DNA of 43,349 bases, taken from IMG/VR virus record IMGVR_UViG_3300032829_000017, positions 1 through 43,349 of that record. One strand, given 5' to 3'. Source of the stretch: a virus. The position numbers were made by a program, and so were the translations under genes. The notes below the pieces were generated by a model. The model was not told the origin of the DNA. It ran no database searches and saw nothing but the letters and a program-made list of their open reading frames with translations. Positions within the stretch are counted from its first letter, which is position 1; the number at the start of each line of letters is the position of its first letter. This document shows positions 1 to 43,349 of this stretch, one piece after another.

Positions 1-136
1 CCGGCTCCGGCTACGGCGACGGCGACGGCTAGAGAAAGCGGACCGTTTGGGAACCGTTTCAGCGGAACAAAACGAGGCAAAGGCCGATGAGTGAACCAAA
101 CCTCAAGCCATGTCCGTTCTGCGGAGCCAATGTTAA
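1..136. repeat. Terminal direct repeat, left copy (assembly circularity)
   Basis: Bases 1-136 match 43214-43349 with a single difference (G at 10, T at 43223). This is what a circular or circularly permuted genome looks like when an assembler runs past its start. It contains the last codons and TAG (30-32) of the Gly/Ser/Tyr repeat protein that starts at 42883, and the start of the Lar-like gene. A true physical terminal repeat of this size is possible but less likely, because the break falls inside a low-complexity repeat and a coding region. Confidence 0.9.
42..74 (+). repeat. Start-associated repeat, copy 1
   Basis: The core ACCGTTTGGGAACCGTTTC is followed by AGCGGAACAAAACG. The core holds ACCGTTT twice, 11 bp apart, which is about one helical turn. 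It lies 45 bp upstream of the ATG at 87 and just after the stop of the preceding gene. Related copies are at 286, 685 and 972, with a truncated one at 1452; 43255 is the same copy seen again across the assembly junction. Confidence 0.85.
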
Positions 137-365
137 GTTCAGGAAGGCGCTTTGGCCAAGCGACGGCTGCGTCGATGGGATCATCCATGCCAATGAGACC
201 GATTGCGGACTAATCGAGTTTTCCAATTATACAACCGACGAAAGCATCATAGAGCTATGGAATCAGAGGATGGCAACCCCGGTGAACCGTTTGGGAACCG
301 TTTCAGCGGAACAAAACGCGACAAACGCGGGCGAACGTGAGCAAAAAAGCGAGGAAAATCAATGA
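87..365 (+). CDS. Lar-like restriction alleviation protein
   Basis: 92 residues. The N-terminus carries the LKPCPFCG zinc-knuckle signature of the Lar family (Pfam Lar_restr_allev), with an E-x-W-N-x-R segment near residues 56-61 (ELWNQR) that these short proteins usually have. E. coli Rac Lar reduces type I restriction by modulating the host enzyme; phage homologues are assumed to protect incoming DNA, which is inference here. The last 25 or so residues (from VNRLGTV) are encoded by start-associated repeat copy 2 and are nearly identical to the C-terminal tail of the gene at 761, so they are probably not part of the folded domain. The stop overlaps the next ATG (ATGA at 362-365). Confidence 0.75.
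   Translation: MSEPNLKPCPFCGANVKFRKALWPSDGCVDGIIHANETDCGLIEFSNYTTDESIIELWNQRMATPVNRLGTVSAEQNATNAGEREQKSEENQ
286..318 (+). repeat. Start-associated repeat, copy 2
   Basis: Same core as copy 1, here inside the 3' end of the Lar-like gene. It is followed at 331-361 by a second conserved block (GCGAACGTGAGCAAAAAAGC, then GAGGAAAATCA) containing the Shine-Dalgarno GAGG for the ATG at 362. Distance from core start to the next ATG is 76 bp, the same as copy 3. Confidence 0.85.
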
Positions 366-739
366 GCACCCATGAGAAATGCGCCAATTGCCGCTTTTGG
401 TCTGAGCTTGCGGCTCAATCAATCGGGTGCGGGCCAATCGAAGCCGTATGCCTTTGTTCCGGCAGTCCGCACAACGGAAAATTTGTCCGGGCGACAGCGT
501 CTTGCCCCAAGTTCGAGAATAGCTATGGGCACGCAATTGACGAGCCGGGATTGCCAGAAGGCTGGCATGAACGCTTGGCGAGGCAAAAGGCGCGCGCGGA
601 CGCCAATGGGCCCACGGATCAAGAAATTGACGCCAGCCAAAGCCTCCTGGCTGCTATCTTAGGCGAGGATAATGCCCCCGGTGGACCGTTTGGGAACCGT
701 TTCAGCGGAACAAACCGAGGCGAACGACGCCGAACGTGA
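362..739 (+). CDS. Small Cys-rich protein of unknown function
   Basis: 125 residues, not recognised. Residues 7-48 hold six cysteines (C7, C10, C23, C30, C32, C48) beginning with a CANC knuckle, suggesting a small zinc-binding fold. The C-terminal tail from GPFGNRF is encoded by repeat copy 3, read in a different frame from the tails of the genes at 87 and 761. The start is set by GAGGAAAATCA directly before ATG and by the 4-base ATGA overlap with the Lar-like gene. An alternative reading frame from 372 has no such signal. Second gene of the accessory cassette. Confidence 0.65.
   Translation: MSTHEKCANCRFWSELAAQSIGCGPIEAVCLCSGSPHNGKFVRATASCPKFENSYGHAIDEPGLPEGWHERLARQKARADANGPTDQEIDASQSLLAAILGEDNAPGGPFGNRFSGTNRGERRRT
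685..717 (+). repeat. Start-associated repeat, copy 3
   Basis: Core with one change near the end (AAACCG instead of AAAACG), lying in the 3' end of the gene at 362. It is followed by the second block CGAACGTGAGCAAAGAAGTG and GAGGAAAATCA at 731-760, ending at the ATG at 761. Core-to-start distance is 76 bp. Confidence 0.85.
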
Positions 740-760
740 GCAAAGAAGTGAGGAAAATCA

Positions 761-1054
761 ATGGCGTTAGCCGACTACTTTCTCTGCACCATTTGCGAAA
801 GCAAGACGTTTTATGACGCCGACATCAACTATGATTGGCCTACGGAGCCCTATAATCGTTACCGCAGCGATGGTGCTCAGTTGCCATGCGGCGTTGGCGA
901 TATACACGCGCTTTGCGTCGAATGCGCTAAGACGTACGAAATTGTCGTTAGGCCGCGTTGGCTCTCGGTGAACCGCTTGGGAACCGTTTCAGCGGAACAA
1001 AACGGGGCGGACGCGCACAAACGTGAGCAAAAAAGCGAGGAAAATCAACTATGA
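761..1054 (+). CDS. Small zinc-ribbon-like protein of unknown function
   Basis: 97 residues. Two CxxC knuckles (C9-T-I-C12 and C51-V-E-C54) are separated by about 40 residues, as in a treble-clef or zinc-ribbon fold; C43 is also present. No family is recognised. The C-terminal 28 residues from VNRLGTV are encoded by repeat copy 4 and match the tail of the Lar-like protein, in the same frame. Start chosen at ATG 761 after GAGGAAAATCA. The stop overlaps the HAD gene by 4 bases. Confidence 0.65.
   Translation: MALADYFLCTICESKTFYDADINYDWPTEPYNRYRSDGAQLPCGVGDIHALCVECAKTYEIVVRPRWLSVNRLGTVSAEQNGADAHKREQKSEENQL
972..1004 (+). repeat. Start-associated repeat, copy 4
   Basis: Core with one change (ACCGCTT for the first ACCGTTT). 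The second block ACGTGAGCAAAAAAGC and GAGGAAAATCA follows at 1021-1047 and leads to the ATG at 1051. Core-to-start distance is 79 bp, three more than copies 2 and 3, because of a CTA insertion right before the ATG. Confidence 0.85.
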
Positions 1055-1434
1055 AGCCAATTCTATGCCTCGATTTTGATGGCGTAATCCATAGTTATAA
1101 GAGCGGCTGGAAAGGGGCGCGCAACATACCAGATGATCCAGTCCCCGGCGCGCTATCCTTTATGGCAGAGCGGCTCGTTGATGGGTGGGATGTGGTCATT
1201 CACTCGTCGCGCGGACGATATTGGGGCGGAATAGCTGCGATGCGCGCTTGGTTGAAGCGCCATGCCGGGGGCATGTGGTACGACACGCCGGCCGGCAGCG
1301 GTCTTGAGAATGTTCGCTTTGTTCGATGGAAGCCGCCGGCGCTGGTGACGATCGATGATCGCGCAATTTGTTTCGATGGAACGTGGCCGCCACAAACAGC
1401 TCTGACGGGTTTTAAGCCATGGAACAAGCGATAA
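1051..1434 (+). CDS. HAD-superfamily phosphatase-like protein
   Basis: 127 residues, the size of a minimal HAD core. Motif I is LDFDGV with D8 as nucleophile and D10 as general acid; motif II is the Ser in VIHSSR (about 51); a Lys in VRWKPP fits motif III; IDDRAICF (about 101-108) fits motif IV with paired acidic residues that bind magnesium. Such small HAD proteins are common in phage accessory regions and are usually described as nucleotidases or polynucleotide 3'-phosphatase-like; the substrate here is unknown. It follows repeat copy 4 and overlaps the short gene at 1419 by 16 bases. Confidence 0.8.
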   Translation: MKPILCLDFDGVIHSYKSGWKGARNIPDDPVPGALSFMAERLVDGWDVVIHSSRGRYWGGIAAMRAWLKRHAGGMWYDTPAGSGLENVRFVRWKPPALVTIDDRAICFDGTWPPQTALTGFKPWNKR

Positions 1435-1679
1435 AGATTACTTGGATTGATGGGAACCGTTTCGAGCGGACTCCTTGGAGCGAAAGACGCCACGCATTGG
1501 AGGCAATTTACAGTCAGAATTTGAGGCCTCTGAATCTTTACAATTATATCACTCCTCCAAAAGACGTTTCTTCCGCTCCTCCTCCACCCGCTTCAGGAGC
1601 TGAGGCAGGAGATCGACCGCCTTCCGCTTCAGAGCGTGCTCCTGAGCCTTCAACGCCGTCGTCAGGACAGTCCTCGTGA
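1419..1679 (+). CDS. Doubtful short gene at convergent boundary
   Basis: 86 residues if real. The first 44 or so residues (ITWIDGNRFERTPW...) look like ordinary protein and include the truncated repeat copy 5. The remaining part is a Pro/Ser/Ala-rich stretch fully antisense to the leftward gene at 1549-1851 and is probably only an open shadow. The true gene may be a remnant invaded or cut when the cassette joined the late operon. No function is suggested. Confidence 0.35.
   Translation: MEQAIKITWIDGNRFERTPWSERRHALEAIYSQNLRPLNLYNYITPPKDVSSAPPPPASGAEAGDRPPSASERAPEPSTPSSGQSS
1452..1470 (+). repeat. Start-associated repeat, truncated copy 5
   Basis: GGGAACCGTTTCGAGCGGA matches the second half of the core with one inserted base. 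The first ACCGTTT and the Shine-Dalgarno block are missing. It marks the distal end of the cassette, close to where the leftward late operon ends. Confidence 0.5.
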
Positions 1680-1851
1680 CGTTGGCCCGGACAGCATGGA
1701 ACTTCACCGCCGTATCCGGTTCGAGGCCGGTCACGTCCAAGTCCATCAGCTCGCTCGCTACGCGCAGAGCCTGTCCCGTGTTCCGCTCGAGCGCCCTCGG
1801 GATGTCATCCTCGATCCTAACTGCGGGCATACCCTTGCGTCCGCGGGCCAT
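1549..1851 (-). CDS. Small helical protein of unknown function, last late gene
   Basis: 100 residues, basic N-terminus (ARGRKGMP), then predominantly helical and charged, ending in a Lys/Arg/Glu-rich helix (RVEEERKKRLLEE). No family recognised. ATG 1851 directly follows the stop of the exported protein at 1852, so it is translationally linked to the late operon. It is the last leftward gene and converges on the early operon; no clear terminator with a T-run is seen after its stop. Confidence 0.6.
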   Translation of the reverse strand: MARGRKGMPAVRIEDDIPRALERNTGQALRVASELMDLDVTGLEPDTAVKFHAVRANVTRTVLTTALKAQEHALKRKAVDLLPQLLKRVEEERKKRLLEE

Positions 1852-2205
1852 TCAAAACTCCATCGGGGCGAAGAAGCAGTATATCCGCGATTTCGTCTCG
1901 TCGGAATAGAACGCCCAAAAATCACCGTCTTGTGACGGAAGGGCGTCGCTATCCGGAATTAAGTGAGGAAGTCCATCAATGCGCCAGCAGCCTTGCGTCG
2001 CTCCTTTCCAGCATTCCTCGGCCGAGAGATGATGGACCCGATTGCCCTCAGGACCGAGGTTGTGGGCATCAGCCTTGCCGCAGCATTGCGCCTTGACCCA
2101 CGATGGGACCGGATCGCCGTTCTTCCATCGATCATGAGCATGAGCGCCCGTGGAAAGAATCAGACTAATGATCCAAGGAAAAAACCATCCCCGTCGCATA
2201 GCCAT
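1852..2205 (-). CDS. Exported small Cys-containing protein
   Basis: 117 residues. Arg-Arg-containing N-terminus, hydrophobic core (FFPWIISLILS) and a cleavage-like TGAHA|HD near residue 23 form a Sec signal peptide. The mature part is rich in Cys, Trp and His (CCGKADAH, EECWKG, QGCWRI, IYCFF), five Cys in all, suggesting disulfides or metal binding. A second in-frame ATG at 2199 is possible. It overlaps the end of the ATP-grasp gene by 41 bases. Function unknown; a role in the cell envelope at lysis or in superinfection immunity is conceivable but untested. Confidence 0.65.
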   Translation of the reverse strand: MAMRRGWFFPWIISLILSTGAHAHDRWKNGDPVPSWVKAQCCGKADAHNLGPEGNRVHHLSAEECWKGATQGCWRIDGLPHLIPDSDALPSQDGDFWAFYSDETKSRIYCFFAPMEF

Positions 2206-3487
2206 GACTCTGAAGTTCCGGAAGCTGCTTCGACAGCCGATCCCCTATATCCGTTCTCCACATCGGGGACCCTGGCATCTTGATGCGTCCGAGCCTACGG
2301 TAGGCCGTCTGCTTGGCCGAGTAAACGTCATCTCCGGTCGCGCTCATGACGAGCACGTAGTCGCCGGCCGTGACCGGCATCTTCTCCTTGACGACCTTGC
2401 CGTCCCGCTCGATCGGCGCCTCGCCCATCATGACCTCGCAGAAATGAACGTGGTCTTCCATACGAGGGGTGATTCCGTAGATCGGCGAGCCGACGACTTC
2501 CTTTCGCGTGAGGTGCGAATAGGGAAAGTCGGGGACCGAGACGACGACGCCGATCGCCACCGTGTCCATGATGAAGGGGCGAGAATCCCGCCCCTGGGCG
2601 AGGTCGTAAAGCCACTCGACGGGGTCGTCGTGAAGCTCCTGCTGAATGTTGAATGTCGGCCAGCCCGGACGCATGGTGAACTCTAGAGGCCAGGGAATCC
2701 CTTTATGGTCGATGATGCAGTTGACATCGATGTATCCGCAATAGTCCGTCTTTGCGAGCGCGTCGCCCAGAGGCTCCAACATCTTGCGGGCCAGCTTGGA
2801 GCGGCTGACATACCGAAGGACAGTTCCTTGCTCTCCGGTCGCGACGCCCTTATCCCCATCCATGAGCTTCTTGAACTCGAAATTCTCACAGAAGCCGTCA
2901 TTAAAGCCATGGGGTCCGAACCATCCCCCGACAGCCATCTCGATACCGTCTATGAACTCTTGCAGAAGAAACGGCGCCTTCAGCTTGCCGAGCTTCTTCC
3001 AGCGTTCGAGCATGAAGATCATATCTGGTGGTGAGTGCGAGCAATAGGAGAGCGCCTTGTCGGCGTCCCCGCTCGGCTTGCTGACGTACCGGCCATTCGT
3101 CTTCTTCACGAACGCGATCGCCTTGTCGTAATCGCTAAACTCGTGGCTGACGGGCGTCGCGATGCCGTGCTTGCGCATCACCTCCATGCCGACCTGCCGG
3201 TCCAGCTCCCATTGCGCGGTCTCGCGAGAAACGGAGATCGTCGGAACGCCGAGAGCCGACTTCGCCATCTCGATGTCCTGGACGTATTTCGTGTTATCGG
3301 AATTGAAGACGAGATCAGCCCACCGAAACCAGTCCTTGTAGTCATCGACGAGATCGACCATGCCGCGGCCGATGTGCTCGGTCTTGGGCGTCTGTCGAAT
3401 GAAATGCTTGATCGTATGGCCGTCATTCTTACAGCGCCACGAAAAATCGAGCGCCGCTCCATTCGGGTCGATGACGAGCAGTCTCAC
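2165..3487 (-). CDS. PurD-like ATP-grasp ligase
   Basis: About 440 residues from the GTG at 3487. That start is chosen because it overlaps the upstream TAG (TAGTG) and begins RLLVIDPNG, like the N-domain of glycinamide ribonucleotide synthetase (PurD). Further PurD-like blocks are: the ATP-grasp Lys segment (GRYVSKPSG), LLQEFIDGIEMAVGGWF (the grasp and substrate region), FEFKKLMDGDKGVATGEQG (like the PurD DGD-GPNTGGMG segment), the metal-binding PLEFTMRPGWP near residue 280, and a C-terminal WRTDIGDRL like the PurD end. Known ATP-grasp enzymes join a carboxylate to an amine or thiol via an acyl phosphate. There are no other purine genes, so a different substrate (virion protein, nucleotide or DNA base) is plausible. 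It sits among late virion genes. Confidence 0.75.
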   Translation of the reverse strand: MRLLVIDPNGAALDFSWRCKNDGHTIKHFIRQTPKTEHIGRGMVDLVDDYKDWFRWADLVFNSDNTKYVQDIEMAKSALGVPTISVSRETAQWELDRQVGMEVMRKHGIATPVSHEFSDYDKAIAFVKKTNGRYVSKPSGDADKALSYCSHSPPDMIFMLERWKKLGKLKAPFLLQEFIDGIEMAVGGWFGPHGFNDGFCENFEFKKLMDGDKGVATGEQGTVLRYVSRSKLARKMLEPLGDALAKTDYCGYIDVNCIIDHKGIPWPLEFTMRPGWPTFNIQQELHDDPVEWLYDLAQGRDSRPFIMDTVAIGVVVSVPDFPYSHLTRKEVVGSPIYGITPRMEDHVHFCEVMMGEAPIERDGKVVKEKMPVTAGDYVLVMSATGDDVYSAKQTAYRRLGRIKMPGSPMWRTDIGDRLSKQLPELQSHGYATGMVFSLDH

Positions 3488-4740
3488 TAGGCGCCACGCG
3501 GGTTGAGCATCCACGGGGCTTTTGACGCCAGCGCGTAGAGCTGCGGAAGCGTCAGACCGGGGAACTGGTTCGCCGTCAAGGATGGTTGACCCGGCGCCGG
3601 AGGATTTCCTCCCGGAGCGAGAGCCGTCATTCCCGTCATGCCGTTGGGAACGCCAAATCCAAAAACGGTCCCAAGCCCAATCGGAGAGGCCGTTTGTCCC
3701 GTCTGTCCCGTCTGTCCCGTCTGTCCCACTTGTCCCATGCCGCCTCGCTGAGCTGGCGCCCCCGGAGGAAGACCGGAGGCGATCGCGTTCGACAGTCCGG
3801 CCGGGCTATCCACCGCTTGCCCATAGGCGTTCATGCCCAAGCTGGGATATCCGATGTTGGCAGGCGTTGGTGCGCTAGGCGCGCTCTTCATGAGGTTCTG
3901 TATGGCCGTGATCGTCGTGTTCGCGTTGCTTGGATTGTCCGCCAAGTAGCCGAGGAGCTGGTTGAGCTGAGTCACGATCGCTGGATTCGAGAGCGCATTC
4001 TGCGCTTGGGCCGATTGAGCATTGACCCCGGCGAGCCCGGCGGCCATGCCCGCCTTTTGCGCCATCGCGTTCATGATCGCGTTCTGCTGAGCCTGCTGCT
4101 GATAGGCCAACGGGTTGTTGGCCACGACCGCAAGCGGGCTCAGCATCGTCGGCTGAGAGACCGGCGTCGCGAAGCGGTAGTTCATCATGTTGAAGGACTG
4201 CGGAGCGGTCGATCCCACGCCGCCGCCGGCGACCCCCCCAGCCCCTCCCGGCGAGCCGCCGAAAGCGCCGCCGCCGATTCCAGGCGCTGCTCCGGGCGCC
4301 GCTCCCACGCCTGCCGGCGCTCCGCCACCGAAGGCTCCCACGCCAGATGAGACGCCTCCGTAAGATCCTGTCGGGCTTCCGGGGGCGGCGCCTACAACTC
4401 CTGCTGTGCTGACGCCTGGGGGACCATTTGCGGGACCAAGGGCTCCCGTTACTCCGAAGCCCATGTTTCCAGTTGGGGCGCCGCTCAGGCCGAATCCGAA
4501 GGATGATGGCGTGCCAACCGTGCTTGTCCCCGGAGGAGCGGCGGACGGGTCTCCGACGTTGCCAAAGCCGGGCGCGAAGCCCATGGCTTGCGCGACTGCG
4601 GCGACCGTGCCGGGATCGACGCCGACCGAGCTGGGAGCAGCATCCTGACCCTCAGCCGTGGCCGAACCGATGCCGCTGGTATCGCCGCTGGTATCGCCGC
4701 CGCCATCGCCGCCTGCTCCGCCGCCGCCGCCGCCTGCCAT
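3487..4740 (-). CDS. Gly/Ala/Pro-rich probable virion protein
   Basis: 417 residues. The N-terminus is a Gly run followed by an acidic segment; residues 60-200 are Gly/Ala/Pro/Ser-rich low complexity; a more ordinary helical part with many Asn/Gln (about 200-300) follows; near residue 345 lies a GQT tripeptide repeat. No enzyme motif. Its place between the transglycosylase-bearing internal protein and the ATP-grasp gene, and its resemblance in composition to the two Gln-rich proteins upstream, suggest an internal or ejected virion protein. ATG 4740 lies 4 bases after the upstream stop. Confidence 0.6.
   Translation of the reverse strand: MAGGGGGGAGGDGGGDTSGDTSGIGSATAEGQDAAPSSVGVDPGTVAAVAQAMGFAPGFGNVGDPSAAPPGTSTVGTPSSFGFGLSGAPTGNMGFGVTGALGPANGPPGVSTAGVVGAAPGSPTGSYGGVSSGVGAFGGGAPAGVGAAPGAAPGIGGGAFGGSPGGAGGVAGGGVGSTAPQSFNMMNYRFATPVSQPTMLSPLAVVANNPLAYQQQAQQNAIMNAMAQKAGMAAGLAGVNAQSAQAQNALSNPAIVTQLNQLLGYLADNPSNANTTITAIQNLMKSAPSAPTPANIGYPSLGMNAYGQAVDSPAGLSNAIASGLPPGAPAQRGGMGQVGQTGQTGQTGQTASPIGLGTVFGFGVPNGMTGMTALAPGGNPPAPGQPSLTANQFPGLTLPQLYALASKAPWMLNPRGA
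3699..3734. repeat. 9-bp tandem repeat coding GQT
   Basis: The 9-mer GTCTGTCCC (plus strand) is repeated in tandem with degenerate flanks, encoding Gly-Gln-Thr triplets in the leftward gene. Such repeats change copy number easily by slippage; each change keeps the frame. Confidence 0.7.
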
Positions 4741-4744
4741 GACC

Positions 4745-7700
4745 CTATCTCCCTAACCACTGTTCTGCGCGTTTCTCCAATTCCTCGATCGGCCCGCGCG
4801 GCCTTTGGTAACGCTTCTGAGCCTGCTCTTCCGGCGTGCCGCCGCCCGAATAGCCGTGATAAGGCTTGAACGGCTTCCGAAGTCCCAAGCCCTGCTTGGC
4901 GAGCGATGCGGCGATGCCGATCGGCTTCTCTCCAGATAGACCGCGCGCCGCAGTCCCGTATGGAGAGACAAGGGATTGCGCCGCGTGCTCGCCCGTTTGC
5001 GCCGCGGTCCTGCCGTAGCGATGCGCCTCCCAATCGCCAGGCTCCCGAATGTTTCTTTTCGTGAACAAGTCCGTATTGAAGAACTCCTCGATTCCGAACT
5101 TGATAACAGGTGACAAGGTGATCGATCCCTGAACGACCTGATCCAACGGCTTTCCGCGCCACGCGTCCCAAATGTTCGTCGGGATCGTCAGCGATCCCTT
5201 CGGCCCTATCTCCAAATCCTGGTTTCCGGTCAACTTCTGAATGCCTCGATTGATCATGGGCCAGACGAGCGCTCCGAGAATGGCCGTCGCTAAGATATTT
5301 CCCATCGCCTCGAATTTCTGCTTCGGCGTGCCGACCGCCAAGTCCTTTGCCATGTGAGCATAGGACTTCCACTGTCCGTAGTGGTAGCGGGAAAAGGCCG
5401 TTAGGGACGGGTCTTTGAGCGCCAGCGCGAAGGTGCGCGATCCAAGGACCTCGGGAGGGATGCGATAGTTGGGGATGTGCTTCTCGGCGTCGGCGATCGC
5501 AGCGCGGGTGGACATGCCCTTGCGCTGCAACTCGAAGACGCGCTGCAACATGAACGCGTCGGATGTCGCCCATAGGGCGCGTGACGATACGTTGTAGAGC
5601 ATCCGGACGAGGTCGGACGGGCCGACGCCCATGGCGCGCGCAATCGGGTCCCACTTCGCCGGCTGACGCTTGACATCTTCTCCGAGCGTCTGAAGGAGCA
5701 TCCGGTAGAATTCTTGGTTGGCCACCGATCCGTAAACGAGGCCAGAGCCTTCCCTCAGCATCCGTTGATATTCCGGACCCTGAGTCACGACCTCGCGCAC
5801 CGCGCGCGCCGTATCGATCGCCAGGCTTTTCATTCCCTTGGGCGTCACCCAATCCCATCCGCGCGCCGTCACCCAATGCGCGCCTGCATTGAGCGCGTGC
5901 GGAACGGGCGAATAGAACATGCTTGTGACCGTGAAGCGGTTGATCGCCGCCAGCGCCTCGCCGAGAGCGGCCTTGCGATGCGACCAGAAGTCATCGATCA
6001 CGTTGGCGAATTTCGGCTCGAAATAATATCCTCGATACGGAGGGAATTCCGATCGCCGCCATCCTTCGGGAATGTTCGCTCCCGGCCGATCCTTGATCGT
6101 GTAGGCGTCCCATTCGGGCGTCTGCTTCAAGCGCTCGACTTCATGGATGGCGCGAACGACGGCGCGAAGCTGCATGACGTTCTTGGCCGTCGATGCGGCG
6201 GCGTTCTTGTAATACTGGACCTTGCCTTGCGTCGCGTGTTCTATTTCCGATGTGTTGGCTTGCTTGACCGTCCACTTCTCTCCATCCACCGTGAATTTAT
6301 CGCCCGGTTTCGTCGCCGCCCCCTCGTACCGCGGCAAAGGAGTGGCCTCGCCTTTCTCAACGATTACAGGTCCACGGTCATCGATCCTTACCGTTCGGCG
6401 CTTTCCGCTCTCGCTTTCGATCGCGTAGTAGAGGCGGTCCTTCATGGATGCGGTGGAACGCGCCCGGTAACCTTGAACCGGGCTCGTTGCTTCAGAGCCT
6501 TCCGTCCAAGGATCGAATTCCTTCGACTTGCCCTTGACCATACGGTGCTGATATTCAGGATCGAATTCCTTCAGGTCGAGTCCTATCGGCGACTTCTGCG
6601 CCTCTCGCCAAAGGGCGTATTCTTCCTGCTTCCATGGCCGCAGCGTTCGATCGAAAAGAGATTGCTCTTCGGGGGTTAGCTTGACTTTGGAGTCCGGCTC
6701 TCCTGCCTCGAAGAACTTCTTCTGCATCTCAGGAGTGAGCGCTTCGGCGGGCCATTGTCTAATGTCCTGTAGGGCTTGCGCCTTATCGGCCACCGCCGAC
6801 TGACGGAGGCGGAAGAAGCTGTCGTCGGTCGATTGAATGAACTGCTTCGTCGGAACCGGAGGAACCGCCTGATAAGATTGCAGGACCGCCTTGTCGGTTG
6901 CGGCGGCGCCGGCCGACTGAGGCGCGACGCCCGTCTCCTCAGCTCTCCGCGCGGCCGCTTCGGGAGGCGGACTGGCCTTCGGCGTTCCTTGCAAGTCCTC
7001 GCTATGAAGATGCTCTCCGGTCCCCGGCATGGCCTGGCCGGTTTGCTTGGCGATGTCCGCCCCCTCGCCGCGGTTGACGAACTCGCCCTTGTTCGTGGTG
7101 AAGCCCGGCTGTCCCTCGACGCCAGTCTCTCGGATCGCCGGATGGTTCGGTCCCTCGACCACGCCTTCGGGGGTCTTGATCGCGGGAGACTCGATGCGTG
7201 GGACGCGAGCGCCAAGGCCACCCTGCATGGGCGCGAATTCGAGCAGGTATTGCGTGAGGTCGCGCGCCGCGCGCCCCGGGTTTGGAACACCCGCTTTCGT
7301 GAATGCGGTCTCGGCCGCCCCCTGAATCTTCTCAGCCGTCCAATTGGTCACATCGCCCAGCTTGTCAGAAAGCCAGTCGGGGCTTTTCAGCTCCTCCCAG
7401 GAAGGAAGCCTGGCCTTCACCCATTCAGCAACGCGGCCGGCAACGCCCTCCGTAGGCGTCGGCGTGACGGGACGCGCGGGCCTTGATCCGGCCTGTTGCA
7501 GATCAAGCCGCTTGATCTGCATCTTCGGAAGCTTGCCGAGGTCGCGATCGTGAAGCGCGCCTCTCTGCAATGGCTGACCAGGCCATTTCTCTAACGGCTT
7601 GCCCGGCCACTGTTGCGGCAGGTTCTTCTCGACATTGGCGACATAGGCCGAGACGGGTTCATTCACGTCCCGCACGTTGGCTCGCCAAGGACGAGATGCG

Positions 7701-8014
7701 CCTTCGGGAGATATATTCTTTTCTCCCGAGAAATATCCGGTGGCCACCCTCTGCGCGTCTCTGCCGTGCTTGTAATAAAGGTCGCGAATGATCCGATCGC
7801 TGACGCGGATCACGTCCTGGTCGTTCGATAAAGATTCGCCAGGATTGGCATATTGTCGGAATGTGTCGGGCATGACCTGACCGGTTCCAACAGCCCCTTG
7901 CGGGCTGATGACGCCTGGTCCGGCTCCTTCATGTCCCCGGATCGCCTTGCCGAGCGCCCTTAGTTGAGGCGCGTCATTAGGATCGTAGGGTGTGCCCGGC
8001 CATTGGTCCGCCAT
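4745..8014 (-). CDS. Large internal virion protein with N-terminal lytic transglycosylase domain
   Basis: 1,089 residues. Residues 17-60 match a soluble lytic transglycosylase core: GHEGAG with E29 as likely catalytic acid, then SPQGAVGTGQVMPDT. In T7 gp16-like proteins this domain cuts peptidoglycan during DNA ejection. A Pro/Ala-rich linker (about 130-420) follows. Residues 600-1000 are helical with aromatic-rich segments and one hydrophobic stretch (ILATAILGALVWPMI) that could enter a membrane. The size and position downstream of the tail genes fit an ejection protein. Its ATG shares a base with the TGA of the upstream gene. No stand-alone endolysin is seen in the genome, so this domain may be its only peptidoglycan hydrolase. 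Confidence 0.8.
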   Translation of the reverse strand: MADQWPGTPYDPNDAPQLRALGKAIRGHEGAGPGVISPQGAVGTGQVMPDTFRQYANPGESLSNDQDVIRVSDRIIRDLYYKHGRDAQRVATGYFSGEKNISPEGASRPWRANVRDVNEPVSAYVANVEKNLPQQWPGKPLEKWPGQPLQRGALHDRDLGKLPKMQIKRLDLQQAGSRPARPVTPTPTEGVAGRVAEWVKARLPSWEELKSPDWLSDKLGDVTNWTAEKIQGAAETAFTKAGVPNPGRAARDLTQYLLEFAPMQGGLGARVPRIESPAIKTPEGVVEGPNHPAIRETGVEGQPGFTTNKGEFVNRGEGADIAKQTGQAMPGTGEHLHSEDLQGTPKASPPPEAAARRAEETGVAPQSAGAAATDKAVLQSYQAVPPVPTKQFIQSTDDSFFRLRQSAVADKAQALQDIRQWPAEALTPEMQKKFFEAGEPDSKVKLTPEEQSLFDRTLRPWKQEEYALWREAQKSPIGLDLKEFDPEYQHRMVKGKSKEFDPWTEGSEATSPVQGYRARSTASMKDRLYYAIESESGKRRTVRIDDRGPVIVEKGEATPLPRYEGAATKPGDKFTVDGEKWTVKQANTSEIEHATQGKVQYYKNAAASTAKNVMQLRAVVRAIHEVERLKQTPEWDAYTIKDRPGANIPEGWRRSEFPPYRGYYFEPKFANVIDDFWSHRKAALGEALAAINRFTVTSMFYSPVPHALNAGAHWVTARGWDWVTPKGMKSLAIDTARAVREVVTQGPEYQRMLREGSGLVYGSVANQEFYRMLLQTLGEDVKRQPAKWDPIARAMGVGPSDLVRMLYNVSSRALWATSDAFMLQRVFELQRKGMSTRAAIADAEKHIPNYRIPPEVLGSRTFALALKDPSLTAFSRYHYGQWKSYAHMAKDLAVGTPKQKFEAMGNILATAILGALVWPMINRGIQKLTGNQDLEIGPKGSLTIPTNIWDAWRGKPLDQVVQGSITLSPVIKFGIEEFFNTDLFTKRNIREPGDWEAHRYGRTAAQTGEHAAQSLVSPYGTAARGLSGEKPIGIAASLAKQGLGLRKPFKPYHGYSGGGTPEEQAQKRYQRPRGPIEELEKRAEQWLGR

Positions 8015-9174
8015 CAGCGCACCATAGTTCGCCCGTCTGGCGTCTGATAAATCGTTCCCGGCTTAAGCGCGCTCGCCTCGGCCGGCGTCTTGACCTTGAC
8101 CGGATCGTCTTCCGTTCCCGCGCCGCTTGTGGCCGCCGCGCCCTGTCCTTGCTGCGGCGTCGCATACTTCTGCATGACCGCCGCTCGGTTCTCATTGTAT
8201 TTCTTGGTGATTTCCGCCTTGTACTTATCTCCATCCGCGGGGGACATCTGATTGTTTTTTACCCGCGCGTCCACATCTTTAATGTCTTTGTTGTAAACCT
8301 CCCTTGCTGCTTTCAGTTCCTCATTCTGGCGAGCCATGTTCTCGCGTTGCGCGCCGCGTGCGGCGCTACGTTCCGAGACCGCCTTCTCGTGTTTCCCGGC
8401 CTGTTCTTGCCGGCCCGCGAACTCTCGCTGTCGTTCGGCGCGATTGGACGCGCTCTCACGCGCCCGCTCAGCCAACGAGGCCCATTCGTAATCCTGCCTA
8501 TCTCTGCGGGTGAGGGCGCCAAGCGTCAGATACTGCTGACGCGCCTGCTCGGTCATGAGCGGCATAGCCGCGCGAAGCGCCTCGGTCATTTGCTGGCCGC
8601 GAATGCCGGGCCGCACCGTCTTCAGTCGATCGACGAGGTCTGGAAGCGTCAGAAATCCTTGCTGCTGGGGCTGCTGTTGACCTGGAGCGGGAACCTGCGG
8701 AGGTTGCCTCGCATAATCCATCGCCGAGATGGGCTGCGGTCCCTGCGCTCCCTGCGGCGCCTGCTGGGGAGCTTGCTGCGGCGGCGTCAATGCCGGACTC
8801 GGCGTGATCCCTTGTTGCGCCGTCATCGGAGCCGCAGCCGACATCGCCGGAATCTGAGCCGGGCTGGCCGCGGTGGGAAGGGATGAGGCGGGGATGCCCG
8901 GCATGGCCTGGAATGGCGCTTGCGGCGCCTGCTGAGTCGGGATGGATGGCGTCTGCGCCTGCCCTTGCTGTCCTCCCATGACGTTGTTGATGAGGCCCTG
9001 AAGGCCGCCGAAGACGCCGCCTGTGCCCTGGCTCGAGGGCTGGTATCCGGCCAGCGCATCTCCTAGCGCCGACGAGCCTTGCGACTGTTGGTAGGACTGC
9101 GCCTCCTCCATCCCGGCCGGGATGCCCTTGGATAAGCCCCCGCTCAGGGAGCCAAGGATTTCAAGAAGGTTCAT
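8014..9174 (-). CDS. Gln/Pro/Ala-rich internal virion-like protein with coiled coil
   Basis: 386 residues. The first 170 residues are Gln/Pro/Ala/Gly-rich (QQAPQAP and similar). Residues 200-310 form a long charged helix (ERARESASNRAERQREFAG...), likely a coiled coil. The C-terminus is short and compact, ending GTIYQTPDGRTMVR. It overlaps the neighbours by 4 bases upstream and 1 base downstream, so it is translated together with them. By context an ejection-complex or neck protein; no family can be named. Confidence 0.65.
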   Translation of the reverse strand: MNLLEILGSLSGGLSKGIPAGMEEAQSYQQSQGSSALGDALAGYQPSSQGTGGVFGGLQGLINNVMGGQQGQAQTPSIPTQQAPQAPFQAMPGIPASSLPTAASPAQIPAMSAAAPMTAQQGITPSPALTPPQQAPQQAPQGAQGPQPISAMDYARQPPQVPAPGQQQPQQQGFLTLPDLVDRLKTVRPGIRGQQMTEALRAAMPLMTEQARQQYLTLGALTRRDRQDYEWASLAERARESASNRAERQREFAGRQEQAGKHEKAVSERSAARGAQRENMARQNEELKAAREVYNKDIKDVDARVKNNQMSPADGDKYKAEITKKYNENRAAVMQKYATPQQGQGAAATSGAGTEDDPVKVKTPAEASALKPGTIYQTPDGRTMVR

Positions 9175-10184
9175 AGCAGTTTCAGACCTGCTCCGATTCC
9201 TTGACCGAGCAGCCCGCCGAGTCCTCCTAAGCTACTCATCAGATTCTGAAGATTGTTCTGATTGACGGCCGCCTGCGTGCCATAAAGGTTGTTGGCGCCG
9301 CCGAGGAAGTTTCCGGTCGCCGCAGCCCAATTTCCTGCGTTCGCGCTCGACTGTTGCAGGTAGGTGAGGAGGTTCTGAATCTGCTGCTGGGAGAGTTGGT
9401 TGAGGAAGCTCGCCCCTCCTTGCCCCAATCCCTGGCCCGTGTTGACCACATTGGCCGCGGTTCCCAAGAGATTGCCTGCGGTGTTTCCAAGGGTGCCGCC
9501 GAGGCCGAGCGCCGCCAGGCCGATGTTGGCGTCCGTCATCCGGGCGTTCAGCATCGTGTCCCAGCCGGACTGAATATCGCCCATGATCGACGAGCTGAGG
9601 CCGCCTGCCGCCTGAGCCGCCTGCGCCTGGCGCGCGAGCTGCTGGTTCTGCCAATCGATGTTGAAATTCTCGGTCGCTTGATTCGTCAGCCCTGCCCCAT
9701 AGGGCGTCGTCCCCACGCCCGCCGCGGCGTTCGCGGCCTGCGCCTGATCCTGGACCTGTTGCAGAGTTCGATTGTAAAGAGCCTTTTGCGGGTCGAAGCC
9801 CGTCTGCATGATCTGGCTGACATAGGGGTCGAGCTGGGCATACATCTGCCGGGCCGCCTGGGACGGAAACACGCCCGCGCCGCCGGCGGCGTTGAGATAA
9901 TTCATACCCAACGAGTTGAGCGCCGGTATATTCTGCGTGAGTTGCGGAATCGTCCCGCTAATGAATTGTTGCGCGGCTTGCGTCAGACCTTGGCCCGCGC
10001 CGGCTTGTCCCGCCGGCGACCATCCTCCGATCTGGTTGGTCCACGGCGCCTGAATTTGGTTGAGGGCCGAGCTGGCTGCGCCGCTAGTGCCGGGATAAGG
10101 AACCGGCTGAAAGGCCTGGTTCGCGCCCGTCCACAAGCCCGCCAGAGGCGCCGTCGGGTAGGATGTGTTGGAACCTCCGCTCAT
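9171..10184 (-). CDS. Ala/Gln-rich internal virion or tail protein
   Basis: 337 residues, rich in Ala, Gln, Asn and Gly; predicted largely helical (ARQMYAQLDPYVSQIMQTGFDP, ATENFNIDWQNQQLARQAQ), ending in a Gly/Leu-rich amphipathic segment (GGLLGQGIGAGLKLL) that may touch a membrane. Found in phage late operons next to ejection proteins; the position in front of the Gln-rich and transglycosylase proteins fits a three-protein ejection set as in T7 gp14-gp15-gp16. This comparison is by size, order and composition only. Stop and start codons overlap as ATGA on both sides. Confidence 0.65.
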   Translation of the reverse strand: MSGGSNTSYPTAPLAGLWTGANQAFQPVPYPGTSGAASSALNQIQAPWTNQIGGWSPAGQAGAGQGLTQAAQQFISGTIPQLTQNIPALNSLGMNYLNAAGGAGVFPSQAARQMYAQLDPYVSQIMQTGFDPQKALYNRTLQQVQDQAQAANAAAGVGTTPYGAGLTNQATENFNIDWQNQQLARQAQAAQAAGGLSSSIMGDIQSGWDTMLNARMTDANIGLAALGLGGTLGNTAGNLLGTAANVVNTGQGLGQGGASFLNQLSQQQIQNLLTYLQQSSANAGNWAAATGNFLGGANNLYGTQAAVNQNNLQNLMSSLGGLGGLLGQGIGAGLKLL

Positions 10185-10714
10185 AGGTGAAACACGCTCC
10201 CGACTTGCTTGCCGCCCAGCCTTCGAATCAGCGCGCCGACGCGCCCCCCTTCATAGAGGTCGTTCGTCTCCATCCTGATGATGCCGGGATTTGCCGCCGC
10301 CCGGATCGCCTCGATGGCTGATTTCAGGAACTTATACCCGGTCAGGCCGTCGCGCCACTCAGGCGCGAGATAGAAGAGCTTCGCGTCCGCGATGAGCGTC
10401 TCGGTGCAATGGATTCCGGGGCTGACGATCCATATCACATAGCCGGCCAAGGCATGGCCGCCGATCGGACGAGCCGTCCATGCGGCGAGCAGTCCCATCC
10501 GGTCGAGCTGATGATAGCGCTCCCAATCGGGAGAATAAGGCTCGTACTTGGTTCCACCCTCGGCGTGATGCCGCTTCGAGAGAGCGGCGATCTCTCGCGC
10601 GATCGCTGTCGGCCGCTCGAACTGGCAGGAAAGTCGGACGCGCTCAGGCCGCTCTTGGGCCGATGGGAGGGTCTTGCTTGGATGGTTCACTTCGGACGGC
10701 CCCCGTATCGACAT
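10181..10714 (-). CDS. GNAT-like acetyltransferase in the late operon
   Basis: 177 residues. The order of elements fits a GNAT fold: an N-terminal helix (AIAREIAALSKRHHAE), a strand with ALAGYVIWIVSP, LFYLAPEWRDGLTGYKFLKSA as the acetyl-CoA loop and helix, and a C-terminal IIRMETND plus RLGGKQVG. The canonical Q/R-x-x-G-x-G/A loop is weak (EWRDGLTGYKF), so activity is not assured. Similar short GNAT proteins occur beside virion genes in other podovirus genomes; they may modify a virion or host protein. ATG 10714 overlaps the small basic gene upstream by 71 bases. Confidence 0.7.
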   Translation of the reverse strand: MSIRGPSEVNHPSKTLPSAQERPERVRLSCQFERPTAIAREIAALSKRHHAEGGTKYEPYSPDWERYHQLDRMGLLAAWTARPIGGHALAGYVIWIVSPGIHCTETLIADAKLFYLAPEWRDGLTGYKFLKSAIEAIRAAANPGIIRMETNDLYEGGRVGALIRRLGGKQVGSVFHL

Positions 10715-10835
10715 TCTGATACATTTCGCCGATCGGGCGCCGCGACTTGTCCTCGGTCTTCGGCTCTTTGGTCTTCATGCCCTCGAGCGCCTTGCCGTGC
10801 TTCCCGCCGCCATAGCTTTCCTTCATCGTGCTCAT
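10644..10835 (-). CDS. Small charged protein of unknown function
   Basis: 63 residues, Lys/Glu/Pro-rich (MSTMKESYGGGKHGKALEGM...), probably disordered. ATG 10835 is preceded by GAGG inside the stop region of the exported gene at 10843, a good ribosome site. Its 3' half lies in another frame under the GNAT gene start. Unknown role; small proteins of this style are common next to phage connector genes. Confidence 0.55.
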   Translation of the reverse strand: MSTMKESYGGGKHGKALEGMKTKEPKTEDKSRRPIGEMYQNVDTGAVRSEPSKQDPPIGPRAA

Positions 10836-10842
10836 GCGCGCC

Positions 10843-11439
10843 TCACTGATCGTAGGTCATCGTGATCATGTTGGCGGTCATCGTGCCCGACGAGGCCGCG
10901 GTGCCGGTCACGGTCACGGTTACGGCGGCATTGGTCGCGACCGAGCCGCTGGTCGATTGGACGGAGGCGACGCCGGTCGTCGAGGTCGCGCCATGGCATT
11001 CGTCAGTCTCGGCGCCGGAAGATCCCGCGGTCGTCACGAAGACCCGCCACTCGGTCCACCAGTTGTTGCCCGAGCCGGTGACGACGAGCGCGCACGAGAG
11101 AGCGCCAAAATTGAAGGTGACCGTTTTCGCGTTGGAGTCAGCCGAATTGAGGCCAACGGCGACTACATGCAGCGTCTCGCCGGTGTGGAGCGTATTCGCC
11201 GGGATCGTGTAGGTGGCGAGGGTGTAGGCCGAGGTGCCGGATGTCGTCACCGCCGCCGGCAGGGAGAAGAAGAGATCGTATTGATTCGGATTGAGCGAGG
11301 TCCCAATCCAGGAATTGATTGATCCGAGGGGCGAGCTAGGATCCCACGGGCCGGTCACATATGGCGCGGTTCCCGCGATGGCCTGCGATACGAGGAGGGC
11401 TGTGGAGAGGAGACCGGCGAGGAGGCGCTTCATGGACAT
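10843..11439 (-). CDS. Exported beta-rich virion-like protein
   Basis: 198 residues. Signal peptide: MSMKRLL then LLSTALLVSQAIA|GT at about residue 22. The mature part is Thr/Ser/Val-rich with alternating beta strands (TLATYTIPANTLHTGETLHV, TVTFNFGALSC), a pattern seen in phage fibre and decoration beta-sandwich domains. Two Cys remain after cleavage, enough for one disulfide. ATG 11439 has AAAGGACC in front. Lies just after another exported fibre-tip-like gene. Whether it reaches the particle or the envelope cannot be told from sequence. Confidence 0.65.
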   Translation of the reverse strand: MSMKRLLAGLLSTALLVSQAIAGTAPYVTGPWDPSSPLGSINSWIGTSLNPNQYDLFFSLPAAVTTSGTSAYTLATYTIPANTLHTGETLHVVAVGLNSADSNAKTVTFNFGALSCALVVTGSGNNWWTEWRVFVTTAGSSGAETDECHGATSTTGVASVQSTSGSVATNAAVTVTVTGTAASSGTMTANMITMTYDQ

Positions 11440-11483
11440 GGTCCTTTGCGAGTTGACGGTTATACGCTTGAACTTTCAGCTTT

Positions 11484-12089
11484 TCAACGCATCCTGCGAC
11501 AGCCCAAAAAGCCCCCAGCAGATTGAGTAGCATTGGTGCCGCTGGCCATTGCTTCCAGGTAAACCGGCGTCGTGACGGCAAGAGATTCCCGCACCATGCC
11601 GATCGGAGCCCATGCGTCGTTTGCGACAGGAAATGAACTCTGCGGAACAATTGGACCATTCGTTCCATGGTTGTGAACATCCTGTGTCGCCGGAAATGTC
11701 GCGGACGCCGTTGAAATCCATCCCACATAAGAATTGGTGCTGGACGATCTGAAAATCCACAGATTGCCCCAGCATTGCCAATCGCCTGGCGTCAAATTCA
11801 AAGTGACGATATTGTATGCTTGGTTCCCAGTCCCGATATTGCTTTGAGAAATTGTGCTGGTATATACGTATTCGCCGACGTTTCCGGCCGCCGCATTGTC
11901 GTTTGTCACTGTTCCCTGCAATGCAAACGAATCGCTAAAGCAGTTAGATAAACCGGTGAAGTTTGAATTCACCTGATACGATGAGATTGTCGTATTCGGA
12001 ACGAATGTGAACGGGATCGAACAAGTGACCTGCGCAAACGCCGGGCCGCCGAACAACCAAAAGATAAGGAAAGCGGCGATCTTCTTCAT
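11484..12089 (-). CDS. Exported phage fibre-tip-like protein
   Basis: 201 residues from ATG 12089, chosen because it overlaps the upstream stop as ATGA and starts a good signal peptide (MKKIAAFLIFWLFGGPAFA|QV). The mature part begins VTCSIPFTFVPNTTISSYQVN, the style of many alphaproteobacterial phage tail-fibre proteins, and continues GEYVYTSTI, LNLTPGDWQCWGN and a C-terminal FLGCRRMR, a beta-sandwich tip domain found at the ends of fibres. Four Cys in the mature part. A receptor-binding role is likely by resemblance; the signal peptide is odd for a virion protein made in the cytoplasm. Confidence 0.7.
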   Translation of the reverse strand: MKKIAAFLIFWLFGGPAFAQVTCSIPFTFVPNTTISSYQVNSNFTGLSNCFSDSFALQGTVTNDNAAAGNVGEYVYTSTISQSNIGTGNQAYNIVTLNLTPGDWQCWGNLWIFRSSSTNSYVGWISTASATFPATQDVHNHGTNGPIVPQSSFPVANDAWAPIGMVRESLAVTTPVYLEAMASGTNATQSAGGFLGCRRMR

Positions 12090-14014
12090 GCGATTTGCTG
12101 CAAGTAGCCGAGCTGCCGACGCCTCACCATCGTATCCCCTATGGAGAATCCGAAGGCGGATTGTCCCGTATAGCTGATTTGCATGACAGAGTAGATCACG
12201 GGCGCGCTGAAATCGATCCGCCGCGGTCGCAGGAGCTGAACGCCGCCAGACCCGAATGTCGAAACGTCCCATTGAGCTTGGTCCCAAAGTGTCGCCGATA
12301 ACCCTGTGTACGTATACATCGCTTCGCCGATGGGGTTACCCTGCTCGTCGTCGAGTTGGATAGATAGCGTCGGAGTGCCATAAGCCGCCGTCGTCTTGAC
12401 TGTAAATTCGGTCGCCTCAGACTCGGCCATATCGCTCTCATCGCCGACAATCACGCTCTTCATCTTCCACGTAAGCTGCACGCCGTTCTCGACGAATGAG
12501 GAGAATGGAGTCGGATTCACATCATGTTGCCACAAGGTTCCTGGAACCGCCTGAGGGGTAATGATGAACGAGGCGCCGAACGTATCTATGCAGGTAGATG
12601 GAAAAGTATGAGGCCCTGACCACAGGTCCTTAGACATTTCGTACCAATATTCTTCCCACACATTTCCTGCGGTGACGTTCAATGTCGATACTCTAAGAAC
12701 ATCCGCAGAGCACGCAGCGTTTGTGAGTACGCTATAGTCCCCGGACTTTATGAACGGGACCGTGACGCCAGACCCCTCGTCCCCTATGGGGTCGGTGATG
12801 TTGGCGTCGAAATTAACGGCGCGAAAGCCATCCGGCGCCAAGAACATGACCCCGTTCGGGCTCTCGACGATCGATGATGGCGAGAGGGTTCCGGTCGCCG
12901 TGTTTAGGACGTTGGTGGAAAGCGTATTCAAGGCCGCGTCGCCGGTGATCTGGATCACGTTCGACACGTCCTTGAAGACCATCAAAGACGAGATGATGCC
13001 GCCGAGCTGATTGGCGAGGCCGAGAGGCGCCGCCCCGACAAGGGGATTGTTATCGCCGAAGGTCAAAGCCTGGTTGGCGTTCGATACGTCGAGCGACAGC
13101 ACGTCGGTGTAAACAATAGACGGGATCAGATTTATTGTCGAGGACCCTGGATTGAAGCCGATGTAGGCGCGCTGGTAGAACTGACGGACCCATGCTGCCG
13201 GCGCCGAAACGTCCGTGAACTTGATTTGTCCGTTGCCAATCGAAGTGACCTGAATTCCTCCTGCGTTTGCGCCGCCGCCAATTCCGGTCGCCTGTAACGT
13301 ATTTCCGACAGCGTAGCCCGATCCGCTGGTGATGGGCGCGATAGCTGTGATGTTTCCGGAGCCGTTTACGACAACAACCGCGGTAAATCCGGTTCCGCTT
13401 CCTCCGGTAAACGTCACTCCAGTATAAGTTCCTGGCGTCTGCGTTGCCCCCCCATTCACTGTGAAAGTCTTGACGCCTCCGGCCGACATGAAGTTGCCGG
13501 CGCTCCACGTTGGATAGGCGGGAACCGAAAGGTCGAACCAACCGAACCATCCCGTAACGTTGGGGACGAATCCGGGATGCGTGACATAGATTTTGGTTCC
13601 GACCATATCGATCGAGGGGGTTTGAACTCCAGGACCAAGCGGTGTCGTCGCCGGACAATTGCTCGTCTGAATGTTGTAAACCGTCACGAATGTCTTGGTC
13701 GCCATATTGAAGATGAAGGGCGTGTCTCGGCCGGAATATGTTCCTGAGCCGTTGGCGATCATGCCAAAAACGAGGGTTCCAAAGACTTTGAACTTTGAAA
13801 TTATTCCTGGAGTGCCGACTCCTGCCGCTGTGAAATCCGCGACGCTGGCGAGTTCGATCGCCGCGGGCCGGCAAGTCCACAAGTTCTCGGTCGAGGCGTC
13901 GGGGACCAGGTTTTGCAGGACAGAGCACGCGCCGGGAAAGCCATGCTTCTCGTCCTGCGCGTCGGACAGGCCAGCAGGAGAAAATTGCAGGGGCTGGGCG
14001 TTCCGGAGCGACAT
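12086..14014 (-). CDS. Tail hub/nozzle-like protein (P22 gp10 or T7 gp12 type)
   Basis: 642 residues. Starts MSLRNAQPLQFSPAGLSDAQ, and has the repeated beta-rich make-up of podoviral packaged-DNA-stabilisation or tail-nozzle proteins (VMFLAPDGFRAVNFD, LTWKMKSVIVGDE, SVMQISYTGQ). About residues 175-265 form an inserted Gly-rich module (GTYTGVTFTGGSGTGFTAVV, ITSGSGYAVGNTL) of a kind repeated in many phage surface proteins. It follows directly on the adaptor gene, the expected order connector-hub. ATG 14014 abuts the adaptor stop (TGAATG). Function is by order and composition. Confidence 0.7.
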   Translation of the reverse strand: MSLRNAQPLQFSPAGLSDAQDEKHGFPGACSVLQNLVPDASTENLWTCRPAAIELASVADFTAAGVGTPGIISKFKVFGTLVFGMIANGSGTYSGRDTPFIFNMATKTFVTVYNIQTSNCPATTPLGPGVQTPSIDMVGTKIYVTHPGFVPNVTGWFGWFDLSVPAYPTWSAGNFMSAGGVKTFTVNGGATQTPGTYTGVTFTGGSGTGFTAVVVVNGSGNITAIAPITSGSGYAVGNTLQATGIGGGANAGGIQVTSIGNGQIKFTDVSAPAAWVRQFYQRAYIGFNPGSSTINLIPSIVYTDVLSLDVSNANQALTFGDNNPLVGAAPLGLANQLGGIISSLMVFKDVSNVIQITGDAALNTLSTNVLNTATGTLSPSSIVESPNGVMFLAPDGFRAVNFDANITDPIGDEGSGVTVPFIKSGDYSVLTNAACSADVLRVSTLNVTAGNVWEEYWYEMSKDLWSGPHTFPSTCIDTFGASFIITPQAVPGTLWQHDVNPTPFSSFVENGVQLTWKMKSVIVGDESDMAESEATEFTVKTTAAYGTPTLSIQLDDEQGNPIGEAMYTYTGLSATLWDQAQWDVSTFGSGGVQLLRPRRIDFSAPVIYSVMQISYTGQSAFGFSIGDTMVRRRQLGYLQQIA

Positions 14015-14743
14015 TCACCATCCCACGTATTTGGTGTTCGGGAGCGCGCTCCATCGCCCGGTCTTGAATAGGCGCTTGTCGAGCTTGACCTGATTCGGCG
14101 CTTTGTTGGCGTCCTGATTTCTCAGGTACTTGCGAAGGAGAACGCCGTATCCTTCCGGATTCCTGTTCTCGTCGCTCGACAGGAAGGCCTCGGCCCGATC
14201 GTCGTTGGCCATGAGCATGAGTTCGCCCGCCACTCGGCGCAGCAAGACCGTCGTGGCGGGGAACCACGGGATTGTCGCCGAGGTCTCTGGCGTCGTGATA
14301 TCGGGCTGCTGGCAAAAGTATCGTGCGGTCACGGGATACGCGCCGGCCGGCGGCGGCCACACATACATATTGGGCGGCTGCTGCGTCTGGATCGGCGAGT
14401 TGTCAATGGCGTAATAGGCCGGATACGCGTTGAGTCCCGCCTGCTGCACGAGCGCGTCATACTCGGGCAACTGGATCGAGATCATGACATAGGCGACGCC
14501 CTGGATCGTGAAGAACACGTCGTCATCGTTTGCTCTCAGCCAATTGCTCGGCAACGGATATGGGCCAGAGCCTAGACCTGGATTGAAGACGAACGTGTAG
14601 GTCTGACGATTGACCTCAAGGTCGTAGGTCGTGCAGAATTCCGCCAGCGCGGCGTTGAGGAGCTGCCCGGCCTGGGATGTCCAAGCTGGAACCTTGGCCG
14701 TCTGGCAAGCCAGGTTGACGATCTGAGCGCAAGTCAGCGGCAA
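14015..14743 (-). CDS. Head-tail adaptor (P22 gp4-like)
   Basis: 242 residues starting with TTG 14743, preceded by AAGGAGTAG. The N-terminal helical part (LTCAQIVNLACQTAKVPAWTSQAGQLLNAALAEF) followed by YPLPSNWLRA and a helical C-terminus (VLLRRVAGELMLMANDDRAEAFL) matches the head-completion/adaptor family that docks on the portal of short-tailed phages. It stands between small coat-associated proteins and the hub. No alternative start with a better site is seen. Confidence 0.75.
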   Translation of the reverse strand: MPLTCAQIVNLACQTAKVPAWTSQAGQLLNAALAEFCTTYDLEVNRQTYTFVFNPGLGSGPYPLPSNWLRANDDDVFFTIQGVAYVMISIQLPEYDALVQQAGLNAYPAYYAIDNSPIQTQQPPNMYVWPPPAGAYPVTARYFCQQPDITTPETSATIPWFPATTVLLRRVAGELMLMANDDRAEAFLSSDENRNPEGYGVLLRKYLRNQDANKAPNQVKLDKRLFKTGRWSALPNTKYVGW

Positions 14744-14746
14744 AGG

Positions 14747-15259
14747 CTACTCCTTGCCCTTGGCGGCCTCCATCTCGTCGATCATGAGCTGAAGCTGTGC
14801 GATCTCGTTCTGCTTGGCCATGATCGAGGAGGCAGTCGTCGTGCGGGCCGCCTGAAGCTTCTGCTGCTCCTGCTTTTGAGCGGGAGACGGCTTCCACTCG
14901 CCGCGGCGATCCATCGCCCGATGCTCGCCCTGCCAGTTGTAGAGCGCCCGAGCCTCGTTGGCCTCGGCCTCTTCGAGCTGATTGATCAACGTCTGAAGAT
15001 GCCCCTCGGCGATCTTGAGCGCCCGATAGCGCTCGGGAAGGCAGGCGACGGCCCATTGCCGATGGGCGGCGCGCGCGAGCTTGTCGAGGCGGGCGTTGAG
15101 GTATTCATCCGAGCAATTGGCCGGGACATGGTTCTGGAAGACGAGGCTCACATGATCGGTGAGCTGCCTCTGAAACGAGAAGCCGATCGCCGGCATGGGC
15201 TCGGGATCGCGTTCCTTTGCCTCCGGCTCATTTAGCCTGATATCGAATTCCGAGTCCAT
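14747..15259 (-). CDS. Coiled-coil protein of unknown function
   Basis: 170 residues from ATG 15259, which shares its A with the TGA of the gene upstream; a TTG three bases earlier is in frame but less likely. The C-terminal two thirds are helical with heptad character (LQTLINQLEEAEANEARALY, IMAKQNEIAQLQLMIDEMEAA). No family is recognised. Position between capsid-associated genes and the adaptor suggests a minor head or connector protein. Confidence 0.6.
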   Translation of the reverse strand: MDSEFDIRLNEPEAKERDPEPMPAIGFSFQRQLTDHVSLVFQNHVPANCSDEYLNARLDKLARAAHRQWAVACLPERYRALKIAEGHLQTLINQLEEAEANEARALYNWQGEHRAMDRRGEWKPSPAQKQEQQKLQAARTTTASSIMAKQNEIAQLQLMIDEMEAAKGKE

Positions 15260-15744
15260 CAAAAGCTCGCTGGGTTGTTGGCGAAGCTGATCCGAGTGTC
15301 ACGATGGGCATGGGAGGAAAGGCCTCGTCGCCACGCCCTCTTTCTCTCGGACTTGCCGCTCGTCTCGTCGTCGTGCTCTTGAGCCCGATACATGATTTCG
15401 CGGATGACCGAGGCGACGGGCGCCGTCACATCGACGATCATGCCGTGCACCAAAACGCGGCCATCGAGGCGGATCGCATCGGCCCACTCTGGCAGCACGA
15501 TCTGGATTGTCTCGGTCGGCTCGACGATCTCGGGATGAAGCTCGCGCTCGATGCGCTTCTTCTCTTCCTCCAGAAAGGCCTCGACTGCTGCCTGACGATC
15601 TTCCTCGAGGACCTGAGCTTGGGCCTCTTTGGTGATCCTCGCCCTTTCCTCGGGATTGAGGAGGCCGAAGTCGATGTCGCGCTTTCGCTTCTTGGCTGGG
15701 CTCGGCGTGATCTTCTTCTCCGGCCGGGAGATGCCTTTTTCCAT
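15259..15744 (-). CDS. Charged protein of unknown function
   Basis: 161 residues. Basic N-terminus (EKKITPSPAKKRKRD), helical charged middle (EEDRQAAVEAFLEEEKKRIERE), then a short beta-like part (TIQIVLPEWADAIRLDGRVLVHG). It is coupled on both sides by overlapping stop/start codons. Likely a minor structural or assembly protein by location; no motif supports more. Confidence 0.6.
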   Translation of the reverse strand: MEKGISRPEKKITPSPAKKRKRDIDFGLLNPEERARITKEAQAQVLEEDRQAAVEAFLEEEKKRIERELHPEIVEPTETIQIVLPEWADAIRLDGRVLVHGMIVDVTAPVASVIREIMYRAQEHDDETSGKSERKRAWRRGLSSHAHRDTRISFANNPASF

Positions 15745-16079
15745 CAGTTATGGCTCCATCCGGACGATCCGGACCCGTTGATGGACCATCCCGAGACGAG
15801 GATGGGCCATCCGTTCGGATCGTAGCAGACATAATCCCCTTCGAGAACCTTCAGCACGCCCCGTCTCGGAACGTGCAAAAGGCCGCTGCCGCCCTGGAAC
15901 TCGAATCCGCCTGGATATACGGCCCCGTTCTGAATGCGTACCCACGCCGCATTCTGATACGAGCCGTCCCATTGGATGTTCTGCCGCAGCGTCGCCGCAT
16001 CGGTGACCGTCAGGTCCGAGTTCATCACGAGCGCGCGAAGCGTGTTCGTCGCGCTCGTTCCCGCAGTCTTCAACGCCAT
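15744..16079 (-). CDS. Small probable capsid-associated protein
   Basis: 111 residues, beta-rich (VRIQNGAVYPGGFEFQGG, GVLKVLEGDYVCYDPNGWPIL). Immediately downstream of the major capsid gene (12-base gap), where decoration or head-fibre proteins are often encoded. No family is firmly recognised. The fold could be a small beta barrel. Confidence 0.6.
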   Translation of the reverse strand: MALKTAGTSATNTLRALVMNSDLTVTDAATLRQNIQWDGSYQNAAWVRIQNGAVYPGGFEFQGGSGLLHVPRRGVLKVLEGDYVCYDPNGWPILVSGWSINGSGSSGWSHN

Positions 16080-16091
16080 CGAAGACTCCTA

Positions 16092-17444
16092 TCAGCCGAA
16101 AGTCGAGGCGAAGGCGCTCGTGCACTCGATGCGCATGAAGAACTGATTGTTCAGGATCATGACCGCCAAGAACACCTTCCAGCCGACGACCCTCAGTTGG
16201 TTGAGCACATCGCTCTTGTCCGCCGTCGAGAGGTACGAGTACTTGATGTCGTCCAGCATGACAACGGCGAAGGCGCCGCGGCCGAAGATGAAGGCCGGAT
16301 AGACCGTGACGCCGGTCGTGTTGCCGGGATAGGCCGGCGGCGTCTGAGAGATGCCAGTGCCGGTTATCGTCACGACCGTGGACGCCGGAAGCTGCGTCGC
16401 CTGCCCGGCCAATGGTCCCTGCGTTGGACCGGACGGCGACAGGCCGAGGTTCACCGGCGCGTTCGTGGTCCCGATGTATACGTTGTAAGAGTAACCCGCA
16501 GTGCTCGGGGTCGTGACCTGGATCGAGCCGTTCGGGCCGGTCACGCTGATCGAATTGGAGACGAGGGCGACATAGCTCTCGTACTGGTTCTGTGTATCCT
16601 GTCCGGTGACGAGGATGTAGTAGGTTCCGGTGGCGAGATTGCCCGAGCTGGTCGCGGTCCCGTTGACCTGCGCATATCCGGTCCAGTAGGGCACCATGTT
16701 GGTCGAGGTGAAGCGGACGCCCCCCAGCGCCCCGACCTCGGCATTGTAGAGCTTGTTCACATCCGAATAGGACGAGGCCAGCACGAAGGTCGCGTTCTCG
16801 CGAAGGTCCTGCTGGCACAATTCGTGGATGACGCCGACGTAGTGCGGGACCCCGGTCGGGCTTTCCGCCGCCCGCGTGACCTGCCCCTTCGTCGCGTCTT
16901 CCTTGAAATCGGTCTGCTCATCGCCCATGAAGCGCGGCGCGCCCAGAGTCGCGAGGGCGCCGTAGGCCCGATTGATCTCGTGAAGGTTGAGAACGTCGCC
17001 GGTGACGAGAGATGGACGAGATCCGCGGCTGTTGACGTAGTTGATCTGGGTTCCGCCCATCAACCCATTGAAAGTGTTCCTTTCGAGAGTTTCCGCCACC
17101 GCCAGAGCGCAAAGCTGTTTGGCGATGTTGAACATCGGATGCTTGATCGTCAGTTCCGCGACATCGGTGAGCGTGATCTTGTCGCCCCACTGGATCGCGG
17201 TTCCCGAGACCATGGTGACGGTCATGTTCTGGCCGACCGGCGGGACGCCTTCAGAAAGCGACGTGTACGGCAGAGGGACGCGATTCCAGCGCGCTGCCTG
17301 ATAGACCACGCCGCGGCCCTTGGGCAGTTCCAGAGGATCAGCGAACTGATAAACAACCAGTCTTCGACGCGCGAGAGGAAGCGTTTCCTGCGCGATATAG
17401 GCTTCGACGTCGGCTTGAAAGGAAGCGCTCTGATTGATCGCCAT
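16092..17444 (-). CDS. Major capsid protein, N4-gp56 family
   Basis: 450 residues. Residues 36-100 carry the family pattern: PLELPKGRGVVYQAARW, then LSEGVPPVGQNMTVT and QWGDKITLTDVAELT. These proteins have the HK97 coat fold. Residues of about 258-378 form an inserted Ig/FN3-like beta domain (GTYYILVTGQDTQ, YSYNVYIGTTNAPVNLG) that would project from the shell; without it the core is about 330 residues, the usual size. ATG 17444 follows GGAGAGCGGACT. Directly preceded by the scaffold gene, as expected. Confidence 0.88.
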   Translation of the reverse strand: MAINQSASFQADVEAYIAQETLPLARRRLVVYQFADPLELPKGRGVVYQAARWNRVPLPYTSLSEGVPPVGQNMTVTMVSGTAIQWGDKITLTDVAELTIKHPMFNIAKQLCALAVAETLERNTFNGLMGGTQINYVNSRGSRPSLVTGDVLNLHEINRAYGALATLGAPRFMGDEQTDFKEDATKGQVTRAAESPTGVPHYVGVIHELCQQDLRENATFVLASSYSDVNKLYNAEVGALGGVRFTSTNMVPYWTGYAQVNGTATSSGNLATGTYYILVTGQDTQNQYESYVALVSNSISVTGPNGSIQVTTPSTAGYSYNVYIGTTNAPVNLGLSPSGPTQGPLAGQATQLPASTVVTITGTGISQTPPAYPGNTTGVTVYPAFIFGRGAFAVVMLDDIKYSYLSTADKSDVLNQLRVVGWKVFLAVMILNNQFFMRIECTSAFASTFG

Positions 17445-17489
17445 AGTCCGCTCTCCACTTCACGGGGAGAGCGGATGAACCGATCCCCG

Positions 17490-18248
17490 TCAGATCAACA
17501 CGCCCGTCAGGCGCTTTTCCAGGTTCGACCGAGCATCAGTCCCCCGACGCTCCGGCCTCACATCGCTTCGCCCCGTGTCCGGCCTCGCCTGCTCGCGACG
17601 GATGTTGTCCGCCCCTTTGGACCTGGCCTCGGCAATTTTCCCTTTGCTCTCGAGGAGCTTACGACCCAAAAGATAAGTCGCGATCGTCTCGCGATCGATG
17701 TCCCGTCCACGCTGCAATTCGGTGCGACGGACCTGCTCGACCTCGCTCGCGACCTTCTTGAAGAGCGGATTCGCCGCGGCCATGCCCTGAAACTTGGCGA
17801 TGTCCTGACTCTCGGCCATCTGCATCCGCGTGACGAGAAGTTCGTACTGATGACGCTTCTCGCTGCGCTCCAGACGGGCCTCGATCCGCTGCTCTGGCTC
17901 CATCATGGCGAGCCGCGCCGCGAATTCCTGGTCGCTCTCGAACTTCGGGCCTTGAGGCTGTTGCTGCTGTTGCGAGCCCTGCCGCAATTCGGCAAGCGTT
18001 CGCTCCAGCTGATCGGCGCGCTCTCGCGACGCGCGCACTTCCTCGCTGAGCTTCTGGAACCGCCTCTCGCCGCGTGTCGGCGGGCGTTCCTCTTCGGCCT
18101 CTAGCCCTTCTTGACCTTCGGCGCCGGAATCTTCCGACCCGGATGCTTCATTCCCGCCTTCGTCGTCGAGCGATCCGGCATTCCCGCCGACTTGCCGCTC
18201 TTCGTCATCTTCCGGAAGGGTGAAGGTTTCTTCATCGGGTCCAGCCAT
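17490..18248 (-). CDS. Scaffolding protein
   Basis: 252 residues. Very acidic N-terminus (about residues 1-55), coiled-coil middle (FQKLSEEVRASRERADQLER) with a Gln run, and a basic Arg-rich C-terminus (residues 215-252), the usual design of phage scaffolds whose basic end binds the coat protein. Immediately upstream of the capsid gene, with 45 bases between. ATG 18248 is preceded by a repeat-rich non-coding stretch that may hold a promoter. No sequence family was used; the call rests on composition and position. Confidence 0.75.
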   Translation of the reverse strand: MAGPDEETFTLPEDDEERQVGGNAGSLDDEGGNEASGSEDSGAEGQEGLEAEEERPPTRGERRFQKLSEEVRASRERADQLERTLAELRQGSQQQQQPQGPKFESDQEFAARLAMMEPEQRIEARLERSEKRHQYELLVTRMQMAESQDIAKFQGMAAANPLFKKVASEVEQVRRTELQRGRDIDRETIATYLLGRKLLESKGKIAEARSKGADNIRREQARPDTGRSDVRPERRGTDARSNLEKRLTGVLI

Positions 18249-18350
18249 CGATGGTCTTCTCTTAGCGAGTTACGCCCGCAAGGCGAGGAACGGGTAACGC
18301 CCGTCAGGCGAGGGAGTGATAGTGAAATATCAAAATTTGAACGTTGTCAA
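18249..18350 (-). promoter_or_regulatory. Candidate internal late promoter with tandem repeats
   Basis: A perfect TTGACA lies on the minus strand at 18350-18345, followed by an AT-rich tract in which no -10 box is convincing (TATTTC at 15 bp or TTTCAC at 17 bp spacing). Downstream are two 19-bp direct repeats (18270-18288 and 18295-18313, 16 of 19 identical), each containing CGCC and GGCG arms around 5 bases. They end 23 bases or more before the scaffold ATG region. One of the few true gaps in the late operon, so an extra promoter for scaffold and capsid is reasonable. Confidence 0.4.
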
Positions 18351-18802
18351 TGGCTGTCGAGGAATTGATGAGTTTGAGGTTCGCTCGTCTTGACGAGTCG
18401 GTCATGCAGCTCTTCGAGCTTGACCGATAGCCCTTCGAGGCGAATGGACTGGCTTCGCTCCTCATCCCCGATCTTGTCGAGCTTCTTTTCGATGTCCTCC
18501 ATCATGTGGTTCTCGTCCGAAAAACGGCGGTCCACCTCCTGCTGAATCTGCGCCTGCCGCATGTTGTCCTCCAGCTCATGGGAGTGCGAAGCGGACCTCA
18601 ATTCTCCGATCGTCGATCCCTGATGGATGATCTCGGCCAGCGCCGCGGCGATGAGAGCCACGACCAAGGCTCCGCCGAACGCGATCATCGTGATCGAGAC
18701 TTTGACGATCGCCCCTTCGTCGTCCCTCACGTCCCCGACGGATTCCTCTTCTACATCAATGTCTTTCCCCTTAGAAACCATCATTTGCATGAAATCCGTC
18801 AA
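18347..18802 (-). CDS. Single-pass membrane protein with coiled coil
   Basis: Up to 151 residues. An acidic N-terminal segment is followed by one membrane span (ITMIAFGGALVVALIAAALAEII, about residues 38-60) and a long charged helix (about 65-140). The design fits an inner-membrane spanin or another lysis accessory, but a virion role cannot be excluded. The TTG at 18802 has no ribosome site; ATG 18790 (MQMMVSKG) is an alternative. Sits between the exported TIM-barrel-like gene and the scaffold. Confidence 0.6.
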   Translation of the reverse strand: MTDFMQMMVSKGKDIDVEEESVGDVRDDEGAIVKVSITMIAFGGALVVALIAAALAEIIHQGSTIGELRSASHSHELEDNMRQAQIQQEVDRRFSDENHMMEDIEKKLDKIGDEERSQSIRLEGLSVKLEELHDRLVKTSEPQTHQFLDSH

Positions 18803-18823
18803 CTGACAAATGTGGGGAGTTTT

Positions 18824-20305
18824 TCAAAAGGCGATTTTTGATTCGTTGTAATTTATGTCGCCCAGGCCGCTTGGAGAGTTGTCATGGGCGCGCACAACCA
18901 CGAGGCAGGAGTAGAGGCCAAGCCTGGCGCTCATCGATCTGGAGCTGACGCTTTGTGAGTTGTTTACCGTGTAGGTTCCGGTCCCTCCGGTTCCACCCGT
19001 GTTTGGAATCGTGGCGGATACGAACGTTCCGGCCGAGACGCCACTGGCGAAAAGAGCCGTTCCTACCTGTATCGGCTGAGTGAACGTGCCGGCCGTTATG
19101 TTGACCGTCGTTCCGGAAATTGACGCTGTGATCGCGTCGCTCACCTCGTCGCGGCAGTTTGCGCTCGCTCCAACGGTGATGTTGATCGTGCTGTTGCAGG
19201 TTCTGGACGCCCATGTTCCGGCTGTCGTCGGGTAGGTCTGAACGACGCCGGAAGCGCCGAGGCCGTTGACTCCGTTTACCCCGCTGTAGACCTGATAATC
19301 GCACGAGGTGATCGTATAAGGAGAGGTCCAGTTGGCGTATGATCCATCCGCGACGGACAAGCTGAAGGTGGTGAAATACGGGTCGTTGGAACCGTTTGTG
19401 ACCGTAGAAAAATTATGGTTACAGGTTGTGGTTTTTGATCCGGTAGACGCCAGGCTTTCCGCGGCCGCAATCTCATTTGGGTCTATACTTGGACCGCTCC
19501 ACTGACCATAATTGTCCACGTTCCAGAATGAGATCATATCTATAGTTCCGCCATATGAAATATAATCAAAGGCGCAGAATGTTCCCAAGCTGTATATCAA
19601 TGAGGAACGAATAACGGTGGGATATGCTGCATGAAATGTCCCCCATGGGTCTGAATAGCCGGCATTGCAACACGTGGTATAATATACCTCGTCTTCCGCC
19701 ATGTCCATCAAATGATATCCATTTGATGATGTCCAATCGAAGAGCTGCTTATATGTTGTGGTTGCGGCGTCTGAATTGGCTAGGGTATAGCCAACCTTCA
19801 TATTATATCCCTTGCTAATAATATAGCTTTTAATAGCATCCATACCAATGGCGTTGTAAGGGATAGAGCAAGGATCGCTGAGTCCAGTCGTATAGTCTCC
19901 ATCTGTTACGCACGGCTCGTTGACAATCAGATATGTTGCGCCTTGAGAGGCCAGTCCGTCGATGACGCCCTCGATGTAGGAGAGGCCGTTAGATATACCG
20001 CCGCAGTTCGGCGTATCGTTCTGAGCGCATCCGGCCGCTTCCGCCGGCAATCCTCCCTCGACGACATATCCCTTCGCCATGATCGCGGCGGAGTCGCCCG
20101 CGTCATTGATGATGTAGATGCCGGTCTGTTTCCCGCTCGCCAAAAAGGTGGAGAGAGTGTTGTTGATCCCTGATCCATAAAACCACAGAACCGGGCTCGG
20201 GAACGAAACCGTTGGATACGAGACCACGCCATGGAATGTCGCATCGCTCTGCGTCACGCAAAGGACGCTGAGCAGCAGAAGGATCAATGCCAGAAGACGA
20301 TTCAT
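18824..20305 (-). CDS. Exported TIM-barrel-like glycosidase candidate
   Basis: 493 residues from ATG 20305, which overlaps the upstream stop as ATGA and begins a signal peptide (MNRLLALILLLLSVLCVTQSDA|TFHG). The mature start ATFHGVVS is shared with the beta-helix protein at 27146. The central part resembles a glycoside-hydrolase barrel: TGIYIINDAGDSA, ATYLIVNEPCV with a candidate catalytic Glu, HLMDMAEDEVYY and ISFWNVDNYGQWSG. A beta-rich C-terminal part (about 330-493) resembles a carbohydrate-binding or fibre domain. Twelve Cys in the mature protein, an even number, suggest disulfides. The DNA at 19500-19900 is clearly richer in A+T than its surroundings, a sign of acquisition. Family and substrate are not identified. 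Confidence 0.6.
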   Translation of the reverse strand: MNRLLALILLLLSVLCVTQSDATFHGVVSYPTVSFPSPVLWFYGSGINNTLSTFLASGKQTGIYIINDAGDSAAIMAKGYVVEGGLPAEAAGCAQNDTPNCGGISNGLSYIEGVIDGLASQGATYLIVNEPCVTDGDYTTGLSDPCSIPYNAIGMDAIKSYIISKGYNMKVGYTLANSDAATTTYKQLFDWTSSNGYHLMDMAEDEVYYTTCCNAGYSDPWGTFHAAYPTVIRSSLIYSLGTFCAFDYISYGGTIDMISFWNVDNYGQWSGPSIDPNEIAAAESLASTGSKTTTCNHNFSTVTNGSNDPYFTTFSLSVADGSYANWTSPYTITSCDYQVYSGVNGVNGLGASGVVQTYPTTAGTWASRTCNSTINITVGASANCRDEVSDAITASISGTTVNITAGTFTQPIQVGTALFASGVSAGTFVSATIPNTGGTGGTGTYTVNNSQSVSSRSMSARLGLYSCLVVVRAHDNSPSGLGDINYNESKIAF

Positions 20306-21036
20306 GATGCTGACTTGATGACCGAACACATCGTTGGAACGACCCCGATCGGGATTCGAGACAGGATGCCTACCGGGACCAAGGATTCGGCCCGGCCGCA
20401 GACGGCCAAGCAATCCGAGCTGCCCACGATTGCCTGCTTGAGCGTATTGATGCGCACGAGCTTGACGTACAGGGTCGCCAACCCATCGCCCTTCGTATCG
20501 GAGGTTTCCTGCAGAGCCATGAGGCCATCGCGGATCAGACCGAAGCAGGCAATCTCGGCCGTCAGCGCCGGGGGCTTGCTGGCGATCCCGATCGCCTTGG
20601 AGAGATCGTCCACGGTGAACTGCGTTATGCCCGAAATGGGATCATTTGCAGGTGGAGACGGAGAGGGCGTCCATCCGCCAAGACATTGCGGATAGGGGAT
20701 ACAGTTCGCTCCCTTTGCCGGAAGCCGTCGGGGACGCTCAGCGGCGCTCGCCGGGCGATCCGAAAAACACAGCGCGGCGATTAGCGCGGCGATTAAAATT
20801 GCAGGAATCAGCGGCTTTGGAATCGCCGCGGCTTGCTGCGCGATCGTCGCGTCCTTGTCCTGCGAGGACTTCGACGATCCGATCCAATAGCCGGCGACCA
20901 GAGTCGTAAGCGTCTTCAGGATGTCCGCCAAACCCGCATTCTCTGGCATCTTGAGGAAGACTACGGCGGCCTCATAAGCACCGAAGAACCCGAGGATGAT
21001 GAGCGAGATGACGAATGCGCCCCAAGCCTTCCACAT
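20302..21036 (-). CDS. Holin-like membrane protein with extra C-terminal domain
   Basis: 244 residues. Membrane segment 1 at about 6-28 (WGAFVISLIILGFFGAYEA), a helical stretch with TLTTLVAGYWIGSS at 42-55, then SKSSQDKDATIAQQ as seen in some phage holin-like proteins. A third hydrophobic segment (IPAILIAALIAALCFS) is followed by about 150 residues with five Cys (NCIPYPQCLGG, IACFGL, DCLAVCGR), which is far longer than a holin. It may be a fusion of a holin-like part with an exported domain. Encoded between portal and exported glycosidase genes; ATG 21036 lies downstream of the portal stop. Confidence 0.5.
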   Translation of the reverse strand: MWKAWGAFVISLIILGFFGAYEAAVVFLKMPENAGLADILKTLTTLVAGYWIGSSKSSQDKDATIAQQAAAIPKPLIPAILIAALIAALCFSDRPASAAERPRRLPAKGANCIPYPQCLGGWTPSPSPPANDPISGITQFTVDDLSKAIGIASKPPALTAEIACFGLIRDGLMALQETSDTKGDGLATLYVKLVRINTLKQAIVGSSDCLAVCGRAESLVPVGILSRIPIGVVPTMCSVIKSAS

Positions 21037-21040
21037 TTCA

Positions 21041-23200
21041 TCACATCCTCGGCGCCGAGTTAGGGTCGCGCAACCTGTCCTGATGGATCATCCCCGGAGG
21101 CCCTTGCGAGCGCGGCCCGGACGGCGAGGCGCCGATGCGCGGTTGTCCGCCGCCACGCCCGCCGCCGCCCGGCTGAGGCTGGGGCTGTTGCTGTTGCATC
21201 TGCTGTTGCTGCGCGGCCTGTATGGCTTGAAGATGAGCCATGATGTGAACCTTGAAATAGTTTTTAGGATCGCCGTCCATCTGCGCGGCCTGCATGTGCG
21301 CCTGGATATGCTTTTGATGGTCGTCCATGATATGAACCGGGACGACGAAGCCCTGCGCAAGAAGCTCATTCTCCTGCTCGGGCTCCATCGACAACTCCAT
21401 GCGGGAGTCTCGGAATGTCAATGGCGCTAGACGCGGCCCAAACAGGTTCTCGATCATCTGAGAAAGGACCGGACCAAGATCAATCCTGTATCCTTGATAT
21501 AGTTGTGGCGGTATCCCTCGAAGGACGTTTAATCCCGCAATCTGCTGCTGCATCTGCTGAGCATTTCGATTCGCCTCCACTCCAAACCATCGGAACTGAT
21601 ATAAACGATCCATTCTTACTAAAGGAATTTCGATCATATTTGAACGCATTCCTGTCGGACCGTATTCGCGAACTCGTAAAGACTTGTCGCGAAACTGATG
21701 GTCGAGCTCCAGCATTCTTAGGAGAATGGGAGAAAAGATTTCGTCTTCAAGCACCGTCACCGCGTCGGAGGTCGTGAGGATGTCGATCTGCTGCTCGTTG
21801 GCGATCTCGGCCTGATTTGGCTTTTTGCGCGGCGTATTGGCGATTCCGGTTATCTGCGCCGGGTTGACCGAGAGAGACTGGAAAATCTCGTTCTTGGCGG
21901 TCGCGACGATCTCGAGGCCGTCCTTCCACAAGGGCGGCATTTGCGCGAATTGGGTGGACTGCGGATCGGTTTCCCAGATCGCCGCCAATGACAGGATCAT
22001 CGAGCCGACCTTCGGGTTCTTTTCCGGGTCGGTCATGATGATCGGCATGAGAGCGTAGGCGGCGCTATCCATCGCCTCGTTGCAGGCGTCGTTGGCCTGG
22101 TACTGCAGATCGGCCACGGAATCGACCTTCGGAACGCCCTTGAAGCAGCCATCGATTTGGTCGATCGGCGCGCTGAGAATGTCGATACGATCCGACCAGT
22201 AGGGGTTGCGCTTGGCCGATATGACGCGATTGCGGCCGGCGTAGTAGGCCAGGCATAGCCTTCGCTCGCCCTTGATCGTGAGCTTGATCCAGGTCCGGTA
22301 GACGAGGGCGTATTTGCCGCGTCCATCGCCCTTGATGCCCGCCGCATCGATCATGGGCTTCATCTTGTCGGCGTTCTGCTTGAATTTCTCCTCGTTCTTC
22401 AGCTCCTGCAAAAGCTCCTCGCCGAACTCCTCGTCGATCTCGTCGAGCGCGATCTTTCTCATGATCATCGCCGGCGTCCAGCGGCAGAGCGTCGTCACCG
22501 AGCCGCCTTGCTCGATGGCGTCTTCCAAGCTCGTCGCCGTGACCGGAAGGACGAGCAGATCGCAATCGGCGATCACCCGGACCTCGGGCGCCCCTTGAAC
22601 GAGCTCCTCCTCCTCGATGTCCTCTATTTCCTCCAAGGCCTCCAATGGCGCTCCCTGCTCGTCCTGAGGCCGCACCGAGACCCTTTGCGCGACGTGGCGC
22701 CGCTGCTCCTCCCACGTCACTTGGACGGTGACCTGCCCCTCGATGTCTCCATTCTTGCAAAGCGCCGGCGCAATGCGCGTGCGAAGCTTAGTCTGGCGGA
22801 CGTAATGCTCGAGAAGAGCCATCTCCGTCTGCGGCAGCGTGCCATCCTCGCTCGTAACCTCGACATGCCGGCCCGACATTGGAAAGAGCTGATTGACGAA
22901 TCGCGTCTTGCGCGCCTCGACCGCATTGCGCACGATCGGCACGAAAATCTGTGAGTTCCCGTTGTAGAACTGGCTATTGCCGAGGACGCAATTGTAGATG
23001 TCCCAATTGTCCATTGCGTTGTCGGAGCGCTCGGCCTGCTGGTCGAAGCCTTTTTCGATGTCCTTGAACGCTTCGAGGAGCGCGTCGCGGATGTTCTCCT
23101 TGCGGCATAGCTGCTCCGACCGATCCATCCTTTCTTCGGCTTCGGAGACCTCGCGGACTTCTCCCGGATCGTTTCGGACCTTTTTCGCCGCTTTTTTCAC
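21041..23200 (-). CDS. Portal protein
   Basis: 719 residues, the size of podoviral portals. Helical N-terminus, then YNGNSQIFVPIVRNAVEARKTRFVNQLFP, a typical wing entry; a middle with KGVPKVDSVADLQYQANDACNEAMDSA and NPAQITGIANTPRKKPNQAEIANEQQ, the region of the portal stem; and a Gln/Gly-rich C-terminus (residues 640-700) that could form the barrel or a disordered tail. The start is GTG 23200, two bases after the stop of the upstream gene, with GGGGTC in front. Position between tail-repeat protein and lysis-like genes is unusual; portals are usually next to terminase. Confidence 0.8.
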   Translation of the reverse strand: MKKAAKKVRNDPGEVREVSEAEERMDRSEQLCRKENIRDALLEAFKDIEKGFDQQAERSDNAMDNWDIYNCVLGNSQFYNGNSQIFVPIVRNAVEARKTRFVNQLFPMSGRHVEVTSEDGTLPQTEMALLEHYVRQTKLRTRIAPALCKNGDIEGQVTVQVTWEEQRRHVAQRVSVRPQDEQGAPLEALEEIEDIEEEELVQGAPEVRVIADCDLLVLPVTATSLEDAIEQGGSVTTLCRWTPAMIMRKIALDEIDEEFGEELLQELKNEEKFKQNADKMKPMIDAAGIKGDGRGKYALVYRTWIKLTIKGERRLCLAYYAGRNRVISAKRNPYWSDRIDILSAPIDQIDGCFKGVPKVDSVADLQYQANDACNEAMDSAAYALMPIIMTDPEKNPKVGSMILSLAAIWETDPQSTQFAQMPPLWKDGLEIVATAKNEIFQSLSVNPAQITGIANTPRKKPNQAEIANEQQIDILTTSDAVTVLEDEIFSPILLRMLELDHQFRDKSLRVREYGPTGMRSNMIEIPLVRMDRLYQFRWFGVEANRNAQQMQQQIAGLNVLRGIPPQLYQGYRIDLGPVLSQMIENLFGPRLAPLTFRDSRMELSMEPEQENELLAQGFVVPVHIMDDHQKHIQAHMQAAQMDGDPKNYFKVHIMAHLQAIQAAQQQQMQQQQPQPQPGGGGRGGGQPRIGASPSGPRSQGPPGMIHQDRLRDPNSAPRM

Positions 23201-23201
23201 T

Positions 23202-26200
23202 TCAAGACCCCATCAAGCGGCCCATGTTATAGTGGAACGGCCTGTCATGTGCATAGGTGTCTGGCGGCGGCGGCGGAGGCGGAGTTGTTCCAAAGGCGAT
23301 GGAAGAAGTGTTGCTGACCCGCACGACTGGCTGGTCGAAGGGGACCTGCCACGCCATGCCCGAGATCGGCGTCGGATGGATTGTGACCGGCAACAGGATC
23401 TCGGTCTGCGACGAGACGCGGTTCAGGAGATTGCCGAAGGCCGCCCACCAGGCCATGCCGGCGATCGGGGTGGGCTTGAAACCAAACGGATAGGCCAGCA
23501 AATCCGCGGGGTTGATCCGAACCTTTGGCTGCTCGAAAGCCACATGCCACGCCATCCCCGAGATGGGCGTAGGCGTGAAGCCGAGCGGAATTGCCGTCGG
23601 TGCGGCCTGAATGAGGACCGGCGCGGACACTCCGAAGGGGACCTGCCAAGCCATGCCAGAGATGGGAGTTGGCAAGAAGCCGAAAGGGAAGGCGATTGGA
23701 TCGGCCGCCTGTAACCTGACCTTGGGCTGCTCGAACGAATAGAACCAACCAAAGGGCGGCGGCGGAATGGGCGGCACATAAGGCTGATACGGAATTCCCG
23801 CATCGAGACGAATCGTAACCTTCGGCTGATCGAAGGGCGTGAACCACGCCATTCCGGAAATCGGAGTCGGCGCAGAAGGAACGGGCAACGATCGCGCGCT
23901 ATCCCCGAAATCGACGCGGACCTTGAGCAAGCTCTGATCGAAGGGCGTCCACCAAGCCATTCCCGAGATCGGGGTTGGCTTGAAGCCGAACGGATATGGG
24001 AGCGGGTCGGCCGAATTGATCTTGATCGTCGGTTGATCGAACGCTCTCCACCACGCCATGCCGGAAATGGGCGTCGGCGTGAACCCTAACGGGTTGGCGA
24101 CAGGAGACGCCTGATTGACCGTCACTATCTTCTGATCGAATGGAACCTGCCATGCGATCCCGGAAATCGGCGTCGGCTTGAATCCAAAGGCATAGGAAAT
24201 CGCGTCGGCCGGATTGATATTGATCTTCGCCGGCTTCTCGAACTGGACCTGCCAAGCCATCCCGGAGATGGGAGTTCCGCTCGTCACGATCGGATGAAGC
24301 GGCGCCGCAATCCCCTCAAGGGACCGATAGGTGATCGGCCTCCAAGGGTCCGGATCGCTCGAGGACGCCATCACCCAGCCCTCGAGCTGAGCGAGGGGGG
24401 TGGCCGGCTGGTCGATCACACCGCCGATCTTGACCTTCGGCTGATCGAAGCTGGCGAACCACGCCATGCCCGAGATCGGGGTCGGCGCGCTCGGCAGATA
24501 GGACGACTGTAGCTTCTCTCCGAAATCGACACGGATTTTCACCGATCGCTGGTCGAAGGGGACTTGCCATGCGATGCCGGAGATCGGCGTTGGCTTGAAT
24601 CCAATTGGCTGCGCTATCGGATTGGCCTGATTTATTTTTACCGTCGGCTGTCCGAATGGAATCCACCAGGCCATCCCTGATATCGGAGTGGGCGTGAAAC
24701 CGAGCGGGTTCGCGATCGGCGACGCCTGATTGACCGTCACCTTGGGCTGGTCGAAGGCGAGGAACCAGGCCATGCCCGAGATGGGCGTCGCCTTGAATCC
24801 AAATGGATATGGGATTGCGTCTGCGGGATTGACCTTGATCTTCGGCTGGTCGAAAGCGGTCCACCAGGCCATGCCGGAGATCGGAGTTCCAGTCGCCACA
24901 ATAGGATGCAGCGGCGGCGCGATCCCTTCCGGGGTGCGAGCGGTTATCGGCCTCCATGGCTCGAGATCGCTCGACGAGGCCATGACCCAATTTTCGAGCT
25001 GGGCCGAGGGAACGACCGGCTGATCCAAATGACCGCCGAGCTTCACCTTGGGCTGGTCGAAGGGGACCTGCCACGCCATGCCCGAGATCGGCGTCGTCGC
25101 CGCCGCCACGTATCGGAAAAATCCCTTCTCGATATGTTGTGTAAACGGCCGTGGCTTCGGCTGATCGTCCCACGCCATGGGAAGCCAGGTGAAGGAAGCC
25201 GCTGGCGCCCACTTGAACGACGCGATGCCGCCGCTCGTGGAGTTAGAGCCGACGCTGGTTATGGACCAGGTCCACGTCTGCGCGCCGCTCGATGTGTAAT
25301 AATAATGGCCAGCAAGATCGGCGTCCTCGATATAGTCGAAGTCCGTCTCGCCGGTGTAGGTGCAGAGGTCGAAGATCGCGCCCGATGGGGCGGTCACGCC
25401 GAGGCCCGGCCCTTGTCCAAGGCCGATGGCCGCGATCGTTATGCCGCTCGTGCTCGTCGGCGACGGGGACGGCGACGAGGTGAAGGTCGAGAGGCCGTTG
25501 ACGTTCTGCAAGCTCGCGACGCTGCCGCCACTATCGAAAGGATTCGAATCAGCGCCGATAACGTCAAAGAACCTCCATGATAGACGTACGTCTGCGCCGC
25601 CTCCCACACAAAGGACAGATAGGTTGGAATTGGATGTCGTGTTCGCGCGGTACCAAATACCGAATCCCGATCCGGCCGAGGTCCATGTTCCTCCCTCGCT
25701 GTCAGTGATCGTCTGGGCGTTGAGAGCCGGATCATCGCAGGTGATGACGCGAAGATTGCCGTAGCACGGGCTTTGCAGAAGGTAGCCGCCGCTTGCCGGA
25801 AAATGATCGGTCGTATGGTGCATGACCCGGACGAGCCGCCGAGGTCCGCCGGCGACGCCTTGCGAGCTATTCAGCTTCAGAGCGACGGCGATCGTGTTGA
25901 AATGATCGGTGTCGCCGATCATTGTCACGGTTGGATTGATCGCCGCGCTCGTCGTTTGCACATAGGCTTGGCAACCGTGGTAAACGCCATCGGCGTTTAT
26001 CCATCCGATGTCGGCGTTGAGCAGGGTGAAGTTGTTTCCCGCTCTGATGTTGATTGTCGTATGCGCCGGACTCGCATCCGCGACGACGAAATAGTTCCAG
26101 ATCAGATTGCCACCGGTCGCATCGTTGTTTGTCGGCGTGAAGGAGCCAGCGGTCAGGGTTGGGCCGACTTGGTGTGCGGCATTGGTGGACCCCGCGCTCG

Positions 26201-27149
26201 GACTCGTATCGATCCCGGTCAACTCAGAAACCGTATACTGAAATCCATTAACCGACGCGCCGAAGGTGATGGTGATCCGCGTCACCCCGGCGGCGGCGTT
26301 CGGAAACACATAGACCGACGCATCGAGGTTGCCGCTGCCAGCATTGGCATGGCTGACCGCAGCGCCCCATGTTCCGTTGATGTTGTCAGCGACCGACGTG
26401 ATCGATGTGCCATTCGGATACATGAAGCCGAGGACAAGGCAGTTCCCGGCTCCGACCGCATTGGGAAGCGGGCAGACAAAGGCGTTGCCGGACTGAGGAC
26501 TTCCGATCGATGGACCGTAGCTGCCGCCGCCGATGTGCTGAACGACCTGACTCGGCTGTGGCGCGTACGGCAGAGCCATGAGTTCGAGCGTCGCCGAGAC
26601 CGAGTTTCCAGTCGTTCCGACGTTGACGTTGGTGGACGACCATGTCGTCACCCCGCCCTCGGTGTCATGTCCAGCTATAGATGCCGCTCCAGATACGAGT
26701 GAGCTTTCGTTCGTCATCCCGGATGGCGCGGTGCTGATCGTCTGAGCGTTATTGGTGCAAAATGCGAACCCTAAGACCCACGAATTGCTGCTGAAATTGT
26801 CGGCCAGCGTCAGAGCCGGATAATTGACGGTGCCGGTCGTGGACGAAGATGAGGCGCTCGGGCCGATGCCGAGTGTGTAGTTGGTGTCCGGCCTATAGAC
26901 ATGACAGGTGAGCAGAGCGGCGTTCGTCCATGTTCCCGAGGCGTCGCTCGTTCCGGTGGCCCATTTGTAGCCGATCCTGATGCTCGAGGTCGTGCCGGAC
27001 TTGGTGAGGATCGATATCCATCCGGAGGGAAGGCTCGGCGCTGTCGTCGAGGCGCGGCCCGCACAAATGATGATGAGGTCGCCGGCCTGATGCGTCGGCG
27101 GAGTGACCGTCGTCGTGTTGGATGTGGACGTGCCGACGAGGATGGTCAT
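23202..27149 (-). CDS. Giant surface protein with TPISGMAW tandem repeats
   Basis: 1,315 residues. Residues 1-430 contain beta-rich domains with a repeated pattern (HQAGDLIIICAGRAS..., GNCLVLGFMYPNGTSI), like modules of phage tail and bacterial surface proteins. Residues of about 685-1275 comprise 15 copies of TPI[SA]G[MI]AW plus one degenerate copy, each followed by x2-PFDQPxVKI and a variable 10-15-residue linker, such as NPADAIPYPFGFK or NQASPIANPLGF. Five-copy blocks are themselves duplicated. A poly-Pro stretch precedes the C-terminus. ATG 27149 overlaps the upstream stop as ATGA; no signal peptide. Probably a fibre, spike or adhesin. The repeat family is not recognised. Confidence 0.65.
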   Translation of the reverse strand: MTILVGTSTSNTTTVTPPTHQAGDLIIICAGRASTTAPSLPSGWISILTKSGTTSSIRIGYKWATGTSDASGTWTNAALLTCHVYRPDTNYTLGIGPSASSSSTTGTVNYPALTLADNFSSNSWVLGFAFCTNNAQTISTAPSGMTNESSLVSGAASIAGHDTEGGVTTWSSTNVNVGTTGNSVSATLELMALPYAPQPSQVVQHIGGGSYGPSIGSPQSGNAFVCPLPNAVGAGNCLVLGFMYPNGTSITSVADNINGTWGAAVSHANAGSGNLDASVYVFPNAAAGVTRITITFGASVNGFQYTVSELTGIDTSPSAGSTNAAHQVGPTLTAGSFTPTNNDATGGNLIWNYFVVADASPAHTTINIRAGNNFTLLNADIGWINADGVYHGCQAYVQTTSAAINPTVTMIGDTDHFNTIAVALKLNSSQGVAGGPRRLVRVMHHTTDHFPASGGYLLQSPCYGNLRVITCDDPALNAQTITDSEGGTWTSAGSGFGIWYRANTTSNSNLSVLCVGGGADVRLSWRFFDVIGADSNPFDSGGSVASLQNVNGLSTFTSSPSPSPTSTSGITIAAIGLGQGPGLGVTAPSGAIFDLCTYTGETDFDYIEDADLAGHYYYTSSGAQTWTWSITSVGSNSTSGGIASFKWAPAASFTWLPMAWDDQPKPRPFTQHIEKGFFRYVAAATTPISGMAWQVPFDQPKVKLGGHLDQPVVPSAQLENWVMASSSDLEPWRPITARTPEGIAPPLHPIVATGTPISGMAWWTAFDQPKIKVNPADAIPYPFGFKATPISGMAWFLAFDQPKVTVNQASPIANPLGFTPTPISGMAWWIPFGQPTVKINQANPIAQPIGFKPTPISGIAWQVPFDQRSVKIRVDFGEKLQSSYLPSAPTPISGMAWFASFDQPKVKIGGVIDQPATPLAQLEGWVMASSSDPDPWRPITYRSLEGIAAPLHPIVTSGTPISGMAWQVQFEKPAKININPADAISYAFGFKPTPISGIAWQVPFDQKIVTVNQASPVANPLGFTPTPISGMAWWRAFDQPTIKINSADPLPYPFGFKPTPISGMAWWTPFDQSLLKVRVDFGDSARSLPVPSAPTPISGMAWFTPFDQPKVTIRLDAGIPYQPYVPPIPPPPFGWFYSFEQPKVRLQAADPIAFPFGFLPTPISGMAWQVPFGVSAPVLIQAAPTAIPLGFTPTPISGMAWHVAFEQPKVRINPADLLAYPFGFKPTPIAGMAWWAAFGNLLNRVSSQTEILLPVTIHPTPISGMAWQVPFDQPVVRVSNTSSIAFGTTPPPPPPPDTYAHDRPFHYNMGRLMGS
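23310..25100 (-). repeat. DNA of the TPISGMAW repeat array with two ~0.61-kb super-repeats
   Basis: Equivalent points of the array lie near 25100, 24488 and 23872, about 612-616 bp apart. Each super-repeat encodes five motif copies in the same order, with linker types DQP-AQLE-ASSSD, NPADAI, NQASP, NQAN/NSAD and VDFG. The remaining part, 23872-23310, is less regular. This is a two-level tandem duplication, consistent with past recombination between motif copies. Confidence 0.75.
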
Positions 27150-29311
27150 GGCTGCACAAAGGGCGTGCCAGCGTCAAAGCGCGCCTTGGCGGGAAGACCG
27201 GAATAGCTTGTGCAACCAGTCCCGCTCGCCGAAGGGATGCGCGTCGCGTCGCTCGATCCCTGCGAGTTGAAGGGAGGCCAGGTGTACGAGCATGAGGACC
27301 CCGCCGTAAAGAACGACGGCTCAGAGGTCAGATAGAACGAGTTCGGCAATGTGTGCGAATACCCATTCGCCCAATCGGCTATTCCCGGCGTCACATAGTC
27401 GTAGTTTCCGTGCTGGAAGATATAGCCGCCACCGTTGAGGTTCGGATCCTGAACGCTCTGCTCGAAATTGCTCCATCCGAGCATCCATATACAACCTATG
27501 TAGGTGTATAGAGACTCCACATAATTGCAGTTGTAAGCCCAATGGTTGGCCGTGGTGGAGTATCCCGGAAATCCCATGACGTTGCCGACATAGCCATACC
27601 AGTAGCTATAGGCCTGCGGTCCCGTCGCCCTTAGAACCCCGTTCTGACTTCCCACGACCTGATTGGCGAAATCGTTTACCGTCGAGCTCGTCACGGGATC
27701 GACGAAGGCCGTCCGATATCCTCCAGAGAAGTTACGGAAATAGACATGGTAGACGCTGTTCCCATGCGTCATCTCATTGTCCATGTTGGAGGTCCAATTG
27801 CCCTCGAACAGGACGCTATGGGCGCCGGTGAAGTGGCTGGCGTTGAGTCCCGTATCCAGCCAAGTCGGTCCGATGCAGGCCATGTAGGCCTGATCGTCCA
27901 TGTAATTGTACGCGATGACCGAGCCCGCTCCTCCGGCCCGGCCGGTCATTCCCTTGCCGCCAAAGCGGGTGATGCTGTTTACGATGAGGACTTCCGTTGA
28001 TCCATTGTCGATGGTGATCGGGTACTCGTCGCCATTGTTGCAGCTTGAATAGGCATCGGCGATGAAGCTCGTGTCGATCTGAGCGCGCACCGCGCTCGAC
28101 AGGACGACGCCGTCCGCTTCCCAGCCGCGCGCCTCGACGTTCCGCATCCAGCAATAGGCGCAGAACTCGATTGTGACGGCGGCTCCGGCCGGCCGATAGA
28201 TGGAAAGGTTCTCGAGTCCCGCGTATTGGGCGAAGGCGGGCGTCGGGTTGTAGACGAGACCGGCATGTCCGCCGCTCGTTCGCATTGCGATGGTCAGAGG
28301 GTCGTCGAAGGTCAGGGTGCAGTTAGCGCCGGGGCAAGGACCGGCGCCGAGAGACTTTATGACGTGAATTTCCGCGTTGACCCGATCGCAATACCAAGAA
28401 TAGGCGCACCACCACGATCCATTGGTCGCCGGGTCCGTCGTCGGGTCGATATCGGCGTTGCAGCAGGTCGGGTTGAATTTGGAATAGGCGACGCGATTGG
28501 TCGCCGGCGAACCGGACGAGCTGAGAAAGTCGGACGTGGCCCATATCTGGCCCTGCCCCATCGGATCGGTCAGATACTGACCATGCGCCTGCTCATCGAT
28601 CCTGACCCACATCCCGACCGAGAAGGGAGATAAACTGTGGACCTGGACCGTGGTTGCTCCCTGAGCCGCGTCGGCGTCCAAGGCGGTCGCGCAGGACGAC
28701 GAGGCTGTGTTGTCGTAGGTACAGCTTCCCCATTGCCCCGAGGCGCCTAGAAGGAAGGTCGATATGCCGGTGCATCCCGTGTTGGGGGAACCGCAAGTGC
28801 GCCCGCCCTGGAAGAAGATGCCGCCGTTCGGAACAAGGATTTCGGTCGGGCAATAGACATTCGTCTGGCTCGCGGGCGTCGAGGAATTGCTGCATGTCCC
28901 ATTGCCGCGAAGGGTTACGCCCTTGCCGATGGTGATCGGCCCTTCCGACTGATCGATCTTGAAGGTCCCGGCCGCCAATTGAATGATCGTTCCGGCCGGG
29001 CAGTTGGCGATCGCCTGCGTGATCTTCACGTAATCGTCGCCGCTGGCCGGCGGGGTGATCCCGGTCGCCGCGAGCGGCATGGTCTCGCCGGCCTGTCCGG
29101 TCGTGCAATTGGTCCGCGCCGCATCCACCGTGTCTATGGAGCCCTGCGGCGCATTCAGAAGTCCGGCGTTCTTCCAGTTCGCGTACACATCATCGTAAGC
29201 CGGAAGGACGCCGCTGGTCGGATCCCCCGAGCTTACGACGCCATGGAAGGTCGCTATGGCGGGAACGATGAGCGCCAGGATCGCCAGGATCACAAAAATT
29301 GCTCGTCGCAT
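27146..29311 (-). CDS. Exported beta-helix (pectate-lyase-like) protein
   Basis: 721 residues. Signal peptide MRRAIFVILAILALIVPAIA then TFHGVVS. Residues 80-150 have the Pectate_lyase_3-like entry of right-handed beta helices (DDYVKITQAIANCPAGTIIQL, AGTFKI, ITIGKGVTLRGNGT). Later rungs: LENLSIYRP, WMRNVEARGWEADGVVLSS, VLIVNSITRFGG, SVLFEGNWTSN. Such helices form polysaccharide-cleaving tail spikes. Twenty-two Cys, all after the signal peptide, strongly suggest an oxidising compartment. ATG 29311 follows AGGGAGCGCC. A secreted or virion-borne depolymerase is likely, with substrate unknown. Confidence 0.7.
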   Translation of the reverse strand: MRRAIFVILAILALIVPAIATFHGVVSSGDPTSGVLPAYDDVYANWKNAGLLNAPQGSIDTVDAARTNCTTGQAGETMPLAATGITPPASGDDYVKITQAIANCPAGTIIQLAAGTFKIDQSEGPITIGKGVTLRGNGTCSNSSTPASQTNVYCPTEILVPNGGIFFQGGRTCGSPNTGCTGISTFLLGASGQWGSCTYDNTASSSCATALDADAAQGATTVQVHSLSPFSVGMWVRIDEQAHGQYLTDPMGQGQIWATSDFLSSSGSPATNRVAYSKFNPTCCNADIDPTTDPATNGSWWCAYSWYCDRVNAEIHVIKSLGAGPCPGANCTLTFDDPLTIAMRTSGGHAGLVYNPTPAFAQYAGLENLSIYRPAGAAVTIEFCAYCWMRNVEARGWEADGVVLSSAVRAQIDTSFIADAYSSCNNGDEYPITIDNGSTEVLIVNSITRFGGKGMTGRAGGAGSVIAYNYMDDQAYMACIGPTWLDTGLNASHFTGAHSVLFEGNWTSNMDNEMTHGNSVYHVYFRNFSGGYRTAFVDPVTSSTVNDFANQVVGSQNGVLRATGPQAYSYWYGYVGNVMGFPGYSTTANHWAYNCNYVESLYTYIGCIWMLGWSNFEQSVQDPNLNGGGYIFQHGNYDYVTPGIADWANGYSHTLPNSFYLTSEPSFFTAGSSCSYTWPPFNSQGSSDATRIPSASGTGCTSYSGLPAKARFDAGTPFVQP

Positions 29312-29319
29312 GGCGCTCC

Positions 29320-29724
29320 CTAGAACATCAAAAGAGAGCCGTCGCTGAAGGTGATTTGCTCTCCGTTCTGCAAGTTTGTCGTGGTCAAGAAGATATCGGC
29401 CGGCTCTCCCTGATCCACAGTTAGGCCTTTGACGCGGGTCACGCCATTCGAGTCACGGAGCTCCGCTTTCATGGCGATCCCGGTCCCGGTAACGGGTCCT
29501 ACGAGAGGAGTTCCAAGCGCGGTGGCGACGCCTCCGGAGAAGGAGAAGGATGGATAGGCCAGCGTGATGGTGGCGAGGACCCCGGTTCCGTCACCGTCCA
29601 AGGTCGAGTCGCCGATGACGAGGGAGCCCGCGGCGCCGCCGTTATCGACCGCCTGAATGTCGGACTGATTGAATTTATGGGCTGGCGCGAATTGCGAGGG
29701 CCGCTTGAAGAAGTGTTGCGCCAT
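29320..29724 (-). CDS. Small probable virion protein
   Basis: 134 residues, beta-rich (ATITLAYPSFSFSGG, AMKAELRDSNGVTRVKGLTV, QGEPADIFLTTTNLQNGEQITF). Resembles short fibre or head-associated proteins in composition. ATG 29724 lies one base after the upstream stop. Part of a run of seven small genes between terminase and the exported beta-helix gene; no family named. Confidence 0.6.
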   Translation of the reverse strand: MAQHFFKRPSQFAPAHKFNQSDIQAVDNGGAAGSLVIGDSTLDGDGTGVLATITLAYPSFSFSGGVATALGTPLVGPVTGTGIAMKAELRDSNGVTRVKGLTVDQGEPADIFLTTTNLQNGEQITFSDGSLLMF

Positions 29725-29725
29725 G

Positions 29726-30013
29726 TCACCCCAGCTCGGCGCGCAGCGCCTCCTTGATCGCGTTCAGACGGCCTTCGAGAGAGATGCGCGCCGCGGAGAA
29801 GATCGCCGCGCTCTCATCCTTTGTGAAGGATGGAGGATTTTCCCTCTGCATAGGATCGAATACGGGCTTTCCGACCGAGCAATGAGACTGTGCGTCATCA
29901 GCCGCCTCGATGATATAGACGCGCGCTCCCCTAACTATGGCGTCCTCAAGACGGGTCATCAGAGTCTTGACTTCGCTATAGTATTTCGGGTCGGTTAGCT
30001 CGTCGTCTACCAA
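29726..30013 (-). CDS. Small helical protein of unknown function
   Basis: 95 residues from TTG 30013. This start is chosen because GAGGAG lies 7 bases in front and the upstream stop is 4-6 bases further; the longer open frame to 30112 lies over the upstream zinc-finger gene and lacks a ribosome site. Residues KYYSEVKTLMTRLEDAIVRGARVYIIEAAD suggest helix-strand structure. Unknown function. Confidence 0.55.
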   Translation of the reverse strand: MVDDELTDPKYYSEVKTLMTRLEDAIVRGARVYIIEAADDAQSHCSVGKPVFDPMQRENPPSFTKDESAAIFSAARISLEGRLNAIKEALRAELG

Positions 30014-30300
30014 AGCGCTCTCCTCGCAACAGCTTCCTCGATCTCGATCTTGGCCTCGAAGGGCGTGCATTCCCTCCTGGACTCGCAACGCGGACAGATG
30101 TGGCGCCAGCACTTACGACAGAAACCCACATCCTTCATGAAGTGAGTTCCGTCCGAACGGTAGACGAGGACCTGCGGCTTGCCTTGATCCCGCTCTGTGA
30201 ACGAGATCGCATTGCAATGTCCGCAGGTCGTGGTGTCGTGCTCGATCGGCCGCGAGAAACGCGGGTCGATGATGATGCTGTAGCCTTCGGGGTTCCGCAA
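30007..30300 (-). CDS. Zinc-finger-like small protein
   Basis: 97 residues. CGHC near residue 26, then CRKC and CPRC near 61-71 with a further Cys, a double-knuckle pattern for one or two zinc ions. Starts with TTG 30300 after GAGGAG, which overlaps the stop region of the upstream gene. Zinc-binding small proteins in this place could bind DNA during packaging or regulate late genes; the sequence gives no more. Confidence 0.6.
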   Translation of the reverse strand: MRNPEGYSIIIDPRFSRPIEHDTTTCGHCNAISFTERDQGKPQVLVYRSDGTHFMKDVGFCRKCWRHICPRCESRRECTPFEAKIEIEEAVARRALW

Positions 30301-30303
30301 GGA

Positions 30304-30798
30304 TCACTCCTCGATGAACCATTGCATCCCGACGGTTGAGGCGTAGTTTGGAGACTTACATCGACCTCCTATGCCGGCCAAGTTCACCGCCTTGACGATG
30401 AGACAAGAGGATTTGTCCTTCGCCTGCCAGCGTTGCGAGGCGCGCTGATTGAGGCCGATGAAGAATACGGACGAGTTCGCCGTATAGGTCGGCTCGGTGG
30501 TGGCGTGATCCGTCAAGTAGGTCAGGAGCGCCGCCGCATCACCGCCTCCGGTATCGACCGGATTCGGCGTGGTGGAGGTGCCCCCGGTTCCGGCGGTGGT
30601 GCTAACGGAAAAGTCCCAATTGATCGGACAATCGGTCGAGTTAGGGACATCGGTGGCTCCGATCTCGAATTCCCAAATCCATCCGCGTCGAAGCGTCGTG
30701 GCGCCGGTCGCTGCGTAGGCTTGCACCTGCGTTTTGTAAGTCGTCGATGTCGCCTGCGGTGTTCCCGACAACTGGTTGCTGATTGCAAACAAAGCCAT
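30304..30798 (-). CDS. Conserved-looking small virion protein
   Basis: 164 residues. MALFAISNQLSGTPQATSTTYK, a region WIWEFEIGATDVPNSTDCPINWDFS and a C-terminus with QRASQRWQAKDKSS...LAGIGGRCKSPNYASTV recall a recurrent phage late-gene family of unknown function. Beta-rich; three Cys. Likely structural. ATG 30798. Confidence 0.6.
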   Translation of the reverse strand: MALFAISNQLSGTPQATSTTYKTQVQAYAATGATTLRRGWIWEFEIGATDVPNSTDCPINWDFSVSTTAGTGGTSTTPNPVDTGGGDAAALLTYLTDHATTEPTYTANSSVFFIGLNQRASQRWQAKDKSSCLIVKAVNLAGIGGRCKSPNYASTVGMQWFIEE

Positions 30799-30802
30799 GG
30801 CC

Positions 30803-31297
30803 TTACCCTTTCAGTTTCTCGGCCAGAGGGCCGAACTCGTCCATGATCGCCTTCACCTTCGCCTCGCGATCCGAGAGGTCTTTTCCTAGACGGTCCAGCT
30901 TCTCCGACCGCTCTTGTAGAATTCTTTCGGCGCCTCGAATGAATTCCGCCCGCCCTTCCAGATGCTCTTTCAAAAGAGCCAATGCGTGTTCCTGCTCCTT
31001 GAGCACGTTGGCGCGATTCGTCTGCTCGTTCTGGATCAGGAAGAGTTCATGTTCCCGCTTCTTGACCTCGGCGTCGAACTCCTGCCTCTCTTTCTCGAAT
31101 TCCTTGCGATCAGAAGCAAGAGCCTGAATCTTGTCGTTGGCGTCGCGTTGCGCGGCGCGCGCGCCCTCCATGATCTCGGCCGCCGTCTCGGATTCCTTCT
31201 TCAGGATCTCCAAGGCTTCTTTCGAGCGATCGGGATGGGCGATGATCTGGAGAAGGCTCCAGGCGTCGTTGATCGCGGTCGGGGGCAGGAAGCTCAT
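30803..31297 (-). CDS. Coiled-coil late protein
   Basis: 164 residues from ATG 31297, selected for the ATGA overlap with the upstream stop (an in-frame start at 31330 is available but lies inside the neighbour). After a short N-terminal part (SFLPPTAINDAWSLLQIIAHPD), nearly all is one charged helix with heptads up to residue 155. A rod-like assembly or scaffold-type role is possible. Confidence 0.6.
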   Translation of the reverse strand: MSFLPPTAINDAWSLLQIIAHPDRSKEALEILKKESETAAEIMEGARAAQRDANDKIQALASDRKEFEKERQEFDAEVKKREHELFLIQNEQTNRANVLKEQEHALALLKEHLEGRAEFIRGAERILQERSEKLDRLGKDLSDREAKVKAIMDEFGPLAEKLKG

Positions 31298-31599
31298 GAG
31301 TTTGAGATCACTGCGACCTTGAAGTTCCACCCTTGCGGGACGGACCTGTACTCGGTCTGATTGGCGGCCATACGGCCGGATGTGCTGAGCGCGGTCGGAT
31401 TCTGCCCGAGGAGGACCGAGCAGATCGCGTCGGTATGGAGCCGGACATACTTGGTCGCTGTCTGAAAGGCGCTCGATTGGGTGGACGAGCCGGTGATCGA
31501 GACCGTCTGCTCGGCCATCGGCGGCTCCAACGACATCGCGAGATTTCCGTCCGGGTCGGTGGCGATCCGGGCGTACTCGGTGATGTAGAGGACCGCCAT
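31294..31599 (-). CDS. Small beta-rich virion-like protein
   Basis: 101 residues. MAVLYITEYARIATDPDGN and KYVRLHTDAICSVLLG resemble short phage proteins found next to terminase genes in related genome organisations. No family is named. Coupled to both neighbours by overlapping stop and start codons. Confidence 0.6.
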   Translation of the reverse strand: MAVLYITEYARIATDPDGNLAMSLEPPMAEQTVSITGSSTQSSAFQTATKYVRLHTDAICSVLLGQNPTALSTSGRMAANQTEYRSVPQGWNFKVAVISNS

Positions 31600-31973
31600 C
31601 AGGTTTCCGTCGAGTAGTAGATCGTGGAGTTCAATCCGGACGGCGTCAGAGCCACGACGGGATCGTTGTATGGGGAGAGCACGATTCCGACGCCCGATAG
31701 GATGGTGAATCCGGTGGTTCCAGTCGTGAGATCGCCTTCATTGGCGACGCAAACCGGAGGCTGATCGGTCGGGACGATGAGGCGAAGGGTCTTGAGGATC
31801 GACGCTGTCAGGATCGTCGCCTGAGTCCCGTTGACCGCAATGCCGGTCAATCCTGCCGCACTACATGCTTCCGAGGTCAGTCCGGAATAGCGGCTCGGCA
31901 TCATGATGGTCGGCGGCAACGCGAAGGGTCCCCCGAGGGGGATGAAGGAGCTTCCGGCCGAGTTCAGAGGCAT
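31599..31973 (-). CDS. Small virion-like protein
   Basis: 124 residues, Pro/Thr/Ile-rich (IPLGGPFALPPTIMMPSRYSG, LIVPTDQPPVCVANE). Probably beta-structured. Follows the terminase gene by 4 bases. Function unknown; structural by context. Confidence 0.55.
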   Translation of the reverse strand: MPLNSAGSSFIPLGGPFALPPTIMMPSRYSGLTSEACSAAGLTGIAVNGTQATILTASILKTLRLIVPTDQPPVCVANEGDLTTGTTGFTILSGVGIVLSPYNDPVVALTPSGLNSTIYYSTET

Positions 31974-31977
31974 TGGC

Positions 31978-33945
31978 CTACCCCGGAAAGGCCGATGCGT
32001 ATCTCCGGCCGTCCTTGGTCATAGCATAGTGGACGGGATGGTCCAAGGCCTCGCTCACGCTTTTCAGAATTGCGGCGAATCCCTCTAATGGCTCGAGGAG
32101 GAGGGCGTAGGAGTTCGCTTGCGGCTCGACCTTGTCGGCGTCTCGGGCGTATCCGCCGGCAAAGCCGCGGAGCGTCCAGCTTCCGCGTCCGGAGACCGCG
32201 AGCGCCGGTTCCCCATGAGAGACGCGCCGCATGAGCGAGCGGATTTCCTCCCTCCCATGAGAAGGATCGCCACCACGAGCCATTCCAATGTTTGCGGAAC
32301 GAGCCGCAGCCCTGAGTCCATAGATGGAGTATTCATCGAAGTGCCTTCTCGGCGCCATGAGCCTGATCTGAGCCGACTGGCCCACAATCAGCCTCGCCTC
32401 GGTCAGAATGTCCTTCAAGGATATGCCCGCATCGCCCTCCATGATCCAGTCGGCCAGGATGGCGAGGACGCCGCGGTGCGATTGGACCAGGATTCCCGTC
32501 GTGATCCGGTTGTCAGTGTTTACGAGAAGCCAGATTTGGGCAGTCTCCTTGACCTTTATTTCCTCGCGGATGAACTCCTCGCGGAACTCGTCATAGATCG
32601 GGTATCCGCTTCTGATCTTGAGAAGGTATGCGAGGGCGTTCGGGGCGTCTATATGTCCGTTTGGGAAGCCAAGAAGCTGCGCCCGCAGCTCGGGCAGGTC
32701 CACGGCGAACTCGATCTCTCCGGCACGGAAGAAGGGTTGAAGACCTCGTATAAAATCCAGTTTTCCTCTAGGTGGGGACAAAGACCGAATCGGCAGAACA
32801 ATTCCTCTTTTCGACGCCTCCGTTCGTATTGGCTGCATGGCCCACTCGTTGAGACCGGTCTCTTCAAAACCAATCGCAACAGGCGCGTAAGTCTCGTTAA
32901 CACGGAAGATGTCCTCAATTATCTGATCCGGTGAGAGTTTTTCCGCTTTGGCCTCCCACACGACGAGCTTGCGGCCGATCCAGGATGCAACAGCCGTCCC
33001 CGTAGTAGCAGAGGATTTTAGCGTCGTTCTCGCCGGATCGTAGATAGCATAAACCGCATGATACGACCGTTTGCGTGGGATCACGCGGAACATGTCTTCG
33101 GTAAACACTCGGGATGAAGGGTCTACGCTTTGGCAAAGATACTCCTGCAAAAAGGACTCTGTCTCTCCGCTTCTCTCGTACTGCTCCTGAAGAGCTATGC
33201 ACTTCGGAATCGGGAACATAGAGGGCCATGTCGAGATCAGTTCTCCATCATCGTTTCTGTAGAATAGGGGAAAGACGCGGGTGAGCCAGTCCGGATTCTT
33301 CGCAAAAGTCGGCGCGAGCGCTTCCGGATGAAGGGGCGTCGCAGCCATACGGATTCGTCCGGACGGGGATAGCGCGGGCATGACCGTCGATGAGAACCAA
33401 CGATGAGTCTTCCGTCGCGCTTCCGGCGTTGCGACGTTACCGCTTTCCCAACTTTCCACATCATCCAAAAAGATGAGATCCGGGCGAAATTCAAGGTACT
33501 TCACTCCTCTCAACGACTGCCCGTTGCCATAGGCCTGGATCATGACGCCGGTGCTCGTACATGCGCGAGTGTCCTGCCATGGGTCGCCCGGACCGATCCC
33601 AAAGGCCGCCTGCAACCACTCGTTCTGCTCCAGCTCCCTCTTGATGGCCGCCAAGCGCTCCGCGGCCCTCTGCTCGCTCTCGGAGATGATGAGGCAGTTC
33701 TTGGTGCGGCCGAAGCCGGCGGCGATGCAGATCGCCTCCTCGGCCAACGTGGACTTGGCGAAGTGGCGGAAGGCCATCGTGAGAACTCGAGGATGATCGC
33801 TGTGCCAGTCCTTTATGACCTGCTCGTGGGCCTTCGGAGTGACATGAGAATGCCGATCCCTGAAGATCGATCGGTGGGCGAGGACCGGGTCGATGACAAA
33901 CTCGGAAAGAAGCGTCTCTCGCGCCTCATCGAGATCGATGGACAT
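31978..33945 (-). CDS. Terminase large subunit
   Basis: 655 residues from ATG 33945 (GGGGAGAG in front); a TTG 12 bases upstream is less likely. The ATPase part has a deviant Walker A (MAFRHFAKST, residues 57-66) and Walker B FLDD (about 159-162). The nuclease part has IYDPART with D303, FEE near 361-363 and IDAPNALAY with D433 as metal ligands. It packages DNA into the prohead through the portal. After the nuclease about 200 residues remain (450-655), longer than many large terminases, containing a separate mixed fold (TAQIWLLVNTDNRITTG...). No certain small subunit is identified. Confidence 0.88.
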   Translation of the reverse strand: MSIDLDEARETLLSEFVIDPVLAHRSIFRDRHSHVTPKAHEQVIKDWHSDHPRVLTMAFRHFAKSTLAEEAICIAAGFGRTKNCLIISESEQRAAERLAAIKRELEQNEWLQAAFGIGPGDPWQDTRACTSTGVMIQAYGNGQSLRGVKYLEFRPDLIFLDDVESWESGNVATPEARRKTHRWFSSTVMPALSPSGRIRMAATPLHPEALAPTFAKNPDWLTRVFPLFYRNDDGELISTWPSMFPIPKCIALQEQYERSGETESFLQEYLCQSVDPSSRVFTEDMFRVIPRKRSYHAVYAIYDPARTTLKSSATTGTAVASWIGRKLVVWEAKAEKLSPDQIIEDIFRVNETYAPVAIGFEETGLNEWAMQPIRTEASKRGIVLPIRSLSPPRGKLDFIRGLQPFFRAGEIEFAVDLPELRAQLLGFPNGHIDAPNALAYLLKIRSGYPIYDEFREEFIREEIKVKETAQIWLLVNTDNRITTGILVQSHRGVLAILADWIMEGDAGISLKDILTEARLIVGQSAQIRLMAPRRHFDEYSIYGLRAAARSANIGMARGGDPSHGREEIRSLMRRVSHGEPALAVSGRGSWTLRGFAGGYARDADKVEPQANSYALLLEPLEGFAAILKSVSEALDHPVHYAMTKDGRRYASAFPG

Positions 33946-34026
33946 TTCTCTCCCCAACTCCTAGCCACCGATCGAGGGTGTAGAAGATGACGAGGAGGGC
34001 TACGAACTGTCGCCATCCGGAATCCG

Positions 34027-34206
34027 TCACTTCCCCCTCTTCCCCGCCACGGCTCCACCTCGCGGCTTTGCCTTGTTCTTGTTGATAGTCGCGTAGCCAA
34101 TGGACTTGGCCTTCTTAGGGCTCATGCCCTTCTTCCTCTCAGAGGTCGCGATGTGCGCCGCCTGACGATCTTCCTTCTCCGAGAACCTGTGTCCCTTACC
34201 CGGCAT
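34027..34206 (-). CDS. Very small basic protein next to terminase
   Basis: 59 residues from ATG 34206 to TGA 34027: MPGKGHRFSEKEDRQAAHIA, then a helix with SERKKGMSPKKAKSIGYATI and a basic tail. Fourteen or more Lys/Arg suggest nucleic-acid binding. The SPxKAxSIGYATINK pattern recurs in small phage and bacterial proteins of unknown function. It lies between terminase and the zinc-ribbon gene; GAGAAGGAC is in front. Easily missed because of its size. Confidence 0.65.
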   Translation of the reverse strand: MPGKGHRFSEKEDRQAAHIATSERKKGMSPKKAKSIGYATINKNKAKPRGGAVAGKRGK

Positions 34207-34230
34207 TGTCCTTCTCCATCAAAGCCATGG

Positions 34231-34521
34231 TTATCGCGAGTCGGCTTTTTTCCTCGCCCGACGCTTCCTCATGTACTCCCGCATGTACTCCCGGTGCGCG
34301 GTGTTCCTGTCCTTCCAGTTCAAGCTCGGCGACGTAGCCGCAGAACTTGCAGAACAGAAAGACGGCGGGACGATCGTAGCCGGGCTTGACGATAAAGTCT
34401 CTGGTGAGACGGATGTCGGGGTGAGCGGAGCACCGCCATCGCTCCGGGATTCGATTCTGCACACATGCTCCGTCCCCCATCGAAACTTCTCTCCACACTT
34501 GAAGCACTTGTCAACAATCAT
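34231..34521 (-). CDS. Zinc-ribbon protein with internal frame conflict, first late gene
   Basis: One open frame of 96 residues starts with MIVDKCFKCGEKFRWGTEHVC (CxxC and HxC knuckle) after AGGA and ends with HREYMREYMRKRRARKKADSR, a basic helix. Its middle (about residues 30-66) is Ser/Pro/Thr low complexity. In the other frame, 34320-34440 encodes HPDIRLTRDFIVKPGYDRP and FLFCKFCGYVAELE with GC-rich third codon positions and another CxxC. The best protein is therefore N-terminus in one frame, middle in the second, C-terminus back in the first. Two compensating indels (error or mutation), or two overlapping genes (34231-34521 and 34196-34480), would explain this. Confidence 0.5.
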   Translation of the reverse strand: MIVDKCFKCGEKFRWGTEHVCRIESRSDGGAPLTPTSVSPETLSSSPATIVPPSFCSASSAATSPSLNWKDRNTAHREYMREYMRKRRARKKADSR

Positions 34522-34822
34522 CTGTTAGTCCTAACACACCCCCATTTTCAAGTCAAATTCCCATTATCCGAACGAAACCCCGGTCTCAGACCCCATTCTG
34601 ACCAAACTCGCTTCACCGAGTTCATCTATCTTTACAGAGAAGCAGAAAAAGATTACGGAATTCGTGCGGTTCCGAGGGAGGGGGTAATTATAAATCCGCC
34701 CTCGCAGGCCCCCTGTCCCTGACCCCGAGTTGTCCATGGGGAATAGGATTAGGAGGTGCTAAGTCATTGATTATTAGTAGGAAGGTCTTGACGGCCTCGC
34801 CATACGCTTATTTCAAGAGCTT
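34522..34822. promoter_or_regulatory. Divergent intergenic region, late promoter candidates
   Basis: About 300 bases without a convincing gene between the leftward late operon and the rightward block. Minus strand: TTGACT (34556-34551), 17 bases, TAGGAC (34533-34528), which would give an almost leaderless transcript for ATG 34521; and a perfect TATAAT at 34692-34687 without a good -35. CGAGGG (34673-34678) and CCCTCG (34699-34704) form an inverted repeat around this AT-rich box. On the plus strand TTGACG at 34789-34794 is a weak candidate for the next gene. A short TTG-started frame at 34767 is considered doubtful. Confidence 0.4.
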
Positions 34823-35287
34823 ATGCACAAGGCCATATGCGGGTCTCGCCGTCGGTGTGGGCGTGGGGTATGTCGTAACCCTGTTGTCTATAAGAATGGG
34901 CGCTGCCGTCTTCATGGAGGCCTATCGACGGGCCCTGTTCGGCCTCCGGCTGAGGGCTATTCCTCCAAGCTTGCACGATCAGCCGCGCGTGATTTAGCGC
35001 GTTGCAAGGCGTTGGGGATCAAGCGGGCTGGCGGGCGGAAGGCCGGGCCGTTGAATATCACCGATCGGATGCTCGAGCGAGCTATGGTGGTTGCGAGGGA
35101 ATTGGGGGTTTGGGGCTTGCCGGAGCGGGATGGCAAGTTGGTTTGGTGGCTGTTGAAGGCCGAGAAGGATCCGGCTGCGGTTCCTCGAGCTCGTGATCTG
35201 TTGCAAGCGGCCGAGCGGCGTGTTGCGAAGGAGTTTTTGCGCGACATGCTTGGGCAGCTTGATTATCCTGATAACTCAAAGAGTTGA
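34823..35287 (+). CDS. HGGxSTGP-motif protein
   Basis: 154 residues. The N-terminal CGSRRRCGRGVCRNPVVYKN then RCRLHGGLSTGP is a recurring phage and plasmid motif with Cys and His that could bind zinc. The rest is helical and basic (ARSAARDLARCKALGIKRAG, RMLERAMVVARELG). Proteins with this motif are often found next to terminase genes, but a small-subunit role is not established. ATG 34823 is the first start in the frame after a stop at 34775; the ribosome site (AAGAG) is poor. First gene of the rightward block. Confidence 0.65.
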   Translation: MHKAICGSRRRCGRGVCRNPVVYKNGRCRLHGGLSTGPVRPPAEGYSSKLARSAARDLARCKALGIKRAGGRKAGPLNITDRMLERAMVVARELGVWGLPERDGKLVWWLLKAEKDPAAVPRARDLLQAAERRVAKEFLRDMLGQLDYPDNSKS

Positions 35288-35338
35288 CCACTAATTTAGG
35301 TCACAGTCAACACGTGATGCGACAATGCTATTTTGTTG

Positions 35339-35367
35339 TTGACACTTTGGCACGCATGTGCTTTTCA
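35339..35367 (+). promoter_or_regulatory. Candidate promoter with TTGACA box
   Basis: TTGACA (35339-35344) in the context TTTTGTTGTTGACA, similar to TTTTGTCGTTGACA at 39956-39969 in the repressor control region. Spacing of 17 leads to a poor -10 (TTTTCA). The likeness suggests shared control of both rightward blocks. Confidence 0.35.
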
Positions 35368-35380
35368 ATGAGTCTGACGT

Positions 35381-35412
35381 CGCCTCACCCTCGAACAGGA
35401 GAAACGAAAATG
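35381..35412 (+). repeat. Repeated leader, copy 1
   Basis: CGCCTCACC followed by CTCGAACAGGAGAAACGAAA and ATG. It matches 35844-35875 at 31 of 32 positions. Contains the Shine-Dalgarno AGGAG 9 bases before ATG. A second start-associated repeat type, unrelated to the one at 42-1470. Confidence 0.85.
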
Positions 35413-35838
35413 TCAGACGATGACGATGTTGCGCGTCCATTCCGCTTTGAGGACTTGGAGGGAAAACCCGAGCCAAAGCAATGGGGACCCACGTACCCAA
35501 AAAGCCTTGGCGCTGCCGTCGAGAAGTGGCGCAAGCTCGACAAGAAGCGAGAGCTAACGAAAGACGAGGTGCGCGCCTATGGCTCGGCGGTCGGCCAAGC
35601 AATACGCGATTTGCAGCGGCGCGAGCTTATCGGCTCCAAGACCGGCTATCCCTCCATCACATGCAACGTCCAAAATACGACAAAGACTTGCGTCACCGCG
35701 GAAGGCGAGGAAAAGCGTTATCGCGAATGGATTGAGGTGCGCTTGCCCGCGATCAGGAACGAGCGCCGCGCGCATGCGGCAGGTCTAAAGGCCGTCGCCG
35801 CAGAACTCTGTCCCGCCCTCATGTTGCTTGTCGCGTGA
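35410..35838 (+). CDS. Hypothetical protein
   Basis: 142 residues from ATG 35410, selected for the AGGAG leader; the open frame upstream to 35284 lacks such a site. Acidic start (MSDDDDVARPF), then helical, charged region (AAVEKWRKLDKKRELTKDEVRAYGSAVGQAIRDLQRRELIGS) and a C-terminal part YREWIEVRLPAIRNERRAHAAGLKAVAAEL. No family recognised. Possibly DNA-associated judging by basic helices, but unproved. Confidence 0.6.
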   Translation: MSDDDDVARPFRFEDLEGKPEPKQWGPTYPKSLGAAVEKWRKLDKKRELTKDEVRAYGSAVGQAIRDLQRRELIGSKTGYPSITCNVQNTTKTCVTAEGEEKRYREWIEVRLPAIRNERRAHAAGLKAVAAELCPALMLLVA

Positions 35839-35843
35839 CCACC

Positions 35844-35875
35844 CGCCTTACCCTCGAACAGGAGAAACGAAAATG
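35844..35875 (+). repeat. Repeated leader, copy 2
   Basis: Second copy of the leader, ending in the ATG at 35873. A shorter fragment, TGACCACCCGCCTAACC at 36251-36267, matches the segment just ahead of copy 2 (TGACCACCCGCCTTACCC), now placed in the next gene. Confidence 0.85.
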
Positions 35876-36253
35876 CGCACCGCGAATGATTATTTGCCGG
35901 ACATTCAAAAGGCCTTGACGACCGGCGGACACATGTCCATTGGCCGAGGAGGCGCGACAATTGAATGGCTAAACGAATGGGGAGGGCGATCCACTCTGTC
36001 CGGGTTCGACCCTGACTTTGTGAAGCCATTGGCTATCGCGGCCGGATTGCCAGTCATCGATAGCCGCAACGTTCCATTCCACGAAGTTTACCGCCTCGCT
36101 TTCAAAGGGCCGATGATCGCGGTTCCTGGCAACAAGCCCAGCAAGTTTTTGTCCGACAGCTCCTCTGAGCCTTGGGGATCCCTTGACTATGCGCCTCTCG
36201 CCTACGTCGCCGGCGCCTACAGAGCGGCGGGCGCCGAAGTCTACAACATATGA
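35873..36253 (+). CDS. Hypothetical protein
   Basis: 126 residues starting MRTANDYLPDIQKALTTGGH. Contains IGRGGATIEWLNEWGG and FHEVYRLAFKGPMIAVPGN; ends YVAGAYRAAGAEVYNI. Mixed alpha/beta, no recognised motif. The AGGAG leader fixes the start. Overlaps the next gene by 4 bases (ATGA). Confidence 0.6.
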   Translation: MRTANDYLPDIQKALTTGGHMSIGRGGATIEWLNEWGGRSTLSGFDPDFVKPLAIAAGLPVIDSRNVPFHEVYRLAFKGPMIAVPGNKPSKFLSDSSSEPWGSLDYAPLAYVAGAYRAAGAEVYNI

Positions 36254-36435
36254 CCACCCGCCTAACCATAGTCATGGCCGCGCTGCTTGCGGCCATGCTC
36301 GCCATCAGCCTCCCGCATGGCCCTAGGCTCTACCCTGACCATGCGGGAACCCTCAAATGCGAGCGCATCGGAATCCGGGCGCTATGCGTCTATCGTCCAA
36401 CCACTGCCCAGAGCGAAGCGAAGGGGTGGAAGTAA
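36250..36435 (+). CDS. Tiny protein with signal peptide or membrane segment
   Basis: 61 residues: MTTRLTIVMAALLAAMLAIS as hydrophobic leader, then LKCERIGIRALCVYRP with two Cys. Probably exported or inner-membrane anchored; unknown role. Coupled to the upstream gene through ATGA. Confidence 0.5.
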   Translation: MTTRLTIVMAALLAAMLAISLPHGPRLYPDHAGTLKCERIGIRALCVYRPTTAQSEAKGWK

Positions 36436-36446
36436 ACAGGAGACTT

Positions 36447-36722
36447 ATGATGTTCTACGTAAACATGCATGACACGTTCATGTCGGGCTGGGGTCCGGCC
36501 CAAGGCAAGCGCAACATCCTGTCCATCGCTTGCGACACATACGCCCAAGCATGCTCCATAGAGCAAGCCGCCAGGAGGCGCTCTGAGATGAGACGCATTA
36601 GCATATCGTCGAAACCTCCCCGCCCTCGCAATGCTCTCGTTTCACGCAAGACATTCGCGGACATGGGCGGATCGTGGAGAGAATTTTACCAAGTGGCGTC
36701 AGGCTGGGAAGAGTGCCGTTAA
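36447..36722 (+). CDS. Conserved phage protein of unknown function
   Basis: 91 residues. MMFYVNMHDTFMSGWGPAQG, ILSIACDTYAQACSIEQAA and MGGSWREFYQ form a pattern common in small proteins of proteobacterial phages, always with unknown function. AGGAG lies 5 bases before the ATG at 36447; ATG 36450 is an alternative. Last gene of the rightward block; its end overlaps the leftward gene at 36719 by 4 bases. Confidence 0.7.
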   Translation: MMFYVNMHDTFMSGWGPAQGKRNILSIACDTYAQACSIEQAARRRSEMRRISISSKPPRPRNALVSRKTFADMGGSWREFYQVASGWEECR

Positions 36723-36964
36723 TTCCTCACTGTCCCCGCCGGTATCTTGAACTCGCCTATCGTCCCGTTGTCGGCCCTTGCCAGGAATATGCTGGCGATG
36801 GCCGATATCGGGACGTAAATGCATCCATCGGGTCCGACCGACTGGAAATATCCAACATCCCTGATCTGGATCGTGAAGGCCTGGAAATTGAATTCCTCGG
36901 TCGGCGTGAACTCGATGCAGCCTCCGATCACCGTCATGATCCTGACGCGCCAGCCCTCGGTCAT
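36719..36964 (-). CDS. Hypothetical small protein
   Basis: 81 residues, mainly beta (WRVRIMTVIGGCIEFTPTEEFNFQAFTIQI, CIYVPISAIASIFLARAD). ATG 36964 lies 5 bases after the stop of the membrane gene. Convergent with the rightward block at its stop. The fold could be a small SH3-like barrel; no function. Confidence 0.5.
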   Translation of the reverse strand: MTEGWRVRIMTVIGGCIEFTPTEEFNFQAFTIQIRDVGYFQSVGPDGCIYVPISAIASIFLARADNGTIGEFKIPAGTVRN

Positions 36965-36968
36965 TTTG

Positions 36969-37226
36969 TCAGCTCCAGCGTGGGATCAAAACGGGGTCAG
37001 GCAACGGCTTCCAATTCCATGCAAGGAATGTAAACGAAGCTACCGAAATCATTATAGACGCGGCCAACGCCACCGCCATTATCCTATCATTCAGCCTGAA
37101 CCACATTTCATCGATCATTGTACATATGGCCCAAGGGATGACTCCCAAGCATAGGGATAGTCCGAGAGGGGCTATCCACTGTCCGGCTATCTGGACGGCG
37201 ATCTCAGGCCACTTTATTCCGCTCAT
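36969..37226 (-). CDS. Small two-span membrane protein
   Basis: 85 residues with hydrophobic segments at about 14-38 (IAGQWIAPLGLSLCLGVIPWAICTM) and 49-70 (IMAVALAASIMISVASFTFLAW). A two-span, short, charged-end protein can be a holin or an exclusion protein; location in the replication block argues against late lysis. ATG 37226 follows the stop region of the gene at 37236. Confidence 0.55.
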   Translation of the reverse strand: MSGIKWPEIAVQIAGQWIAPLGLSLCLGVIPWAICTMIDEMWFRLNDRIMAVALAASIMISVASFTFLAWNWKPLPDPVLIPRWS

Positions 37227-37235
37227 GGTGTCCTC

Positions 37236-37787
37236 TCAGAAGTCGAGATCGTCGTCGAGATCGTGCAGGCTGGTGGCGTTGGGCTCGAGCGCGAGCTGGC
37301 GGCGAAGCTCCGACGAGAGGGTGGCCGGGCGATTGACGTAATCGGCCGCCGCGTCCTCCGGGGCGCGCGGCTTGAATCGTGGCGAGGGGGCGGCGAAGCC
37401 CTCGGTCAGCTTGTCGGCTAGTTCTCGCATCATGGCGGCGACGCGCGCTTGTGTATGAAGCGCAATCGGCCTGCGGTGAATCATCGCGTGACGATCGCTC
37501 TTCGGCCAATCGACATCGAAGTCCTCCGGCCACTCGCAAGGTACGGTGGTCATTCCGCGGGCGAGAGCGAATCCATGTGGGATTCCCTTGGTCTCGAAGT
37601 AGGCCATCCAAGCCACCCATTGCGCCTCGGTCGGCGGCTTACAGCTCGCAAGAGCGCCATCCGTCCCCTCCAATCCGCGGATCACATAGCCGGCGCCGCG
37701 GAACCGCGCATGGGCCATAGCCAGATCCTTGTAGTTGTCCGCCGTAATCGGACCACCCTTAACGGGTTGATCTTTTTGGAAGCGCAT
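37236..37787 (-). CDS. Hypothetical protein downstream of the replication initiator
   Basis: 183 residues: RFQKDQPVKGGPITADNYKDLAMAHARFRG, then EAQWVAWMAYFETKGIPHG and a C-terminal Pro-rich and acidic tail (LHDLDDDLDF). Overlaps the initiator gene by 29 bases, so is likely co-expressed. In lambda the gene after O encodes the helicase loader P, but no resemblance is visible here, and no Walker motif is present. Confidence 0.6.
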   Translation of the reverse strand: MRFQKDQPVKGGPITADNYKDLAMAHARFRGAGYVIRGLEGTDGALASCKPPTEAQWVAWMAYFETKGIPHGFALARGMTTVPCEWPEDFDVDWPKSDRHAMIHRRPIALHTQARVAAMMRELADKLTEGFAAPSPRFKPRAPEDAAADYVNRPATLSSELRRQLALEPNATSLHDLDDDLDF

Positions 37788-38304
37788 AATTGTAACTCCC
37801 TTCCACGATTTTCTGATAGTTCGTCGGGTTGACCATCCAGTCGAAGGTGCAGCGGAACCCGTTCACCTCGCCCTTGAGAAGCGGGCTCGAGCAGATCATC
37901 GTGAAGGCGCGCTCGAAGTCGCATCCCTCGCGTATCCTGGCGAGCGCGGCTCGCTCCCTGGCGCTCCCCGCCTTTATCTCCTCGATCTGAGGGAGATGAA
38001 GCGGTCCGGCAAAGGCGTTCCACCTCTCGCCAAGCTTTCTAAGTTCCTCCCTGTCCGTAACGTTACGCGTAACGTTACTGTCACGTGACTTCAATCTTTT
38101 CAATGACTTAGATGTCTTCTCCGTAACGTTACGCGTAACGTTACTCACGGATTTTAGTCTGAATCGGGCTTGCCGGGCGGCATTTTTGGTGCGTGCGGCC
38201 TCCAAGGAGGCGAACACCGCCGCAACTCTGGCCACCAAGTCAGGGACGACTCCGGCGCGCATCAAGTCCTCTAGGATGGATTTATGACTTTGATCCATCG
38301 GCAC
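37759..38304 (-). CDS. O-like replication initiator containing the probable origin
   Basis: About 181 residues (GTG 38304 or ATG 38298). The N-terminal 50 residues are helical; residues 50-82 encode NVTRNVTEK and NVTRNVTDR over the palindromes; the C-terminal part WNAFAGPLHLPQI, FERAFTMICSSPLLKGE and FRCTFDWMVNPTNYQKIVEGSY is the typical end of phage replication proteins of the lambda O/helix-turn-helix initiator type. These bind origin repeats in their own gene and recruit host helicase. No DNA polymerase or helicase gene is present, so the phage would rely on host replication. Ribosome site weak. Confidence 0.7.
   Translation of the reverse strand: MPMDQSHKSILEDLMRAGVVPDLVARVAAVFASLEAARTKNAARQARFRLKSVSNVTRNVTEKTSKSLKRLKSRDSNVTRNVTDREELRKLGERWNAFAGPLHLPQIEEIKAGSARERAALARIREGCDFERAFTMICSSPLLKGEVNGFRCTFDWMVNPTNYQKIVEGSYNYALPKRSTR
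38055..38145. other. Probable replication origin: paired GTAACGTTAC palindromes
   Basis: Two identical 25-bp blocks (38055-38079 and 38121-38145), 66 bp apart, each holding two copies of the palindrome GTAACGTTAC separated by GC, so every 22-bp unit is itself a perfect palindrome. Between them are TCACGTGA (38081-38088) and an AT-rich tract with TTCAAT and TTCAATGA. The layout, four iteron-like palindromes next to AT-rich DNA in the initiator gene, is like lambda ori inside O. Function inferred from architecture. Confidence 0.6.
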
Positions 38305-38332
38305 ATCTGCCAGAATGTGCTTCCCTTGATTA

Positions 38333-38545
38333 TTAATTTCGTCCTAAAGCCTTTATTATTTGTCGTAGAACTTCACTATCAGGGACATCTGGCCGACCGT
38401 TTATTGATTCCTTGATTATCGCGTAGCCGACAGGCTCGCCTAAGACCTGCGGATCTCCATCTCGATAACAAGGAAACGGATTGTCAAATGCCCAAAATTC
38501 CGGCCGACCATCGACGAAATTCTTCCAAAGCCATAGTTTTTTCAT
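38333..38545 (-). CDS. Conserved small phage protein
   Basis: 70 residues: MKKLWLWKNFVDGRPEFWAF, then LGEPVGYAIIKESINGRPDVPDSEV. This combination recurs in small proteins of tailed phages of proteobacteria with no known function. ATG 38545 follows GAGGCGACAGA. It is separated from upstream genes by 478 non-coding bases, so it probably has its own promoter in that gap. Confidence 0.6.
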   Translation of the reverse strand: MKKLWLWKNFVDGRPEFWAFDNPFPCYRDGDPQVLGEPVGYAIIKESINGRPDVPDSEVLRQIIKALGRN

Positions 38546-39023
38546 TCTGTCGCCTCAACCCTTTCTTTCTAAGACCATGTCACTGAGTTCGAGGCCGGTT
38601 GCTCTTGGCATAGTGCGACGCCCTAGACGCTGTTGAAAGCGCCTTGCGTCGCAGCCATGTCACTTGAGACGAGGCTCGGAGACACTGGCAGCCGCCTCGT
38701 CCGCAACGACGGGCAACCTTTCCTGCTACTTCTCGACGGCAGTTGCGGCCGCCGGCTTGGCGTCCGCTTCAGGATTTCGCGCTGCGGTTCCGGTTCATCC
38801 AAACAGCCCCTAGCACCGGAGTGATACGCGCGCGGCTAGTGTCCTTTGTGCGTCCCGCGACGCGCCTCGTTAGGTCTACCTGGATTTCTGCTGGGGGCTT
38901 GGGTCCTAACGTCTTGCCTTTGTCACCCAAATTGGGTATCTAGGCTCAACGTTTGGACGCTATGCTCGGCAGCGTCGTCCAAATAGGCCGGGGGCTTCAA
39001 GAGAGCTGCCCGGCCCTTTCTTT
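38546..39023. other. Gene-free region, possible non-coding RNA
   Basis: 478 bases with only poor open frames. It holds an imperfect direct repeat (CCATGTCACTGAG...CGAGGC at about 38575 and CCATGTCACTTGAG...CGAGGC at about 38659), a CCCAAATTGGG palindrome near 38930, a stem TTTGGACG(CT)...CGTCCAAA (38952-38983) and a rho-independent terminator on the plus strand. No protein gene reads into this terminator from the left, so a rightward small RNA is a reasonable explanation. Promoter not identified; TTGAAA at 38634 with CATGTC 17 bases later is one weak candidate. Confidence 0.45.
38952..38983 (+). other. Stem-loop preceding the terminator
   Basis: TTTGGACG pairs perfectly with CGTCCAAA; an inner GCT/AGC extends the stem past a single bulged base, around the loop ATGCTCGGC. 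Three bases separate it from the terminator stem. Such a pair of hairpins is typical of small RNAs ending in an intrinsic terminator. Confidence 0.6.
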
Positions 39024-39025
39024 TT
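38986..39025 (+). terminator. Rho-independent terminator
   Basis: GGCCGGG ... CCCGGCC stem (38986-39014) with inner GC pairs around TTCAAGAGA, followed by CTTTCTTTTT. The T-run is on the plus strand, so it ends rightward transcription. It overlaps the end of the leftward gene at 39024. Confidence 0.8.
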
Positions 39026-39242
39026 AGGCCTCTTTTGAAGAGGCCGTCAAGCGCCTCTTCGCGATCCTCGCCTCGACCTCGTCATGATGGCGTTCGCGAT
39101 CGATCTCGTTCAGCGCCTCGAGGTATGACCGCGCTGATTCGGCCGGCCTCCGAGGGCCTGAGGTAAGCTCGACGACTTCAGGTATCAGGTGTTGTTTCCG
39201 TAAGCGCTCGGTCACGAGGTACGCTATCGGATCGCGGATCAT
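39024..39242 (-). CDS. Small hypothetical protein
   Basis: 72 residues, helical and charged (IRDPIAYLVTERLRKQH, SARSYLEALNEIDRERHHDEVEARIAKRR). Overlaps the 3' end of the RusA-like gene by 65 bases. No function. Ends at the terminator, which faces it. Confidence 0.5.
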   Translation of the reverse strand: MIRDPIAYLVTERLRKQHLIPEVVELTSGPRRPAESARSYLEALNEIDRERHHDEVEARIAKRRLTASSKEA

Positions 39243-39594
39243 GGCTGGACTCCTCTACAACAATTACGCAACGCCGGGCCGGGACCGAGGGATCGCGCGT
39301 GGCGCGGCTCTCCACCGCCTTGCGATCATCCGGGGTGACGCCAAGCTCGACGAGCAGGTCCTGGGCGAGCTTGATGTAGCCGTCCGCATCGCCGCGGGCC
39401 TGTTCCGGGATCAGGATTTGGAACCTGTAACCGCCTGTAACTCTTGGCGGCTTAGCCAGCTTGATCCTCCATCCAGCGTGAGCTTTCCATTCCACAACTC
39501 GCGCCGTGAGGTAGCGGCGTCTCGTGCGCTTATTCGTCGAATAGGCGTTGTTGCTCGTCGGCGGCAACGCAAGCTCGATGCGGAACGAGGTCAT
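39178..39594 (-). CDS. rusA: RusA-like Holliday junction resolvase
   Basis: 138 residues, near the usual 120-140. RIELALPPTSNNAY is the family start (PP-x-S-N), and ARGDADGYIKLAQDLLVELGVTPDDRKAV carries the conserved Asp residues that bind magnesium (D in GDAD, and DD). RusA cuts four-way junctions after CC and works as a dimer. Here it would resolve branched recombination and packaging intermediates, matching the Rad52-like and exonuclease genes. The C-terminal tail over the next gene is longer than typical. No clear ribosome site before ATG 39594. Confidence 0.85.
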   Translation of the reverse strand: MTSFRIELALPPTSNNAYSTNKRTRRRYLTARVVEWKAHAGWRIKLAKPPRVTGGYRFQILIPEQARGDADGYIKLAQDLLVELGVTPDDRKAVESRATRDPSVPARRCVIVVEESSHDPRSDSVPRDRALTETTPDT

Positions 39595-39666
39595 GGGAGA
39601 CGGCCGGCGCGCGCCCTACCGTCAGGCGGGGAGGAGATCGCTGGCAGGAACCGATGCTGCCGGCCG

Positions 39667-39912
39667 TCAGGGGGCGTGTCCATCTCGCCCCCCTTCCGGA
39701 ACCGCCTCAACAGGAGGAACGGGCGGCCCGGAGTGGAAATCGTTAGGCGTGACTTTCCATTGCGTCACTGCGGCGATTCGCCGCATCATCTCGGGGCGCG
39801 GGATGCGCTCGCCGATGCGCCAGCGGCAGACAGTGGAACGCGAGCAGCCGATCATCGTCGCCATCTCGGCGTCAGTCATCGACCAGTCGGCCATGTACTC
39901 CCTGAGTTTCAT
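39667..39912 (-). CDS. Cro/YdaS-like HTH repressor
   Basis: 81 residues from ATG 39912; the longer GTG frame lies inside the operator region. MKLREYMADWSMTDAEMATMIGCSRSTVCRWRIGERIP is a helix-turn-helix of the Cro/CI superfamily, with MIGCSRSTVCRW as helices 2-3, and the end MMRRIAAVTQWKVTPNDF is typical for Cro/YdaS-type proteins. It is divergent from the early operon and its first codon lies 6 bases from one operator-like site, so autoregulation is likely. No CI partner or integrase is found. The tail (about 60-81) is Pro/Gly-rich. Confidence 0.8.
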   Translation of the reverse strand: MKLREYMADWSMTDAEMATMIGCSRSTVCRWRIGERIPRPEMMRRIAAVTQWKVTPNDFHSGPPVPPVEAVPEGGRDGHAP

Positions 39913-39917
39913 CAAGC

Positions 39918-39997
39918 GACACGTTGACACACATGCAAAACGGCGTCAAGTGACATTTTGTCGTTGACAGGTTGCCGATCTTGTGCGACAGATTGTC
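39918..39997. promoter_or_regulatory. Three-operator control region between repressor and early operon
   Basis: Three 11-bp sites of form GACA-N3-TGTC: 39918-39928 (GACACGTTGAC, one mismatch), 39952-39962 (GACATTTTGTC) and 39987-39997 (GACAGATTGTC), spaced 34 and 35 bp. TTGACA boxes occur at 39924-39929 and 39964-39969 on the plus strand, the second overlapping the area between sites 2 and 3. On the minus strand TTGACG lies at 39948-39943. This looks like a switch region bound by the adjacent HTH protein. Confidence 0.6.
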
Positions 39998-40015
39998 AAT
40001 CGATAGGAGGTCAAT

Positions 40016-40315
40016 ATGCAACTCACTCTCAGTCCTCGCGCTCTGGCCGCGTTCTCAACCCTCGCAGGCGCCATCCAGGAGCTGCGGGACAAGCCCCTCG
40101 CCTACAGCGCGTTCGACCCGACTGGCTTCAAAGAAGAGGCCGAAACGCTGCGCAAGATCGCTGGTCTCTTCGCCGAGGCGGTCAAGACCTACGTCAGCGT
40201 CGGCGGCAACTGCCTCGCCGACGACATCGAGCGCCTCGTCGAGCATACGGCGATCGACCTCGAAAGCGCGGCCGAGGACTTCGCCAACGATCCTTGGAAG
40301 GGGGATGACCTATGA
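40016..40315 (+). CDS. First early protein, unknown function
   Basis: 99 residues, helical (LSPRALAAFSTLAGAIQELRD, AETLRKIAGLFAEAVKTYVSV, CLADDIERLVEHTAIDLESAAEDF). TAGGAGG is 6 bases before the ATG, the strongest ribosome site in this area. Overlaps the next gene by 4 bases. No family known. Confidence 0.65.
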   Translation: MQLTLSPRALAAFSTLAGAIQELRDKPLAYSAFDPTGFKEEAETLRKIAGLFAEAVKTYVSVGGNCLADDIERLVEHTAIDLESAAEDFANDPWKGDDL

Positions 40316-40512
40316 CCAATATGGCGAAAGCCCCTTACGCATGGACCGCCAGCAATGGGCGGACGGTTTGCACGGTCGTCCCCGATCTGACGAGGAAACG
40401 TCAATACTTATGGACGGTGCGACAAGTCATCGATCATCGCCTGCTCAAAGAGGGCGGCGAGGACGATTTCGAGGCGGCAAAAGCAGCAGCAAGACGGGAG
40501 GCAAGAATATGA
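40312..40512 (+). CDS. Small early protein, unknown function
   Basis: 66 residues. NMAKAPYAWTASNGRTVCTVVPDLTRKRQYLWTV then a charged helix EDDFEAAKAAARREARI. ATGA overlap on both sides. It looks like a small beta-alpha protein; unknown role in the early operon. Confidence 0.6.
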   Translation: MTNMAKAPYAWTASNGRTVCTVVPDLTRKRQYLWTVRQVIDHRLLKEGGEDDFEAAKAAARREARI

Positions 40513-41192
40513 GCGAGGAATTCTGGAACAACGATCGGATCGAGAAGCTGATCGCGCCTCTGGATCGCAAGCACGTCAAGGAACGGACCCAAGGCGGCCG
40601 CCCCCTCTCCTACATCGAGGGGTGGCACGTCATCAGGGAGGCCAATCGCATCTTCGGCTTCGGAGGATGGCATCGCGAAACAGAAGAGATGAGATGCGTC
40701 GTCGAGAAAGAGCGTGAGATTGGCCGTGACAAGAAGCCCGGATGGAGCGTCACCTACGTCGCTCGAGTTCGCATCGCCGTAGGCGGAACCTGTCGGGATG
40801 GAACGGGAACCGGAAGCGGCATCGATGTCGATCTCGGCCAGGCTCATGAGAGCGCCGCCAAGGAAGCGGAGACGGACGCCACCAAGCGCGCGCTTATGAC
40901 CTTCGGCTATCCCTTCGGGCTCGCCCTCTACGACAAGTCTCAAGAGCATGTCGTCGATTCGCCGGAACCCGCTGTGGTCCTTCCTCCGCTCAACGAGGCG
41001 CAAGAAGCCTATGTTTCCGCCGCCACACAAATCATCAAAGATGCGACGGACGCCGAAAAATTAAAGAGTTGGTGGAACTCGGCGCCACAGAAAACGAACC
41101 GGGGTTTGTTGCCTCGCGACATGCAGGTCGTCCTTTTGGAAGCGTGCAAGGCGAAGCTGGTCGAGTTGGGAGGGAATAGTGCCTCTAATTGA
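40509..41192 (+). CDS. Rad52-family single-strand annealing protein
   Basis: 227 residues from ATG 40509 (ATGA overlap); the long open frame upstream to 39972 is only a shadow. LIAPLDRKHVKERTQGGRPLSYIEGWHVI, ANRIFGFGGWHRET, and HESAAKEAETDATKRALMTFGYPFGLALYDK are hallmark Rad52/22-family segments. The protein anneals complementary single strands made by a 5' exonuclease, here probably the YqaJ-like protein two bases-overlap downstream. Residues 150-227 form a helical tail with unknown partner. It gives the phage its own RecA-independent recombination. Confidence 0.9.
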   Translation: MSEEFWNNDRIEKLIAPLDRKHVKERTQGGRPLSYIEGWHVIREANRIFGFGGWHRETEEMRCVVEKEREIGRDKKPGWSVTYVARVRIAVGGTCRDGTGTGSGIDVDLGQAHESAAKEAETDATKRALMTFGYPFGLALYDKSQEHVVDSPEPAVVLPPLNEAQEAYVSAATQIIKDATDAEKLKSWWNSAPQKTNRGLLPRDMQVVLLEACKAKLVELGGNSASN

Positions 41193-41817
41193 TGTCGTTC
41201 AAGGAACCCCAGAGTGGCGCGCGGCCCGCCTCGGCAAGGTCACGGGCTCGAGGATCGCCGATGTCATGGCGCGCACCAAGAGCGGATGGGCCGCCTCGCG
41301 CGCGAACTACATGACCGAACTCATTCTAGAGGAACTGACGGGCCAGCCGGCCGAGAGGTACCAGTCGCAGGCGATGCTCGACGGGATCGAGCGAGAGCCA
41401 GAGGCGCGCGCGGCTTACGAGCGCCATCAAGGCGTCCTCGTCCATACGACCGGCTTCTGGACGCATCCAAACATCGAGCGCGCCGGCGCCTCCCCGGATG
41501 GCCTAGTCGAGGAGCTTGGAGAGCCGCCCGGCGGCGTCGAGTTCAAGTGTCCCATTCCGGCGACGCATTTGGAAACTTTGCTCACGAAAAAGGTCCCCGG
41601 CGCTTACCTGAAGCAGGTCTATTGGAACATGGCGTGCACGGAGCGGTCATGGTGGGATTATGTCAGCTATCGTCCCGCGTTTCCGGAACATCTGCGCCTA
41701 TTCGTCAAGCGCATCCATTTTGACGGATGCGAGGTTATGAATATCGAAATTTTGGTAGCGGATTTCATCACCGAGCTCGAAGGCAAGCTCGCTACGGTGC
41801 GAGGATTGATGTCATGA
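41179..41817 (+). CDS. YqaJ-like (lambda-exonuclease family) nuclease
   Basis: 212 residues from GTG 41179. DVVQGTPEWRAARLGKVTGSRIADVM is the family opening; E in ILEELTG, D in GASPDGLVEE and E-x-K in GVEFKCP form the catalytic PD-(D/E)XK set; QVYWNMACTERSWWDYVSY follows. The enzyme digests 5' strands of DNA duplexes to feed the annealing protein. It overlaps the Rad52-like gene by 14 bases. Together they make an exo-SSAP pair like lambda Exo and Beta. Confidence 0.88.
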   Translation: MPLIDVVQGTPEWRAARLGKVTGSRIADVMARTKSGWAASRANYMTELILEELTGQPAERYQSQAMLDGIEREPEARAAYERHQGVLVHTTGFWTHPNIERAGASPDGLVEELGEPPGGVEFKCPIPATHLETLLTKKVPGAYLKQVYWNMACTERSWWDYVSYRPAFPEHLRLFVKRIHFDGCEVMNIEILVADFITELEGKLATVRGLMS

Positions 41818-41999
41818 TGTCCATCTGGAACGCCCCATCCGATCTCGATTGGCGTGACGCCGTCGATCCGGAAGAGCCAAAGGTCAAGTGCCCAATGACC
41901 GAGGACGAGATCGTTGATCTCGTTTGCGATCGTAAATTACGAGTCGATCGATGCCCGTGCGGGATACCATGGAATCAGTGCCCGTGGAGGCCAACATGA
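41814..41999 (+). CDS. Small Cys-rich protein
   Basis: 61 residues from ATG 41814 (ATGA overlap). MMSIWNAPSDLDWRDAVDP, an acidic helix MTEDEIVDLVCDRK and an end with RCPCGIPWNQCPW, four Cys and two Trp, probably zinc binding. It is translated between the exonuclease and the next gene, both by ATGA overlaps. Unknown function. Confidence 0.6.
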   Translation: MMSIWNAPSDLDWRDAVDPEEPKVKCPMTEDEIVDLVCDRKLRVDRCPCGIPWNQCPWRPT

Positions 42000-42544
42000 C
42001 CGCCATCAAAGCCGCTTTCTCCGACTTTCGCATCGTCAAAGGGCGCAAGGTCGCGCAACTGATCTTCGAGGTTCCATTGGAGGCGGCGAACTCCGCGCTG
42101 GCGGCCCTGGGAGGCCTGCCCATGCCCGATGGGGAGATGTGGGCTGGGATAGCCCGCCTCGACGACAAGGTTGCCAGCAAGGCTCCCAAGTCTCTGGAAG
42201 AGGCAACGTACGAAATGCTCAAGGTAGGGCCGGGTCCGATGCTGCTCACTCCTTACGACGGCCTAATCAGCGATCCGCCCAACCAGTTCGATAAGCCGCA
42301 TCGTCATTTCGACGAGCTGCCGCTGCCTCAGCAGGCCGGCATCCTCGCGAAGGAGCCATCGTTTTGGAAGTTCCTCGTCGAACAGAAACGATTGCCTCCG
42401 GACACTCAGGAATATCGGGCGGCCGATTATATACGAAACGTATGCGGTGTTCAGAGCCGCTCCGAGATCAAGCCGAATACGCTTCCAGAGAAGCGATGGC
42501 AGATGATTCGGAGCGCCTATGAGGCCTGGAAGATCGCGGAGTGA
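41996..42544 (+). CDS. Conserved early protein of unknown function
   Basis: 182 residues from ATG 41996. AFSDFRIVKGRKVAQLIFEV, PLEAANSALAALGGLPMPDGEMWAGIARL is a segment found in phage early proteins next to recombination genes, function unknown. The C-terminal half (PLPQQAGILAKEPSFWKFLVEQ, AADYIRNVCGVQSRSEI, KRWQMIRSAYEAW) resembles a short helical domain found in recombination-associated proteins. A role with the exonuclease and annealing protein is plausible from the overlaps only. Confidence 0.65.
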   Translation: MTAIKAAFSDFRIVKGRKVAQLIFEVPLEAANSALAALGGLPMPDGEMWAGIARLDDKVASKAPKSLEEATYEMLKVGPGPMLLTPYDGLISDPPNQFDKPHRHFDELPLPQQAGILAKEPSFWKFLVEQKRLPPDTQEYRAADYIRNVCGVQSRSEIKPNTLPEKRWQMIRSAYEAWKIAE

Positions 42545-42599
42545 CGCGACTGGCGCCTGCTGGACTGTCTGGGAAGTCATAATAAAGGAGCAAGAGCGA

Positions 42600-42899
42600 A
42601 TGGATCTTACCGGAAGATATGTCATCGTACGATGCAGAGACGCTGGCGTTCATGCTGGTGTTTTGATAAGCCATTCTGGCAGAGAATGCCTTTTGCAAGA
42701 CGCAAGACGGCTTTGGTATTGGAAGCCCGCTAGCAAAGGCGCATTCTTAAGCGGTGTAGCCTTATATGGCCTTGACACCGCAAGCAAGGTTGGCGAGCCG
42801 GTTACTATTCTCCTAACAGAGAATTGCGAAATTATTCTATGCACTCAAGACGCTGAATTCTCTATTAGGCAGGCAAAAGTCAATGTCAATGGAAAATAG
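42600..42899 (+). CDS. DUF6948-like phage protein
   Basis: 99 residues from ATG 42600, preceded by AAAGGAGCAAGAG. YVIVRCRDAGVHAGVL, CLLQDARRLWYWKPASKG and FLSGVALYGL recall a phage family described as DUF6948 (from memory, not searched). Its GC content is lower than that of its neighbours, 42600-42890 being AT-richer. Followed by an overlapping Gly/Ser/Tyr repeat gene, an association I recall in other phages, unverified. Confidence 0.6.
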   Translation: MDLTGRYVIVRCRDAGVHAGVLISHSGRECLLQDARRLWYWKPASKGAFLSGVALYGLDTASKVGEPVTILLTENCEIILCTQDAEFSIRQAKVNVNGK

Positions 42900-43245
42900 C
42901 GATGGCTCCGGCTCCGGCTCCGGCTCCGGATACGGCTACGGCTATGGCGATGGCTCCGGCTCCGGCTATGGCTCCGGCTCCGGCTCCGGCTCCGGATACG
43001 GCTACGGCTATGGCGATGGCTCCGGCTCCGGCTATGGCGATGGCTCCGGCTCCGGCTCCGGATACGGCTCCGGCTATGGCGATGGCTCCGGCGATGGCGA
43101 CGGCTCTGGCTCCGGCTCCGGCTCCGGCTACGGCTCCGGCTCCGGCTACGGCTCCGGCTATGGCGATGGCTCCGGCTCCGGCTACGGCTCCGGCTACGGC
43201 TCCGGCTACGGCTCCGGCTCCGTCTACGGCGACGGCGACGGCTAG
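42883..43245 (+). CDS. Gly-Ser/Tyr/Asp repeat protein
   Basis: 120 residues: MSMENSDGSG, then only Gly alternating with Ser, Tyr and Asp (GSGSGYGYGYGDGSGSGYG and so on), ending YGDGDG. DNA is a microsatellite of GGCTCC, GGCTAC/GGCTAT and GGCGAT/GGCGAC units, so all six frames are open in large part, but this frame has the proper start in overlap with the gene at 42600 and avoids the Arg-Ser or Ala-Pro runs of the others. Such Gly-Tyr-Ser sequences can form phase-separating or sticky disordered chains. Start-associated repeat copy 1 follows its stop across the circular junction. Confidence 0.65.
   Translation: MSMENSDGSGSGSGSGYGYGYGDGSGSGYGSGSGSGSGYGYGYGDGSGSGYGDGSGSGSGYGSGYGDGSGDGDGSGSGSGSGYGSGSGYGSGYGDGSGSGYGSGYGSGYGSGSVYGDGDG
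42900..43242. repeat. Hexanucleotide GGCTCC/GGCTAY/GGCGAY array
   Basis: About 340 bases of 6-mer units with period 6 and higher-order periods, coding the Gly-X chain. Prone to copy-number change and to assembly collapse; the single mismatch between the two genome ends (10 versus 43223) is located here. Confidence 0.9.
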
Positions 43246-43349
43246 AGAAAGCGGACCGTTTGGGAACCGTTTCAGCGGAACAAAACGAGGCAAAGGCCGA
43301 TGAGTGAACCAAACCTCAAGCCATGTCCGTTCTGCGGAGCCAATGTTAA
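43214..43349. repeat. Terminal direct repeat, right copy
   Basis: Copy of 1-136 at the other end of the window. It includes start-associated repeat copy 1 at 43255-43287 and the first codons of the Lar-like gene from 43300. Confidence 0.9.

Follow-up and report, generated by a model that had tools for sequence, protein, structure and literature searches.

A start-associated repeat at gene junctions in the accessory region of a phage genome

Introduction

Short repeats placed ahead of gene starts are known from several phages. In the cluster K mycobacteriophages, the start-associated sequence (SAS) is 13 bp long and of the GGGATAGGAGCCC-like type, typically lies 3-7 bp from the start codon, and is found cluster-wide, its 11-19 copies lying in the right-hand half of the genome; a second element, ESAS, is an upstream imperfect 17-bp inverted repeat, and in phage Adephagia the ESAS copies have been interpreted as promoters of a SigA-like type (PMC11373665). 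Microbacterium cluster EF phages carry an SAS/ESAS-like motif of 13 bp, present in ten copies and conserved within the cluster (PMC7302621), and Citrobacter phage Mordin carries a 26-bp repeat (PMC4611695). Our literature search turned up start-associated repeats in Mordin and in clusters K and EF, and no account of the core sequence described here.

We analysed the full 43,349 bases of a virus record from IMG/VR (hereafter, the window), in which a repeat precedes the starts of four small genes. What is new in this case is that the repeat is found in none of the relatives searched and is fused onto gene ends.

Results

Window positions 43214-43349 repeat positions 1-136 with one mismatch, and one relative (G008) has a self-overlap of exactly 127 bases. 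We take the record to be a closed genome, apparently cut in or beside a Gly-rich ORF; on this reading, the repeat copy at 43253 and copy 1 are the same. The phage encodes a major head protein (phrog_1357), a large terminase (phrog_38) and a portal protein (phrog_1216), together with the following.

39178-39594, RusA
39667-39930, Cro/CI-like HTH protein
40539..41192, + strand, Rad52-family single-strand annealing protein (PF04098, 1.3e-36)
41179..41817, + strand, YqaJ-type exonuclease (PF09588, 2.4e-23)
42883..43245, + strand, Gly-rich 120-aa ORF, which stops just before copy 1

The phage's own annealing protein, invoked in a preliminary description of this DNA, is thus of the Rad52 family and is accompanied by an exonuclease. 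The Gly-rich ORF, in or beside which the contig ends, consists mainly of Gly-Ser, Gly-Tyr and Gly-Asp dipeptides. Other repeats in the window include about 12 internal repeats, with a period mostly of 99 nt or near multiples, in a 1315-aa protein (23202-27149, - strand), and a 26-nt exact repeat, TCCGTAACGTTACGCGTAACGTTACT, at 38054-38145, inside the ORF at 37759-38304 (- strand), where SNVTRNVT is encoded twice.

The core of the start-associated repeat, GRACCGYTTGGGAACCGTTTCAGCGGAACAAA, is about 31 nt long (box A) and occurs in four copies, all on the + strand, with starts at 40/41, 284/285, 683/684 and 970/971. In three of these, box A is followed by a variable spacer and a downstream box of our own labelling, box B (AACGTGAGCAAARAAGYGAGGAAAATCA), which carries a putative ribosome-binding site.

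41..71, + strand, copy 1 core (box A); then GAGG at 74-77 and ATG at 87; without box B
285..315, + strand, copy 2 core (box A)
316..333, + strand, copy 2 variable spacer
334..361, + strand, copy 2 box B with GAGG ribosome-binding site; then ATG at 362
684..714, + strand, copy 3 core (box A)
715..732, + strand, copy 3 variable spacer
733..760, + strand, copy 3 box B; then ATG at 761
971..1001, + strand, copy 4 core (box A)
1002..1019, + strand, copy 4 variable spacer
1020..1047, + strand, copy 4 box B; then ATG at 1051
1451..1463, + strand, partial copy, 13 nt exact; inside the ORF at 1419-1679, with no start after it

The first ACCGTTT of each core, at 42, 286, 685 and 972, precedes its start codon by 45, 76, 76 and 79 bp in copies 1-4, which reproduces the four full copies at 45-79 bp before successive starts given in the preliminary description; the second conserved block that it placed in three copies was also recovered, GAGGAAAATCA being present in three. 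Its partial fifth copy exists as an exact 13-nt match but is not start-associated, lying 32 nt into a possible gene. The two ACCGTTT heptamers of each core, described as 11 bp apart, are so spaced from start to start, which leaves a 4-bp gap; a pair with an 11-bp gap was not found in the window. Copies 2-4 share a unit of 85-99 nt that extends through the ribosome-binding site up to the ATG (79-85% identity over 99 nt and 88-90% over 83-88 nt, in two alignments), with 46-49 nt between box A and the ATG. In copy 1, 15 nt separate the end of box A from the ATG. A tandem heptamer in four direct copies within about 1 kb could also suggest iterons or another replication or packaging site; we consider this exceedingly improbable, since the copy-to-copy spacing is irregular (244, 399 and 287), every full copy stands at a gene start, and a second repeat family elsewhere in the genome has the same placement.

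Allowing up to 3 mismatches, the 21-mer TGGGAACCGTTTCAGCGGAAC has 5 matches in the window against 0.00 expected from 100 shuffles, the fifth (43261) being copy 1 counted again at the overlapping ends. A position-weight scan of the whole window detected no extra copy above shuffle level. We conclude that this is a real, non-random, start-associated junction repeat. Across copies 2-4, 2 of 31 columns vary in box A and 2 of 28 in box B, against 10 of 18 in the spacer (Fisher p = 2.5e-5, an optimistic value since the box limits were chosen after the alignment was seen). Because the boxes are conserved while the upstream genes use different frames, the constraint is on their DNA or RNA and not on protein. 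Derivation of box B from a decayed box A was rejected (457 of 2000 shuffles score as high).

Three of the four copies lie inside the reading frame of the gene upstream. The genes at the junctions are as follows.

87..365, + strand, Lar-type restriction alleviation protein (PF14354, residues 5-61 of 92); repeat-coded tail
362..739, + strand, 125-aa Cys-containing protein, no family assigned; tail formed by the repeat in another frame
761..1054, + strand, phrog_19621-type protein (residues 1-65 of 97); repeat-coded tail
1051..1434, + strand, HAD-like protein (PF18143, under the curated cut-off); without tail

The claim that unrelated proteins end either in a VNRLGTV tail or in its other-frame reading is borne out. 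The C-termini of ORFs 87-365 and 761-1054 are VNRLGTVSAEQ...REQKSEENQ and VNRLGTVSAEQ...REQKSEENQL, a common tail of 27-31 residues, and ORF 362-739 ends in GPFGNRFSGTNRGERRRT, from the other frame. A BLASTP comparison of the four downstream proteins (E up to 0.1) reported no similarity beyond the repeat-coded tail that two of them share. Two proteins ending in the same stretch might indicate a selected peptide, such as a targeting or degradation tag; this is highly improbable, given that the third gene uses another frame, the fourth stops before the repeat, and spacer changes, as read from the alignment, mostly alter amino acids.

The bodies of the Lar and phrog_19621 proteins match their families, and the repeat-coded tails are extra here. 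A 79-aa homologue from Pseudomonas phage LC3I3 aligns to residues 1-66 of 97 of ORF 761-1054, so that the last aligned residue falls about 3-4 codons before the repeat, with the repeat-coded part beginning near residue 70. Since both bodies are complete before the repeat, and the third gene enters it in another frame, the repeat unit appears to have been joined to already finished genes. The gene bodies have a G+C content of 50.8-58.0%, against 59.3% for the genome. Upstream regions of four homologues of the downstream genes (HAD genes of Bradyrhizobium phage ppBjS10J-1, Microcystis phage Mwe-JY25 and relative G036, and the LC3I3 gene) all scored at shuffle level against the repeat; with the same scoring, copy 3 against copy 4 gave 112, a value reached by 0 of 500 shuffles.

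We looked for expression signals in and around the copies. The preliminary description had suggested that the ACCGTTT pair could serve as a promoter, and the results speak against this, although weakly: no sigma-70-like hexamers were found in window 1-2000, sigma-70 may not be the host's promoter type, and the same scan found none on the + strand of 34700-43349 either, which makes the null at the repeat a weak one. Its further suggestion, that the phage HTH protein binds the core, was not supported. Predicted RNA folding of the copies did not exceed that of shuffles (z between -0.06 and 1.09), and a hairpin was rejected on these values; Rfam gave no match for the repeat. The scans likewise led us to reject a sigma-70 promoter and a terminator within the copies, and the idea of an operator was dropped when palindromes guessed near the repressor gene proved not to be above chance. 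Over window 34700-43349, no terminator-like sites were found, against 7.7 expected in shuffles. As a promoter of another type could have produced the same nulls, we describe box A as an expression signal of unspecified level.

One of the nearest known counterparts is Mordin (KT363872, bases 1-50000 examined). There too, among the matches listed, long repeated blocks (77-115 nt, 86-99%) end at the ATG of small accessory genes; the Mordin blocks are intergenic and carry sigma-70-like hexamers (TTTACA-17-TAAGAT), whereas the present copies have no such hexamers and three of four lie within the upstream frame. By analogy with Mordin or the Adephagia ESAS, each copy could comprise its own promoter (box A) and leader (box B), giving every gene a separate transcription start. 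In copies 2-4, the 46-49 nt that separate box A from the ATG would suit a promoter with a short leader, but the scan of window 1-2000 found no sigma-70-like site, with the caveat on host promoter type given above, and copy 1, with 15 nt from the end of box A to the ATG, leaves little room for a leader. We judge this reading quite unlikely.

The same genome contains a second start-associated family, of sequence CGCCTyACCCTCGAACAGGAGAAACGAAAATG, before two genes unrelated to each other.

35381..35412, + strand, second family copy a, ending in ATG
35844..35875, + strand, second family copy b, ending in ATG
36251..36267, + strand, possible partial third copy, by eye; 16 of 17 nt like 35836-35852

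Both 36251-36267 and 35836-35852 begin at a TGA stop codon. An exact 23-mer of this family is absent from IMG/VR. A relationship between box B and this family was rejected (735 of 2000 shuffles score as high).

To place the repeat among related phages, we collected head-protein relatives from IMG/VR (the best 80 of 505) and 11 terminase loci; GTDB genomes yielded no terminase (TerL) relatives. Within 3 mismatches, the core is absent from all 60 relatives searched (10 of 10 and 50 of 50), a set that may lack those closest to the window. The preliminary description had held that absence of the core from all relatives would overturn its proposal, and absence is what these 60 show, although the gene cluster itself is in none of the relatives read. 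Exact searches found neither a 20-mer of the core in GTDB genomes nor a 21-mer in IMG/VR; four IMG/VR matches to 17- to 19-base core patterns were dismissed as chance from their context.

Among 32 relatives read, we detected no homologues of genes 87-365, 362-739 or 761-1054, and the HAD gene has a homologue in one (G036, 50%). The accessory cassette described earlier is a small-gene cluster that shares a single gene, in one case, with these relatives. None of the 32 carries the cluster, and no gene was seen to be joined or lost at the repeat among them, which counts against a junction module. In G003 and G001, the corresponding place is taken by a large opposite-strand gene that adjoins the structural genes; near that place in G008 (34035-34442), we noted by eye a candidate protein with a Lar-like CPFCG stretch.

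We also surveyed the relatives for junction repeats of any sequence, using BLAST self-hits (18-200 nt, >=85%, E up to 1e-3, >150 nt apart; up to 12 self-hits per record, judged by eye). Among the matches listed, 3 of 32 relatives have junction repeats of other, unrelated sequence with SD and ATG. In G016 (48 nt, 88%), both upstream genes end in a like tail plus ATGA, the design seen in the window. The repeat of G054 (68 nt, 90%) extends into the coding sequence of the next gene, which counts against a junction module. That of G010 (22 nt, 100%) lies at both ends of one gene; one of its ATGs opens only a 7-codon frame, a further point against such a module. An automatic ATG test, which did not flag G010, was applied to the window, to 7 GenBank stretches and to 10 of the 32 relatives. 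In register were 68 of 74 self-hits in Mordin, 0 of 1 in Sulfitobacter phage NYA, 0 of 0 in EBPR podovirus 2, 0 of 0 in the Mvi-Yong1342-1 stretch, 0 of 2 in the ppBjS10J-1 stretch, 1 of 3 in the Mwe-JY25 stretch (19 nt, E 0.01) and 0 of 0 in the LC3I3 stretch.

Several other repeats came to light in these relatives. Loci L132 (G022, 705-6875) and L135, L136 and L143 (G023) hold about ten tandem paralogous genes, in which the junction with the next start is embedded in a common tail, ARAWATLYTKEG (ARAWAHLYIKEG in some); G023 has nine junctions to the ten of G022, and its contig ends there. As tandem paralogues, G022 and G023 were dropped as the best parallel and are not counted. In L124 (G016, 16389-17138), neighbouring small genes share RAQNAELVA and an AALAAA tail as a mosaic. 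A 25-nt repeat, TTGACAAATGCGTTAAACCTGTTAT, promoter-like by eye, occurs at 13617 and 18561 in G001 and at 5536 and 10134 in G002. Dense repeats coding AYEEA-type units were seen in small genes in L025 (G003, 45-1313; period about 33 nt) and G021 (21424-21668). G003, G022 and G023 are given here from among the matches listed.

Discussion

The preliminary description likened this repeat to the SAS of cluster K. The likeness holds in how the repeat works: both families described here stand in register with the starts of unrelated genes, on one strand, in a non-structural region. As with SAS and ESAS, short repeats precede unrelated non-structural genes mostly in one orientation, and a ribosome-binding part is joined in a subset by a second conserved element upstream. 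By sequence or conservation, the repeat is no member. Read directly, the copies have no GGGATAGGAGCCC near the starts, box B being of another sequence; no inverted repeat with nearby arms was detected in positions 1-1100, box A being a direct heptamer repeat; and the core is conserved in 0 of 60 relatives. Unlike SAS, the unit is 85-99 nt long, in four copies within 1 kb, partly in coding sequence and in one phage only. Cluster EF is similar in having a start-associated motif of different sequence in another phage group, and differs in that its motif is 13 bp, in ten copies and cluster-conserved.

We think it probable that the repeat serves an accessory operon as a gene-junction module, which supplies start signals to acquired genes and has been copied by recombination. 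Box B, from its position, would bind ribosomes and lead into the next gene's ATG, and box A would be a conserved DNA or RNA signal, probably for expression of the downstream gene. Recombination may have linked unrelated genes to copies of the module, with copying possibly carried out by the phage's own Rad52/YqaJ pair, since both are encoded. Where the join removed the upstream stop codon, the gene would read into the module and be extended by about 20-30 residues; two of the three tails finish in an ATGA stop-start overlap, which may couple translation.

Several observations argue for such a module: copies stand before four starts, aligned to the ATG in three; a second, unrelated family elsewhere in this genome has the same placement, and junction repeats occur in 3 of 32 relatives among the matches listed; homologues of the upstream proteins stop where the repeat begins, and homologues of the downstream genes lack it; the boxes are conserved against a free spacer (with the optimistic p noted above); and the gene bodies differ in G+C. 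Against it stand copy 1, which lacks box B, the small number of copies (four), the post hoc box limits, and the want of a promoter-like site (a weak null), of an RNA fold above shuffles and of an Rfam match.

Alternatively, the repeat could be a passive recombination scar or homology patch, a chance duplication kept by Rad52-type annealing, in which an ordinary ribosome-binding site alone contributes to expression and segments are continually gained, lost and made uniform as copies anneal with one another. The Rad52 and YqaJ genes, the restriction of the sequence to one phage, and the unrelated junction repeats of the three relatives (among the matches listed) all suit this explanation. Block-wise conservation around a free spacer would be unexpected under neutral decay, although short-tract gene conversion could mimic it. 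We regard the scar as possible but unlikely.

More broadly, but as a rather improbable extension of the module reading, this phage group may repeatedly make private gene linkers, with an end-plus-start junction copied onto incoming genes by its own annealing system. If so, a gene with a linker at both ends would splice into the operon in translatable form, at the cost of a standard tail. Little is understood of how phages build newly acquired genes into functioning operons. With unrelated versions elsewhere in this genome and among relatives, a repeat that closes one gene and opens the next offers a concrete and testable candidate for a junction through which new genes could be expressed immediately.

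Follow-up and report, generated by a model that had tools for sequence, protein, structure and literature searches.

Examination of a 43,349-base window (the whole stretch of DNA analysed), which has no close relative in GenBank, and of related viral loci revealed two families of tail fibre or tail collar proteins, here called A and B, that carry Sec signal peptides. Evident from the sequences are a predicted cleavage signal, paired cysteines that appear to be selected only in exported forms, an interchange between these forms and homologues that lack the signal but occupy the same place in the gene order, and tail fibre domains in exported members. Export and oxidation of the signal proteins are in our judgement highly probable, and we lean towards the view that the exported fibres end up in virus particles.

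Signal-bearing late genes in the window and its lineage

The window's late genes occupy the minus strand between the terminase (31978-33957) and position 1549, and were named by position and similarity. They include the portal (21041-23200), a scaffold-like gene (17490), the major capsid protein (16092), an adaptor (14015) and a tail-hub gene (12086..14014), which stands where distant relatives have their 'stabilization protein' and agrees in gene order with their annotation. A home-made score for Sec/signal peptidase I signals, applied to every late-strand ORF, picked exactly five at 4.2 or above (1852, 10843, 11484, 18824 and 27146, all on the minus strand), the same five to which the earlier note had attributed convincing Sec signals. 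Two starts were corrected: the gene listed as 11484 truly starts at 12089 (MKKIAAFLIFWLFGGPAFA before the cleavage site, QVTC after it) and that listed as 18824 at 20305 (MNRLLALILLLLSVLCVTQSDA, then TFHG), both overlapping the upstream stop codon as ATGA. For genes 1852 and 10843 the best signal reading begins at the second methionine, at 2199 and 11433 respectively. The mature parts hold 22 (27146), 12 (18824), 4 (11484), 2 (10843) and 5 (1852) cysteines, which confirms the even numbers claimed for four of the five. A sixth ORF (20302..21036, minus strand), scoring 2.85, encodes a membrane protein in which the second of two hydrophobic segments runs into an AxA-like site; 6 cysteines lie in the part beyond it, and the product is possibly a further export-linked protein.

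Signal-bearing late proteins are a trait of the lineage. Eighty related soil-virus loci were fetched from IMG/VR by their capsid protein (52-76% identity), and in these approximately 0.95 Mb the ORFs scoring 4.5 or above number 104 on the late strand versus 12 antisense, the latter corresponding to about 0.5 expected by chance per window. Once near-copies were removed, 94 signal proteins from several unrelated families, the window's own included, had an even number of mature cysteines in 82 cases, an odd number in 4 and none in 8, compared with 259 even and 321 odd among 829 ORFs without a signal from these loci. The binomial probability of this parity is 6e-20, a value that exaggerates the strength of the bias because homologues, which are not independent, were counted. 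Two of the four odd exceptions look like substrates of other pathways than Sec with signal peptidase I, one being Tat-like with a twin arginine and the other lipobox-like. The relatives also export putative outer-membrane barrels (Pfam OMP_b-brl, 2.4e-15).

The five signal genes of the window do not form one set. Gene 27146 (27146..29311, minus strand) has the top signal score of the window (29252-29311, MRRAIFVILAILALIVPAIA followed by TFHGVVS) and encodes a right-handed beta-helix-like protein of 721 amino acids with weak Pfam beta-helix matches (DUF1565, 8e-5; Beta_helix, 8e-4). Gene 18824 (18824..20305, minus strand; signal 20240-20305), ATGA-coupled to the upstream gene, encodes a 493-amino acid protein of unknown fold. 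Searches by tblastn and patterns detected no relatives of either, those for 27146 covering phages and viral_contigs; position and the weak beta-helix match suggest that the two proteins may be fibres or enzymes. Both do carry ATFHGVV(S) after the cleavage site, as the earlier note had observed, and this motif is private to the window: 26 viral contigs encode ATFHGVV, none of them behind a signal peptide, and ATFHGVVS was rejected as a general motif. Gene 1852 (1852..2199, minus strand) encodes a 115-amino acid protein with a signal at 2137-2199 (MRRGWFFPWIISLILSTGAHA, then HDRW) and 5 cysteines. It belongs to a host-like family rather than to the fibres, and resembles an alphaproteobacterial secreted protein; genomes of the Bradyrhizobium family contain ORFs homologous to it. 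It is probably cargo, and its relatives point to a host in that family.

Signal and cysteines in the two fibre families

Recognised domains and a place in the tail module identify families A and B as tail fibre or tail collar proteins, the window's own family B protein being assigned to them by its predicted fold. The family A gene of the window (11484..12089, minus strand; signal 12033-12089) encodes 201 amino acids with 4 cysteines in all; it lies directly downstream of the tail-hub gene, and its start codon sits on the hub stop codon. Its N-terminal module, VTCSIPFTFVPNTTISSYQVNSNFTGLSNC, contains a cysteine pair and is divergent (at best 36% to other modules), and the protein matches the PHROG 11393 tail fiber protein (5.7e-7). 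Family A relatives have the first 60 residues after cleavage in common and differ in their C-terminal parts. Among the viral loci the hub ORF lies upstream of family A in 96 of 96, with its stop at most 60 nt from the fibre start in 82. An exported member matches Pfam Phage Tail Collar (PF07484, 2.7e-9, above the curated cut-off), a signal-less relative matches the PHROG 523 tail collar fiber (3e-30), and one locus, L006, combines signal, module and a tailspike-type beta-helix in one protein. The model of a long exported fibre (pLDDT 69, pTM 0.46) gave no usable fold match.

The family B gene of the window (10843..11433, minus strand) encodes a protein of 196 amino acids with 2 cysteines and a Sec signal at 11374-11433, then a short helix and a predicted, possibly TNF-like jelly-roll. 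An exported family B protein matches the PHROG 4492 tail fiber (3.6e-28); the window's own has no PHROG match and is placed by fold similarity alone. Its AlphaFold2 model, built from 20 sequences (mean pLDDT 83.9), is most similar to Pgp3 (Z 9.3 over 111 residues) and also resembles TNF-like lectins, with legume lectins reaching a near-equal Z. Among viral models it resembles tailspike domains, including that of the KP34 depolymerase. Family B is exported in 50 of the 52 members detected. Both cysteines of its pair are present in 17 of 20 sequences and neither in the other 3, and the window and locus L011 have a cysteine at another column in common.

The strongest association of signal and cysteines comes from family A. 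Its module was searched in viral_contigs and genome_contigs, each gene was classed by its start, and ambiguous genes with cysteines, together with the upstream sequence of all signal-less genes, were read again by eye; no start giving a readable signal was found upstream of any signal-less family A gene. Of 137 genes, 105 of the 116 with a signal have the cysteine pair and 0 of the 21 without one, which leaves 11 with a signal only, none with a pair only and 21 with neither; in the viral loci alone the figures are 72/79 versus 0/17. Signal-less proteins have their methionine at the cleavage point of the exported ones, as in L066, which begins with M followed by GVTVTLPYNLQNGTLEDATQVMADLNALVAGLGNAA, compared with L081, whose signal ends in ASA followed by GVPCTLPFNLLNNTIADATQVMANYNALVTCLTNAA. 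Supported branches of the capsid tree force at least four switches of signal status. This tree was used for counting gains because the module tree, with too few columns, is poorly resolved and supports just two independent changes.

Comparison of end-to-end homologues gave the same picture beyond the module. The signal-less protein of L152 (520 aa) has no cysteine and the signal-bearing one of L098 (554 aa, 44% identity) has 10, several of them within short loop insertions, for example YPTCASACPP and NCATTGGC; in a second full-length comparison, the signal-less protein of L156 has 3 cysteines and the signal-bearing one of L046 has 12. In an alignment of 12 sequences, four pairs of cysteine columns are each both present or both absent in 12/12, and all four pairs are absent from both signal-less sequences. 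Loci L145, L152 and L156 encode a signal-less family A protein and an exported family B protein, which implies that a fibre can work without being exported.

A cleavage profile was drawn by lining up 56 family A genes on their module. Alanine stands at -1 in 55 of them and at -3 in 44, the remaining -3 residues being small or aliphatic. No column varies more than -2, and the signal as a whole also differs between genes; the start of the mature protein hardly changes. This is the pattern expected of an evolving signal that is cleaved. By the score and this profile, the exported proteins look like substrates of signal peptidase I, with a basic n-region, a hydrophobic core and an AxA site, and their even, covarying cysteines are those expected of disulfide-bonded periplasmic proteins, gene 1852 with its 5 cysteines being the exception in the window. 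That the proteins cross the inner membrane and are then oxidised, as first suggested for the window alone, is thus strongly supported by family-wide evidence: signals, cysteine parity, paired cysteines only where there is a signal, and the cleavage profile.

A proposed route and its rivals

The reading that we moderately favour is that Sec exports these tail fibres, that they are cleaved and then oxidised in the periplasm, and that they become part of particles when the cell lyses or afterwards. Receptor-binding proteins of tail fibre or tailspike type would be made as precursors with cleavable Sec signals and would cross the inner membrane unfolded; signal peptidase I would cut exactly before the N-terminal, presumably docking, module; folding and disulfide oxidation would take place in the periplasm. 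Heads and tails would form in the cytoplasm as usual, and breakage of the envelope would bring them together with the fibres, whose module may then dock on the tail hub, a step for which these phages offer no described precedent. The likely benefit would be a disulfide-stapled fibre that is more stable in soil, and a second could be the avoidance of premature contact with the assembly line. In its most general form the proposal is of two-compartment particles in tailed phages of soil proteobacteria: head and tail would come from the cytoplasm and the receptor-binding fibres from the oxidising periplasm, the two uniting at lysis, and the signal peptide would be a switchable front piece gained or lost with the disulfide set. 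We consider the case for and against this wider scheme to be evenly balanced.

The chief competing explanation is that secretion is itself the purpose. The exported and oxidised proteins would never enter the particle but would act in free form, be it as adhesins, lectins, depolymerases or decoys, to loosen capsule or biofilm or to block the receptors used in superinfection. Family B is the strong point of this explanation, being nearly always exported (50/52) and having a possibly lectin-like TNF fold; outer-membrane barrels among the exports of relatives and the resemblance of 27146 to carbohydrate-active beta-helices also fit it. Its weak point is family A, which adjoins the tail hub, alternates at that position with signal-less fibres and keeps a near-invariant module, as a docking surface would. 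If exported A were absent from the particle, the phage would be without the fibre that its close relatives have. We therefore judge secretion alone to be rather unlikely, if a serious contender. The earlier note had left the purpose of export open; joining the particles is now favoured for 11484 and 10843 by the comparison of signal-bearing and signal-less homologues.

It is very improbable that the signal proteins are unrelated host-derived cargo, each with its own signal and with no common purpose. Gene 1852 does resemble host secreted proteins, and the family A module also occurs in secreted proteins encoded in tandem on rhizobial chromosomes, but A and B hold their gene position and module across many viruses, and signal and cysteine pairs switch jointly inside the lineage. 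Slightly less probable still is that the N-terminal segments are uncleaved anchors, like those of SAR endolysins, that keep the fibres attached to the inner membrane up to lysis. Strong hydrophobic cores and a few long or weak c-regions would suit such anchors, but alanine at -1 in 55 of 56 genes with a free -2 is the signature of signal peptidase I, and signal-less homologues start exactly at the cleavage point; this reading was rejected as contradicted by the profile. Hydrophobic starts arising by chance, or a start-codon artefact, for which the home-made nature of the score might speak, are barely credible sources of the signals against the strand contrast (104 late versus 12 antisense ORFs), the cysteine parity (82 even, 4 odd) and the cleavage profile, and were likewise rejected.

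Known systems and significance

It is taught that tailed phages are put together in the cytoplasm, and all tail fibres known to us are made there with no signal. Spanins and outer-membrane proteins of phages also use Sec. Lom of phage lambda, a phage-encoded outer-membrane protein, is like the fibres an exported product of the late or tail region, but it is a barrel in the host outer membrane and not a fibre. Phage endolysins with signal peptides and SAR endolysins (PMC8951688, PMC3765740) are phage-encoded substrates of the host Sec system as well; these are lysis enzymes, and SAR signals stay uncleaved. Families A and B share with tail collar and tail fibre proteins (PF07484, PHROG 523, 4492, 11393) the domains, a hub-adjacent gene and a conserved N-terminal module followed by a variable C-terminal part, and differ from them by the cleavable Sec signal and the paired cysteines.

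Outside phages, Bdellovibrio exports phage-fibre-like mosaic adhesive trimer (MAT) proteins (PMC10769870). Compared by description, MAT fibres likewise have a signal peptide, a conserved domain right after it, variable tips, and TNF-like tips with disulphides. They are however surface fibres of a bacterial predator and not phage genes, and their conserved domain is beta-rich and of about 130 aa, whereas the family A module has about 60 aa and a predicted helix.

Among more distant phages, two from Manatee Spring show a signal-like start on the gene that follows the hub. At this place Pseudoalteromonas phage vB_Pun_Y3 encodes a module-like protein with no signal, and the fibres of virulent Rhizobium phages that have a middle domain related to that of family A also have no signal. 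Bradyrhizobium phage ppBdUSDA122-1 (OP596612), a cultured siphophage that the laboratory strain Bradyrhizobium diazoefficiens USDA 122 releases spontaneously and that has been viewed by electron microscopy, encodes two fibre proteins side by side. One is the annotated tail fiber protein (PHROG 1858, 2.8e-28), which bears a signal and contains 18 cysteines, and the other has a signal-like N-terminus and 6 cysteines; the paper describing the phage does not mention the tail fiber signal. This fibre resembles those of our lineage in its annotation, signal peptide and even cysteine number, in a siphophage with other head and tail genes.

In the literature searched, which has few subscription journals, we found no paper on exported tail fibres of tailed phages. 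The exported fibre route is thus not described there, and it would be a categorically new mode of assembly only if particles were shown to contain the fibres. If the proposal is true, the prediction and expression of receptor-binding proteins would change, oxidising folding being needed; the cysteine-rich fibres of soil viromes would find an explanation; and it would have to be asked how, at lysis, fibres and particles come together. In soil viruses, meanwhile, fibre or depolymerase genes that carry a signal should not be filed as auxiliary metabolic genes, and the cultured Bradyrhizobium phage makes the idea testable now.

Additional genes in the window

Examination of the window revealed several other genes of interest. 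Immediately upstream of the gene at 18824, which codes for a 493-amino acid protein with a Sec signal, positions 20302-21036 encode a membrane protein with two hydrophobic segments followed by a part carrying 6 Cys, possibly an additional export-linked protein. The 1315-amino acid protein encoded at 23202-27149 lacks a signal; its N-terminus resembles a minor tail protein, and its C-terminal half is made up of many copies of the tandem repeat TPISGMAWxxxFDQPKV. A 133-amino acid ORF at 42902-43303 consists almost entirely of APAPAPDTATAMAMAP repeats.

Exported proteins in related loci

In relatives, a gene coding for an exported outer-membrane-barrel-like protein lies a few kb away from the capsid gene. 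Such an ORF in locus L059 (7978-8649) matched Pfam OMP_b-brl (2.4e-15), and similar ORFs occur in L021, L022, L048, L050, L053, L058, L061 and L062; a Pfam search with that of L048 gave no match. This protein may be involved in superinfection exclusion. On the late strand of L042, positions 2237-3730 encode a protein with a Tat-like twin-arginine signal, one of just four signal proteins with an odd Cys count.

Family A module and host range

Predicted secreted proteins of about 330 amino acids, combining a signal, the module of the family A tail fibres and a Cys pair, are encoded in rhizobial and Reyranella genomes (L171:4844-9149, L173, L172:6909-9853 and L166:8000-8773), where they form tandem arrays with up to four members (in L171). 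Nearby lies a gene for a large secreted protein, possibly RHS/YD-repeat-like.

L169, a contig from a Methylococcaceae MAG, is a relative with the same late gene order, and its family A fibre is without a signal. A 449-amino acid protein of the window (2165-3514), which by eye looks ATP-grasp/ligase-like, is conserved in L169, where its gene occupies the equivalent late position (from 15126 onward). This relative suggests that the lineage extends to gammaproteobacterial hosts.

Follow-up and report, generated by a model that had tools for sequence, protein, structure and literature searches.

The window analyzed here is the whole of a 43,349-base IMG/VR virus record and encodes a tailed phage. 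Its repeat gene, REP (23202..27149, minus strand), encodes a protein of 1315 aa in which an N-terminal beta-type region is followed by a Trp-Pro array and then by a Pro-rich tail. The reading that we favor, and to which we give somewhat more credence than doubt, is that REP is an accessory protein of the virion surface or adsorption apparatus with a Trp- and Pro-rich arm, and that it is inherited as part of a cassette with two companion genes, B164 and D98. Adsorption and decoration proteins rank among the least recognizable parts of phage genomes. Here a repeat family, two companion genes and their gene order recur in otherwise different uncultivated phages, and they match no curated family and none of the phage records that we searched.

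The repeat gene and its array

The start of REP shares 4 nt with the upstream gene, which encodes a beta-helix protein of 721 aa that is a probable tail spike (27146..29311, minus strand; weak matches to PF13229 and DUF1565), and its stop immediately precedes the start of the portal protein gene (21041..23200, minus strand; phrog_1216, 6.5e-9). On the minus strand, the first unit of the array begins at 25094 and the final unit ends at about 23271. An earlier note on this DNA had described fifteen copies of TPI(S/A)G(M/I)AW plus a degenerate one, and our count in REP confirms these 16 units: the 15 exact copies have Ser in 14 cases and Ala in one, Met in 13 and Ile in two, and the degenerate unit (23670-23768, minus strand) reads PPPPFGW. 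The PFDQPxVKI sequence that was said to follow each unit stands as a consensus and not as an invariant feature, because F[DE]Q is present in 12 of the 16 units, the Phe itself being found in all of them. Unit size is 33-36 aa with the exception of two units of 69 aa, both of which contain an extra Trp segment (NWVMASSSDxEPWRP) that is perhaps a decayed unit. The repeat part contains 96 Pro in 608 residues.

The linker types had also been noted to follow the same order in two blocks of about 0.61 kb. This order is indeed present, with blocks of 612 and 615 bp and a period of five units, and a third, more diverged block was found besides these two. Block 1 occupies 24483..25094 (aa 686-889; units of 69, 33, 33, 33 and 36 aa), block 2 occupies 23868..24482 (aa 890-1094; units of 69, 34, 33, 33 and 36 aa) and block 3, which includes the degenerate unit, occupies 23373..23867 (aa 1095-1259; five 33-aa units, or 5 x 99 bp), while the last unit (23271..23372) runs into the poly-Pro tail, all on the minus strand. 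Linker similarity at a lag of five units has a mean score of 57.2, compared with 15.2-26.2 at other lags, and the lag-5 score was equalled in none of 10,000 permutations of unit order.

The repeat copies are old and the motif has been maintained by selection. Amino acid identity is 71% between blocks 1 and 2, 52% between blocks 1 and 3 and 58% between blocks 2 and 3. Blocks 1 and 2 have a dN of 0.21 and a dS of 1.16, and across all block pairs dN is 0.21-0.43 and dS 1.16-1.56, which gives a dN/dS of about 0.18-0.27. In the codons of the eight-residue motif, 48% of third positions differ between copies, against 1.7% of first and 0% of second positions; since third positions vary and first and second positions barely do, the selection acts at the protein level. 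A recent expansion through slippage or gene conversion is excluded by the dS of about 1.2-1.6 and the scrambled third codon positions. The array is missing from the Tandem Repeats Finder output for the window DNA because the DNA copies are too diverged.

The wider repeat family

The earlier note had recognized no known repeat family in the unit, and our searches of Pfam, NCBIfam and PDB sequences agree. Pfam gave no match at E<=1 for the whole of REP and chance-level matches only for the repeat part, NCBIfam and the PDB sequences gave no match for the repeat, and no Pfam or NCBIfam match to the repeat domain was above a curated cut-off. Two PHROG names, phrog_36014 and phrog_35038, were rejected as unspecific, since one of the two models matched 7 and the other 2 of 14 control genomes, and plasmid matches (Klebsiella, E 0.06 and weaker; E 4 and 9 in a further search) were treated as chance. 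What the earlier note missed is that the unit has a wider family of repeats and a conserved gene neighborhood.

This family was followed through loci in uncultivated virus contigs, gathered by pattern scans and by searches for relatives and designated by L-numbers. Among the loci then collected, the unit profile of REP finds L096/L144 (1.1e-15), L094 (5.4e-11) and L007 (3e-11). The L007 protein has 436 aa and about ten units, of which SGMAWFEPWDQPVVTRPRF is an example. Pattern scans of viral contigs yielded further proteins with REP-related units in L150, whose repeat gene is a near copy of that in L094, and in L151, which combines GMAWYQPLSQP and GMAWYRQFDQP, and so both the PLSQP and the FDQP cores, within one protein. 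A scan for the pattern W[FY]xPLSEPVR confirmed that proteins of this kind exist, with 46 loci of which a few are chance matches; a presumed link of these proteins to Bradyrhizobium was not confirmed. Our repeat pattern scan of genome contigs returned 47 loci, none of which was counted as a repeat gene. The core of the broad family, W-x-x-[PA]-[LFW]-[SD]-[EQ]-P ("WFxPLSEPVR"), is present in dozens of uncultivated virus contigs, and unit number differs widely among the relatives of REP, from about 2 to 19 across the family, with up to 19 units by profile in SEPVR proteins.

The WFxPLSEPVR proteins (among L047-L092) are like REP in the Trp at the start of the unit, the P-[LFW]-[SD]-[EQ]-P core, a similar period and the B164-D98 neighbors. 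They differ from it in having VRxKPGL...QQ after the core, whereas REP units have TPISGM before the Trp and another linker. A C-terminal segment that follows the final unit (A[TIL]E[TI]K..., with repeated EIG) is common to the SEPVR proteins of L057, L059, L078 and L087 and was not seen in REP. Some contigs hold at least two repeat genes, for example L083 (548-7628) and the contig on which both L059 and L062 lie.

It would be very unlikely, in our view, that SGMAW and SEPVR units are unrelated and alike through Trp/Pro composition only, the REP array then being a private low-complexity expansion. This alternative finds its argument in the direct comparison of the two: SEPVR profiles gave no match in the window at E<=1 or E<=10, and the window profile aligned to the SEPVR profile with hhalign at E 0.029, a score equalled in 4 of 30 and 6 of 100 shuffles. 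Against it, bridging proteins connect the two types, and both have the B164-D98 neighborhood and a matching B164 tree, described below. A two-unit SEPVR profile built without L007, A2, finds L007 (5.2e-6 and 3.4e-5); it matched 9 of 12 virus records, the other three being L096, L094 and L008. A profile of window and L007 units aligned to SEPVR at E 1.9e-4, with none of 30 shuffles scoring as high, and bridging units aligned to SEPVR units at E 1.4e-4, with none of 100 column shuffles as high, in hhalign profiles of bridging units that hold offset duplicates from double cuts at adjacent aromatic residues. The kinship thus runs from the window through L144, L094, L007 and L151 to SEPVR; the core common to SGMAW and SEPVR units is short, and the kinship rests on these bridges and on gene order, because the window profile alone misses SEPVR and vice versa. 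Judged by these comparisons, the REP unit (SGMAW...FDQP) appears to be a derived branch of a broad family of phage repeats that carries no name.

A named domain with which the REP unit can be compared is BACON, which has about 90 aa; the REP unit is 33-36 aa long, Trp/Pro-rich and without a Pfam match. Tandem repeats of BACON domains are known from crAss-like phages; like the REP array, they are copies of one domain within a single protein, evolve by duplication and belong to uncultivated phages (PMC6949934). Tandem-repeat phage proteins are already known; neither the REP unit nor its family nor the cassette turned up in the libraries and literature searched.

The N-terminal region and structure prediction

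The N-terminal region of REP (25170..27149, minus strand; aa 1-660) probably consists of three diverged domains of about 200-235 aa. Its aa 5-192 match phrog_36177 with an E of 4.6e-24, and aa 4-151 match phrog_13352 (minor tail protein) with an E of 3.6e-9, in an alignment confined to positions 123-275 of the 702 in the profile. A tblastn search found the N-terminus in 13 phage records, including Mycobacterium phage Kumao, whose gp32 is annotated as a minor tail protein and lies among other minor tail genes. The domain is also found in Myrna gp114 and in a Rhizobium phage RHph_TM16 protein, neither of which is annotated as a tail protein. At aa 4-192, REP matches minor tail proteins with this N-terminal domain (phrog_13352 / phrog_36177), such as Kumao gp32; it differs from them in its repeat part, which has no alignment to any of the 13 phage records.

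From the sequence alone, the array had been proposed to form a long beta-structured fiber or rod with two strands per unit. A fiber-type virion protein is plausible given the N-terminal domain and the neighboring genes, but the beta-rod part of the proposal, with its two strands per unit, was not borne out. AlphaFold2 modeled four REP units, from a shallow alignment of 10 rows, with a mean pLDDT of 36.7 and no strands; a SEPVR protein (11 rows) gave a pLDDT of 38.9 and one strand pair, located in the segment C-terminal to the repeats. Because these alignments are shallow, low confidence is no proof of disorder, and neither a rod nor disorder can be claimed for the REP array from the models.

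These models bear on the alternative that the array is a receptor-binding beta rod, in which each unit would add two strands to a trimeric shaft whose tip binds a cell-surface ligand. We regard this as unlikely, the strandless prediction for REP and the low values for both proteins speaking against it, together with a Pro content (96 in 608 residues) that is unusual for beta shafts. On its side are the regular spacing of 33-36 aa with Trp and Phe at fixed places, the beta-helix spike that adjoins REP and the wide variation of unit number among relatives; in addition, trimeric shafts can escape AlphaFold monomer runs.

Companion genes and genomic setting

The window has the neighborhood of the SEPVR family, with B164 and D98 upstream of REP. 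B164 (30304..30798, minus strand) encodes 164 aa and has no family match in Pfam or PHROG. Directly downstream of it, D98 (30010..30300, minus strand) encodes a zinc-type, Cys/His-rich protein of 97 aa with the pattern TCxHC...CxxC...CPxC...C; its alignment has nine invariant columns, including one His and seven Cys, and its Pfam matches are to single members only, mostly zinc-finger, at E 3e-4 or weaker. A tblastn search with the window genes showed B164 to be common to L007, L144 and L073, and a B164 profile search found it in 22 places, next to both repeat types. The window B164 is 55-67% identical to the copies beside other SGMAW-type repeat genes. In L083, B164 sits between two repeat genes, with the larger one upstream of it and the smaller one downstream.

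Companion genes were counted in distinct repeat loci with 2 kb or more of upstream sequence; 12 loci duplicating the contig or sequence of another were removed beforehand, and L151, which scored below the profile cut-off, was included manually. B164 is present in 15 and D98 in 14 of the resulting 20 loci. The five without B164 are L052, L056, L066, L070 and L150, the last being SGMAW-type. Neither gene was found in any of 108 loci without repeats, a rough control because these loci are portal relatives or had been hit by unrelated patterns. A tree of B164 groups the five SGMAW rows in a single clade with full support (100/100), and the 12 SEPVR rows all fall outside it. Two other small genes lie close by in the window: A134 (29320..29724, minus strand; phrog_3758, E 1.8e-4), which encodes a small virion protein and is near the repeat gene in 6 more distinct loci, and C103 (31294..31599, minus strand), which encodes a small protein and is shared, among the loci examined, only by L007 (and L046 on the same contig).

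The association with B164 could be taken to mean that the REP array is a flexible tether bearing linear docking motifs, in which every W-x-x-P-F-D-Q-P segment would bind one copy of some folded virion protein and the whole would act as a multivalent staple instead of a rod. AlphaFold gives no fold for REP or SEPVR units, the array is Pro-rich, the motif is conserved while the linkers vary, and B164 is tightly associated, with a matching tree; but B164 is missing from 5 of the 20 loci and, with AlphaFold alignments as shallow as those described, low confidence is no proof of disorder. We consider this account improbable. Its extension to a portable three-part surface kit is doubtful to a similar degree: B164 would decorate the virion, D98 would be a zinc-dependent assembly factor and REP a multivalent tether docking one B164 per unit, so that unit number would set arm length and valency, repeat type and B164 would co-diverge because they bind each other, and the kit would move between phages with unrelated capsids. 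Should REP and B164 be physically coupled, changing the number of units would be a simple way for a phage to adjust how long or how multivalent its surface arm is, with B164 as the first candidate partner.

In the cassette reading that we favor, an N-terminal beta-type region of the minor-tail kind would carry a long Trp/Pro arm of about 16 units, and this arm would travel with B164 and D98 among phages with different capsid proteins. We infer a virion location and a role in attachment for REP, and B164 and D98 would help to mount or assemble it. The head proteins of cassette carriers do differ, with phrog_1357 in the window (major head protein, 16092..17444, minus strand; 8.4e-35), phrog_212 in L144 and phrog_3437 in L007, and neighbors of repeat genes in other loci match tail-fiber, baseplate-wedge and tail families. 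In the window phage, the cassette together with the beta-helix spike would have been placed between terminase and portal. The gap between the terminase large subunit gene (31978..33957, minus strand; phrog_38, 1.8e-56) and the portal gene is 8.8 kb and is occupied by the cassette and the spike. Portal relatives were found in seven contigs, and in L154, L155 and L157 the portal follows within a few hundred bases after the terminase, with no repeat gene or cassette between them and with beta-helix-like proteins after the portal. In L152, whose portal is 68% identical to that of the window, the frame that ends immediately before the portal is a different one and not a terminase, and therefore the site may be variable. 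The insertion between terminase and portal was seen in one phage only, from a metagenomic contig, where misassembly is possible.

Searches of 50,697 phage records gave no match to the repeat (the REP repeat part or SEPVR), to B164 or to the window D98; the L063 copy of D98 had one match, at E 0.2, and a match of L007 to Streptomyces phage Zuko (E 3) was treated as chance. For hosts, the SEPVR profile matched none of 385 genomes in the class of Azospirillum sp. B4, 274 in the class of an Achromobacter genome, 247 in the phylum of an Acidobacteriota MAG and 246 in the phylum of a Thermomonospora genome; these blanks are weak, because only 15-23 first-look candidates were scored in each of the larger genomes. 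As a positive control, the SEPVR profile matched 9 of 12 virus records. One of 13 further entries in the host search had a SEPVR match, which was short, broken by 2 stops and judged chance. In the class of Azospirillum sp. B4, B164 matched none of the 385 genomes and D98 one, over 25 positions, again judged chance.

Several further features were observed. The portal relatives L156 (7074-8270) and L157 (16037-17305) encode a membrane protein that is polytopic and about 400 aa long and that we take by eye to resemble an O-antigen polymerase or ligase. In the window, a 66-bp tandem array of 5.2 copies with 89% matches lies at the contig end (42899-43243) and consists of Gly/Ser/Tyr-rich coding repeats, and a PurD-like ATP-grasp gene is found at 2165-3514 on the minus strand (TIGR00877, E 6.2e-22, below its cut-off; PF01071, 6.1e-9). 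An open frame of 784 aa (15750-18104, plus strand) runs antisense to the head protein gene and is probably a by-product of codon composition.
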